DNA from: Geosiphon pyriformis
Taxonomy: Eukaryota; Glomeromycota; Glomeromycetes; Archaeosporales; Geosiphonaceae
DNA length: 64,000 bases
Direction: 5' to 3'
NCBI GenBank assembly: GCA_016748015.1
Contig: JAAOMT010000402.1
Coordinates: forward strand, 11,115-75,114
Shown here: positions 1-64,000 of the stretch, in pieces
Layout of the letters: every line of letters begins with the position of its first letter
Numbering within the stretch: the stretch's first letter is position 1
The notes under the pieces: model-generated
The model's input: the letters and a program-made list of their open reading frames with translations, nothing else
Told to the model about the DNA's origin: nothing
Database searches by the model: none
Made by a program: the position numbers and the translations under genes

Positions 1-693
1 CGAATTCTTTTTCAAATCGCTGGTGGCCTACGATTTATACATGACTCAAAACTCGTGCATGGGGACTTACATCCTGGAAATATCCTTGTTTTGAAATTAA
101 ACCCCTTAAAAGTAGTCATTTCTGATCTTGGATTTTGTCGTCCTGCCGATTACGCTCCACAGTCTGGGAAAATATATGGCGTTCTTGAGTATCTCGCACT
201 CGAGATTTGCAAGGGAGCTCAACATACTAAGTATAGCGATATATACAGCTTTGCTATAGTTTCCTGTGAAATTATTTCAGGAGAAAGACCTTTGAATAAT
301 ACGGACCCTATTTACGTTCAATTTGATGTGATTGATGGAAAACGTCCTATAATCAAAAAACATACACCTCAATGTATTCAGGAAATGATTCAAAAAAATT
401 GGCAATATGATCAATATTGTTGTGATAGTGCAGAAGAGCTCCAACAAACAATTATTAGCGCTCGCGATAACTGTAACTTAAATGAACCTGTCCGTGAAAA
501 AAGACTTAATTCTGAAGAGATACAAGATGGTAAACATAACACGACAAGATATAAAAGTCAATTAATCTCGTCACCTAGAAAAAGGGAATCTGCCTCTTTT
601 ACACAAGGTAAGCTTTCCATTTAATTTATTCAACATTGAACGATTTTTATTAATACGAATGCCTTTTTTTCAGATATGGATTGTGCCATTTAG
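1..693 (+). CDS. TKL protein kinase, C-terminal part (5' truncated by window edge)
   Basis: The reading frame is open from base 1, so the gene begins outside the window. The visible part starts in the kinase C-lobe: the catalytic loop reads VHGDLHPGN, followed by DLG in place of DFG, and YSDIYSFAIVSCEIISGERP of the F-helix region. The usual APE motif reads ALE, whereas the related copy at 55.6 kb keeps APE. An intron is inferred at 608-673 (GTAAGC...CAG); joining it turns the tail into ...SFTQDMDCAI and a stop at 691-693. HGDLH instead of HRDLH is seen in both copies. Serine/threonine or tyrosine kinase activity is family inference; Pro-to-Leu in APE may weaken it. It is the direct-repeat partner of the pseudogene near 55.4-56.1 kb. 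Confidence 0.8.
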
Positions 694-1270
694 CATAAAT
701 TATTCATTCAATTAAAAATAGAAATCCATGAAATCAGTAAGCACTTGAATATTCTTATTACTATTTATATTCATATTTAACTATAAAATTGTTTAAACAG
801 ATGAAAAATTTTCATCAAGAATGGGTTTTTTGTAATATTTTTTCTCCAGCTTTAATTCAATTTTTTAGATAAAGTGATTTTGGAAAAGTTTACTACAATT
901 CATATACTCTATTTGTGAATGTCAGATTTATTAAATATAAACCGTTTTCTTACCTTATTAAGAACATCTATATATAAATATTAAAATATTATTTTTAATC
1001 TCTAGACGATAATATATGTACATATATTCCATAACTAAATTACTTTGATTCCCTAATAAATTCATTTTTCTTTAATTTATTATGATATATAGAAAAGTAG
1101 AATTATAAACTATAAATATTTTCAAAAGAAATATAATTAAGGCTTTTAATCTATTTAAGAATAATAAAATTTCTCTAATTTCTAAAACCCAAAAATACTT
1201 TAATACATAAAATCAACAAAAAAGATGGGTAATATAATAGGGTCTATGGTAGCTTTTTAATGACTATAAA
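1..1270 (+). repeat. Direct repeat copy 1 (kinase 3' end plus flank)
   Basis: Bases 1-693 of kinase coding sequence and the following non-coding flank to about 1270 resemble 55430-56780 in the same orientation, with small indels. The similarity includes the last intron and the AT-rich 3' flank, so this is a segmental duplication and not just a shared domain. Edges were judged by eye. Confidence 0.6.
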
Positions 1271-3072
1271 AAAAGATTCTTGAATCTTATTTGAAAATAT
1301 TAATTTATTCTTTGTCTTAATCTGGTATCCAAAATAAGAAGTATTAATTGATTATTTAGAGAAGTATTACCTCCCTAGAATTAATTTAAGGTTATCTCAC
1401 AAAAATTGTAAAAAACCAGGACATAATAAAAGAAAAAAGTTCAACATTAACTCTAATCTACGAATCAAAAGTCTTTAAAAAAAGAAAACTATCAGTATTT
1501 ATCATAATTGTGTTCATATATTGTTTTTGATAGTGTTGCCACAGTAATATTTTTAAAGCTTTTTAGATCTCTATGAACATCTTTTCATTTATCAGTGATA
1601 AAAGTAACGGGTTCAGAGGATTGGGTATATTTGTTTTTTCACAATATTTTAAGTTATTATTTTGATTAGAATAAAAATTAATAATTAAATTCAATATTGA
1701 AGAATCTGTTTTTTCTTATTAAATACACCCAATTTTAAAATATCCAGCTCAAAAATAATTGTGAATATTTAGACTTAAAATCATCTAACTCTGTCTAATC
1801 GTTCACCAAACATTCATAAACTGGTGAACTAAAAACCTTTTTGAAATCCTTCTCAAGTAATTATCCAATTTGTAGTCCAAACTATTAAACACGCATCAAT
1901 AACTTTCATACTATTCAAGGTAATTTTAAATTAATTTACAATTAAATTACTTAAAACATTGAATTAAATCCAATACAACGATTTCTAATTAAAATTTTGC
2001 TGTAATTTCACAAATTTTAAGCGAAAAAAATTGATAGTTTATGTTTTAGCCAGTAAATTTCGAATTATTCAATAAATTAAAAACCAAGCATCAAATACAA
2101 GATTTTCATTATTGTGATAACTATTTAGGTAATTAGAACTTCCTTGGTTTTTAAAAATAATTTTATCAAAGAACCAACTATTATTAAATATATAAATAAG
2201 AGCTGAGAATCAAAAATTATTTCCATTAAAGTAAATATGTCAAGTGCAAATATACTAAGAATTCTTTATAGTCATTTTTGGAACAATTATTAAACAAACT
2301 TAAAATAAAACTTTTTCCATTTTTTGTTTATATACTTACTGATAAAAAAAATAAAAATAAAAATATTATTTATTAAGAATTAGATTTTATTTTGCCATAA
2401 ATCATTTAGAACTTTGATTTTTTTTTTCAAATGATTCAAATATAAACCAATAAAACAATAAAAAAATTCTAATTTACCTAAATATAATTTTTTTCAAATA
2501 CCAATAAAGATTTATAACGAAGCAATTAAAATTTATTTATTTCAAAAATATCTTTGAACAAAATTTCTTTTCAATAATTAAACATCAATTATTAAAATGG
2601 TTTAATAAATCTTGATTAATTTGTTTCAAGCTCTAATAAAAATGGAATCTTTTTTTGTATCCCAGCTATATTTAAGATCAAAATGAAGTAGGAGTTATTT
2701 TTAACATGTGGTTGTAATATTTATTTAGTTTAAAATTCACTTTCAATCATTTACAAAAATCTTTAATTCTAAAAAAGTTAAAATCTAAATTTTCATGTCA
2801 AATATCTAAATTTATCTACATAAAAATGTTTAGTTTAGTATGGAATGAAGAAATATATTTATTTGTGTAACTTCTACTTTCACTAATAAATGTATAAGAA
2901 ATTTCTGATAAATTCAATTTCCTAAGCTTTTGTGACAAAAGTTTCTTCTACTTTATAACTTAAAGCTCCATTATGATTAGTTTAGAAACAAATGGATTCT
3001 TAAGAACGGTAAATCCAGCCTTTTTTTTTAAATTAAAGAGTGTTTAAAAGACTAAAGATATATTACCGGATT
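700..3072. other. Intergenic, AT-rich
   Basis: Beyond the duplicated kinase flank I see only AT-rich sequence with homopolymer runs and no open frame with recognisable protein features. Confidence 0.6.
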
Positions 3073-4612
3073 TTATAATGAAGTTCTCATGTAGTATCCG
3101 AAATAGGGTCCTTCATGCGATTTTACCCCAATTTGTGGATCTTGAGACCAGTATTGTGCATTACAATACTATTAATTAAAAATAAAATTTATTATTATAA
3201 TGATTCATTAACCTTTACATTAAACAATCCGACCCTTTCAAAACCCTTTATCATACCGGATTATCTGCCATCAAAACTGGAAAACATTCATAAACCTCTG
3301 GCCACCTATATTGCCCATCTGCTTCATTCCCTTCTTCCTTTTGCTGTTGACAATCACAATTTTGCTCTTCAGCGATCCAAATCTCATTCGAAATATGTTT
3401 CAAAGTTTTTGGAAATTCTGGCACAAAATCATCGAAATAAGTGACACGATTCAATTCTGATATTCGCGCTTTAACCCATTCATTGAATATTTCGTCACCT
3501 ATCTTAGGTTGCCCGAACGTGGTTATTATGATCGTGGGTGGTATCTGGCCTAAGCGTGCCAATCGTCTGTTGAACAATATGGCTGACAGGATACTAAGTG
3601 CTTGATAGATTATTTTTTAAGATTATAAATTTTTTAACATTCTGTAAAAATTTTGAAAGTAAAATTTACAGAAACCTACCACCACCAGTTCCATGCCCCG
3701 TAAAATAATAATCACAACATCCATAATTTCTTTTCTGATCAATTGATCCAGGCACCGCATTATCAATCAAAATTTGGATTTCTTTCTCAATCGCATTAGC
3801 AGTAATCGCATAATATTCATCTACCAATCCATCGAGAAAATTCAAAAATTTTCTCATCCTCACAGGTCTTTTTTGCCATTGTTCTTTTGTGAATTCTTTC
3901 CCACGTATGTAAATTATTATTGGAGGCTTGTTGCTGGTAGATAAAGGTAAAGCTTTATTGAGTAGTTCTGTATTTGCTGGGAAAATAATAATTTTGTTTG
4001 AAATCATATGAGTTGATTCAACGGAATAGTAATGAAGTTGAAGAATTTAAAGGATCCTAATTTTGAGTTTTATTTACCATATACCCCAGGAGCAATATCA
4101 ACAACTAATTGATAAGCTTTATTTGCATGCATTGCCAAAATTCTTAATTTCATCAACTTTTCAAAATCCCTGATCTGTCTTGCAAATCGTTTTTGCCTTT
4201 TAACCAAATGTGATTTTGATTCAGATAAAGAAGTTGTATAAAAAGAAGATATTTGCGAAAAATTTTTATTGTTTTGTATGGAAGTATAAGAGATTTGGAA
4301 ATTCTTTAAGTTATTGATCAGGGTTTTATTATTTTTAGTTTTCCATGGTTCTATATTATTGTCTGGTTTTAATATTTTTATTAGTGAATTAAAACTTTTT
4401 GGTTCCAAGAAATTAATGAAAAATAAAGTTGAATGAAAAACTATGGTTATTAAAAGAATGGATATTGAAATGGCAGCGAAAGATTTTAAAATTTTGTGAT
4501 TTGAACTTAATTTTCTTTTATGAGATATTATTATGATTTCAGAGAAATAGGAACCGTTTAAATGATAATAAAACTTGGATTTCAAATTTAGAAAAAATTT
4601 GGGTAAGACCAT
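3073..4612 (-). CDS. Membrane-anchored class 3 lipase-like protein, Ser-less (paralogue L1)
   Basis: Four exons: 4612-4078, 3976-3680, 3600-3257, 3168-3073, with intron phases 1, 1, 0; total 423 residues. A hydrophobic segment at about residues 45-69 suggests a signal anchor. The alpha/beta-hydrolase core follows: IIIYIRG strand, FTGHGTGG nucleophile elbow, TFGQPKIGDEIF, RVTYFDDFVPEFP (acid region) and KHISNEIWI (His region). The elbow has Gly274 where class 3 lipases carry the nucleophilic Ser (GHSxGG). Asp and His candidates remain. Cysteines near the C-terminus (NCDC, YCNA) recur in the paralogues. It is most likely a catalytically inactive lipase-fold protein facing the lumen or outside. 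The last exon ends GPYFGYYMRTSL. Sister genes lie at 6.2, 9.6 and 13.5 kb. Confidence 0.8.
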
Positions 4613-4819
4613 CTTTGGAATTTCTACTTGAAACTCTATTTTACAAATATTGATAAAAATGAATGATTACTCATATATACAAATATCATGATTTAAAATT
4701 ATCTTTCTTTGTGTATTATTGGAATTTTATTTAATTGAAATCGGAAAAATCAAAAATCATTGATAAACCAGGCTTTTACCAAAAACTTGTTTGCCGAGAT
4801 TTTTTCATTTTGTATAATG

Positions 4820-4853
<34 letters not shown>

Positions 4854-6207
4854 GGAATAACATTTTATTACGTAAATTACAATTTGAAGCAGCTGATGAT
4901 CATGAATTTAGTAACTAATAACATTTTTAAAAGGATAAGTGTGAGTCATTCCCCTTAAAAAGAGCTTTCTTTTTAAAATTCTCGATAAGGCTGAAGGGAT
5001 GACAAATTTGAAATTCTACCCGTTGAAATTTATTTCTGGGATACTTGGAGAAGGTTAAATAATCTACTAAATGTTTTAGAAATGAAACAGTTTTTGTAAA
5101 CATTCAGGTTTCATAAAGTGAAAGAGATCTTCCTCATGAATTTATAAATATGGGAAGATTTGAAAAAGAAATTTTTGAAAGTTGACGAGTTTAATGTTGC
5201 TTGCTAAATTTTTATATAATTAAATTTTTTTCAAACAACTTATTTCGACGAAAGACAAGTTTCAACAAATTTAGAAAAAAATTCATTTATATTAAAGGAT
5301 TTTTATTGTTTAAGATATCACTTTTCTTGATTTTCTTTTTTTTAAAAAAATAATCAAAACATCAATCAAAAATTTACTGAATTAGTCTCTAAATTGATAG
5401 AATTATTCGAAGCTTTCCTTTTTGTTCAGATGTCCAAAAATGGATTTCAACAAAAATCATTTTAACTGGTTGTAACCTTCGTAGAAAAGTTTCACAACCA
5501 TTTCTTATTAATAGTTAAAAAAAAATTTCAATTTCATCTTTAATTCAAACTAAAATTATTTGATAAGTCAAAGAATACTTTGAATGAATCAAATTTTTAT
5601 GATAGGAAAAATCAAAAACAAAAAAAGATTTTCTAATTTCCTGATCGGGAGGGAATAATCATATTTGATACATACATGAAAAAAAAAAGAATCTTTTAAA
5701 GGAAAATTAAATTGATAATCCGTTTAATAAAAGAAAAAACTCATTTAAGGCTATTATCTAAATTACTATTTATTTTGAAATCTCCGTAATCTTTAATTTT
5801 TTACCCAATCATAATCTATAAAGTTTTTGAAAAATATTAAAGTTCAAACTTTTTACTGATAAACTTGAATTATTTTTGCCAAGCATTCTTATCAGTAATT
5901 CATAATAAATAAGAAAAAGCTAATAAAAATATATATCATTATCATCATCATCATCATCATCATAGAATTTATTTTTGATTCTAACTTTTTTTACCTTTTC
6001 AATTGTGTTCTCTCGTTATCAAATTTAAAAAATAATAATCTTTAACTTGAGTTTTCTATTTAAGCTCAAACAACGAAATAAACTGGGTGAGCAGAAGCGT
6101 ATTATTAACTAGCTATTTAATCTTTTTATCAGAAAGTAAATTTACGATATATATAAATCATTTATAACGAAAAACCAATTCGAACATTTATTGTTTATGT
6201 CCACAAG
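4613..6207. other. Intergenic between divergent lipase-like genes L1 and L2
   Basis: This AT-rich spacer of about 1.6 kb must hold the promoters of both divergent genes. It has (ATC)n microsatellites at 4820-4852 and 5941-5963. No further coding sequence was recognised. Confidence 0.6.
4820..4852. repeat. (ATC)n microsatellite
   Basis: Uninterrupted ATC triplets, about 11 units. Similar tracts occur at 5941-5963 and 59202-59231. Confidence 0.9.
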
Positions 6208-6280
6208 ATGTGGTTTCAAACACTCAAAAAATCTAAAAGATATAACACAATTATTTCAGAGCATTTAATAGTCAATAATT

Positions 6281-6332
<52 letters not shown>

Positions 6333-7881
6333 CAACAATAACAACATATATGAGTTCAATATAAAAAAGACATTTCTCAAGAATATTTTAGAATTTTTAC
6401 TAATTTTCTTGTTTTTCACATTATTTTTTGGCATTTCATTGATAATTTATAAAGTAAATCTTAAAATAGAAACACCTATAGAAGATAAATTCATTAGACT
6501 TATTCCTCACACCAATCATATATTTTACCATAAAACCAAATATCCTTCTATATCATCAACTACTTTATTTCGAAGAGACGAAAAAGTACCAAATGTTGAG
6601 GATACTAAATTAATGTATAGCCCAAAAGTGGGGGAAAATAGTGCGTCACTGATTATGGGTCTGGCAAGAATGGCTCGGACTGCTCATGCCGGGTATTGTA
6701 AAAATAACGATGGGTTGGGAGAATTATATCATGGTGTTAAAGGTATGGTCAAAAATATCAAATTAAAATAGATTTTTTCGAGTAATCTTATTAGAGGTGG
6801 ATTCTCTTTAGAAATTTCATTCCACTTTTTTCATTATTATTATTATTATTATTATTTAAGAGATTGAGATATTTAAAAATTCAATAATTTTTTATCTATT
6901 ATCCAAAGTCGAATCACAGTTGACTATAGTGCCAAAACAAATTTACACCTGGTTTTCTACTGAGCACGAGTTAACGGTAACCCAATGGGAACAACATATC
7001 TCTCAAATGGTGAATTTTCCAGCTGCTCCTGCAGCAGTGGATAAAATGTTTTTAGCACCCGTTCTGGAGATGGAAAAGAATTTAATGCAAAATATTAAAA
7101 ATCTATTGAAGGTGGATCCTAAACCACCAGAGAAACTCCACTTTACTGGATTTGGAATTGGTGGTGGTAATTAATTTAATTTAAATTTACCTTTTAATTG
7201 TGATTAAAAAATTGGACAATCTCTGAGTCTTTTTTTTAATTATCTCAAATTACTTATATATTAGCATCTGCGGTAATAGCAGCTTATATAGTCCAAGAAA
7301 ACTTTTTAGCAATTCCAGAATACTCTTCCTTGCGTATGGTTGTGATTACTTTTGGTCAACCACGCATTGGTAACGTTCACTTTGCCCGATTGATTAATCG
7401 AAGCAAAATTAACATTTATCGAGTGACACATACACAAGATCCCATTATTCGCTTCCCGACATATAAATTCGGTTTTCGACATCACGAGATGGAATACTGG
7501 ATTGGCCCAAAGACTTGCGATTGTGAAGGTACGCCAATAAAGCCAAAGTTTGATATGGGCCCAACAGGGTTGTCTGAATACGATCTGTTTCGATGTCGGG
7601 TTTGGAATGAGAGAAAAGGACAAGTGGAACCGATTGATCATCCGGTAAATTTAAATAATTGTTTGACACATATCAATAAATTATTATAATAATTTTTATT
7701 CTTTTTTTTTTTGCAATTCAAGGAGTGCAGTGCGGGTCAACCATTTGATGAGAAAGACTCCCAAAATGCACATTGGGGTCCATATTTTAATGTGAATTTT
7801 CAGGACTGCTCATTGGATTATGACAATCGATTTTTTAAACATTTAGATAATCGTCTGAATATACTTAAGAAAAGTGAATAA
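6208..7881 (+). CDS. Membrane-anchored class 3 lipase-like protein, Ser-less, with poly-Asn tract (paralogue L2)
   Basis: Exons 6208-6742, 6909-7166, 7265-7644 and 7723-7881 join in frame with intron phases 1, 1, 0 to give 443 residues. The N-terminus has a run of roughly 21 Asn encoded by an AAT/AAC microsatellite, then a membrane segment (LLIFLFFTLFFGISLIIY, about residues 62-80). The elbow reads FTGFGIGG, with Gly261 at the nucleophile position. Downstream are TFGQPRIGNVHFARL, YRVTHTQDPIIRFP and HHEMEYWIG. The final exon (ECSAGQPF...HWGPYF) matches the same region in the other three paralogues. Exon 2 starts at an AG at 6907-6908, chosen because it restores the frame. The fold is recognisable, but hydrolase activity is unlikely without Ser. 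Confidence 0.8.
6281..6348 (+). repeat. In-frame (AAT)n/(AAC)n microsatellite coding poly-Asn
   Basis: The trinucleotide tract lies within exon 1 of the L2 lipase-like gene and encodes poly-asparagine just before the membrane segment. Confidence 0.9.
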
Positions 7882-8123
7882 CTAAAATAGTTGAGGTATT
7901 AAAGGAGATTAGAAACAAGAATAATAAAAAAACCTCATTTTTATTTTGTATACTATTGTAATTTGAAAACCGTTTATACATTTAACATGGAACTTTAATA
8001 ACAAGTCTGATTTAAAAAGAACTTTTATATACATAAATTCTGAAAAAATAAAAAATAAAAAAGACAAATCAATATTTAATAATTAAAATTGTAAATTAAG
8101 TTTAATTTCTAAAATATTAAAAA

Positions 8124-8125
<2 letters not shown>

Positions 8126-8162
<37 letters not shown>
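8126..8162. repeat. Poly-T tract
   Basis: About 37 consecutive T, between the L2 and L3 lipase-like genes. Confidence 0.9.
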
Positions 8163-8165
<3 letters not shown>

Positions 8166-8946
8166 CTTTGAATACAAGTAATTCAAATGACAATTAAAAT
8201 AATCAGAACATTATATAAAAAAAATTTATTCAACGTGTTCTTGAAAAAAATTTTTATTTTTTAATAAAACAAAAAACTTTTCAGTTTAAAAACTTAAAAG
8301 TTATTTAATTAATTAATATATTTTTTCAATTAAAATAAATTAAACTTCATTTCAATTCAATTCAATTCATTTCAATTCAATTTAATTAAATTTTTATATT
8401 AAATTATTTTCTCTTTTAAATATTTAACAGGTTTTTTAACCAAAATAAAATAATAAAAAAAACTAGAAATGATAACTAAATATTTTCCTCAGCCATAAAA
8501 AAATCTTGATACAATTTTTATTTTGATTGGAAATAGGATATTCTAGTTTAAATCATGTTTCTCTTTACATTTTTATTAATTAAATAATTTAATTATCGTT
8601 GTTTATATTTATCACTAAAAAAAAATTTATTTCAAATTGATTCTTTTTTCTAATCCCTCCCCCCGCCATGTGCTATCTAGCATAAACATTTATTTAACAT
8701 AAACAAGATCATCTTCAAGTTGAAATTTAAAACAAATAAATGAATCAGATTACTTTTTAAAAAAAATTAAAAATCAAGTTGGGATAAATAAGTTAGTAAC
8801 ATAAAAAAAGATAGTCCAAAATCTAATTTTTTTTTGTTATTCCATCATACCCCTTTTTTGGAAAAAGAATCAGATAAAATTCTATTTCAAATCTAAAAAA
8901 AAAAAAAGAACTTTATTCAAAAAACACTAAAACAATCAATAGCGTT

Positions 8947-8981
8947 AAAATAAAATAAAATAAAATAAAATAAAATAAAAA
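8947..8981. repeat. (AAAAT)n tandem repeat
   Basis: About seven units of a five-base repeat. Confidence 0.85.
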
Positions 8982-9625
8982 ATGACTTCAACTAGGGTTT
9001 AAAATTTTCTTTTGCGAAACCTATGAATCTCCCAAGTTTGATTTGGATGACAACAGTTTTTAAGTGAGAGTGGAAAGATAAATTCATATCTACCCAATAA
9101 ATATCTATTTACTAGGTATATGGGTAAAATTTCTTTTTACCAAAATTTAGTAGATTGAACTAAATTCCCACTTGCCATCATCAAATGACTAAATCTCAAC
9201 TTCAAATTTAATATTTCTTTTTTTCTTATTAAACTTATATTAATTAAATCACTGACCATCGCATGTCAATGACACCATCGCGATATTTTTAAACAGTGGG
9301 TCGTTATCTATTTTCTTTAAATAAAATGGTTGATTTTTAGATCATCATTTTTATTTATTTTGCTGACTAAAATTAAGTTAGAAATTATCCGAAACGTCTT
9401 ATCTTCATTATGAGATTTTCTTTTAAAAACTAAACCGATTAAAAATATTCCCTAGATAATCGAGAACGTTTAAATTCCCGGTATTGAAACTCGTAAAATT
9501 TTAATGAAACACAATCGAGTTTTCAAGGGCTAAATCGATTTAAAAAATAAAAATATATAAAAACAACAATAATAATAACAATAATAACGAAAACTACAAC
9601 GATTAGAACAAATTTTATTCTTCAA

Positions 9626-10598
9626 ATGATAAAAACTAATTCTAATAATTGCTTCATTCCTATTCAATCAGTTCCTTACGAACGTTCAAATACAAATAGT
9701 ACTTTGACGAAATTTATTATCATAAAAAAATGCATAGACTGGATTATTTTATCGATTTTTTTACTCGGAATTCTTTTAAGTCTAAATCATATAAATTTTG
9801 GAAAACTTGAGATTTCTAAAAATTTATCAAAAGAAAATCATACTTTAAAGAACGACAAGATCTCATCAAGAGACTTCATTACAAAGAAAATTCATTTTTC
9901 AAAAAATTCATTCAATATCTCAAAAAAATTGAAAAGATGGAAGATTGCTACCTTTATTAAAGATAATAATGATGAATCAGAATATAAAATCTTAGAACGA
10001 CTCAATTCAAACAGGCTATCTAGATTTGAGAAGTATGCTAGGATCACAAATGAGGTTTATTGCCGTAAAGATGAAACAACTAAAATTGGCCAAGGAATTG
10101 ATGGTCTGTACAAATAAGCCTGTTTTCCTATGGCCTAATCTTTTAAGATTGACATAAAATTTATCCAGTTTCCACCTTATTTTTTTCTTCCTCTTCATCA
10201 TCATCATCTTCTTCTTTTGGAGCAGTTAGGGTACAACAAATAGACAATTCACATGAAATTATACTATCATTTCGCGGTCAAGATATAAATCATGAGCTTT
10301 TCAGGATGCGTGAAAATATCCTTTCCCCATATGAAGCTATCGGTTATGATTCATATCAAGAAGAATTAGTCGATAATGATTTTTATTCCAGATTCAAAAG
10401 AATCAGAGATTTGTTGGATCAGTTGGTTGAAGTTCATCGTAAAGAGTTTTTAACTTATCAATTAAAATTCACTGGCCATGGAGAAGGAGGAGGTATAAAA
10501 AATATTTTTCTTTTATTTTTGACTCCTTTGAAACTTTCATCTCTTTATGTTTTTTAAATAGAATTATCAATCAACTTTATTTATTATTATTATTATTA

Positions 10599-10630
<32 letters not shown>

Positions 10631-11200
10631 CTATTTCATAGTATGGGCAGTCCTGAGCGCCCTCGCCATTAAAGCAAAACATAATCACATCGAAATAGAA
10701 GTATACACATTCGGTGCTCCAAGAATGGGGAATTACATATTTGCACGTAAAGTGAATCGTGAACTCACGGTACATCGAATCACATACTTCAATGATCAAG
10801 CTCCACAATTTCCTCCTCAAATTTTAACAAATGGAGAAAATAGTTACTGGCATCATTTGCAAGAATTTTGGATTTTACCGATTCAAGAATGCAATTGTCT
10901 GACACCGGAAATGGTAAACCAACCACTTGTAACTACTTATAGAGTTTATCGATGTCTCGAGAGAAATGATGAGAATGGGGAGGTATACAATGAACCTGAG
11001 GTGAGAATTTAAAATTAAATTAATATTATAAATTATGAATATACAAAAATTATGAGAAAATTTAACTCGATTCATTACAGGAATGCAATAAAATGGCACA
11101 AAAATACCCAAAAGGCGCGTCGGCTGCACATTTCGGTCCTTATTTCGGAGTTATTATGAATGATTGCAGCCATATCCCTACCATTACACCCGAAATTTAG
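9626..11200 (+). CDS. Membrane-anchored class 3 lipase-like protein, Ser-less (paralogue L3)
   Basis: Exons 9626-10103, 10226-10492, 10642-11000 and 11081-11200 give 407 residues, with the same phase 1, 1, 0 intron pattern as the neighbours. A membrane segment (WIILSIFLLGILLSL) covers about residues 39-53. The core shows EIILSFRGQDI (oxyanion strand), KFTGHGEGG with Gly245 at the nucleophile position, TFGAPRMGNYIFARKV, HRITYFNDQAPQFP (acid region) and HHLQEFWILP (His region). The last exon carries ECNK...HFGPYFG and DCS. Intron 2 holds a (TTA)n microsatellite. The first donor is GTCTGT, a weak match, picked because it keeps frame and phase with the paralogues. It is in tandem with L2. Confidence 0.8.
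10577..10632. repeat. (TTA)n microsatellite in intron 2 of L3
   Basis: A TTA repeat broken by one G, within the intron just before the acceptor at 10641. Confidence 0.85.
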
Positions 11201-12064
11201 CGACTGAAAGATTAAAAACACAAATTTTAAAAAAAGAATCTTTTATTTTCTTTTAAAAAATACTCACTTTATTAAACCTTTTTACAAGTAGAAAATATTT
11301 TTAGAATAAAAAATTTTTTCAGGGCCTTTTTAAGTCCTGCTGAAATTCCTAAATTACTAATAATCATTTAAATAATCTGAAATTATTTAGGCTGACTTAT
11401 ATTATCAGTCAAATTAATATTTTAAAATTACGAATAATCATAAGAATTAAATCTGAATTCCAAAGTAGAAATTTTATAAAAAAAGTAAATATTTCTTTTC
11501 AGTATTCATAAACTCAATTCTTATTTAATTTATTACAAAAACTAATATCATTATATGAATTTAATTAATCAAATTGACACGAGATTTGTTTTTTTATTTT
11601 GTAAAAAATTTTTAAATCTCTATTTTCTTTTGAATACTAAATTTCATTCTGAGATTATTTATTTATTATCAATCAAAATTATTTCAAAATTTATGTAAAA
11701 GAAAATTATTTCACAATGAACTATTTTATGAAACTATCCTCAAAGACGAGAACAAAAGAGGGTATACTCATTTCCGAAAAATTATTTTTAAACCTTTATA
11801 AGAAAATATAAAAAATTACTATTTAAAAATTTATCTAGATTTGAACAAAGATTCTATTCAATTGATGTTCTTACTCTTGTATATGCTAACCAAAATATTA
11901 GTATCTATTTACATGAAAATATTCAGTGATTTCAATGTAAATGTTTACCTTAAAAAATATATACTAAAGCTTCTTGTAACAATCATAAACTTTTAAATCT
12001 CTTTATCAGCTTTGAATTCATTAGTAACTTGATTTATTGAGGTTGTTATCAAAGATATAATATT
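11201..12064. other. Intergenic between convergent L3 and L4
   Basis: AT-rich spacer between the 3' ends of two convergent lipase-like genes. No gene was seen. Confidence 0.6.
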
Positions 12065-13499
12065 TCATGCTAAGCCGGGACAGTTCCCCATTAGTTGATC
12101 AAAATATGGACCTTTATGTGATAAAAAGTTACCTTTTTGACCCTTATTACATGCCTTTGAATAGAAAAGGGTATACACTCGTCTTAAAGACATTTACACT
12201 ATAAGTCATATATACAAATTAAAAAAATAATAAAAATTTTCTCACCTTTGACTCTTCTCTTAAAAAATTTTTTGAAATAAAATTCAGACATTTGTGTACA
12301 ATAGGTTTTTCTGAACATTCGCAATTTGTTTCTATCCAGTACTCAGTACCATGATGTTGGTATGGTTGATTGTCTAACATTCCTTTCGGTAATTGCGGAA
12401 TGGCATCGTCATTAAAAGTAATACGATAGATTTTGAAGGAACGTTCATCAATCATTCGTCGAAATTGGGCATTAGCGAATCGAGGTTGGCCAAAATTGTA
12501 TACAGTGATATCGAATCTTGCACCTGAATATATTGAAGTGCAAAAGAACAGACCTAAAAGATTTGCATATACTTGAGCATGATAATTCAAGTTCAAGAAA
12601 AAGCTTAATATATTTTAATATAAAGGATATGTTATTTCCAAGAAAATATTTTCAAAAATTATAACAAGCCTACTTCCGCCAACGCTAAATCCCGTTATGC
12701 TAAGTTTTCTTTTTTTCAATTTCGGATTGGCAAGCTTTAAAATTTTATGTGCTGACATGACTTTAACAAGAAGTTGATCTTTGGCTTTTTTCCAAGTTTC
12801 TAAAATAATTTTATCGATTCCACCTTTTGAAATTTCAAAATTTTCAAACTCTTTTGATCCCCATGACATCCATTGAATGTCTATTGGTTCTATTGCATTA
12901 ATATATACAATAATTTCTTGTGTTTCCTTAAATGCAATAGCATCAGCTCAAAGTTTCCCAAAAATTAAAAAAGTTGTTTTGTTAAAAATTATATTATTTT
13001 TAAGAAATGGGTCAAGTTGAATGGAAAATTTACCCCAAATTCCTGTTGTGACCAAGTGATGTGTGTCATTAAGACAAAATGCTCGATTCGAATAATATGC
13101 AAATTTTTTAAAACTATCTAAAAGCTTTTCGTCCTTTATTTCGTTTCGATACGAAGATAAATCTGATATTGAATTTCTTTTATAGATTATAGTTTTTGGT
13201 GGTATTATCAAATTAATTTTATCCGAAATTGATTTAGGAAATATTAATGTTGTTGATATCTTGTTATTCTTTAAATCATTGATATATCCCGGAGAATCAA
13301 AGTAGAATTTAAGAAAATTTATTGGATAAACATTTTGACTAATTCTTTGCTTAAAAATCTTCCACTGTGTAAAGATACAACTTTTCACAGTAAAAGAAGA
13401 TTGTAAAAAATGTTTAAATAAAAAAAATAATGTTAATAACAAAATGGCTATTTTAAAGAAAATAGAATGTGAACTCTTTTTTTTAAGTGAAAAATGCAT
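12065..13499 (-). CDS. Membrane-anchored class 3 lipase-like protein with catalytic Ser (paralogue L4)
   Basis: Exons 13499-13034, 12946-12674, 12571-12246 and 12154-12065 give 384 residues. A hydrophobic anchor lies near the N-terminus (about residues 14-30). The core reads EIIVYINAIEP, SITGFSVGG with Ser243 at the nucleophile position, NFGQPRFANAQF, YRITFNDDAIPQLP and YQHHGTEYWIE. Unlike L1-L3 it keeps Ser, so it is the only one of the four with a plausible full Ser-Asp-His triad. Gly before Ser is followed by Phe and not His (GFSVGG). The last exon has ACNK...HKGPYF and a Cys, as in the others. The third acceptor was chosen by phase. Confidence 0.78.
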
Positions 13500-13671
13500 A
13501 ATATGAAAAGAATTATCTCTTGATAATTAAAGAAAATAGTGTTTTAAATAGCCATTTTTTGTTTAAAATTTAGAAACTTTTATGATTATGCAAAAAGACC
13601 CTTTGTTTTTTTTTGTGTGTTTAGTATATAAGTTTAATCTAATAAACAACATTATTATCAATCGAATACTG

Positions 13672-13711
<40 letters not shown>

Positions 13712-14515
13712 CTTAATTATTGTTCTAAATATTTACTTTATCAGAAAAACTAATATTTTTAATAGTTATATAGTTATATATTATACTAATTTTTATACAT
13801 TTAATTTTAATAATATTCTCCTTAGAAAACTTTAAACCCTTGAAAAAAAAACCCATTCCACCAAAAGCTAATTAAAAAGTTATGACAAGATGAAATGATA
13901 GTATATAAGCGTTTATATTTTATGATTACCTGTTTGAATTAAATGCTTGTGACATTACACTATATTCTATTTTACAAGTTTACAGAAATTTTGAAAAATC
14001 CTGAATGATACAGCTATGATAAATTAAATAATTATCAAATAAACTTTATGATAATATTTATATTTGTTAAATTTACTATAAATTTATGATATTTTGATCA
14101 AATTAATAAGTACAATTAATTTAAATTTTACTTTATTAAAGCCGAAATTATTAATTTTATGTTAACCATTAATGCTTTTTTTTAATTTTAAGAAAAAAAT
14201 TATTATACAAATTCAATATTCATTAATTTAAATTGCAATAAAAAATTTGTTTCTATATATATTTTGATATTTTTTGTTTATAATGACGGAAACATCATTT
14301 TAAGAATTTGTCGCGTTACCAACCTCCTTTCAAAAAAAAGCCGACGCCTAAATCTTATTTTTGTTTCCCTTGATGTCACAAAACTTCCTATTTATTTATG
14401 CTGTCTTCGGTTTTATCTTTTCACACCTAAATAATGCACCCTAACCCCATAAAACCAAACGATAAAGTTATTAAGAACTTTTGACGCAATAATCATCACA
14501 ATACAACCGAATTTA

Positions 14516-14788
14516 CTAATTAACTTTGCTCCTATCAATGTTACTTCGTCCTACTTTGCAAAAATAGCTACATTTCGGATATTCATTGTCTTGACCGCTC
14601 ACAAGCTTAGTTCTCGTAAAAGTCACCACATCGGCAAAATCGTCCACAGAAATCATTTCGTTACGGCAGAAGCGTTCAAAGAAATGCATCCAGGGCAAAT
14701 CAACAAGTCCTGGGGCTACATTGTCATCATGTTCTTCACCTCCAATAATAACTTTGTGATAACTCCAAGCAAGACTTCTACATGTCAA
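14516..14788 (-). pseudogene. Unidentified open stretch, possible relic exon
   Basis: A 90-codon open frame of higher GC than its surroundings, with protein-like composition (segments such as GLVDLPWMHFFERFCRNEM and DDFADVVTFTRTKL). It has no ATG; a possible acceptor (CCGCAG) precedes it and a possible donor lies after FCK. I do not recognise the family. The plus strand also has an 86-codon frame here (14591-14851), so strand is not certain. It could be a fragment of a mobile element or an exon of a lost gene. Confidence 0.25.
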
Positions 14789-15330
14789 GTTCTGCGGTGG
14801 TCATTATATATAACTCGGACGTCAAATCTATTAAGAATATTTGAAGTATAATGTAGGAGAAAAGTAAAAGGAAGGATGGCAAAAAAAATACAGCACCTTA
14901 CGAGGTTTTTATTAGGCTAATATAAAGAATAGGCAAACTTTCCAGAGGTGTTACTTATTAATTTTTTTAGCATGTTTGCCCTATATATTCAAGCTTTTCA
15001 AATATTGACAGATATCCTCATGGTCTAAGATGACAATGTCACGTACTACATATATGTGCATAGGATAACTAATTTGATGAAGCAGCAAGTCATTGAAAAT
15101 TACTGCTTTATTAACAGAATATACTAAGTCTAAAGAGCAAATGCGCATTTAAAATCAACACAACGCTATTTATTAGTAAAACATCTTTTCTAGTATCTAG
15201 AGGATAACTAATAATCTTTGAAAGACTGTCCCGAATTCAATAAAATTATAAAAATATTATCACGAGGTTAAATGAACATCCCAATTTAGTGTAAGATGCA
15301 AGATCTTACGCCATATTGAATACAGTAATT

Positions 15331-15351
15331 CCGCGCGCGTAACCAAATATG
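15331..15351 (+). promoter_or_regulatory. Conserved CGCGTAACCAAATATG motif upstream of K1
   Basis: The motif GCGTAACCAAATATG recurs at 25579-25596 (with one mismatch) and 29519-29537, about 150 bp upstream of each kelch start. Retention inside otherwise drifting flanks suggests a regulatory element, but shared ancestry of the flank could also explain it. Confidence 0.4.
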
Positions 15352-15422
15352 CCTCACAATCACCAAAAGCTTTAATAGATGCCATATTAAGAAATTACAA
15401 TGTTCGCAATCTAAAATTTAAT

Positions 15423-15430
15423 TATAAAAA
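15423..15430 (+). promoter_or_regulatory. TATA box of kelch gene K1
   Basis: TATAAAAA lies 71 bp before the chosen ATG at 15494. Equivalent boxes precede K2 (25667), K3 (29606) and K4 (about 52867, minus) at 66-77 bp. Confidence 0.55.
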
Positions 15431-15493
15431 GTCTAACCCATTTTCACCTTCACTATTATGAACCTAATATACCATCTGCTCAAGACAGCACAA

Positions 15494-17248
15494 ATGATAC
15501 ACCTACTTCTTATTGTTCTTGTTTTATTACAAAACGATGCGATTCTTGTTTCTTCCTATTTCTCGCCATCCCCTCGGTGGGCTCATATAGCTTCTCTAAT
15601 TGATAAGAGAATTTATTTCGTTGGTGGAGTGATAAATTTGATTGATTATGCAATTGATAATGCATACCTAGATCTTTCTCAAAATTTTTCCACTAATTCA
15701 CCCGCTTTTTATGAAGTTGAAACATTACCCAGATCTCTAAATATGTCCTTCACATCAGCTGAGGTGGTAAAAACCAAAAATATAACTGAACTTATTGTAT
15801 TTGATGGAAATGTAAGTTTCTTAAGTCGAACTTTAATTATTAAAATACGTAGTTTTAATGCTCAAAAAAAAATTATTTTTCAAGTGGCTCGATCCCAAAA
15901 AGTATTATATTTACACCTGTAAAACAGATCAAAATAAGCTCACATGGTTTCAAAATAATGATGCTCAATCGGGAAATCCAGGGGCAAAGAGTTATATTAA
16001 TACAGTAATTGATAAAAAAGGAAGAATATATTTTTGGGGAGGGTTTCGGAATAATACTTACTTGGAGGATAAAGCAATGTATATATATAATACGAACTCT
16101 ACATCCTGGACTAAAATCGCGCCATTGAATTCTCCTTCACCAAGGTTTTCTTATACTGCCACATTATTACCAGATGGACGCATTATTTTTATTGGTGGGG
16201 TTGGCCATTTTTATCCAAATCCAGAAGCAGATCTGAGTGCGGTAATTTGCAATCTAAAGCTCGAGGGAAATTTATTATGAGTTCTTTAATTTTTGATTTT
16301 TTATATAGATCTTAATTTTTAATATCAATGAAAAGCCTGAGGATCCATGGTCTTATGAGGTTATTTAATATAAAAATATTAAATTAAATTTTTTTAATTT
16401 TGATGACACTAACTTTGGGTTAAAAATATAAACAGTCAGCAAAAAGCGTCGTTGCTCTAGGATCTAGGAGGGGACATACAGCAATCCTTGGTAATTTAAT
16501 AATTGATTGTAAATTTTTATTATTGAATTTGTCTTTAATATCATTAAAACTATTTAGCCTCTGATGAATACAATATCATAATTTATGGGGGTCATGACAA
16601 CTTCACTCGTCCAGCTAATCCTTTAATGGTTTTAGATACAAAAACATTTATATGGTCAGTACCAATTGTAGAATCTCTTCCTAATGATTTATCAGTGCTC
16701 TCTTATCATACCGCTACAAGATATCAAAACTTGATGATTATTGCATTTGGTAAGTCTTCTTAACGCCCTACTTTTAATTGCCTCAATTCAAATCTTTATA
16801 ATAATATTTTTGCAATATAGGGCTTCATGATTACAAATCCCCAGATTTTAATTCGAGTAAAGAAATAAGAATATTTGATATATCTAATGGAACTTTTAAG
16901 TGGCTACAAAATTATGTAGCTCCTGAAATCACCGAAACTCCATCAGGTCCCGGGATGACCGAAACTGCAGTAGGTCCCGTGACAACCGAACCTTCCCCTC
17001 CGAATAATTTAGGACTTATTATTGGAGTCCTTCTTGCCTCAATTGGTTTAATATTTTTGGGATCAGCTTTTGTATTTATTTTATATCGTCGCCGCTCAAC
17101 AAAGGCTAATAATATTCAAGGAAACGCAACAAACAACCAAGTAATCGAAAATTCAAGATTTCAGCCACATTTGTCTATGGTAGTACCAAATGTCTCTAAT
17201 TTAGCAACCGAAGTAAAAATTGATTCTACCTTTCATAGGTTTATATGA
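15494..17248 (+). CDS. Kelch-repeat single-pass membrane protein (K1, intact)
   Basis: Six exons: 15494-15811, 15885-16241, 16309-16359, 16436-16490, 16558-16749, 16821-17248; 466 residues. The start is the second Met of the frame because the paralogues align there. Residues 1-20 are a signal peptide (MIHLLLIVLVLLQNDAILVS). At least five kelch blade motifs are visible: RIYFVGG, RIYFWGG, RIIFIGG, IIIYGGHDN and LMIIAFG. After the propeller comes a Thr/Pro-rich stalk, then a membrane helix (GLIIGVLLASIGLIFLGSAF), RRRS stop-transfer and an Asn-rich cytosolic tail. It is likely a cell-surface or endomembrane receptor-like protein with an extracytosolic propeller. The third intron has a weak GTTATT donor, conserved in all copies. 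The ligand is unknown. Confidence 0.82.
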
Positions 17249-18690
17249 AGCAGATAACTCTATATTACACCTTTTGATATTACCCATTAGGTGGTAGGCT
17301 ATAATATTATTTGATTTTCATTCAATAATGTTACTTCAAAGTTAATATAAACGTTTTTAAAATTTAATGTTTTAATGACTTCAACCGAAATTTAATTTCT
17401 CATTCAATATCTTTCGAGAATGGTGTCTTTTCTGAAAGAATCTCGAGTCTTTATAATGAAGTGATAGTATTCATCAAAATATAAATTGACAAAAATTTCC
17501 TTATTTTTAAATCAAGATATCAGTGTGGTGAAATCAAGAAATCTATATAGTTTTAAAGTTGGGCTTGTTTTGAAATATCCTATTGCTGCTACCTTACATT
17601 TCCTAGGTCAGACTTAAAATGTCACCTCAATCTCAGTGCCATTATAGTGTGCTAAATTTTTGATTCTCCATGGAATATATACTCAGAGTGACTCAAATGC
17701 CGGAAGATTAAATTCTTAAATGTTAGACTTTTTATAATTAAATTTTAGCAAGGTTATAAACATTGTGAAAATTTCTAATTTCTTAATATGGCATCTATTC
17801 TCTTGATGACCTAATTTTGGCTCATGGTAATTATAAAACATACTTGCTTATGCGAATAAGTTGAACAATACTGCATTTAATATGGCGTAAGACCTTGCAT
17901 ATTACACGCTAAATTAAAACCCGATATAACTGGGAAAGAATATTTTAATAATTTTAAAAAATGTTACTAATAAATAGCGTTATGCTGATTTCAATGCGCA
18001 TTTGAGCTTAAAACCTTCAATTGATAACCACTTTACATAGAATTCAGAAAACTTTGTTATTCTATGCACGACTTATTTTTTATACATGTAGTACAAAATA
18101 TTGTCCCATCTTGGATTAGGATATATGTCAATAGGTGATTTGCGAGACCTTTTTATAATAACTCATTAGGTCATTTGAGGATTCTTACACAAAATCAGTA
18201 GCTAAATCATAGCTAAAAAGCTTTTCTACTTTTTTAAAGGCATATTTTTAATCGGGTAATTGTATTTTAAATATTGTTACCTATTCTTAGCGTTGATGTA
18301 ATAATTCTTGAAACACCAGATTCAGAAATTATTATTTATGCCATTTAAATTCGAATTAATAAATCTTTAGTTTTTATGAGTCGTAAGTTCTTTGAAAGTT
18401 GAAATTGCTTAATCTTATAATCCAATATTCCTTGCTGGATGTGGAAGAAAATCTATTATTGAATGAAAATTACACTAATTCATAGAAGATTTAATGTGCA
18501 CCCGCATCGTTACATAACTCAAATTTATTGGGTCTAAATAAATAATATTCATCTAATAGATCAATAATTTGTTTTAGTATTCAATATATGAAATCTTTCT
18601 TTTGTGATAGAAATATATAGTCCTGGTCAGAACAAAATAAAATAGATAAATCTTCAAATCTTCAAAGGAGCTTTACAAATTAATGGATAT
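17249..18690. repeat. Inverted copy of kelch 5' flank
   Basis: From about 17.65 to 18.6 kb the plus strand resembles the plus strand at 52.85-53.55 kb, which is the upstream flank of the minus-strand kelch gene K4. K1 is therefore flanked by an inverted 5'-flank copy with no kelch coding sequence attached, probably what is left of a deleted head-to-tail or palindromic copy. Confidence 0.45.
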
Positions 18691-18699
18691 CTGACCATA

Positions 18700-18905
18700 A
18701 ACACATAGAAAATCTCCTTAATGGGTGAATTTGTACCATACCATAACTTAGTTTTATTAAATGGGGGTATGCTATCAAATAATAATTCTCCATCTCCAAC
18801 CTTTTTTGACAAATAATAAATAAAATAATTTTTGCTTTTTAAATATCTGGAACATTATTGAGATAGCTTAATGTTTTAGAATTCTGATTCAGTTAGTATT
18901 TTTTT
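18700..18905 (+). repeat. Truncated relic of the CaaX-gene repeat unit
   Basis: This stretch matches the far upstream part of the CaaX gene copy at 48.8 kb (48410-48660), including GGGGGTATG and CTCCATCTCCAACCTTTTTT. The match stops near 18905, before the TATA box and coding region, so no gene is present. Confidence 0.55.
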
Positions 18906-21900
18906 TTAATAATAAATGGTCGCGTAAAGGCCCATAATGTTTTGCTAAAAAACTAGTCGTGTTTTCTTAATTTTCTTTTCTTCAATCTAATTAAAATAAA
19001 AATTCAATTTGATAAACAAAAGAAATTGTCAAGAATCGCAATATTTACTTTTTTCAAGAAATAATTTTAGGTTTCCATTACTGATTAAAAAAATGAATGT
19101 AGAAACAAAATATTCTTTATATTATTTACGATATTTGTTTTTATTAGTCGGATCACAAACTGCTCAAAATAATAACATTGTTAGTCTTTGATTAGATTCA
19201 AGTTTATTATTTAAAAAGATTCTTGAAATCAAAAAAAAATTGGAAGAGCTTTGCCAGAGGCTGATCTAAGCCTCATATTAAAAGCACATAAGTAATATAT
19301 TTTTGGCTATGATGAGTGAACAACTTTACAAATTAAATAAAATTATGAACAATTATAAGTCAAGATAAATGAATTTAAAATTTGCTAATTATTATAAGAT
19401 TTTTAGAAATATAAAAACTTTGGGCATTAATAATAAGTAATTTGAAATGTTAAGTATCTACATATTTATTATTCATTCTAGAAAGTCAAAAAACCTGAAA
19501 TCATTCAAATCGTCAAATGGGCTCATAAAATGAAATAATTATTAAATTTTGGCATTAAGATATTTGAAAATTATAAATTGTTGGATTTTTTAATCAGATC
19601 AAGATGCATGTTTTTGAACAGAAATTTAAAATTTTACTTCATGCTCTGAAAAAAGTAAATTTGTTAGTTTAAAGAATCCCATAAACTTTATGCAAATTTT
19701 TTTTCAAAAATTCTGTATTCAATTCTGTGATATAAAACGTATTACCAGAAGTTGTTTTTCGTTCACGATCATAATCATCAATTGGAAATTTAAGCTGCCA
19801 ATCATCATCTGAATCACTTATTCTAAACAATTTATTTTAATTTCATGGTTACCCGAATGTTTTTTTCACGCTTCCTTTTATATTGAGTGCAGCAAATACC
19901 TAACCAAGAGTGAATTTAATTTATCAGTCCTCATGCTAAACCCTACAAATATAAACTGATTTCAAATTATCTGACTTTAATTTTTTTTCTCAGAGTTTAT
20001 ATAATTCTGAGACAAGACGTATGCTACTTGTCGGTAAGAAATAATTTACCATTTTCTGTGTATGCTATCGGGTTTAATAAATTAAATTAAATCAAATTCT
20101 ACAGCTGTTTGATGATATCAATTATCAACGCTAACAAAAATTTAGAGAGAAACCTTAAAAATTCAAAATTAATATTTGCCGACTATAAAATTTAGCCTTT
20201 CCATTTCTTCCTAAAATGTTTTTGCAAATTATACCTTTAATATCATCTTTCATTATCACTAAACTAGTGATTGGTATAATAATTGAGCCCCTCAAGAGAA
20301 GACTGAAAGTCTTTTTTGGAGATTCACTTGTCGAATAATTTAGTTTGAAGGAAGTTGATACTGTAAAATTCCCCGAGTGAATTTACCTCTTTTTTGAATT
20401 TAAAGAAAATATATTAGAAGCTTTTTTTGTTCACAATAAATGTATTTCTAGATAAAAATATTAAAATTTTCAGGAACGTGTTTGGCAAAAAAGATTTTGA
20501 ATTGATATTAAATAATAATACATGAATACTGATAATATCCTTTGTTTTATGATGAAAATTTAACGCTCTATCCGGAAAATATAAAAAGCTGCTTAGTTTC
20601 ATCAGTCCCTGCACAAAAACTATAGTCAATATCTTGAATTCTATTTATTTCGTCCAAAAGAATTATATTGAAATTTTAGCAGCATGGATTTTTTAATACA
20701 TAATAAAACAAAAGTGTGATTTGTATTATGAAATAATTTTAAATTGTGTTTTAAAAATATAGAGGAAGCTTAAAAGCAAGTTAAGATATCAAACCACTGG
20801 TTAAATTTATTTAATTTTGGGCATTAAAAAGTTCCCTTTAATTTCGTTGCATATCTATTATATTCTTTTGGACAAGTCTTTTGCCATTTATAAGTCAAGT
20901 CAGAAGTGCTATATATGGCTGGAGATTCGCTTGCACAATTCAATTTTCAATGAGTGTTATGATAGTGGATGGGGAGCGACCAAAATGATTTAAACTTTAT
21001 TCAAAAGCAGCAGAGGTGACCTAAGTATTAACTTTGTCATTTGCCCTTTTATTAGCTATATAAGCAAGATGCAAAAAAGCATCTATCTGACAATAAAAAA
21101 TTATTTATCTTAATATTCTTTTCCTTTCAGATTAAAGTCATCATTTTCTTTCTTGAATTATGTGTTAAAATTTACAAGACTTGCTTTTGTAATTCACAGA
21201 ATAAACAATCTTAAAAAAATCTATCCTGTTGTTGAATTCTAAAAGCATTGTTCAAGACATAAAATTATAGCAGCTATGTTATTTTTTATTAAAAATCACA
21301 CATTATTCCTTTATCTTCAAATTTTCTTCGAAAAAATTAGTGACTGTGATTTTAAGACAATTAAATCCCTTGCATATTTAATTTGCCTTCTGTTGAAATT
21401 CTTAGTTAGATTTATATTACTCTTAATTACTTTATCCTCTGCTCATTAATATATTATTTCAATACATAACATTGTTATTAAATATAATTAGTTACCATAA
21501 TATTACACAAGCATTATAAATATGATACTTTTGTATTTAAAGTTATATTGATATTGTAAAACTATTTTTAGTTTTTTATAACCAATTATTTTAAAATTTT
21601 CTTAACTATTTTATACTTATTATGTAATTTTAGTAATTTTTTATTTTTCTTTGGAATTTCGATAATTGAATAAAGTATAAACATTTTTTTGCCTATTTTA
21701 TCTATTTTTGGTTATATTGTAAAACAATATAACAGATACAACAATATTAAATTTTTTTGGCAAGTATTACAGATTTTTATGTTATTTAAAAAATATTGCA
21801 CTTTTTTGAACATAGAGACTTGAGTTATAAGAAGCGAAAATTCTTATATACAGTATGATTTAAGCTATGATAATATTGTGCAGTGTTAAAATTATTTTTC

Positions 21901-23096
21901 AAATTTTTTGCTAAAACCAAAAAACACTACTGTAATTTTTTAATGTATACATAATATATCTTTGTTAATAACATAGGTTTTCAAGATTTTTTCAAATTAA
22001 ATGCAGTAGTATTCTTGACAAATTAATAAGTATAATTTAAGCATTGGTTATAACCTTCTATATTTTTTTATTACCAATGATCTTGTCAAACTTATATAAT
22101 GTTTTTCTTAATAAGAAATAATTTTTTGTTAGCTGTCAAATTAGTTTGTTGTGATTTAACATATAAATGAATTAATTGGTGTCATTTTTACAGTTTTAAA
22201 TAAGGCTTAAATTAGAATTTTTATAATTATTACTTTTTGATTATAATATAAGTGTAGAAATTTTACATTAGTGTATATAATCATATTGTTTTCTTAAGCC
22301 AAATTTGTTACAGCAATTTTCTTGAAATTTGAAAAAGTAAAAACTTTTTAAATTTTTAATCACATTAAATATTCTTTTTTTAAGATAATTTTTTTGGTGC
22401 AATAATATTTTTTACTAATAAATAATAATATTAACACCATAGAATTTAAAAAATTTACTGTTTTAAATTCTTTTATGTAACAATAATAGTAGAAATCAAA
22501 ATAACAAAATAAAACAATATCATCTATTTTTTATTAAATCAATTTACTTTTGAGCTTTATTTAATAAGTTTGTGCACTTAGCTTTAAATATTTAAAAACT
22601 TAACAAAATTTGTATAAAATGTACTTGAAAGTTTTTTCCTAGAATTTCTTGTTTACTACTTTTCAAACCAATTTTTGGTGCTAATAATATTTTTTTTGTT
22701 TTCAGGCTCCTTTTTTCTAATATTGTTATCAAAAAACAACTTTTAACTTAAAAAAGTAAAAAGAGTAGAAATTCAAGTTGTATTAATAAATAAATAAAAT
22801 TATTTAAACAACATTGAATTAATGCAAAAATATAATAAAGATTCAAAAATGATATTTATGTACTTTGGTTCTGAATAGTAGTATTAACTTTTGCTTTTTT
22901 ATCCATTATTAAAAGAAAATAATCATGCAAAGAGTCTCAATTTAGTATGCATTGATTTAGATAAAGTTTTAATGTTCCTCTTAAAAAAATATAAATCAAA
23001 AGGAATGGCCATGACTTTTATAAATTTCGGTTGATAATAAATTGATAACGGTGGTGGATATTTGAAGAGAATTATTATTGCCGATAAAATACAACT
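18906..23096. other. Gene-poor region with scattered relics
   Basis: No intact gene was found. A short protein-like stretch on the minus strand at about 19750-19830 (DSDDDWQLKFPIDDYDRERK) and the Sel1-like relic at 20.9 kb suggest decayed genes. 21.1-22.8 kb is AT-rich with nothing recognised. From 22.79 kb begins the CaaX repeat unit. Confidence 0.5.
20918..21040 (+). pseudogene. Decayed Sel1-repeat fragment
   Basis: Reading across several frame breaks gives GDSLAQFNF, then CYDSGWGATKND, then F-KSSRG, matching the Sel1 pattern seen intact at 54.2 kb (AGxxxAQxxLGxCYxxGxG, KAFxLFSKAAE). A similar short match lies near 20290. No open frame survives. Confidence 0.45.
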
Positions 23097-23228
23097 TTAC
23101 ATGATCGAGCATTGGCCAGTACCGCTACCGTCGTCTGGGTCACCGGTTGGTCCTTTAATAGAGCCGTTACCGGGAGCAATAATTGAGAGGGGATTAAAGG
23201 ACGATTGATTGTTGGTTGTTGGTTGCAT
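23097..23228 (-). CDS. 43-residue CaaX-box peptide gene, copy A (candidate lipopeptide pheromone precursor)
   Basis: A 132-bp intronless ORF from ATG at 23228 to TAA at 23099-23097. It starts MQPTTNNQSSFNPLSIIAPG, continues NGSIKGPTGDPDDG and ends SGTGQCSIM. The last four residues form a CaaX box (Cys40-Ser-Ile-Met), predicting farnesylation, AAX removal and carboxymethylation. It has no signal peptide, as expected for a-factor-type precursors. The protein is identical to copies C, D and F; relative to F this copy has four nucleotide differences, all synonymous. A TATA box sits about 100 bp upstream. Prenylation is inferred from the motif; a pheromone role is a hypothesis. A small prenylated membrane-bound peptide of another kind is possible. 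Confidence 0.8.
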   Translation of the reverse strand: MQPTTNNQSSFNPLSIIAPGNGSIKGPTGDPDDGSGTGQCSIM

Positions 23229-23329
23229 TTTTTCAAATTATTTGATTTACTTTTAACGTTGTTGTTTTGCTTTTTGTCTTTGTTATTTCAGTGAGATTGA
23301 GAGAAAAGAAATTGGGAAAGCATCACCAG

Positions 23330-23336
23330 TTTTATA
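23330..23336 (-). promoter_or_regulatory. TATA box of CaaX gene copy A
   Basis: TATAAAA in context GCTATAAAACTGG, about 100 bp upstream of the ATG; the box and its distance are conserved in all six copies. Confidence 0.65.
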
Positions 23337-23499
23337 GCAAAGCATCATAGCCTTCTCGCTAAGACTTAATATTAGAAACAATACTAACTGAATCAGAATG
23401 GTAAAATGCAAAAAATGTGACTAATAAGAGGTTGCCTTTATTGTTCTTTTTAATTATTATTTCGATAGATGCGTTGTTAAGAAGATTTCGACAAAAAAC

Positions 23500-25660
23500 A
23501 TATATAGCTAGCATAGTACGATTTTATTTAGTTTGTTAACATAAAATTCCATAAGTAAAACACAATAATTATAATGATAGATTTTCAGGAATATTAATAA
23601 TTCCTTTAAAATATAAAAAATCTATGGCTCTAAAATATAATAAAAAATTGAAAAAAGAAATATCAAAAACTCTTTCAAAAAATTGGTTTGCGAATAACTT
23701 TTTTTTAAAATGGAACCGTTTTTCTAAACCATTCTTCTTAATTATTACCTCTTGATTATTCCGATATTTTAGCTATATATTTTACTTATTGAGGGTTTTC
23801 ATCATCATCATTAATGAATTAAATGGCATACTCAATTGATATAAAGGGAGAATAGAAAACATTACGAAAAACTAAGAATCCAGCAAAATTGAAAAAGCAT
23901 GCTTTCAGGTCCAAATTATGATTATAGATATTTTTATTTCTTTAAGTTTATACTTAACGGCAAAGTTTCTCTAAATGAAGATAAAAATTATGAAAACAAG
24001 AACAAATAACTGTTTATCCTTTTAAACTTAATTATTTTTTAGTTCAAAATATACATGAACTTTGGTCAAATTATTTTAGGGAATAGATTATTAATTTGAA
24101 GGTTGTTATTAATTTAAATTCTAATTAATTTAAAAATAAAAGTCATATTTACAGTAAATATAATAATATAAATATAATTGAAGGCGTAATAGGTAAATGG
24201 TACCTATTAAAAAAAAATATCAAAGAAGACAAAACTTTCCTTGGGCTTAATGAACTATATAATATGAGAGATACAGAGTGGACTATTTTTAATGCACCTT
24301 AAGTTAGTATACAGTATATATAAAATTAGAATATGAATTTCAATAACTTTAAACATTCCATTTGCATTTAGAACCTTTTTTTATAAAAATATTAAATCAA
24401 CACATGGTCCGATAAACCTTAATTGAATACAAATGCTTGGGTTTCAAGATTTTTTGTCACAGCTATTGCAAAACCAAAATTAATTAAATGATTTTCTTTT
24501 GTTGTAATATTAATTGTAAACTTTATTTTTTTCTTTCTAATTCAAAATATTAATTTTTAATCAAAATTAATAATACTTATTTTTATGCATTAATTTTAAA
24601 ATAAATTTGAATTTTACATAATTATTTACAGAAGCAATTTTTTTACAATTTATTATAATGAGGTTTTTTCAATTAAGTACTTGTAATTTAGAGATTATGG
24701 ATTTTAATTTTTTATAAGCAATTTTTGTTAATTTAAAATAATTTTTTTATTATATTTAGACAAAATGTGATCAAATTGCTATTTAACTACATACAATATA
24801 TATATGTTACATATTAAGTGCAGCTTATGCACTTTCTACATGTGACAAGTTATTTAGCATAGGCTTCTTCATTTTTAGTTCAGTAGGCTTTGGCTGAATC
24901 AAAGACAATGAGCAATGATTTGCAATGATATCCCCAACAATGGATGATCTTTAATTCAATAAGGAAAGAAATAGCATAAACAAATATTTTTCGTTGATAA
25001 TTGCATTTTCAATCTAGTTGGTCAGCAGATAAAAACCAACCAATATTTAATTAAGATTCTAATTTAGAGACCTAAATACGCTTAAGTGTATTATTTTGGA
25101 CGGATTTATTGACATGAGCATATGAAGAATAATATGATTTTTTTCCATATAACGCTTTTCCATATTATAATAATATTCAAATTTATGATAATGATTTTCG
25201 GAAAATAATGATAACTAAAATATTTTATTTTTAGGTGTAAAAATTAACTGTATTTATTCTTGATTATCTTTTCCTATATAAGCCATAAAATAATTCGATT
25301 GATAATCGTTACTTTATCTATCCATTTATAATATCTTCGTCTCGCCCACGCCATGGAAAGTTCGATTTCAGTAAATTAATTGGGATTTTAGCCTTAAAAA
25401 TCTTTAATGTTTTCATTTTTGATGATCTACTCAACAATCTTCCCATAAAAATTTTTTTTTTATAAATTCTGGACCAATCTTCAGAGCACACTTTCACTAC
25501 TATCATATGTTTTATTAATAAAATTAGTTTAATTCTTAAGAAGGCAAAGTTGCTTAGAAATTAACAATAAAAGAAAAATTCGCGTAACTAAATATGACTT
25601 TTAATCATTAAGGGCCATCAAAGAGAATAGATACCTAAATTAAGATATTAAATTCTACAA
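23500..25660. other. Intergenic, AT-rich; K2 5' flank at its right end
   Basis: No gene was recognised to about 25.2 kb. From about 25.27 kb the sequence resembles the 5' flank of K3 (29.25-29.6 kb), including the GCGTAAC motif. Confidence 0.55.
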
Positions 25661-25666
25661 CTTTTC

Positions 25667-25674
25667 TATAAAAA
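25667..25674 (+). promoter_or_regulatory. TATA box of kelch gene K2
   Basis: TATAAAAA, 66 bp before the ATG at 25733, at the position conserved in K1 and K3. Confidence 0.55.
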
Positions 25675-25732
25675 GTTTCAATATTTTTGACCATTATAAA
25701 CCTAATATACCATAATCTTGAAAAGAGCTCGA

Positions 25733-27402
25733 ATGATAAACCTATTTCTCATAATTCTTGTTTTTTTACAAAACGATGCGATTCTTGTTTCTTCCTATTT
25801 CTCGCCATCTCCTCGGCTGGCCCATATAGCTTCTCTAATTGATAAGAGAATTTATTTCGTTGGCGGAACAATAAATTTGATTGATTATGCAATTGATAAT
25901 GCATACCTAGATCTTCCTCAAAATTTTTCCACTAATTCACCCGCTTTTTATGAACTTGAAACATTACCCAGATCTCTAAATATATCCTTCACATCAGCTG
26001 AGGTGGTAAAAACCAAAAATATAACTGAAGTTATTGTATTTGATGGATATGTAAGTTTCTTAAGTCGAACTTTAATTATTAAAATACGTAGTTTTAATGC
26101 TCAAAAAAAAATTATTTTTCAAGAGGCTCGATCCCAAGGAGTATTATATTTATGCTTATAAAACAGCTCAAAATAAGCTCACATGGTTTCCAAATAATGA
26201 TGCTCAAACGGGAAATCCAGGGGCAAAGAGTTATATTAATACAGTAATTGATAAAAAAGGAAGAATATATTTTTGGGGAGGGACTCGGAATTTTACTCAC
26301 CTTGAGGATAAAGCCATGTATATATATGATACAAACTCTACATCCTGGACTAAAATTGAGCCAAAGAATTCTCCTTCACCAAGGCATTCTTATACTGCCA
26401 CATTATTACCAGATGGACGCATTATTTTTATTGGTGGGGTTGGCCATTTTTATCCAAATCCAGAAGCAGATCTGAGTGCGGTAATTTGCAATCTAAAGCT
26501 CGAGGGAAATTTATTATGAGTTCTTAAATTTTTGATTTTTTATATAGATCTTAATTTTTAATATCAATGGAAAGCCTGAGGATCCATGGTCTTATGAGGT
26601 TATTTAATATAAAAATATTAAATTAAATTTTTTTAATTTTGATCACACTAACTTTGGTAAAAAATATAAACAGTCAACAAAAAGCGTCGTTGCTCTAGGA
26701 TCTAGGAGGGGACATACAGCAATCCTTGGTAATTTAATAATTGATTGTAAATTTTTATTAATTGAATTTTTCTTTAATATCATTAAAACTATTTAGCTGC
26801 TGATGAATACAATATCATAATTTATGGAGGTCATGACAACTTCACTCGTCCAGCTTATCCTCTCATGGTTTTAGATACAAAAACATTTACGTGGTCAGTG
26901 CCAATTGTAGAATCTCTTCCTAACGATTTATCTGTCCTTTCTTATCATACCGCTACAAGATATCAAAACTTGATGATTATTGCATTTGGTAAGTCTTCTT
27001 AATGCGATACTTTTAATTTCTGCAATTCAAATTTTATAATAATATGTTTGCAATATAGGGGCTCATAATTTGACAAATCAAGTGTATAATTCGAGTAAAG
27101 AAATAAGAATATTCGATATATCTAACGGGACTTTTAAGTGGCTACAAAATTATGTAGCTCCATTAACTGTAATCGACTCTCTACCAAAAAATCCGAAAAA
27201 TTTAGGACTTATTATTGGAGTCCCTCTTGCTTCAATTGGTTTAATATTTTTGGGATTAGCTATTATAGTTATTTTATATCGTCGTCGTTTAACAAAGACT
27301 AATAATAATGAAGGAAGCACGACAAACAACCAAGTAATCCAAAATTCAGGATTTCATATTAAAGGGAACACAACAAACAATCAAGTAATCGAAAATCCAT
27401 GA
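25733..27402 (+). CDS. Kelch-repeat single-pass membrane protein (K2, intact)
   Basis: Six exons with the same boundaries as K1: 25733-26050, 26124-26480, 26548-26598, 26674-26728, 26797-26988, 27059-27402; 438 residues. It has a signal peptide, the five visible kelch motifs, a membrane helix (LGLIIGVPLASIGLIFLGLA) and a YRRRLTK stop-transfer. It differs from K1 mainly in the stalk, which is shorter, and in the tail, where an NTTNNQVI-type motif is duplicated. The propeller is very similar to K1. It lies between CaaX gene copies A and B. Function is unknown beyond a receptor-like topology. Confidence 0.82.
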
Positions 27403-28499
27403 GTTTAGTCACATTTATCAATGGCAATACCAAATATAATTTTTCAAAAATTTATGAAATTCTTAAAAAAGACTGAAAAAAAGTATTAAGACTGAATTTA
27501 CTATTAAGAAACGTAATTAATTATATTTTAATTGACCTTCCGATTGAAACCGCGCTCGGCTAGCTGAGGGTTAAATGATCGTCAGTTACCCCATATACAT
27601 GTACCATAAGATTGGTTTCATAAAGATAAATTCACCTCTGAATTCTGTTAAGTTTTTATTATAAACCCGATTGACAAGGCAAATTCATTTCAATTTAATA
27701 ACAGCTAAAACGAATACAGCTAAAAATTATATCTAATGAAAAGCTTTAATTTATTTAGGTGAATCATTTGATTTTTTGCATAGCTATTTTTTGGCCCAAT
27801 CCATGGTTAGTAAAATTGCTTGGAGTTCAAAATTAGATTCCCATCAACTACATATGAGTGAAAAAACTTTATCCATTCTAATTAATTCCAAAACCGATGA
27901 TAAAGAAAAATATGGCAATATACATTTCTTTTAGATGGTTATTTGTAGATGAAAAACAGGAAATATCTTTTATTTCTTAATAAACACAACGGAAATAGAA
28001 ATATCTAAAGCATATTTGCTTCAAAAGATAATCTTGAATTCATCAATGGTCACATTTAATTTACATAGTATAGAATGAAAAAAAATAATCAAACTTAGCG
28101 TAAGGCTTTGAGCATTGCTCTTGCTATAATAATCTCACGGTTTTCGAACTCTGCTTTCAGCATGTTACTTAATGTAAAGCTGATATACAGTGTATATAGT
28201 GTATACATTGTAAAAAACCTTTCAAAAGCTGAATTGTATCATATTCATGTTTAATATTATATGTTATTCATAAAATGCCTTCTCTAATCCTTCTTTAATG
28301 GATGAAAGCCAATATGTCTTTTGATCTCCTCGGGCATTGTTTAAGTATTTTAACAATGCATCTGTCAATCAATAATTTAAAAAATAAAAAATTCGGCATA
28401 TTATTTGTGATTTCCTATCGATTTTCGCTTTTTAACATTCTGTTTAAGTTATTATTGTTTCTAATGATAGATGTTATTGTGAAAGCTATGATGTTTTGC

Positions 28500-28506
28500 T
28501 ATAAAA
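28500..28506 (+). promoter_or_regulatory. TATA box of CaaX gene copy B
   Basis: TATAAAA about 100 bp upstream of the ATG, as in the intact copies. Confidence 0.55.
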
Positions 28507-28605
28507 CTGGAAGTGCTTTCCCAATTTCTTTTCATTCAATCTAACTAAATAACAAAGGGAAAAGCAAAGCAATAACATTTAAATTAAATCAAATAATTTG
28601 AAGAA

Positions 28606-28733
28606 ATGCAACCAACAACCAATAATCAATCCTTCAAGCCCTCTCAATTATCGTTCCCGGTAACGGGTCTATTAAAGGACCAACCGGTGACCCTGACGAC
28701 GGTAGTGGTACTGGCCAATGCTCGATCATGTAA
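28606..28733 (+). pseudogene. 43-residue CaaX peptide gene, copy B (frameshifted)
   Basis: The copy starts MQPTTNNQS at 28606 but has a net 4-base loss in codons 9-13 relative to the intact copies, so the frame shifts and the CaaX box is not reached. Downstream of the lesion the original frame is still open and would end GQCSIM at 28733. This suggests a fairly recent loss. TATA box and leader are still intact. Confidence 0.75.
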
Positions 28734-29518
28734 AGTCGAATATTATTGGCATTAGCAATTCACCTCTCCAATCCATCATCGGCAACAATTTATTATCAGC
28801 CGAAATTTATAAAAGATATGGCCATTCCTTCTGATTATACTTTTTTAAGAAGAACTTTAGAATTTTATCTAAATTAATACAAAACTAAATTTAGACTTTG
28901 CACAGGATCATTTAACCTTTAATCATGAATAATTCAATTTTTTTAGAAATATTTCGAATTTTGCAGGCTATTCTTGTATGGGATCTGGTTGCACAGCATT
29001 ATTCATTTTCAATGGTGTGTGTAGGTATTTATTCCCGCATCACTTTCATATTCATTTAGATTGAAAATAGTAATGACAATGGGAAACATAATATAACTTT
29101 AGAGTTAAATTAATTCCACACTATAATACATTTGTCATTGTTAGAACTTTTCTAGTTAGTTTTTTAGTGAAAATTTTATTTAACAAATAATATGAGAAGG
29201 GGTTTAAATTCAAATCCAAAAATAATTATTGAAAGGTCAAACTGATCGGGATCTAAACCTTTAAAAGCCTTTGTACATGCATAAACAATGATTTTTGATG
29301 ATCGATTCAATTCATTGATAGCGATCTTTCCATAAAACTAAATTTTCTATAAAACGCTGGGACCAGTCTACTAAGTATAGCATCACCTTCAAGTATCTAT
29401 GGTCATATGCTTTATTAATAAAAAAATATTAGAAATAATCTAAAATTAATTTTAATTCTTAAGAAAAGAATTTTCTAAACCAGAAGGCAAACTTGCTTAA
29501 AAATTAGTAAAAGAAACC

Positions 29519-29537
29519 ATTCGCGTAACCAAATATG
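29519..29537 (+). promoter_or_regulatory. Conserved GCGTAACCAAATATG motif upstream of K3
   Basis: Same motif and similar distance to the start as in K1. Confidence 0.4.
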
Positions 29538-29672
29538 CTTTACAATCATTAAGTGTTATCAAAGAGAATAGATACTTATTAAAAAATTCAGTTTTACAAC
29601 TTTTTTATAAAAAGCTTCAACCTTTTTGACCATTATTAAACCTAATATACCATTTTCTTGAAAAAAGGTCAA

Positions 29673-31395
29673 ATGATAAACCTATTTCTTATCATTCTTG
29701 TTTTATTACAAAACAATGCGATCCTTGTATCGTCCAATTTCACGCCATCCCCTCGGTGGGGCCATACAGCTTCTCTAATTGATAACAGAATTTATTTGGT
29801 TAGCGGAGGGATATTTCATAGTTATGCAGTTGATAACGCATACTTGGATCTATCTCAAAATTTCTCCACTGATTCGCCCGCGTTTTATGAATTTGAGACA
29901 TTACCCAAAATCTTTAAACGTGTCTTACGCATCAGCAGAGATAGTAAAAACTAAAGATAAAACTGAAGTAATTGTATTTGCGGGAGATGTAAGTTTCTTA
30001 AGTTTAGAACTTTATTTGTTAAAATACGCAGTTTTGATGCTCAAAAGATTTTTTTTAAAGTCGATAGATCCAAAGGAGTATATTTACACTTATAAATTCG
30101 CTCAAAATAAGCTCACCTGGTTTAGAAATAGTGATAATAAGTCGGGAAATTCAGAGGGCAAGGACAGAGATTGATACAGTTATTGATGAAAAAGGAAAAA
30201 TATATTTTTGGGGAGGAATTCGAAATAACGTTTATATGAATAAAAAAATGTATATATATGATACAAACTCTACATCCTGGACTCAAATCACACCATTGAA
30301 TTGTCCTTTACCAAGGTTTTCTTATACTGCCACATTATTACCAGATGGACGCATTATTTATATTGGTGGATCTAGTGGTTCTTATCCAGATCCAGAAGCA
30401 GATCTGAGTGCGGTAATTTGCAATCTAAAGCTCGAGGGAAATTTATTATGAGTTCTTAAATTTTTGATTTTTTATATAGATCTTAATTTTTAATATCAAT
30501 GGAAAGCCTGAGGATCCATGGTCTTATGAGGTTATTTAATATAAAAATATTAAATTAAATTTTTTTAATTTTGATGACACTAACTTTGGGTTAAAAATAT
30601 AAACAGTCAGCAAAAAGCGTCGTTGCTCTAGGATCTAGGAGGGGACATACAGCAATCCTTGGTAATTTAATAATTGATTGTAAATTTTTATTAATTGAAT
30701 TTTTCTTTAATATCATTAAAACTATTTAGCTGCTGATGAATACAATATCATAATTTATGGAGGTCATGACAACTTCACTCGTCCAGCTTATCCTCTCATG
30801 GTTTTAGATACAAAAACATTTACGTGGTCAGTGCCAATTGTAGAATCTCTTCCTAACAATTTATCTGTCCTTTCTTATCATACCGCTACAAGATATCAAA
30901 ACTTGATGATTATTGCATTTGGTAAGTCTGCTTATTGCGATACTTTTAATTTCCGCAATTCAAATCTTATAATAATATATTTGCAATATAGGGGCTCATA
31001 ACTTGACAGATCAAGTGTATAATCCGAGTAAAGAAATAAGAATATTCGATATATCTAACGGGACTTTTAAGTGGCTACAAAATTATGTAGCTCCATTAAT
31101 GCTCACGAAAATCACCAAAGCTCCTACACCTTCCACTGAAATTAACGTAACTCAAACAGCTACCGCTACCGCTGTACTAAAAAACTCGAAAAATTCAGGA
31201 CTTATTATTGGAGTCTCTATTGGTTCAATTATTTTAATATTTTTAGGATTAGCTATTATAGTTATTTTATATCGTCGTCGTTTAACAAAGACTAATAATA
31301 ATGAAGGAAGCACGACAAACAACCAATTAATCCAAAATCCAGGATTTCATATTCAAGGGAACACAACAAACAACCAAGTAATCGAAAATCCATGA
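29673..31395 (+). pseudogene. Kelch-repeat membrane protein gene K3, two frameshifts
   Basis: Six exons align with K1 and K2 (29673-29988, 30061-30412, 30480-30530, 30607-30661, 30730-30921, 30992-31395). Exon 1 has one extra A in the AAAA run near 29910, and exon 2 has one extra base near 30150, so the frame is broken twice. Splice sites, kelch motifs, membrane helix (SGLIIGVSIGSIILIFLGLA) and YRRRLTK are preserved. The stalk is longer and Thr-rich. Either it is a young pseudogene or the two single-base lesions are sequencing errors, at least the one in the A run. Confidence 0.7.
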
Positions 31396-33090
31396 GTTTA
31401 CCCACATTTATCAATGGCAGTACCAAATGTAATTTTTCAAAAAATTTATGAAATTCTTAAAAAGACACTGGAAAAAATATTAAGACGGCTTTTGAATTTA
31501 TTATTAAGAAACGTAATTAATTATATTTTAATTGACCTACCGATTGAAACCGCTCTCGGCTAGCTGAAGGTTAAAAGATGGTCAGTTACCCATAAAGATA
31601 TACTTTAAGCTTAGCATATTTATGAAAAATCTTTTAAAGAGAAAAGCAGCAGATTGTAATATCAAAGTTTATACTTGTTGAGTTATTGCTTTATAAATTA
31701 TCAGTCTATTGATGGTGGTTGATTAGCCTGAATCTCGAAAAAAAAAAAAAAAAAATTACCGATTTTAGGTTTTTATAATAAACTATTGTCAGATATCTAT
31801 TTATACGCATATAATTGTGAAATTAATTAACTTTCTACAAATCTATTGAAAAATTCTTCATTTGTTTATTTAGGCTAAAGATAGCATCTTAAAAGATTAA
31901 AAACAGCCCCATAATTTATCATGGGTTTACTTTGTCGCAAATGTAGAATTAATATTTAAAAGCCTATAAAATTTTCCCACATTATAATGATTTTGAATAT
32001 AATTTGTTTTATCGTATTTTAAGAAATTACAAATCATCTTAAAAAAATCCAAATTTCTAACATAGAAAAATTAATCTATTAATAAAGTTCTTTTCAAATA
32101 ATATAAGACATTTGATATTAATAATTTCAGAGTTATCTTTATAAGTTTATACTTTTTATTTCGAAATAAATTCACTTATAAATCGATCATAATTGCGTAT
32201 TAGTTTTTATTTTATTAGATATATCGATAAAAATATATTAATAAAATAAATGTGACTTGTCTTTTGATTGTATTAAACCAAAAATAAAGTTATTAAGTTT
32301 ATTATTAACAGCAAGTCAAAGTAATTTAAAATTTTTAAAATAATATCTATTTATTTGATTTAATTTCAACTTAGAAACTGTGATTAGAAATTCATGTTAT
32401 ATAAATTCAGTTTTTATTAGTTTGTGTAAAATAATTTTTTTTAGTTTAATTCCAATTAGTTTTTGCCAATTTAATAAAACTTTCCCTTTAAAAATTAGAC
32501 CACTGAAAATTATTAAAATAAAATGAGAATTTTAAGATACATTTTTTTAAAATATCTTAATATCTAATAATTATTTATTTTATTGTATATTCTTTATTCA
32601 AAAATTAAATTATAATAAAAATAATTTTTTTTGTAATAGTTTTCTTTACTATTTAAAAATTATTTATTAAAATTATTTCATTTTTTGATTAATTCGCGAT
32701 CCACATCTAATGTACAGTAGATGTGTTGTACGATAATAATTGGTGGTTGGATTACATCGTGAATGGCAAGGAAATAAAATAAAAATAAAAAATAATTTAT
32801 TAGATAAGAATAAAAATAATTTTTTTTGCGAACTATATATATAAAGTTTATTAAATAAATATTATTTAAATTTGAAGTAAATTAATGTCATGATAGTTTA
32901 AAAAATTTATGTTTTTTTGATTTTTCATTTATTTGATTAAAATTTTTTGAAAAGGTAGTTTTTTTTTAAATAAGGGTCAATCATCAACTAATATCTTTTA
33001 AACCAAACAGCTTTCAATTTTTGTTGTAAATTAACTTATTTTATTGGGATTTTAATTTAATCAAAAAATTAATTTTGAAAAAGTCTAAGG
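31396..33090. other. Intergenic, AT-rich
   Basis: 31.40-31.75 kb is kelch 3' flank shared with K2 and K4. The remainder is AT-rich and I see no gene. Confidence 0.6.
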
Positions 33091-35390
33091 TTAGGAGCTA
33101 TTACTAATATCTGATTTATTATCACTTTCACACTCTTCCTCAAGAGCATTAGTAATATTAACGTTTCTGTCAAATTCTTCTCCCTTATCACTCTTTCCGA
33201 CAACTCTGTTAATTCTACTATTCTCGCTAGATTGATCATTATTATTTCTCTCATTAGCATTATGATCCTCATCCTCAACATTTTCAAAATGAACCCGAGC
33301 ACGTTGCATCGCTTCGAAATATCTAATCGGTAAATGATTTTGGAAAAATGAAGGTAAAATTCGTTCCATCCATATCAAAGGACTCCTAGCAGGATGTTCG
33401 TGAAGTGGTTTAGTACGAAAAACGTCTTTTCTACTTGACCATAATTTACCATTTTTCATAAATTTTATTCCTGTTTCATTTTCCGTGTCAACTTCTTCTC
33501 CTTTCAATGTATTCCATCCAAAAATTGAAGCTAAAGAATAGTCACTCCTTTTTCGTTCCACAATAACCGGTTCAACCGCAGTATCAAAAGAATCGCAAGT
33601 CGATACTGGTTTCCTACCATTCTGGAAAAATCTTACTCCTTCACCAACATGCGCATAATTTAACAGATTCATTTTATTAACGAGACGTCTGATACCAGGA
33701 TCTTCATAGCCGGGCGGTAATTTTGTGATGATATCGGTATCATTGATCACTCGCCATAAAGTATTTGGGCGGTCGAAAGGATCATTTGAAACGGCTGAAA
33801 AATGAGCCGCGAAATCTGCGTCACCGATAGCCGGGGTACCGAAGAGATATCCGTCTCGTAAAATGCAATTCTCGCCAAGATCTAATGGGGAACGAAGGAG
33901 GCGAGAGTAGAATAGAGTTCCAAGGGCGGCACCTAATGAATGACCAGTTACCCAGAGATTTATTGGTTGATCAAGACTAAAGCTGGAAGAGTTGTTATTT
34001 GATGTTGAAGCTGATGAAGACTGCCTAGAACGAATTTGTAAAGCTTTAGCGCGAATTGCTTTTATGATTGTTATATATGGACTTGCTGAATGACCTCTTG
34101 AGGTTTTGTGGCCTCCGTCTGGAAAGAGGGAGGTGTAAAAACCTTCATGAATTTCCCCAAATACATATCCTCTTTGGTAGTGAAACATAAATGAATGAGG
34201 GGTGTAAATGTTTGATGGATGTTGAATAATAAAAATTTAAACGATCTTTTGAAATCATCATTATTCAAAAACTCTTTTTAAATTACCTCGCATCAATGCG
34301 TTGAATCATCGAATCTACCAAGAAATCCTCGAAATCAGTTGGTGTCGTTCCTTTAAATACGACCACTATAAATCGATGTTCATATGACCAAAACATTCCA
34401 GCGAATGGTCCACCCAGCGAATTTAATTCTGATAAAGAGGTAAATTCTAATCCCCATTTTTGAGATTGTTCACGTATACGAAGTTCGCTTTCATACAACT
34501 GTCGATTCACATCTTGATATGCTTCCGAAGTTCGTTCTAATTTATTTTTAGCGAGATCTGTAATCTTTTTATGAGCATTACGAACCTTCATATCATCACG
34601 TTCATAGACAATCGCGGACATTAGAAGGAGAGTTTCGGCAATATCTAAATTAAAGGGTCGAGCTTTTTTCGTGCTGGTTATATCAAATTTTGTAGCTTGA
34701 TGGTGGTATTTTTGTGTAGTCGGTAGGGGTTGTTCTAACCCTAGAAGACCATCATTTATAATTTCAGAGACTTCTTCGGAAAATAATCTTGGATCCCCTA
34801 GGTAAAAGAAAATTAAAGTTATGTGAGTATTGGTGAATCATCAATTCAATTTTTGAGTTTAAATTTTAAATCACTTATTAGTGACAAATTAAAAATTTCC
34901 CATGTTTATACTCACACCAATTAACCGGACTCAAACCGTCACCCCATTTCTTCGAGATTCCATTTAACACATTTCCCAATCCACAATAAAAAGATAGTTT
35001 TAATGATAATTCGACAACTACCAGCGAAATGACAATAGTAGGGAACACGGTCATAATCAAAATAAAATTCACGGGATGAAAAAGTGGCATTGACCAATCA
35101 AATAATATTGTGAATAGTAAATTTCTTATAGCGCGATGAACATAAACCATATAAGTTAAAGAGGGAAAAAGTGTTGGAAGAGAAGTAAATGATTGTGTAG
35201 CTGCTGATTTATTTTTATGCGTTTCTGTTAAATCGCGAAAATGGGGATTAGCATCTTCATTATAACTCTTGATATAGTCACTAATAGATGGGGGAGACGT
35301 TTTGAGGTGGAATTGGGAGAGTGGATTCGATTTTTGATCAGGTACAGAGTTATTTGTGAATTGAAGGAAAGTTGATTTTTGAGTTGGCAT
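33091..35390 (-). CDS. Class 3 (fungal-type) lipase family protein
   Basis: Three exons: 35390-34916, 34797-34287, 34171-33091; 688 residues. The N-terminal part has hydrophobic segments (PVNFILIMTVFPTIVISLVVVEL region) suggesting membrane association. The lipase domain shows FIVVVFKGT (oxyanion region), RGYVFGEIHEGFY across the second intron, WVTGHSLGAALG with nucleophile Ser407, YLFGTPAIGD, RVINDTDIITKLPP (acid) and NYAHVGEGV (His). The C-terminus is acidic and Asn-rich. All triad positions are present, so it is a plausible active acylglycerol lipase; the substrate is unknown. The second acceptor (CCAAAG) was chosen because it restores the RGYVFGE motif. It is not closely related to the L1-L4 cluster. 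Confidence 0.85.
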
Positions 35391-38300
35391 TTTTGATGAT
35401 TTGTTTTAATCTGATTTGATATATGAAATGATTCAATTTCGAATGGATTTAGATCAAAGAGGTTCTAAGATGAAATCCAAAGGAACAAAGATGAACAAAG
35501 AAACTTTATAGAATATTTAAGAATTTTTTTATGTCAGATAGAATGAGTTTTTTGAATTTTTACCAAATATCGACAATGTTTATTTAAAGGGAAACTAATT
35601 TCCTGACCTTTTTGAACGAATTAAGTCAAAAAACTGGTCTGGGTAAAAATGAAAATCAAATAACCTAATTTTATGATGATGATGATAATGATGTATTGTT
35701 TGTGTCATTTTAAAAGATTTTCTTTCTTTGTTCTACGATCAGAAAAGCAAATAATTATGCATAAGATGATATTGGGAAAGGATTTTTTCAAAAGAGTCTT
35801 AACTTAATTATCTTAAATATGATTATGGTATACAACTTCATATGTCAAATATTTTTTATTAGATTCTAAATGGTTAAGTTCTAGAATAAAACTAGCTTTA
35901 AAAAAGATTATTTTAGAGCGTAATTTGACAATGATTAATTATATTTTCTATAAATTAAAACAGTTTTTGACAATTAGTATTTGAATCTATTTCAATGTAA
36001 ATTAAATTTGAGATATTATAAAAGATTCAAATTTATTATACCATATATTTTATATTACAAATTTTTTTTTAAATATTTATATTGAAAATAATTGTCGAGT
36101 AATTAGCGCAATAAAATTGTAATTAAATAAATTTTGCATTTTTGTTTGAATTGGTTAAAACATGAACCGATATAAATAATAATTATAATATTTTTTTTTG
36201 ATTATTTTGATTATTTATTTTTATAAGGTGGTATCATTTTGTATTTGGTAAAATTTATTTGTTTATTTGACTGTTTTTTTTTTACGTAAATCTGCGAATA
36301 ATAAATTCATTTATTAATGATATAAAATTATCAAATAAAAATCTGCTTTCAAGAGGATATTTTTTTAATTTTCTTTTAAATAAATTTTTTTAACTATAAT
36401 GCTAAGTAAATATTTTTTAATTTTTGAAAATCTATTAAATTTTTACAAATTTTAATAACATTTTAGATTGTTAAATGATATGATAAATTGTATATACAAC
36501 ATATATCGTGTATATTCTAAACAATTGTGATCTGGTTCTACAACATGCTTAAATTTTTTGGTTGTTTGTTAATGATGATGTAGTGTTTTGCTGACATGAT
36601 CATGACGTATTAATCATTTTGCTACATACAATGCACAAATTTCCTATCTCTATGCCTACAAGTATATTCACATATGAAAAATTAACAAAATTGCATGATT
36701 GACATAAAACCTATTATGCAAAATTTAACTGGTCATGAGATTTTCATTGAAGTTCGCAGAATTCTTGGGAATCATGATTTATTTATTTCACGAGGCTGTA
36801 CAGGTTGAATTTATTTATTTTTCATAAAATGATGAGTCTAATATAGATTAATTAAGATTGATTATGTGAGAACTGTGAGAACTGCTAAACCAAATGAGTT
36901 CTGTCATTATCTCCTTTTTAATTGCGTATTCAACCCTGTCTCGCTGCTAACAACGGGAATAGGAATTCCGGAAAAGAAAAAATTTGGGTCCCACATTACC
37001 TAACTTATTAATATCTCGGCTTCACATTATCTCAAATCAGTCATCAATTTTTAATGCTTTGTTATTGGTTGAGTTTTTTAATTATACTTTCTTATGATTG
37101 CCAGCATGAGAAAAAACCAGATTCTATCGATAAAATTTGGTGCTTTCGATATGTTGAGTGAAATAAACTAAATGAGAGAACTTAAAAACTAGATCTTTCA
37201 AGAAGTCATGCTTTTCTTTGTTTAGTCAAATAAAAATTCAATTTTCTTGAATACGCAAGTCATCTAAACGGAAAATTATTCCTCTAATCTTTAGGCTGAT
37301 AATATTTAGACTAATAAAATTTTTACAAAGAAAAAGTTTTTCTTTAAATCATGTATAACAGGAAAAAATTATATTTTATAATGTATTTTTAGCATCTGGA
37401 TACAGTATCATTTTCATCTTAATGCAATTGGTAAATTTTATTCAAATTATCATAAGTATTTAATATAAACCCAAAGTAAAAATTTTATCATCAAATTAAA
37501 AATTTACTAAAATTTTAATTTTTAAAACTGATTTTTGAATGTTAAAAGCAATGATAATAATTCTTATTTTTTTTGAATATATCTAATTCTTAAAAATCAA
37601 AGAAAAAATAATTAAATATTGAAATATAGGTTTACAAAGAAAATTTCGTTTAAAAAAAATTTTATTTAAATTAAAATCTTGATTTTTTGTAATTGATTTA
37701 TTTTAACCAAAAAAAAATTTTAAAATTGTTTCTTGTAAAATTGAAATTATGAGATTATCTATTTATAAACAATTATAATATCAATATAATAAAAAAGTTC
37801 TTTTAAATAAAAATTTTGACATTTAAAAATAATATAATTTATTAAAAAAAATTTATAGCCTGAAATTTTTTTTTTAAATAAAACAGTTATTTTTGATTTA
37901 AATAAAAATACACATGAATTAAATTTTTATAAATATATTCTATATATTGAAAATAGTTAATGAAACTCGGGATTTAAAAATATTTTTACTTTAAAAAAAA
38001 ATTTTAATATTACTCTTAATATTATTATTTAATTTAATTAAAGTAAATTTACTTTGAAAAAAAATTAAATAATTAATCTGATAAATTTTAATAAAAAACA
38101 AATGTATCCAAAATTTTTTTGAACTTCACATTATTTAAAAAGAAAATAATAAATCGGTTTTCTTCATTCTGTAAAAATTTGTCATTTTGATATGTTGAAA
38201 ATCAAAATATTTCGTTAAATTTTATATAAGAATTGACAATTTTTCTGCAACTTAAAAATTTATTTTGCGCATATAAAATAAGATTTATATATCCCTATAC

Positions 38301-38628
38301 ATTTTTATCAATCAAGAAATAATTTGAATGTTTCATTTTTAATCTATAGAAAAAATTCAAAAGCCAATTTGCATTTAACAAAAATTTTTCAGTACCTTAA
38401 TGAAAATTTTTTATTATGCATGAAATTATAAGATTTTAGAATAATTCCAGTTCATTGTAACAGTTACAAATTTTTCTCATTTATAGTTTTTTCTATATCA
38501 GAGGGAAATTAAATTCAATTAAATTAAACTAGATTAAATTAAGTAAAGTAATACAAGTTTTTTGGATTAAGATCAAAGAAATAATATTAGAAACCTAATG
38601 TCATGTTTAAAAATTTTGTGAATCGGAA
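35391..38628. other. Intergenic, AT-rich
   Basis: About 3.2 kb with no recognised gene. A short GAT/GATGAT tract lies near 35685. Confidence 0.6.
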
Positions 38629-40240
38629 TCAAGACCAATCCTCTTAAATATAAAAAAAAAAAGTGTTAAAATTTTTAAATGATAAATTTTATAAAAATTT
38701 TCGGTTAATTTCTTACCTTCAGGAAGATAGACAAATTCTGTTAAAATTGACATTAAGAGAAGAAAGAAAAAAAGTTTAAATAAGTTAATCCATAAAAATT
38801 TTCAAAATGAATAAAGTTAATCAATAAAAATCTTCAAAAATAAAAAAAAAAACTAAACCTTTTAAAAAATTAATCATTCGGAAAGTTAAAAGTCGACTTG
38901 AATAAACTGCTTTTGGATGAATATTGGGTGGTGATTTAGCTGTTTCCAATGTTTCTTTTACGAGTTTATCTGCTTCGGAAAACTGTAAATACTCAGTTGT
39001 AGAAGAGTAATTATTAAAACGTCCAAGATCATAAAGTCTCAATCTAACTTGAGTAACAGCAGGACGATTCGATGGAATACTATCCCAACATTCTTCTATT
39101 AGTTCAGCAAGACAAGGTGGAATATGAAAAGTGATTTCAGGTCTAATACCATTTAAAATATCTATGACAAGTTTGGAGTCATGAGGACGATCATGAAAAG
39201 GAGGCTTTCCTGTTGCCAATTCCCATAATAACATTCCGAAACTATAAATATCACCAGCTTTATCGAACTCTTCACCTCGTAAAACTTCAGGTGGTATGTA
39301 TGGAATTACTCCAAATATTCCTTTTTCTGCTAATTTCTTGTTAGCAGGTTGACATAATCCGAGGTCTGAAACATTTGCAAATTCTCCATTGGCCAGGCGA
39401 TAAATTAGAATGTTACCAGAGTGTAGGTCACGATGAACTAAACCAGCAGAATGAACTGTGATAAGACCTGACGCAATTCCTGAAGCTATTCTCAACCTAT
39501 CAGACCAATAGCTAGAATAAAAATTTGATGATAGATAATCTCGCATATCTCCATGTTCGGCAAATTCCATTACAAATCCGTAATCAAGTGTTTCCGGGTT
39601 TTGAGTGATCCCAATAACATCAGAAATACCAATCACAAATTCGGGGTTATTTGCCATTATAGAACTTTGAATATTTATCTATTAAGAGACACCCCCCCCC
39701 CCGTAAAAATTTTTATCAAGTTCAAAAATTAAAAAAATATAAAAAGATCAAATTTTCAATGAAAAATTACTCAATTACCTTTTTAAAGAGTTCATCCCCC
39801 TGTCTTGAATCATTCATAAATTTTACTGCAACATTTATCGATCCATTTCTTTTAAATTTCGTTTCACCATGGTGCTTTAAAGTCTCGAAATCAATCATTC
39901 CATCAATCCATGTTGCTTTATAAAAAATACCAAAACCTCCTTGGGCAATATAGGAAATATCTGTCAAACGTTCATATGGAATCCATTCATAGTGATGAAT
40001 CTCATTGTAGAGGTTGGGATTATAAATTGGATTTTTGATTATCTCGTCAATTGCTTGATTTCCACTTGAAAAATCTTTATATAGATTTTGAAAAATTATG
40101 ATTTTACATGTCGTGCAATCATTGTATCTATTATATCTCATGCTCAATTTGCATTTTTTACATTTATTACAATTATGAGGCTTTTCTGGTCGAGTTCTCT
40201 TGCATCGAAATTTTTTTATTGATGAAATCAATAAACCCAT
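38629..40240 (-). CDS. TKL protein kinase
   Basis: Exon 1 40240-39779 and exon 2 from 39678 join in phase 0. Exon 2 could be read to a stop at 38821, but its last codons come from a poly-A tract, so I prefer small exons 38737-38717 and 38642-38629, ending ...FVYLPEEDWS; this tail is uncertain. The N-terminus has paired Cys motifs (CNKCKKC and CTTC), possibly zinc-binding. The kinase domain has a Gly loop (AQGGFGIFYKA, about 100-109), VAVK with Lys140, HRDLHSGN with Asp238, DLG (Asp259) in place of DFG, PPE, and DIYSFGMLLWEL. All catalytic residues are present. Role and substrates are unknown; such kinases are greatly expanded in Glomeromycotina. Confidence 0.85.
39692..39702. repeat. Poly-C run in the kinase intron
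   Basis: A run of about 11 C inside the intron between kinase exons 1 and 2. This is unusual in such an AT-rich region and is a likely site of sequencing length error. Confidence 0.6.
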
Positions 40241-41340
40241 ATTCGGTATAAGAAACGTGGATGAAATGTGTTTGTCGATGTTTATGAATATTTTTGTTTT
40301 TCAATACACTTTCTCTTAAGTTAGGAATGAGAGTTTTTAAAAAAGTTTGGGAACGAGATAAAAATGACATCAACTTTTTTACGATTTGGGAAATCTGATG
40401 TTTTAATCGGTTTTTATTTATCGATAAACATTTCTATTTTGATGATCATACGTTACAATCGGAATATTTGGGCATCGAACAATGTTAATTTAAAGTTTTC
40501 CATTGTTTTGATAGACTTTTCCATGGAACAATGCCCCCGCTGTTCTGATCGGATCGAACATTAATCAGAGACTTTTTGTAAATATTCAAGATCTTTTAAC
40601 ATCAAAATAATTTATATATTAATATAAAATAATAATTTTTGAAAACTTTTGTATTTTTATAAAATGTCTGAAATCAATGTCAAATGAAATAAATTTTTTT
40701 CATTTTTCTTGGACTTTGATTTTTTAAGCTTATAAACAAACTTATGACATAAACATAAAAGTTTCAAGTATCAAAGGCATTAATAACTTTCTATATAAAT
40801 ATATATATAACATTTCTAAAAATTTACAATAAAAACAATTCCAGCATCACAATTCAATAAATAGGTCTTCTTATCACATACCAAGTAAAAGAGTCAATAA
40901 CCTTTTTTAATTCACTAACAAAATAAATGATCATTGTTTTTAATTAAAAACTATTTGTTTTGTTGTATTATAACAAATAGGTTTTGATTCAATCCAAAAA
41001 TTTTGATTTATTCCTTGATAAATGAACCAAAATATTTTGAAATTATCAAAAGGATTCTATTATCATTTAAAAGTGTACACAATGTAAAATTTCAAGAGAA
41101 TTTATTAGCAGTAAATGTCTCATTATTATTATTCAAAATGTTCGAACTTTCATTCTTTAAATTGCAAGTTAAACTGGGAATATTAAATTAATTGGCTTTC
41201 ATTTGATTTTATCTAAAGCCAAAAAAATAAGGCTTAATACTAAGAAGCAAACAATTTAGTAGCCTTTCTATTGAATAAATGACGGAAACCTGTATTATTC
41301 TTGAAAACACAAAATATTGTGATCCCTAAGATTTCTTTTG
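40241..41340. other. Intergenic
   Basis: Kinase upstream region followed by AT-rich sequence. No gene was recognised. Confidence 0.55.
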
Positions 41341-41691
41341 TTCACCAAACTCAATACTAGAAACCAAGTCAAATATAACGACAATAAAAAATTTAGTAAA
41401 CAACATTGCACTAATGCTAAATATATATAATTAAGATTCAAAATAATATCTATATACTTTGGTTGTAAATAGTTTTAATAACTTTTCTTTTGTTTTTCAT
41501 TATTAAAAGTTAAATAATCATGTAAAGAGCCTAAATTAGTATTATATTAATTTAGATAAAATTCTAAAGTTCCCCTTGAAAAAGTATAAATTAGAAGGAA
41601 TGGCTATGACTTTTATAAATTTCGGTCGATAATAAATTGTTGACGGTGATGGATTGAAGAGGAGAATTATTATTGTGGATAAAATGTAACT

Positions 41692-41823
41692 TTACATAAT
41701 CGAGCATTGGCCGGTACCACTACCGTCGTCTGGGTCACCGGTTGGTCCTTTAATAGACCCGTTACCCGGAGCGATAATTGAGAGGGGATTAAAGGACGAT
41801 TGATTGTTGGTTGTTGGTTGCAT
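41692..41823 (-). CDS. 43-residue CaaX-box peptide gene, copy C (candidate lipopeptide pheromone precursor)
   Basis: ATG at 41823, TAA at 41694-41692. The encoded peptide is identical to copies A, D and F, ending GTGQCSIM. Compared with copy F, its inverted-repeat partner, there are six base differences, all synonymous (for example GGC/GGG, AGC/AGT, ACT/ACC, ATC/ATT). It has a conserved leader and TATA box. It is transcribed outward from the inverted-repeat centre. Confidence 0.8.
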   Translation of the reverse strand: MQPTTNNQSSFNPLSIIAPGNGSIKGPTGDPDDGSGTGQCSIM

Positions 41824-41924
41824 TTTTTCAAATTATTTGATTTACTTTTAACGTTATTGTTTTGCTTTTTGTCTTTGTTATTTCAGTGAGATTGAGGGAA
41901 AAGAAATTGGGAAAGCACCACCAG

Positions 41925-41931
41925 TTTTATA
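41925..41931 (-). promoter_or_regulatory. TATA box of CaaX gene copy C
   Basis: TATAAAA in context GCTATAAAACTGG, about 100 bp upstream of the ATG. Confidence 0.65.
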
Positions 41932-43045
41932 GCAAAACATCATAGTCTTCACGCTAAAATTAAGTATTAGAAACAATACTAAATAAATCAGAATAATAAA
42001 ATGCAAAAAATGTGACTAATAATAAGTTGCGTTTATTGTTCTTTTTAATCATTATTTCGATGGATGCATTGTTAAGCTATCTCAACAATGCCCCAAATAT
42101 TTAAAACAAAAAATTATTTATTTGATCATCAGTCAAAAAAGGTTGGAGATGGAGCATTATTCTTTGATATCATACCCCCTATTTAATAAAACTATAGTAC
42201 GGTAATGGTACAAATTCAGCCATTAAGGAGATTGCCTATGTGTTTATCTTTAGTTATGCATTAATTCATAAAACCGAAAACAGGATTTTCTTAAGAACAA
42301 TGCTAAAAGCATTGCTTTAATATTTGATTATTCAGTTCCTAATAATCACTTGACGCTATGTATCACTAAAATTCAAATAGATTTCATTCTTGATAAATTA
42401 AGATTGTGTTTTTGGGAGCAAAATATCCTTATATTCCTAATTTTTTAGATGCAAATAAGAGAGTTTGCTATTTTTCTGGTGTAAAACAGCAGTCTATGAA
42501 GAAATGAATTTACCGTATTGTTCTTTGTTGGTCAAGTTTGGAAATTAATCGGAATTGATAAATTTTAATTAATTAATTAATGTCAACTACTAACCATTTT
42601 GCTACATATGAATTTTGAGCTGAGAATACTTATACGGAAATTAATCTTGAAAATTACAAACTTTTTATTAGATCTAATTCTGTGGAACCACAGTATGTGT
42701 AAATATTTTTAAATCATTACTACCAAGTATTTGATGGTAAATTTTGCTTGTAAAATCAAGATTAAGTTTAGCAAACAGGGAAAGCCGGAGAATTGAATAG
42801 GTTTTTTCCAGTTTGGAATTTGCTAACTAGCTTAATAAACTGCAAGATGAATTGAACTATTTTTCTCAGAACAAAATCTTTAAATGAAAAAATAAATATC
42901 TTTCTATTTAAATTTAAAAATTACTCAATTATTTTGTAAATTTCAATAATTCCTATGAAATTTTTTGAGAATTTATTCAATTCAATTTTTCTGGCTAAAT
43001 CGATACTTAGTTTCCAAATTTCCAAATTTTTGGCTTTGAGCATTA

Positions 43046-43234
43046 TTAAATAAAGGTCAATGTCACTTCAAAATCTTCTCTCTTTAAATATCTCACTTTT
43101 AAAGGTAGTAACTTTGTATTGTGATTATTTTGATCAAGCAATATTTTTGAATAAAAAATTGTTTCATAATGAAGATGCCTATTGTAAGTTTTATTCAAAT
43201 GGCTACTCTTGAAATCTTCAAACAAATTATACAT
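43046..43234 (-). other. Short ORF in the 3' flank of CaaX copy D, similar to 47514-47741
   Basis: A 62-codon frame sharing LKxRYLKREDFExTLT and DQNNxN with the 75-codon frame at 47514-47741 in the opposite arm. The pair may be a decayed exon fragment carried by the repeat. Similarity is expected from the inverted repeat itself, so coding status is doubtful. Confidence 0.2.
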
Positions 43235-43896
43235 AAGCTAGTAATAAAATTATTTTATTCACATCTCTTGCAAAAATATTACATGACTATTTCCCAGTTT
43301 TAGGCAATCAGTATCGTATAAAAATTTATTTTATAACATTTTATTTGTATTGATATTAAAATCTTCGCCCAATTTTTGAATTGGAACTAATCATAAAATA
43401 ACTTTTTGTATAACCCAAAATTAAATAATTTACTGAATCAAAACACAGTATAAAAGTTTGTTTCAATCATTAAAATATTGTTTCTGCCATTTTAAGAAAT
43501 TATCCTTTAATTTCAAGCCATGGTTCAAAGATATTTATAGAAGACCTGAATAACTTTCTTTATTGGTGATAAAATTTTTGAAAAAAAACTTGCTTTTTCC
43601 AAATTAGCTATTTTTTGTGCTATTTTTTATTGGTAGATTAATATTATATTATATAAAAACAAGTCATGATATAAAATTATTTAAAAATCTAGTCAAAATA
43701 CATTGCCCTAAATGCTAATATATAATTAAGATTAAAACAAGGAACGAGAAATTCTCCTAATAATGTATATATTTGAAAGGTTAGGCAACTATGTAAAGAG
43801 TTTAAATTCGGCAATAAACCGGAGGTAACGGCCTTAATTCGGTTGATAGTAATTCGGTGACGGTGAGGAGGATCTTTAATGCGACTAATATCGAAT

Positions 43897-44028
43897 TTAC
43901 ATAATTGAGCATTGACCGGTACCGCTACCATCATCTGGATCACCGGTTGGTCCTTTAATAGAGCCATTGCCCGGAGCGATAATTGAGAGGGGATTAAAGG
44001 AAGATTGATTATTAGTTGTTGGTTGCAT
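43897..44028 (-). CDS. 43-residue CaaX-box peptide gene, copy D (candidate lipopeptide pheromone precursor)
   Basis: ATG at 44028, TAA at 43899-43897. Same peptide as copies A, C and F although the DNA differs from copy F at 12 positions, every one a synonymous third-base change. This is the strongest sign in the window that the 43-codon ORF is translated and under purifying selection. It ends GTGQCSIM (CaaX). Leader and TATA box are conserved. Confidence 0.82.
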   Translation of the reverse strand: MQPTTNNQSSFNPLSIIAPGNGSIKGPTGDPDDGSGTGQCSIM

Positions 44029-44129
44029 TTCTTCAAATTGTTTGATTTACTTTAAATGTTATTGCTTTGATTTTTTCTCTTTGTTATTTAGTTAGATTGA
44101 ATGAAAAAAATTTGGGAAAGCACTCCCAA

Positions 44130-44136
44130 TTTTATA
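44130..44136 (-). promoter_or_regulatory. TATA box of CaaX gene copy D
   Basis: TATAAAA, about 100 bp upstream of the ATG. Confidence 0.65.
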
Positions 44137-44460
44137 GCAAAACATCATAGCCTTCACGCTAACATCTATCATCAGAAACAATAGTAACTTAAACACAATG
44201 TTAAAAATGCAAAATCGATAGAAAATCATAAATAATATGTTGAATTTATTGTTTTTTAGATTATTGATTGACAGATGCATTGTTAAGATATTTAAACAAT
44301 GCTCAAAAGATCTAAAAAGCATATTGCGTTTCAAAATTCATTATCAATTAAAGAAGGATTAGAGAAGGCATTTTATTCATAACATGTAATATTAAACATA
44401 CATACGATACAATTCAGCCATTGAGAAGGTTTTTTACCATGTATACATTATATATTAGCT

Positions 44461-46149
44461 TTACATTAATTAACATGCTGAAACCAGAGTTCGAAAAACG
44501 TGATATTTTTGCAAGAGTAATGCTCAAAGCCTTGCACTAAGTTTGATTATTCAATTTTTCTACCCTATGTAAATTAAATTTGACCATTGATGATTCAAAA
44601 TTCTCTTTTTGAAGCAAATATGCTTTAGATATTTCTATTTTCATTGTGTTTATTCAGAAATAAAAGATATTTCCTGTTTTCCATCTACAAATAACCATCT
44701 ATAAGAAATATATATCGTCATATTTTTCTTTATCATTCAATTTTGGAATTCATTGGAATGGATAAAATTTTTTCATTCATACGTAGTTGATGGGAATATA
44801 ATATTGGACTCCAAGCAATTTTACTAATCAAGGATTGGACCAAAAAATAGCTATGCAAAAAATCAATTGATTTACTTAAATAAATTAAAGCTTTTCATTA
44901 GATATGATTTTCAGCTGTATTTATTTTTTTAGAAATATTTATAAAGATAATTTTGCAGGCTACTCTTGTGATGATTGTTACCATATGGCAATAATATTTC
45001 ATGTTTTGTGTTTGGTCATTGATATAGGTTTGAGAATGTTCTTGCTTGAAGTTAATTTCATTTGCAAAATGAAGATTAATTATAATAAACAGGCGAATGA
45101 GGATGTATAAATTTTTAGTTTATAAAGCTAGCATCAAATTACAAGGATAAATTGCCTTAATTTTCTGAATTTTCTGTAGGGAATCAAATAAAACTTAATA
45201 AATTGTAGTTTCAAATACCTAAAAAGGCTATGAAAATACAAACATTAGATTTTTGTTTAACAATAATAAATATAATAGATTATTTTATATTTTAAAATAA
45301 TTATTATTTATTCTTGAAAAGTAATTAAAATTTTTAATAATATACAGTTTTTTAGATATTGTTTCTAAAATTGCAAAAATTTTATTATTGGGATTGAATA
45401 TATCTTCAATTTTAATCAGACTAATATTATTTTTTTATTAATCATATGATTTTGGTTGAAACTGCATTTGTTTTTAAGCCTTATTATATTGTTAATTTTC
45501 AATTTTCTGTTTCTAACAATAAATTGATAAACTTCCACATAAAATAATATATGTAAATCAATTTTAAAAGTTTTTGAGTAAATGATTAAAAAAACTTAAA
45601 TTTAGATTTGACTTCTTTGTTAATAACATAATTGTAAATTAGCACATAAATTCTAAATATTTGTTTATTATTTCATATATTACAACCAATTTCATTATAT
45701 TTTAAATCAATAATCTGTTTTTTGCGTGTTGTATCTATATGTTTTTGAAAAATCGTTTATTTGGCAACTTTTAAGATACATTAAAGTAAGAAAAAGTAGC
45801 CAAGTATAAATGCCAATGACATTGAAAAATTTTATATTTTTTATTAATATGTATGGCATATCCAATTAGGGTGATTCAGGAAATAAATAATTCAAAACGT
45901 TTCTTTAAAACAAATTTCATAAATTGTTATTGTTACCAAGGAAACTAGAAGGCTTTTTAATTTGCATTAAAGAAATTTCAATTCCAATCTCTAAAATATT
46001 TTTTGGTTCGGAATATTCAAAAAATACTTCTAGTCATAAATTTCAAATTCAAAGTTCTTTTATTTTTTTTCCTATCACACAAGAATAGAACAATCAATAT
46101 TTTTATTATTTTCTGTAAAAAATTCTCATTAATACAAAGGTGCCGAGAA
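44461..46149. other. Spacer of the inverted repeat
   Basis: 44.46-44.95 kb resembles the far 5' flank of CaaX unit B (27.7-28.2 kb, inverted). The centre at about 45.1-46.1 kb is AT-rich. A 68-codon frame at 44904-45110 has no recognisable features. Confidence 0.5.
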
Positions 46150-46483
46150 TTATGAATTGGTGGACACCTGATATATAATGTACAAATGTAAAAAACCTTC
46201 TCAATTGCGGGATTTGTACCGTATTTATGTTTAATATTATATGCTATTAAAAACTATGCCTTCTCTAATTTTTCTTTAACTGATAATCAATTTTGAAAGC
46301 TAATATGCTTTCAGATCTTTTGGGGCATTTTTTAATATCTTAAAACTGCATCTGTCAATAAATAAATGAAAGAACAATAAATTTAACAAATTATTTGTAA
46401 TTTTCTATCGAGTTTTGCTTTTTAAACTTATGATCAAGTTATTATTGTTTCTAATTTTTGATGTTAGGATTAAACTGTCTTGC

Positions 46484-46490
46484 TATAAAA
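46484..46490 (+). promoter_or_regulatory. TATA box of CaaX gene copy E
   Basis: TATAAAA, 107 bp upstream of the ATG at 46591. Confidence 0.6.
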
Positions 46491-46590
46491 CTAAAAGTGC
46501 TTCCCCAATTTCTTTTCATTCAATCTAACTAAAATAACAAAGAGAAAAGCAAAACAATAACATTTAAAGTAAATCAAATAATTTGAAGAA

Positions 46591-46722
46591 ATGCAACAAA
46601 CAACCAATGATCAATCTTCCTTTAATTTTCTCTCAATTATCACTCCAGGTAATGCCTCTATTAAAGGACCAACCGGTGACCCAGACGATGGTAGCGGTAC
46701 CCGTCAATGCTCAATTATGTAA
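46591..46722 (+). CDS. 43-residue CaaX-box peptide gene, copy E (sequence variant)
   Basis: Open over the full 44 codons but with six replacements relative to the common peptide: P3Q, N7D, P13F, A18T, G22A and G38R. The core IKGPTGDPDDGSGT and the CaaX box QCSIM are kept. It is the inverted-repeat partner of copy D. G38R lies two residues before the prenylated Cys, so if a short mature lipopeptide is released this copy would encode a different product. It could equally be a copy under relaxed constraint. Confidence 0.72.
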   Translation: MQQTTNDQSSFNFLSIITPGNASIKGPTGDPDDGSGTRQCSIM

Positions 46723-47513
46723 AGTCAGTTATTATTGACATTAGTCATCCTCCTCACCGTTACCAAATTACTATCAACCGAGATTTGCAAAGCTTAAGGC
46801 TGTTACCTCCGTTTTATGTTGAATTTGAACCCTTTACATGATTACCTAGCCTTCAAATATACATGTCATTAGGGGAATTTCTCTTTCACTGTTTTAATCT
46901 TAATTATACATTAGCATTTAGTGCAATGTAGTTTACAATATTATTAAATAATTTTATATTATGACTTGTTTTATAAAATATAATTAATCTACGAAATAGA
47001 TATAAAATAATCCCGTATCAAACTTAATCAAAATAACACAAAAAAGATATCTACTCTGGAAAAAGGCAAATATTTTTTTCATTAACTTTTTTTGGATTTA
47101 TTAACAATAAATAAAGCTATTCAGGCTTTCTATAAATATCTTTTAACTATAGCTTGAAATTCAAAGGTATTTTCTCAATATGGCAAAAACAATGTTTTTT
47201 TGATTGAAACAAACTTTTATACTGTGTTTTAATTTAGTATATCTATTATGTAGAATTTTTAATCGAAATTGATTTATTTATTTTGAAGTTTTCGTAAAAA
47301 AATCTGCGGCATTTTATCATTGTAGAAAAGTTTCCTCAACAAGAAAGATAGTTTCGGTATGCGTGATAAAAGATATTGTACAGACAAATCAAACTTGGTA
47401 GAGAAATAGACTGTTATATAGATATTGTTTACCTAAAACTAGTAAATACTCATGTAATATCTTTGCAAAAAATTTGAATAAAGTGATTCGATTACTAGCT
47501 TAGGTATAATTTT

Positions 47514-47741
47514 TTGAACATTTCACGAAAGAGCTATTTGAATGAAACCTACAATTGGTATCTTCTGTATGAAACCACTTTTTTTAATTTTTCAACATCA
47601 ACAACATTGCATGATCAAAATAATTACAATAGAATGTTCTCACCTTTAAAGTTGAGATATTTAAAAAGAGAAGATTTTGAAATGACACTGACCTTATTTA
47701 ATAATGATCAAACCCAGAAATATAAAGATTTAAAAATTTAG
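47514..47741 (+). other. Short ORF in the 3' flank of CaaX copy E
   Basis: A 75-codon frame with RYLKREDFEMTLTLFNNDQ near its end, paired with 43046-43234. It may be a remnant of a larger gene. No family was assigned. Confidence 0.2.
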
Positions 47742-48711
47742 TATTTACAGACTAAGAATTTAATAGGTATCATTAATATTTACAAAATAATTAAGTAATT
47801 TTTAAATTTAACTAGAAAAATTTTCATTTATTTATTTAAAGATTTTGGACATCTATATATTTTATTTTGTTCTTAAAAAAATAGATTAATTCATCTTTGG
47901 AATTTGCTAACTAGCTTAATAAAGAGCAAAGTGGAAAACCTATTCAATTCCTCGGCTTGCCCTGTTTACTAAGCCTAATCTTTGATATTTGCAAGCAAAA
48001 TTAACCATCACAGGATCAGATCAAATGAAAAATTTAAGGTTCTCAAAATTAGCTTTCTGCACAAGTATTTGAATTAAAAAACTTATCATTTCTGATTAAT
48101 TTCTAAACTTAACTAATAAAGGACAATATGATAAATTCATTTTTTCATAGACTGGTGTTTTACACTAGGAAAATAGCAAATCTTTTATTTTTCATCTAAA
48201 AATTAGAAATATAAGGATATTTTGCTCCCAAAAACACAATCTTAATTTATCAAGAATGAAATCTATTTGAATTTTAGTGATACATAGCGTCAAGTGATTA
48301 TTAGGAACTGAATAATCAAATATTAAAGCAATGCTTTTAGCATTGTTCTTAAGAAAATCCTGTTTTCGGTTTTATGAATTAATGCATAACTAAAGATAAA
48401 CACATAGACAATCTCCTTAATGGCTGAATTTGTACCATTACCGTACCGTAGTTTTATTAAATAGGGGGTATGATATCAAAGAATAATGCTCCATCTCCAA
48501 CCTTTTTTGACTGATGATCAAATAAATAATTTTTTGTTTTAAATATTTGGGGCATTGTTGAGATAGCTTAACAATGCATCTATCCAAATAATGATTAAAA
48601 AGAACAATAAATGCAACCTCTTATTAGTCACATTTTTTGCATTTTATCATTCTGATTCATTTAGTATTGTTTCTAATACTTAATGTTAGCGTGAAGACTA
48701 TGATGTTTTGC

Positions 48712-48718
48712 TATAAAA
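48712..48718 (+). promoter_or_regulatory. TATA box of CaaX gene copy F
   Basis: TATAAAA in context GCTATAAAACTGG, 108 bp before the ATG. Confidence 0.65.
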
Positions 48719-48819
48719 CTGGTGGTGCTTTCCCAATTTCTTTTCCCTCAAGCTCACTGAAATAACAAAGACAAAAAGCAAAACAATAACGTTAAAAGTA
48801 AATCAAATAATTTGAAAAA

Positions 48820-48951
48820 ATGCAACCAACAACCAACAATCAATCGTCCTTTAATCCCCTCTCAATTATCGCTCCGGGTAATGGCTCTATTAAAGGACCA
48901 ACCGGTGACCCTGACGACGGTAGCGGTACTGGCCAATGCTCGATCATGTAA
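48820..48951 (+). CDS. 43-residue CaaX-box peptide gene, copy F (candidate lipopeptide pheromone precursor)
   Basis: ATG at 48820, TAA at 48949-48951. It encodes the common peptide ending GTGQCSIM. It is the partner of copy C in the inverted repeat; the two differ only synonymously. The ATG sits in an A-rich context (TTTGAAAAAATG). The composition (Gly, Pro, Asn, Asp-rich, one Lys, one Cys) and lack of signal peptide fit a non-classically exported prenylated peptide. Confidence 0.8.
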   Translation: MQPTTNNQSSFNPLSIIAPGNGSIKGPTGDPDDGSGTGQCSIM

Positions 48952-49468
48952 AGTCGAATATTATTGGCATTAGCAATTCACCTCTCCAAATTATCATCGT
49001 CAACAATTTATTATCAGCCGAAATTTATAAAAGATATGGCCATTCCTTCTGATTTATACTTTTTCAAGAGGAACTTTAGAATTTTATCTAAATTAATATA
49101 AAACTAAATTTAGACTTTGCACAGGATCATTTAACCTTTAATCATGAATAACAAAAGAAAAGTCATTAGGACTATTCACAGCCAAAGTGTATAGATATTA
49201 TTTCGAATTTTAATTATATATTTGTATTAATGTGATGTTGTTTGCTGAATTTTTTATTGCCGTTATATTGGACTTGCTTTCTAGTAAATTGCTTAATAAT
49301 ACAATAAATAATTATAATAATAGAAAAAAATTATAGGCTTTTAAATATTAAACTTGTATTTGCGATAAAGATAACTCATAATAAATTGAAATAATTGTCA
49401 CTGTTTTAAACTTTTGAGATGATATCTTTCGCCATAAAACAAAAATTTTTGGTAGATTTATACACTTA

Positions 49469-50713
49469 CTGTCTTGTAAGAAAAAATTGGAAAAATATGA
49501 ATCTACTAAGATTACGTTTGGTTTAACCATTTTTGGTAAGTTTTATGACAGTAAAATAGAAACAGAATATTAGGTAAGTCGCTGAGCTCTAAAAACGTAT
49601 TAACTAATAGTTTTTTTTAAAACTTGTTTTTGAAATGCCGACTTCAAAGCAAGAAATGCAAAGTCGTATTACATTTTTGGAAGCAAGAAATATGAAAGGC
49701 GAAAAAAATACAGAATAAAACGAATATACCCCTTTCTACAATCTATAATATCCTCAAAAAACTCAAAAAAAAGGAACAATAAAGCATGCGAGTGGTAATG
49801 GTCAGCCAAGAAAGATTATGGGAAATTCTTTGAAAGTATTAGGGCAGATTCTTCGTAGAGATTCCTTAGTTTCGTCTAGATATTTAGCAATAAAGTTTAC
49901 TAAGAAAAGAATAAATGTTTCTCATGTTACTATTCAAAACCCTATATCTAATCTTAATTATAAAAAAAGTCTTCCTAGAGCAACACCAATGCTGACTGAA
50001 GAGCATAAGCGAAAACGTGTAAAATGGGCCAAAAACACCTGAATTATTATTGGAAAAGAACAGTTTTTACTGATAAAACGTCTTTTCAACTTTTTCAAAA
50101 CATAGTAAAATGTTGGCATAAAGGTACTCGACTAATTTGTTTTATGCCTAAAGATCAAACAAAAATTCTCGCATGGGGGGGTTTCTACGAAAAAGGAAAA
50201 ACTAGTTTATTCTGTTTTGTTCAAATAATGAATGCTCAATTTTATATAGATATTCTTCGTAACCACTTACCTGAAATTAGAGCAATGCTGGGGGATAATT
50301 GGCGATTCCAACAAGATAATAACCGCAAGAATACTAGCAAGCTTGCCAAAGAGTTTATTACTGAGAATACAACTGATTTGTTGGGGTGGCCATCTAATAG
50401 TCCCGACTTAAACCCAATAGAAACCTTTGAGCTATTGTTAAAAAGAATGTAGAAAAAAGAATGTGTTAAAATCGTAGTGAATTAGAGAGATTTATTGGGG
50501 AAGAGTGGCAAGATATTTCTGAATCTATCTTAATTGGGTTAGTAGGATCAATAAGTGAAATGATAATTGAGACAAATGGTGAAAGAATTTCCTATTAATT
50601 TTTTTTAATAAAATTATAATGGTATTTGACTTTCTAATAAAAGTTGTAATTTGGTACATTAGTTAAGACATAGTGATTATTTTTATATTTCCGATTTTTT
50701 TTTTACCAGACTG
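49469..50713 (+). mobile_element. Tc1/mariner transposon, decayed, with terminal inverted repeats
   Basis: About 1245 bp, flanked by TA on both sides (49467-49468 and 50714-50715). The ends match as inverted repeats: the right end, complemented, starts CAGTCTGGTAAAAAAAAA and the left CTGTCTTGTAAGAAAAAA, followed by TGGAAA or CGGAAA. Length and TA target site are typical of the superfamily. It inserted between CaaX copy F and kelch pseudogene K4. Confidence 0.8.
49635..50598 (+). pseudogene. Tc1/mariner transposase (broken)
   Basis: It starts MPTSKQEMQSRITFLEARN at 49635, but stops follow near 49717 and 49747. The middle part (49818-50042) is open, and a frameshift near 50030 leads to the catalytic part (50024-50452): VFTDKTSF (first Asp), WRFQQDNNRKNT (second Asp), WPSNSPDLNPIE (third acidic residue region), then a stop near 50450 and a remnant ending GERISY at 50598. 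The three acidic motifs identify a DDE transposase; the breaks mean it is not functional. Confidence 0.8.
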
Positions 50714-50719
50714 TATTTT

Positions 50720-51238
50720 TGAGATTCAGATTAATCAACCACCATAAATAAACTGAAATTTATAAAACAAAATCAGCAAGTGTGAATTTTAACATTACAA
50801 TCTGCTACTTTCCTCTTTAAAGATTTTTCAAACATAAAATACTGAAAATTTGTGCGCGAAGTGGTCAAAAAGATACATAGAATTATTGTCATTGGTTTTA
50901 AAAATAGTAAATATCTGTCAAAACGGAATTCGTTTTAGCTGTTATTAAATTGAAATTTATTTGCCTTGTCAATCAGGTTTATAATAAAAACTTAACAGAA
51001 TTCAGAGGTCAATTTATCTTTATGAAACCCATCTTATGGTACATGTATATGGGGTAATTGACCATCTTTTAACCTTAAGCTAGCGAGTGCAGTTTCAACC
51101 GGAATGCCAATTTATAATTAATTACGTTTCTTAATAGTAATTTCAAAGCCGTCTTGAAAATTGTTTTTCAGTTTCTTTCTAAGAATTTCATATAATTACA
51201 TTAAGATTAACATTTTGTACTGTCATTGATAAATGTGG
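50720..51238. repeat. Kelch 3' flank shared with K2 and K3
   Basis: 50.75-50.83 kb resembles the inverse of 31.63-31.74 kb, and 50.93-51.24 kb resembles the inverse of 27.40-27.72 kb. The kelch gene copies were therefore duplicated together with their 3' flank. Confidence 0.5.
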
Positions 51239-52790
51239 CTAAATTCTTGGATTTTTGATTGCTTGGTTGTTTGTTGTATTTCCTTGAATATTATTAGCCT
51301 TTGTTGAGCGGCGACGATATAAAATAAATACAAAAGCTGATCCTAAAAATATTAAACCAATTGAAGCAAGAGGGACTCCAATAATAAGTGCTAAATTCTT
51401 CGGATTTTTTTGTGGAGCAGGAGTTACTGGAATTTCGTGGATTACAGTGGGGGTCAATGGAACTACATAATTTTGTAGCCACTTAAAAGCTCCATTAGTT
51501 ATGTCGAATATTCTTATTTCCTTAGTCGGTTTGCTTTCTGTAGCTGTGGTATTATATTCCCCTATATTTCCAAAAAATATTATTATAAGATTTGAAATGC
51601 GGAAATTAAAAGTATCGCATTAAGAAGACTTACCAAATGCAATAATCATCAAGTTTTGATATCTTGTAGCGGTATGATAAGAGAGCACAGAAATATTGTT
51701 AGGAAGAGATTCTACAATTGGTACTGACCATGTAAATGTTTTTGTAATTAAAAACCATTAGAGGATAAGACCCCCATAAATTATGATATTGTATTCATCA
51801 GCAGCTAAACAAATATTAAATCATTTTAAAAAAAGTTAATTAATAAACATCTACAATTAATTATCAAATTACCAAGGATTGCTATATGTGCCATCCTATA
51901 TCTTAGACTAACGACGTTTTTTGCCTCCTTTTTACATTAAATAACCTTGTAAGACCATAAATTCTCAGGCTTTTCGTTAATGTTAAAAATTAATATATAT
52001 ATATAAAATCAGATATTAAAGTATTTATAATAAATCTCGCTCGAACTTTTGATTGCAAATTACTCTACTCAAGTCTCCATCTGGATCTGGATAAGAATGG
52101 CCAAATTCACCAATATAAATAATGCGTCCATCTGGTAATAATGTGGCAGTATAAGAATTCCTTGGTGAAGGAGAATTTAATGGAGTGATTTGAGTCCAGG
52201 ATGTAGAGTTTGTATCATATATATACATTGTTCTATCCTCTGAGTAAGTATAATATTGAGGTCCTCTTCAAACATATATTCTTCTATTTTTATCAATTAT
52301 TGTCTTAATATCTCTCCTTGCCTCTGAATTTTCAAATTGATTATGACTATTTGGAACCAGATAAGTTTATTTTATAAGTATAAATATTATACTTTTTGGG
52401 ACCTATCCACTTAAAAAAAATTCTTTTGAGCGTATTTTAGTATTGGATTTCTAAGCTTAAGAAATTTACATTTTCATCAAATAAAATAACTTCAGATATA
52501 TCTTTGGTTTCTACTACCTCAGTTGATAAATAAGATAGATTTGGAGAGTTGGGTAATGTCTCAAGTTCATAAAATGCGGGCGAATCGATGGAGAAATTTC
52601 GAGAAAGATCTAAGTACATGTTATTACTTGCAAAAATTTCATTTGAACTCATTACCCCGCTAAAGAAATAAATTCTTTCATCAATTAGAGAAGCTATATG
52701 GGCCACCCGAGGAGATGGCGAGAAATAGGAAGAAATAAGGATCGCATCATTTTGTAATAAAACAAGTAATATAAGAAATAGGTTTATCAT
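51239..52790 (-). pseudogene. Kelch-repeat membrane protein gene K4, decayed
   Basis: Exon 1 (52790-52470) is intact with signal peptide and FSPSPRVAHIASLIDERIYF. Exon 2 is frameshifted soon after GPKKYNIYTYK; the later part MYIYDTNSTSWTQITPL...LPDGRIIYIG (52228-52025) is in another frame. The next exons show lost splice acceptor context and a deletion that removes the HDNFTRPA segment. The last exon still encodes the membrane helix (LIIGVPLASIGLIFLGSAF) and RRRST tail, closest to K1. Multiple lesions make it a clear pseudogene. Confidence 0.75.
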
Positions 52791-52859
52791 TTGGGCTTTC
52801 TTGAGTGTTAAAGCAGATAACATATTAGGTTCATAATAATGAAGGTGGAAATGATTTAG

Positions 52860-53890
52860 ACTTTTTATAATTAAAACTTAACGAGGTTGTAAACATTGTG
52901 AAAATTTCTAGTTTCTTAATATGGCATCTATTCTCTTTGATTACCCATTTTTGGATCTTGGTGATTGTAAAAAATGCATATTACACCAAATTAAGATTTT
53001 CACTTAACCTCGATAGATTCGCCAAACAGTCTTTCAAAAAGTTTTACTAATAAAGAGCGTTGTGCTGGTTTAAATGCACATTTAAGCTTAAACTCTAGTG
53101 TTATATTCTATTAATAAAGTAGTAACTTGCTGCTTCATTAATAACCACTTTATATAGAATTCAGGAAACTATGCAAGACTTGTTATTTAATATAGTATAT
53201 ATACATGTAGTATGTGACATTGTCCAATATAATATTGCTATAGAAATGATTATTCACTTGAGGTGATAAATATTTAGTGGCTAAGAGTTTTAGGATTTTT
53301 TGAAAATTGAACTCGGTTTAATCTTTTAGTTCATTTGATACAACATTTCTTGCTAGATGTAGAAAAAAAGTAATATCGAAGGAATACTACATTAAATTCA
53401 TAAAAGATTTAATGTGCATTTACATTGTCACACCTTTATCGGTAACTAAAATTTATCATGTTTAAATAATAATATCCATCTCATAGATAGATAATTTGTT
53501 TCAGTATGCAATATGCTAAATCTTTTTTTCTGATGCAAATATACAGTTCTGATAGAAAGTAATGTTGGACAACTTTTTTTGGATTGGATAATTTTTTAAA
53601 CACACTAAAAATTCAAGATAAAATTTACCCAAGCGAGAGCCTAAGAAATTATATTAAACTTGTTATTAAAACTATTATTAAAGAAGCTAGCGAAACGATC
53701 TGCAACCCCAACTTAAGATTTCCATTTAAACTAAAAATAGCAATAACCAGTTTAAAAATATAAATGAGGGAACCAACTAAGCATCTATTTTCATAGCTAA
53801 CTTTCATTTCAGATTTCTTTGAATTATAAGTTGAAATCTTTATTTATTAGCGAGAAAAACTTTTTAAAACTTCTTCTTTACTAATCCAAA
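52860..53890. other. K4 upstream flank and intergenic
   Basis: A TATA box (TATAAAAAG on the minus strand near 52861-52868) precedes K4. 52.87-53.55 kb is the flank also found at 17.7-18.6 kb. Nothing was recognised from 53.55 to 53.9 kb. Confidence 0.5.
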
Positions 53891-53899
53891 ATATTGAAG

Positions 53900-56088
53900 T
53901 TTGATAATGCATTCTTCAACTTCATCAATTCAAAAGAAAACAATACCTCTCGAACGGCTTTAAGGAGCATTCATAGTCATCAAAGAAAATTTGGCCCTTT
54001 TTCCAGCTAGTGAACATTCAACAAAAGTTGCTAACTTGGTGAAAGAATATCTTGTGCATAATCAGAAAACACCTTAAGACTTATTCAATTGCTTGAATGA
54101 TAAAAGTTCAAAGCGTTCGATAGACAATATTTTGCTCGGCTTTTCTTTAGAACATGGAATTGGAACTATTCCTAATTTAACAAAAACATTTTTAGAATAT
54201 CAGAAAGCAGCGAATGCAGAAGATTCTCTTGGACAATTCTTCTTAGGTTACTGCTATAGCTATGGCATTGGTGCTTCACAAGATCGAAAAAAAGCATTTG
54301 AACTCTTTTCAAAAGCAGCAGAGGCAGGAAATCCTTTTGCACAAAACAATCTCGGATGGTGTTATCTAAATGGAATAGGAACAACGAAAAATGAGAAAAA
54401 AGCATTTGATCTCTTTTCAAAAGTAGCAGAGGCGGGACATTTAATGGCACAAAACAATCTTGGACTTTGTTATGAAGATGGGGGAACGACGAAAAACCTC
54501 TGAAAAAGCAGCAGAGGCAAATAACTTAAGTTATGGTAACAATTTTTCTAATTTGAATGCTCGCAACCTTACTTTAATGGTTCAAGATGATTTAGAACAT
54601 TTCATGTTACAATTCCTAAATCGAGGTTTAAGACTCTCGGATGACTCTAAAGGGAATTTGTCGATTTTGAAGCTTTCTTCGACCAGCTTTTTGATGAATT
54701 CAAGTGTTTTAAATGTGGTAGCATGGGCATAATTATTACTGGATTTCTTATATGTCCATTTTGTGACACTGATAATATTAATAATGATATATTTGAATCC
54801 AGATTACCGGAATGTCTGGAATGCTATCGCACATTAAAAGATCCACTTTGGTGTAATTTTTGTGAATCATTACAATTTTCAAAGACTTGGGGTACATGGA
54901 ATAGTGGAAATCATAATATTAATCACTATATAAAATATACACAAAGCGCTTCCGAAAGCTGTAGGGAATATTTAGAATGGATTTCTCCTGACGAGATGAT
55001 ATTTTTAGATCAGGTGGGAATGGGAGGATTTGGTGTTGTTAAAGAAGGCAGATGGGAGAGAGGCAAAATTCTTTTTTGGGACAAGAAAACTCAAAAGCAT
55101 GAACGAGGCGGTGTTACAAAAGCTGCTTTGAAATATTTTAAAAATAGTCAAAATCTTAGAATATATCAATTTAAATGAAGTATTTTCTTTTAAGAATATT
55201 GTTAAATTTTTATTAGCCTTAATTCTTATTCTAACACGAGAAAACATCTTAATTTAGTTCATTGCTCATCTTCGTTGTGCCTTTTGCAAATACATCCTTG
55301 AATTCTATGGAATCACAAAAGATCTTATAAACAATGAATTCGTTATGGTTTTACCATTTGCAGAACATGAGGACCTTAGAGCTATTCTAAAGATGAACAA
55401 GGATACTTTTACTTGATATATGTTTCTTCGTATTCTTTTTCAAGTCGCTGGTGGCCTACGATTTATACATGACTCAAAACTGGTGCATGGGGACTTACAT
55501 CCTGGAAATATCCTTGTTTTGAAATTAAACCCCTTAAAATTAGTCATTTCCGATCTTGGATTTTGTTGTCCTGCCGATTATGCTTCACAGTCTGGGAAAA
55601 TATATTGCGTTCTTGAGTATCTCGCACCCGAGATTTGCAAGGGAGCTCAAAATACTAAGTATAGCGATATATACAGCTTTGCTATAGTTTCCTGTGAAAT
55701 TATTTCAGGAGAAAGACCTTTGAATAATACGGACCTTATTTACGATCAATTTGATGTGATTGATGGAAAGCGTCCTATAATCAAAAAACATACACCTCAA
55801 TGTATTCAGGAAATGATTCAAAAAAATTGGCAATATAATCCATATTATCGTGATAGTGCAGATAACTGTAACTTAAAATGAACCTGTCCGTGAAAAAGAC
55901 TTAATTCTGAAGAGATACAAGATGGTAACCATGACATGTCAAGATATAAAAGTCAATTAATCTCGCAATCTAGAAAAAAGGAATCTGCTTCTTTTACACA
56001 TGGTAAGCATCCCATTTAATTTATTTAACATTTAACAAATTTTTCTAATACTAACGCCTTTTTTTTTAGATATGGATTGTTCCATTAG
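53900..56088 (+). pseudogene. Sel1-repeat / TKL kinase gene, broken
   Basis: Order of remnants: N-terminal helical region (FPASEHSTKVANLVKEYL near 53.99-54.05 kb), two to three Sel1 repeats (54093-54503, AQNNLGWCYLNGIGTTKNEK), a frameshift at about 54480, a Cys-rich part (CPFCD, ECLECY, WCNFCESL; 54723 on), the Gly loop VGMGGFGVVKEG and AALKYF, a 2-base loss near 55150, an intron at about 55177-55259, AHLRCAFCKYILEFYGITKD, a TGA stop at about 55414, then the C-lobe HGDLHPGN, DLG, APE (55420-55860), and a deletion near 55860. It is probably a Sel1-kinase fusion typical of these fungi, now inactive. Its 3' half is a near duplicate of the left-edge kinase. Confidence 0.7.
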
Positions 56089-56780
56089 CCTAAGTTATTC
56101 ATTCAATTAAAATAGAAACCCACGAATAAATGATATAATATTTTATATTAACTATAAAAATATGAAGAATTTTCATCAAAGAACGGGCTCTTTATAATAG
56201 TTTTAAATAATTTTTTTGTTTAAGATGATTTTGGAAACCGCTTTCTTATTTTTTTTTAATATTTTTATATAAAAGTATTATTCCATTTAACCATTAGTTA
56301 AGTTAATTTAATATTTTTATTCTCTAAAAAGAAACATGTATTAATCTTTTTAATATTTTTTATTAATAGCGTTGTTTTGCTGTTATGTTATTTATCAAAT
56401 GAATACAAAACCCCCAAATCAATTTGACAAGAATGAATTGATGGGAGAAAGATTAATTAAAAAAAGGAGAAAATTATGTGAGCGGGGCAAAACATTAAGT
56501 GCCTTTTACTTATATTTTTAGCATAAAAGGTATTAAACGCTTCAATATAAGATTTTAAATTATTAAAACTTATCATGATATATGTAAATATTTTCAAAGG
56601 AATGTGTTAGGGTTTTAAATCTTTATCAGAATAGAAAGTTTCTCAAAATTCTAGAATCTAAAATAGCTTAATTTCCTAAATTATAAGGTTAACCTCTTTA
56701 ATTCATAAAATCAAGAAAAAAAGCGGGCAAACATGATGGTACCATAAGGTCTATTAGGCTTTTTAATGGTGATTACTTTT
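55430..56780 (+). repeat. Direct repeat copy 2 (kinase 3' end plus flank)
   Basis: Same orientation partner of bases 1-1270. Confidence 0.6.
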
Positions 56781-56839
56781 TTATAAATAAAGCAACAAGC
56801 ATTATACTTCAATTTTTCATATCAGATTAAACCTACAAA

Positions 56840-57410
56840 AACTGAATCAGACCCTAATCTTCTAATATTGAATAGACCATTCAGAGAGGCAAATAAACGA
56901 GGTCATTCAACTCATTTTGATGAACGCGTTACAATTGATTCAGGGAAAGATTATTTATCACAAGAAATTTCAAAATCAAATCTTGTTAGGAAAAGAGGAT
57001 AAATATTTTGTGATGAAAAGTTAGATGATGACGTGGAAATAAAACCTTTAGACAAAAATTCGCAAAGCAAACCGAAAAATGAGTATAATAATTCTAAATT
57101 AATTTTTTATGAATTCTTTGCTTCTAATAAAAAAAAAGGGGATATTGACGAAAAGAGGGGTATTGAAACAAACGGTTTTAACAGTCTTCTAGTTTACAAA
57201 GATATGTCTCTTCTTTGTTGAAATTATCTTGATTGGAATCAAAGTGATGAAGGGGTCGTATATTTATCACACTACCTTAATGTTTGTTTCGAATGTATAG
57301 ATTTTATGAACAAAATTCAATATGACAACCAGATAAACTACTTTTTCCAAACATTAGCCTTATAAATGTACTTTATAAAGATGCAGTAGCATCAACAAGT
57401 GAAGCAGGTA
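56840..57410 (+). pseudogene. Decayed coding fragment of unknown family
   Basis: Consecutive open pieces with protein-like composition: SDPNLLILNRPFREANKRG... to a stop at 57001; a second piece in the same frame (DDDVEIKPLDKNSQSKPKNE) to 57221; then NYLDWNQSDEGVVYLSHYLN and CFECIDFMNKIQYDNQ. In-frame stops separate them. A GTAAGT donor near 57408 suggests former exons. I do not recognise the family; it may be the C-terminal part of the preceding kinase gene or an independent gene. Confidence 0.3.
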
Positions 57411-57794
57411 AGTGAGAACTTTAAAAAAAAAAAAAAAAGATACCATTAACAGTATTAATTTATTTGCTTCTGATTTTTTTATTGGTTCCAGTGTTGGGTA
57501 AACTTTTTGTTTGTAGGTATGCGTTTGGGCCAAAAAAGGGACTTTACAATAAGTTGAAAAAAGATACACCAGTGGGATAAGTTTGACAAAATCTGTAATT
57601 TTCATTTTTATTATTTCCCATCAATCTCTGTTTAATGGAGAACCCATTTTGAAACACAGGAATCGTATATGCACTTAAGAGTTGCCAAAGTGTCTGTCTA
57701 TTCTTCACGTTATAACCAGGATGTGAATGCAGTTGTTACCAGTTTAATCTATGTGTGAAGACAAAAAAGGGCAGAGGCCAGTGGAATTTTCATA

Positions 57795-57822
57795 TGTGTG
57801 TATGTATGTATGTATGTATGTA
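57795..57822. repeat. (GTAT)n microsatellite
   Basis: About six TATG/GTAT units. Confidence 0.8.
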
Positions 57823-58238
57823 AGTGTGTGGTAAAAATGGATATCAATCTTGAGATGTTATAACTATTCCAAAAGTCTCTTATAACTAGTAAAGGCTCAA
57901 AAATCTGAAATAGAAAGAGCAGAAAATTCTTATCAATTTAAATCTATAGGTTTCAAGCTATTAAAGATCGCTCAGTTTTTAAGAGGCCTAAGATGACAGC
58001 ATATATTTTTTGTGTAAGAAAATAAAAAAAAAAGGTTTATACTCAAAAAATCATTCTTTTTTTGGGGTCTTAAAACTAAAACAAGATTATCCTCAAAATT
58101 ATCTTTTTTAGCATTATTTAAAATTGAAAAGATTTTTTTGGTGCAACAATTAATCTTTTGTACAGCAATGTACTCAAAAAGTTATTGTTTTTGAGCGAAT
58201 ATACAGCAAGATACATATTTATGCATGTACTTTACGTG

Positions 58239-58560
58239 GGGGGGGGGGGGGGGGGNNNNNNNNNNNNNNNNNNNNNNNNNNNNNNNNNNNNNNNNNNNNN
58301 NNNNNNNNNNNNNNNNNNNNNNNNNNNNNNNNNNNNNNNNNNNNNNNNNNNNNNNNNNNNNNNNNNNNNNNNNNNNNNNNNNNNNNNNNNNNNNNNNNNN
58401 NNNNNNNNNNNNNNNNNNNNNNNNNNNNNNNNNNNNNNNNNNNNNNNNNNNNNNNNNNNNNNNNNNNNNNNNNNNNNNNNNNNNNNNNNNNNNNNNNNNN
58501 NNNNNNNNNNNNNNNNNNNNNNNNNNNNNNNNNNNNNNNNNNNNNNNNNNNNNNNGGGGG
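58239..58560. other. Assembly gap flanked by poly-G
   Basis: 300 N at 58256-58555, with about 17 G before and 5 G after. The round number suggests a placeholder or estimated gap. Poly-G in an AT-rich genome may itself be an assembly or sequencing artefact. Confidence 0.95.
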
Positions 58561-59198
58561 TTTTTTAATTAAACAATCGATTATGTCAATATTAGTTGAT
58601 AATCAAAATTGTGAAACAATTGTTTAGGAAAAAAAAACTCGTTTAAAAAGTTATCTATGGGAAAGAGGTTCGAAAATTAGATTTTCCAATAATAAAAAAC
58701 TTGTCAAATACTATTAAATGATTCATTTTACACTGTGTGTTGGTTTGACTTGTAATTATTTAATTTTCTTCCTTTTGACACTCAAAATATTTTTTTCCAA
58801 GCTTTTGTTTATATAAATAAAATAATTATCGAAATTCACAAATCAATTGTAAACAAACATACATGGATATTAAATAGCTTGTTATTAGAAAATAATATAG
58901 TCTAACTTTCGAAATTCTTGATCAAACATTACTTTCCATCAAGTATTTCTCAATTTCTTATAAAAAGAACAGTTGAGTTTCTTCTACTTTTAGTCATCAA
59001 AATTTAATATTGATTCAAAAATAAAAACTTGAACTAAATTTCACACCAGATTTTCCAATGCTATTATTTTAACAAGTTATTTCAAAGCTTTTTTATTTAT
59101 CCAACCAAAAATTTCGAGAAATTCAATTTTGTCTGTAGTGTTATCAGTTATTTCTCCATGGAAATCATTCTTTAAAGTTAATGAGAGTAGAGTGAACA

Positions 59199-59201
<3 letters not shown>

Positions 59202-59231
<30 letters not shown>
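59202..59231. repeat. (ATC)n microsatellite
   Basis: About ten ATC units. Confidence 0.9.
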
Positions 59232-59235
<4 letters not shown>

Positions 59236-59659
59236 AATTTGATAATAAATATGTTTTCAAAGTGGGTTGTATTTGTAAGGGAAATTTAAAGATCAACAAA
59301 TTTCTGTATAGCTTGGCTTGAAATAACAATTCTTGGGCCGAGAAAATAATGAGTTGAGTTGGCACTTTAATAATTAAAATTGAATTTCTGTCATAGAAAC
59401 AAAAATAACGAAAGAAACTTTCTGGCTATTATTGATGTGACAAAAAGATGTGAGATTTACCAAATTTATCATTGAATCTAGTAATTGAGTTGATTTCGGA
59501 GAAGCATATATTTGATCCCTTTTGAAAATATCAGATATAATGGTGGTGGTGATACTTGAAGCCTAAAAAAAATGGAAATTAATTAAACGGCTATTATAGC
59601 TCAACTAACAAATCAAATCAAAAAGCTTTTTATTTAATAGAAAATTCGATTACCATTTC

Positions 59660-60014
59660 CTTCTATAATTAGTTCACAACGTCACTTCTTCTAGCCTTTT
59701 AAGAAGGCAATAGACTGTGGTAAAAGGGACGTTTGTTTGAGCTTGTATTTCTTTTTCCATTTTGTATACCCTCCTTCCTTCCACAAATGTAACACGGCTT
59801 GGCGTTTCATCTCTGTCTTGGAAACCGATATTTCAAAGTAAAGTTTTTTTAAAAAAGTTATTTACAACCTAACAAATTCGGGGCCAATTTGCATTCTGTA
59901 ACATACTGTAACATAGAATTAGAACTAGAGCACAAGATAGGTGGCTAAGTCTTTGATAATTTTTTAGCGCATTATTATTATAGTAGATGTAAAAGTTTTT
60001 TGTCCCAGACTGTA
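59660..60014 (-). mobile_element. Truncated Tc1/mariner relic
   Basis: The right edge reads, on the minus strand, TACAGTCTGGGACAAAAAAC, a Tc1-type terminal repeat end next to TA. Inward on the minus strand is a broken helix-turn-helix region: KRQAVLHLWKEGG then, in another frame, MEKEIQAQTNVPFTTVYCLL and KRLEE, resembling the N-terminus of Tc1 transposases. The catalytic part and the other end are missing. This was judged by motif only. Confidence 0.45.
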
Positions 60015-60313
60015 TTAATAATTTATTTCAAGCCTCATCTAAGGCTTCTTTGACTTAGATTTTTATTGAGGAAATAAAAAGCAGCAGGATAAATAGGTTT
60101 TTTTTTAATTGAAATTTGAGATTTTTTTTCAATTTATAGCTTTCTTCACATTACCAAGAGCTCCTCTCTATTTATGATGATAATAATTTTATAAAATTTT
60201 TGATATACTAACATCATTTAATTCAAATAAAATCAAGAAATTTAAAAGAAGTTTCAATTGTTTTTTAAATTAAATATATACTATACAAAATTTAATTTAC
60301 CAAAAAAATTTAG

Positions 60314-60400
60314 TTCCGGGTAACTAGCCACGTGTAGAAAGCGTCTATAATTACCACTATGTAGTTGCAGTAGATAGCGGTTGGGAACCCACTTTTTTAA
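60314..60400 (+). repeat. SINE-like repeat, copy 1
   Basis: CGGGTAACTAGCCACGTG, about 50 bp later GGTTGGGAACCC, then a T run. This resembles the A box, B box and terminator layout of a tRNA-derived pol III element. A second copy lies at 60686-60755. Confidence 0.35.
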
Positions 60401-60594
60401 ATTTTTCCTCGAGAGAGTTATTCCTTGTGACAAGAGTATAATAAAAAAAAAATTAAGTCTTTAATTCAAGTTACAAAATTTTTTATTCAAAAATGTCAAT
60501 TTTTACAAGAGACATTTTATTAATAATGATTCTTTAAAAAAAAAAAGTTGAATTAAAATGCTAAATACATGTACTTGCTTTTTAATAAATTTGC

Positions 60595-60595
<1 letters not shown>

Positions 60596-60660
<65 letters not shown>
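60596..60660. repeat. (TTA)n microsatellite
   Basis: About 21 uninterrupted TTA units. Confidence 0.9.
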
Positions 60661-60661
<1 letters not shown>

Positions 60662-60685
60662 GATCTGATAAAAGTAAATTTAATT

Positions 60686-60755
60686 TCTTCGGGTAGCTGG
60701 TCACGTGTAGAAAGTGCACCTATTTTAGTAATAGGCAGTGGCTGGGTCGCACTAG
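60686..60755 (+). repeat. SINE-like repeat, copy 2
   Basis: CGGGTAGCTGGTCACGTG followed by GTAGAAAGTG and GGCTGGGTCGCAC. It is the same element as 60314-60400 with moderate divergence, and is followed by an A run. Confidence 0.35.
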
Positions 60756-60870
60756 AAAAAAAAAATTTCCTAATTCTGATTACCCAAACCTCAAATTATC
60801 ACATCTACATGTTAGCTTTTTCCGCAATGTCTAGACAATTAATCAATTCCCATAATGAACACACAATCTA

Positions 60871-61791
60871 ACTCTAGAAAAATATACGTAATCACGCATT
60901 GAAAATTTCTATTATACCAAATACTGCTCTGTCATTTTTTATATTTGTATGCGTTAAACTTACAGCTTGCAGATTTCAAGAGCATTATTATGAAATCATG
61001 AAAAACTCAACAGAATTAAATACTTTATTCTTCAATTTAAAAAAAAATTTCACAATTGAAATCAAAAATGGGTAAACACGGTACACCCGTGGCCAGAACA
61101 ATGAAACTTCTTGAGAACATTCTAGCAATAGTTTTAGTTCAAAGAATCCTTCAAAATGGTAATCCCTCCTACAAATTTAATGTGTTCAAATGCAAAGGTA
61201 TGTGGGCTAAGATTGTGAATCGGAATACAAATTAAATTAACTGCTTTACACCACCTTATTATTTAATCTACAGATGTGTGTAAGAGTTACCTTTCATTTA
61301 TATATTTTAGAAAGGAATTGGCTTTTACGCAGTTATCAGAATAGAACGTTGGAAATACATAAAAATTCTTAACTTTATTTTATCTCTATAACGCTCAAAG
61401 GAACTTTGACATCATGTACTTTTAAATTGCGTCAAGAAAAAAAAAGAAGAAGCCCTTTCAATAGCCTATATCGGGAGTTGTGTATGAATTAAATGTTGAT
61501 GACGAACAATTTTTCTAGTTAATTTATCATCATCATCATCAAAGATTATCTTTAATAAATTTCCAAGCATTGAAACGCTGTCTCCCTTTTTCTCAAATAT
61601 AATATTAAGTTTTTATCTTAAAGCCAGTGAAATCTTATAGCATTAAAAAGGTTTCAAAAAGAAAATAGGTTCATCTTTCCATTAATAAATATCTCACATA
61701 ATTGTCTAAGGTGGGACAATAAACCCCCTAGTCCATTTCCTCTCTCAATTACTACTACTACTACTACTACTACTATTATTACTACTACTAT

Positions 61792-61823
<32 letters not shown>

Positions 61824-61933
61824 ACCTACCGAAACTATTCTCCAACCAACCATTTCCAAAAGTATATTGTTTATGAGATCGTGGAACCTATCGTATCACA
61901 CCTCACTCATAAATACTAGAGCCAAAAGCAAAT
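60871..61933. other. Intergenic; upstream of the kinase-like gene
   Basis: No gene was recognised. An (ACT)n microsatellite lies at 61750-61821, about 110 bp before the start codon of the following gene. Confidence 0.55.
61750..61821. repeat. (ACT)n microsatellite
   Basis: About 24 ACT units with two ATT interruptions, in the likely promoter of the 61.9 kb gene. Confidence 0.9.
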
Positions 61934-63992
61934 ATGTCTGAACGTTGTCAACTCTTTCAACCTTTTACGAACATTATGGAAAATCTTGGAGTTTTGCGTA
62001 AACAAAATCTTAATAATTCTTTCGCTAATCAGGGTAGTGATTTTGAGAGTGATTTTGAAGACCAACGAAACCCAAATACCGTAAATTCATTGATTAAAAC
62101 GATAGATGTTGGAGGTAGGTTTTGATTGCTAAGTGCAGGATTTTTGATAATCAAGTTTTTACAATATTATGTACATGTACAATAAATTTTTATGATATAA
62201 ATGAAAATATTTTAAAAATTCCAGTGATAGTCCGTGGTCGGTACAAAGTAATAAGAAGATATGGCCTTGGCACATCACATTATGTGTGGAAAGCAACCGA
62301 TAAAACCAAAAATTTTGCCCTTAAACTTTATCTTGAAAAAAAACTTTTTGAAACAGAATCTCATATGTTGAATGAATTAAAGGATCAGGGTGCAAAGGTG
62401 AAATTCTAATCTTAAATTTTATTCCAAAAATTAGATAAAATCGTTAAATAATATTATTCCCATGTGAATATAGCATATAGTCCAAATTAAAGAAGCCCTT
62501 TTACCAGAGCTGATTATTTCCTTTGAATTTGGTCTGGTATGTGAAAAAAATATTACAAAAATACCCTTTCTAAACTATTCAAGTTCTCAGCAATATGCTA
62601 ACTATTTTTATCTTTAGTATGACCTGGAAACCTTTGTACGGTATTTGACTTACAATGAATGTCAACAAGAAAAATTTCAAATTATTGAGGTAATTCCCTG
62701 TAGATATTTGATTTCTAATTCATTGAATCATCTTTTAATCTCTTACTTTTTATAGAGCATAATTGCAGGTTTAGAAGAATGCCATCGAGCTGACATTGGT
62801 AATTTGATAATAAGTTGATTTTTTCATTTAACTAAATTTTTATTGTATACACCCCCTAAATCTTTTTGGGGCATGATGAAAATTCTTAGTGCATACAAAC
62901 TTGACGCCTAAGAATGTAATGCTTTTCAAAAATGGAAATCGAAAAATTTGGAAGTTAATCGATTTTGATAGTGCTTGCCAGGTTGACGATGTCGTACAAA
63001 TTGGTTCCCGTTCCATTCATTATTGCTGGTAAAACAAAAGATGTTTTTTAAATAGCGGCTCTTTCATTTATTTGATGAAATTATTCCTTTTTTCGAATTT
63101 CATAAAGTCCTGAATTGATTCGAGCAGAATACAGTCGAAATGGAAAGCCTCTTAAGGCTCATCAATCAATGGACATGTTCTCCTTTGGACTCTTGTTATT
63201 TTTCCTTGAAACAGGTTGCCATTACTTTAGTGGTGTTACAGAAGAAACGCTTGAATCATTAAAATCACCCGAACCACTACCGGAACGTCATGAAGTTATT
63301 GATGTAAAAGCACGTGAACTAATCCAAAAGTTATTAGAGAAAAAGAAGAAAAACCGAATGACGATTAAACAGTTCAAGGTGAGAAAATTTAATACTTTTT
63401 TAATTTATTATAATCCATAATTCTGATTCCTTTAATCATTTACACACATACAAAAATACCGCAAGGAATCTGAATTCTTGCCACAGAACTCAAAAAGGGA
63501 CAGTACTGGTAAGTTCTTATAAATAATTATCGTTTGTCTCCGCTGGTACTAGACCTTTGGAGAGTTTCTACTGGATAAATGAATACTACTAAATAGATTT
63601 GCCAAAGTAGGTAAGAAAAGTAGCTTTACAAGAACGCAAAACTATGCTGTTGAGAAACTTGCGCAAGAAAGTCAGCCCCATAATTCTGTTATGGACATGG
63701 AGGAATATAAAGTAATTTAAATATGTTATGACCTCTACTTAAGTTTCCTGACCCTTTTGCCTTTGAATTTTTTAATTTAATCTTTTTTTTTTCTAATTAG
63801 CGAGTTCTAATGGAAACGTTAAAAAAATACCAAGAGGACAGAATGGATCGGTTAAATTCAATCGAAGAAAAAATAGGGGAAGTCCTTAATGTCTGCAAAG
63901 AATTAAAACAATTAATTCCAAGATGGGTAAATCATTGCTTGAATTCTGTGACTTCCACACGTTTGGCATGCTTTCTTTTTTACGCTCAATAA
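61934..63992 (+). CDS. Kinase-like protein with HRD-to-HTN change (probable pseudokinase)
   Basis: Ten exons join in frame: 61934-62114, 62225-62389, 62481-62536, 62618-62689, 62756-62798, 62890-63028, 63108-63378, 63466-63508, 63611-63711, 63801 on. The end of exon 2 is least certain (GTGCAA donor). Motifs: RYKVIRRYGLGTSHYVWKA, FALKL with Lys94, HTNLTPKNVML where Asn176 replaces the catalytic Asp, IDFD with Asp197, CPEL for APE, and MDMFSFGLLLF. A C-terminal coiled-coil-like part follows (METLKKYQEDRMDRLNSIEE). A possible donor at 63927 means the gene may continue past the window; otherwise it stops at 63992. The lysine and DFG-type Asp remain, so nucleotide binding is plausible while phosphotransfer is doubtful. 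Confidence 0.75.
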
Positions 63993-64000
63993 TGATGATT

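Follow-up and report, generated by a model that had tools for sequence, protein, structure and literature searches.

Arbuscular mycorrhizal fungi were long thought to be asexual, and whether they mate is a long-standing question. In the yeasts S. cerevisiae (MFA1/2) and S. pombe (M-factor), a-factor-type pheromones derive from short precursors that end in a CaaX box, have no signal peptide and are encoded by several genes for one peptide, two or three in these species. CaaX tails are also found on Ras, Rho, G-gamma subunits and chaperones. For Leotiomycetes, the accessible sections of one study describe putative a-factors of 45–64 aa, most of them ending in CTVM and those of a few species in CSIM, note a Gly-Tyr motif in 87 of them, and point out that the CaaX box is not exclusive to pheromones (PMC10569646). 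In Rhizophagus, a survey by Halary et al. 2013 reported STE3 and STE6 and a yeast pathway complete except for STE5, and its accessible text gives no peptide pheromone gene as found (PMC3834313). Among the matches listed from open-licence PMC papers, titles and abstract beginnings announce no peptide pheromone gene in Glomeromycotina, and the available portions of PMC6281316 and PMC4692070 contain nothing on a pheromone of arbuscular mycorrhizal fungi.

The 64-kb stretch of DNA analyzed here, called the window, probably comes from such a fungus, which its gene content fits. Two exact primer patterns for ribosomal DNA found no match in the assembly, from which rDNA may be missing or withheld. 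The original prediction had placed six copies of a gene for a 43-residue peptide ending in CSIM in this window, and all six were found where expected. Four of them, c1 (23097..23228, minus strand), c3 (41692..41823, minus), c4 (43897..44028, minus) and c6 (48820..48951, plus), are intact and encode exactly the peptide MQPTTNNQSSFNPLSIIAPGNGSIKGPTGDPDDGSGTGQCSIM, with the core GNGSIKGPTGDPDDGSG and the CaaX cysteine at C40. Copy c5 (46591..46722, plus) is likewise an intact ORF that keeps CSIM and carries the six substitutions P3Q, N7D, P13F, A18T, G22A and G38R, and c2 (28606..28733, plus) is broken by a frameshift and an in-frame TAA, its C-terminal half being readable in another frame. A loose CaaX pattern fits eight of the 366 ATG-to-stop ORFs of 20–100 aa in the window, five of which are members of the 43-aa family; as three of the 361 ORFs outside the family fit it too, the CaaX ending alone has little meaning.

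Searching the whole genome with the peptide returned 37 matches, of which 33 are intact copies spread over 12 contigs and four are broken or decayed. The family is thus far beyond chance, and 24 of the 37 matches are 100 % identical over the 43 residues despite strongly different synonymous sites. All 33 intact copies are 43 aa long, within the limit of less than 100 aa for a-factor-like precursors, and all of them keep CSIM including the CaaX cysteine. Over the 528 pairs of intact copies dN/dS is 0.032 at a mean pS of 0.39. None of the 46 derived states among the 24 copies with identical peptide is nonsynonymous, and in all 33 intact copies together 45 derived states are synonymous and 27 nonsynonymous, at an expected synonymous share of 0.24–0.28. 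The peptide is under purifying selection. These numbers also bear on the idea that the ORF has no function and rides on a repeat or transposon, being conserved through its youth or through gene conversion. Some copies are indeed near-identical over kilobases (98.1 % across 2879 aligned positions), and four copies are broken or decayed. Against this, pS exceeds 0.3 in 370 of the 528 pairs with the peptide barely altered, and gene conversion alone cannot spare synonymous changes only, so that the contrast between synonymous and nonsynonymous sites speaks strongly against a transposon. A 300-nt promoter probe furthermore gave at least 32 matches in the genome, with at least 31 falling on copies or relics already known, which makes a widely dispersed element unlikely. 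On this contrast and this distribution we rejected the transposon reading as extremely improbable.

Selection does not act evenly along the peptide. Residues 19–43 are invariant in 31 of the 33 intact copies, and the five variable positions all lie within residues 7–18; the remaining two copies are the most divergent ones, with eight and six changes on both sides of the border between residues 18 and 19. The chance of finding all five variable positions within residues 2–18 is 0.007, for a border that was drawn after seeing the data. Judged from the sequence, an invariant C-terminal part behind a freer N-terminal stretch fits a mature peptide preceded by a pro-region.

The 43-aa ORF is a complete small gene and not an exon. 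In 22 of 34 copies an in-frame stop lies 5′ of the ATG with no AG in between, leaving no canonical acceptor through which an upstream exon could be spliced in. An origin as the last or an internal exon of a larger gene, which the original prediction had named as an outcome that would speak against it, could draw on the upstream frames that are open in some copies for up to 95 codons, and on the AG that does occur between upstream stop and ATG in the other 12 copies. In view of the 22 copies closed upstream, and of a longest stop-to-stop ORF of just 105 aa in the four loci read on contig C380 (L039–L042), we rejected this origin and consider it hardly credible.

A signal peptide is absent as predicted, the highest 19-residue Kyte-Doolittle mean being 0.12 in this crude test. 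Scanning the peptide against Pfam with E values up to 10 matched no family and revealed no GGL domain before the CaaX box, and the peptide is therefore not recognizable as a G-gamma subunit or GTPase; the assignment as a G-protein gamma subunit was dismissed on the missing GGL domain. The family alignment found no homologues outside the Geosiphon genome in collections of prokaryotes and viruses, a search that is uninformative for this reason. A prenylated peptide that stays inside the cell at a membrane, as a small adaptor or anchor and not as a secreted signal, is an unlikely alternative, given that CaaX boxes are found beyond pheromones (PMC10569646) and that secretion of the family's product is a step we infer. 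The lack of any Pfam domain argues against it, and the many copies, the invariant 25-residue C-terminal part, the freer N-terminus and the ATTGTT promoter described below fit a signal better.

The promoters of the copies share a TATA box and ATTGTT/AACAAT boxes, which are among their better conserved 6-mers; the ATTGTT boxes were first spotted by eye and the conservation test came afterwards. ATTGTT occurs on average 3.8 times per 400 nt upstream of the copies, compared to 0.32 downstream of them and 0.79 across the window. One of these ATTGTT boxes, box 3, is found at nearly the same offset from the ATG in all six window copies: at −154 in c1 (23377..23382, minus), c3 (41972..41977, minus), c4 (44177..44182, minus) and c6 (48666..48671, plus), at −152 in c2 (28454..28459, plus) and at −147 in c5 (46444..46449, plus). 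An inverted pair ATTGTT-N10-AACAAT additionally lies 5′ of c2 (28336..28357, plus), c3 (42068..42089, minus), c4 (44279..44300, minus) and c6 (48554..48575, plus). In Fusarium graminearum, the HMG mating-type protein MAT1-2-1 is reported to have ATTGTT as its core site, according to the available part of the publication (PMC4559316). No ATTGTT or AACAAT box occurs in the 1 kb upstream of the STE3 gene, and the promoters accordingly show no sign that ligand and receptor are controlled together.

The original prediction had called for a search of the same genome for a STE3-type receptor and for Ste14 and Ram1 homologues, and STE3, ICMT and the farnesyltransferase beta subunit are all present. 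STE3 is a single intact locus with an open three-exon model that matches the Pfam model along its entire length with 239.5 bits; compared with solved structures it showed no relative, only one chance-level match (E 0.41). Farnesyltransferase beta and ICMT were identified by comparison with solved structures and, being housekeeping enzymes, lend weak support to a pheromone route. Searching the genome for STE2 gave no match, as did the controls of this search.

Like ascomycete a-factor-like precursors, the family combines short length, a CaaX end, no signal peptide, a more conserved C-terminal part and several genes for one peptide. It differs from them in having no detected sequence relation and no Gly-Tyr motif, in a host that is probably outside Dikarya, and in roughly ten times more copies than known from the yeasts. 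The yeast a-factor model MFA1_2 (PF17317) found eight weak matches in the genome, the best with an E value of 1.85 and none at a family copy, so membership in this Pfam family was rejected. We likewise decided against filing the peptide under the filamentous ascomycete a-factors, as the Gly-Tyr motif near the C-terminus is missing from a peptide without any Tyr. With the lipopeptide pheromones of basidiomycete P/R loci the system shares the CaaX lipopeptide class of ligand and the STE3-type receptor. Unlike at those loci, the family mostly encodes one peptide and not allelic variants and has no Pfam match, and with STE3 on contig C303 and all 37 family matches on other contigs, the P/R-locus type was rejected. 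A single STE3 gene is also shared with the putative sex-pheromone pathway of Rhizophagus, as far as the accessible text of that survey describes it (PMC3834313).

The product of these genes is, in our view, likely to be the precursor to a farnesylated a-factor-type lipopeptide that is secreted and sensed by STE3. The purifying selection, the C-terminal half that stays unchanged in 31 of the 33 copies, the closed 5′ end, the TATA/ATTGTT promoter, STE3, farnesyltransferase beta and ICMT all support this part of the original prediction; the unmatched yeast a-factor model, the missing Gly-Tyr motif and the lack of a promoter link to STE3 count against it. The 43-aa precursor would be made in the cytosol and lipidated at Cys40 by farnesyltransferase, after which Ser-Ile-Met would be removed and the cysteine methylated by ICMT. 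Cutting away residues 1 to about 18–21 would leave roughly (P)GNGSIKGPTGDPDDGSGTGQC-farnesyl-OMe, which an ABC exporter may release and the single STE3 receptor may sense, and through the ATTGTT boxes, HMG-box regulators could turn the genes on. The same processing route might instead supply a lipopeptide aimed outside the species, at a plant host, other microbes or endobacteria. The high copy number suggests a demand for dose, with 16 of the 33 intact copies on contigs C380 and C241 together, and chemotropic roles are ascribed to STE3 receptors of plant-associated fungi in the accessible literature; as the matching receptor class is encoded in the same genome and the boxes in the promoters suggest HMG regulators of the mating type, we regard such a target as improbable.

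If the fungus itself senses the lipopeptide, self-signaling (in homothallic mating, or in kin sensing ahead of hyphal fusion) is more probable than an exchange between two sexes, because a single genome carries both ligand and receptor and STE2 was not detected in a search that had no positive control. The connection to mating is one we infer. We give even odds to the reading that an arbuscular mycorrhizal fungus here shows a peptide pheromone system for the first time, in the form of a self-directed, farnesylated lipopeptide with 33 intact gene copies, HMG mating-type-like control and its own single STE3; if so, it would serve cryptic mating or kin recognition before hyphal fusion. The family is a candidate for the ligand gene absent from the 2013 report of receptor STE3 and exporter STE6, and may fill this gap as far as the accessible text of that report goes (PMC3834313). 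The 43-residue sequence with its predicted lipid form is a concrete candidate ligand open to synthesis. With 33 intact copies the gene family is exceptionally large, and it is an example of numerous dispersed copies constrained to a single peptide even as their synonymous sites diverge.

All six stretches that the original prediction had named as copies of a CaaX peptide gene are present in the window at the lengths claimed, three on each strand, and its multicopy 43-residue peptide was likewise recovered: the copies at 23097, 41692, 43897 and 48820 encode the identical product MQPTTNNQSSFNPLSIIAPGNGSIKGPTGDPDDGSGTGQCSIM, while the copy at 46591 shows six residue differences from it and that at 28606 is broken. 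The window belongs to contig C216 of a 124.7 Mb assembly (406 contigs); searching this assembly with the peptide gave 37 matches, 24 of them identical and 7 with one or two changes, the rest being divergent, broken or decayed. Intact copies number 33 across 12 contigs, with eleven on contig C380 and five on C241, and include two divergent ones, the window copy at 46591 and one on C356. Besides the broken window copy there are three decayed relics (C353:140157, C83 and C393); one relic ends in CSIM, another in CLIM, and the ending of the C83 relic is lost. Uncollapsed haplotypes may slightly inflate the copy count, since some pairs are near-identical over kilobases, such as copies L008 and L009 (98.1% alike over 2879 aligned positions); the pair L013 and L014 is 93.9% alike over 3141 aligned positions.

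The 33 intact copies comprise 29 distinct DNA sequences. Compared with one another they differ, on average, at a proportion of 0.39 of synonymous sites and 0.017 of nonsynonymous sites, with a dN/dS of 0.032. The copies are not merely young, because pS exceeds 0.3 in 370 of 528 copy pairs. Among the 24 identical-peptide copies, 1, 0 and 32 variable sites fall on codon positions 1, 2 and 3, and 46 of 46 derived states are synonymous against an expected share of about a quarter, to be read with the copies having been picked for identical peptides and the binomial P values ignoring shared descent. All 33 intact copies together show 45 synonymous and 27 nonsynonymous derived states. Leaving out the copy L034, with eight changes, and the window copy at 46591, with its six, variation in the 31 remaining copies is confined to residues 7, 10, 15, 16 and 18, residues 19–43 being identical in 31/31. 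The two excluded copies retain CSIM and carry changes on both sides of the residue 18/19 border; with the nearest copy as reference, pN/pS comes to 0.39 and 0.35 for them, so that each may be a functional variant or in slow decay. We consider it close to certain that the family is real, selected and peptide-coding, and, as predicted from its sequence, it is likely a prenylated lipopeptide signal, one that may serve in mating or in self-recognition.

The reading as an exon of a larger gene was checked as well. Of 34 copies, 22 have an in-frame stop 6–45 nt 5′ of the ATG with no AG between them, so that an in-frame upstream exon cannot be joined there through a canonical acceptor; such an AG is present in the other 12. 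Surveying stop-to-stop ORFs of at least 90 codons in four loci of the C380 arrays (L039–L042) gave a longest ORF of 105 aa, and loci on C241 and elsewhere contain longer ones of up to 349 aa. GC content is 0.47 in the peptide ORF versus 0.26 in its flanks, the window having 27%. A 300-nt promoter probe gave at least 32 matches in the genome, counts of this kind being lower bounds, with 31 at copies or relics; from this near-restriction to copies and relics, the unit appears to be a small gene rather than a dispersed element. The one exception, C394:182215-182311, adjoins no known peptide copy. At 18672–19002 of the window lies a relic resembling the upstream region of the peptide gene, with no peptide ORF seen downstream.

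Upstream of the ORF we find a TATAAA box near −122, and ATTGTT/AACAAT boxes near −223, −207 and −146 (positions in copy L001), all of them spotted by eye in the alignment before conservation was tested. In 14 chosen representatives of the 34 rows, leaving out L030, L034 and the window copies at 28606 and 46591 among others, the boxes score 0.93, 0.98 and 1.00 versus a mean of 0.74, and are outscored by 17, 5 and 0 of 234 six-mers, respectively. When every one of the 34 rows is used, their ranks are 37, 8 and 1 of 234, and that of the TATA element is 4; the upstream region of L030 is unrelated to that of other copies. Counting both strands, ATTGTT has a density of 3.82 per 400 nt upstream, as against 0.32 downstream and 0.79 in the window at large. 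An inverted ATTGTT/AACAAT pair spaced by 6–14 nt is found in 26 of 34 copies, and its four places in the window are all upstream of copies. A 23-place composite pattern matched 16 places genome-wide, 15 of them upstream of copies, and its reversed control one; because the pattern was taken from the peptide family, these matches show exclusivity rather than a regulon. The HMG-box mating-type protein MAT1-2-1 of Fusarium graminearum is reported to recognise a core of ATTGTT, which is complementary to the SRY/SOX element AACAAT (PMC4559316). We infer that an HMG protein acting at these boxes is a candidate regulator; the genome contains many HMG-box genes, with at least 71 HMG-box stretches.

An STE3-type receptor, a farnesyltransferase beta chain and ICMT were sought in the genome and all three were found. 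STE3 (PF02076) has one matching locus in the genome, C303:334886-335808, where the match is split into two stretches. A gene model of three exons, whose splice sites were chosen by eye, stays open over 526 residues, its hydrophobic stretches grouping into seven, and its first 301 residues score 239.5 bits against the whole STE3 Pfam model, a family described among those at least 99% fungal (PMC10406608). A genome search for STE2, run without a positive control, gave no match. STE3 is our best guess for the receptor of the predicted peptide, since it is the single such receptor and no rival ligand is in hand. A prenyltransferase exon on C320 has farnesyltransferase beta chains as nearest relatives and ICMT is encoded on C80; being housekeeping enzymes, both lend little support. 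No ATTGTT/AACAAT box occurs in the 1 kb upstream of STE3, which counts against shared control. An HMG-box stretch lies about 10 kb from STE3 (C303:345623-345820), a proximity that may be chance given the number of such stretches.

In Rhizophagus, Halary et al. (2013) reported a STE6 alongside a single STE3 and found no peptide pheromone genes, using a protocol that also missed those of Ustilago maydis (PMC3834313). In a 2020 transcriptome study of coexisting R. irregularis isolates, mating-pheromone genes are reported not to have been upregulated (PMC7490403). For Leotiomycetes, putative a-factors identified without relying on BLAST are described as 45–64 aa long with an S/T-rich N-terminus; they end most often in CTVM and in a few species in CSIM, the ending shared with the present peptide, and their authors emphasize that a CaaX box is found on more than pheromones (PMC10569646). 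An autocrine pheromone role is described in the asexual Fusarium oxysporum (PMC13097639), and hyphal fusion between colonies in Rhizophagus intraradices (PMC6455062).

Sel1, kinase and class-3 lipase genes, together with the many HMG-box genes and the 27% GC, are consistent with a host in Glomeromycotina. Two exact ribosomal DNA patterns had no match in the genome. Beside the peptide genes lies a second repeated gene family in four copies (15417–17163, 25539–27595, 29482–31742 and 50716–52972), with stretches 79–93% alike and two ORFs without a Pfam match. Near-identical kinase gene pieces (95.9%) at 1–434 and 55429–55862 flank the cluster on both sides, and three class-3 lipase gene pieces lie at 3254–3616, 12222–12614 and 33094–34236. 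An ORF matching DDE_3 transposase is located at 50009–50449, and a run of 300 N at about 58256–58555.
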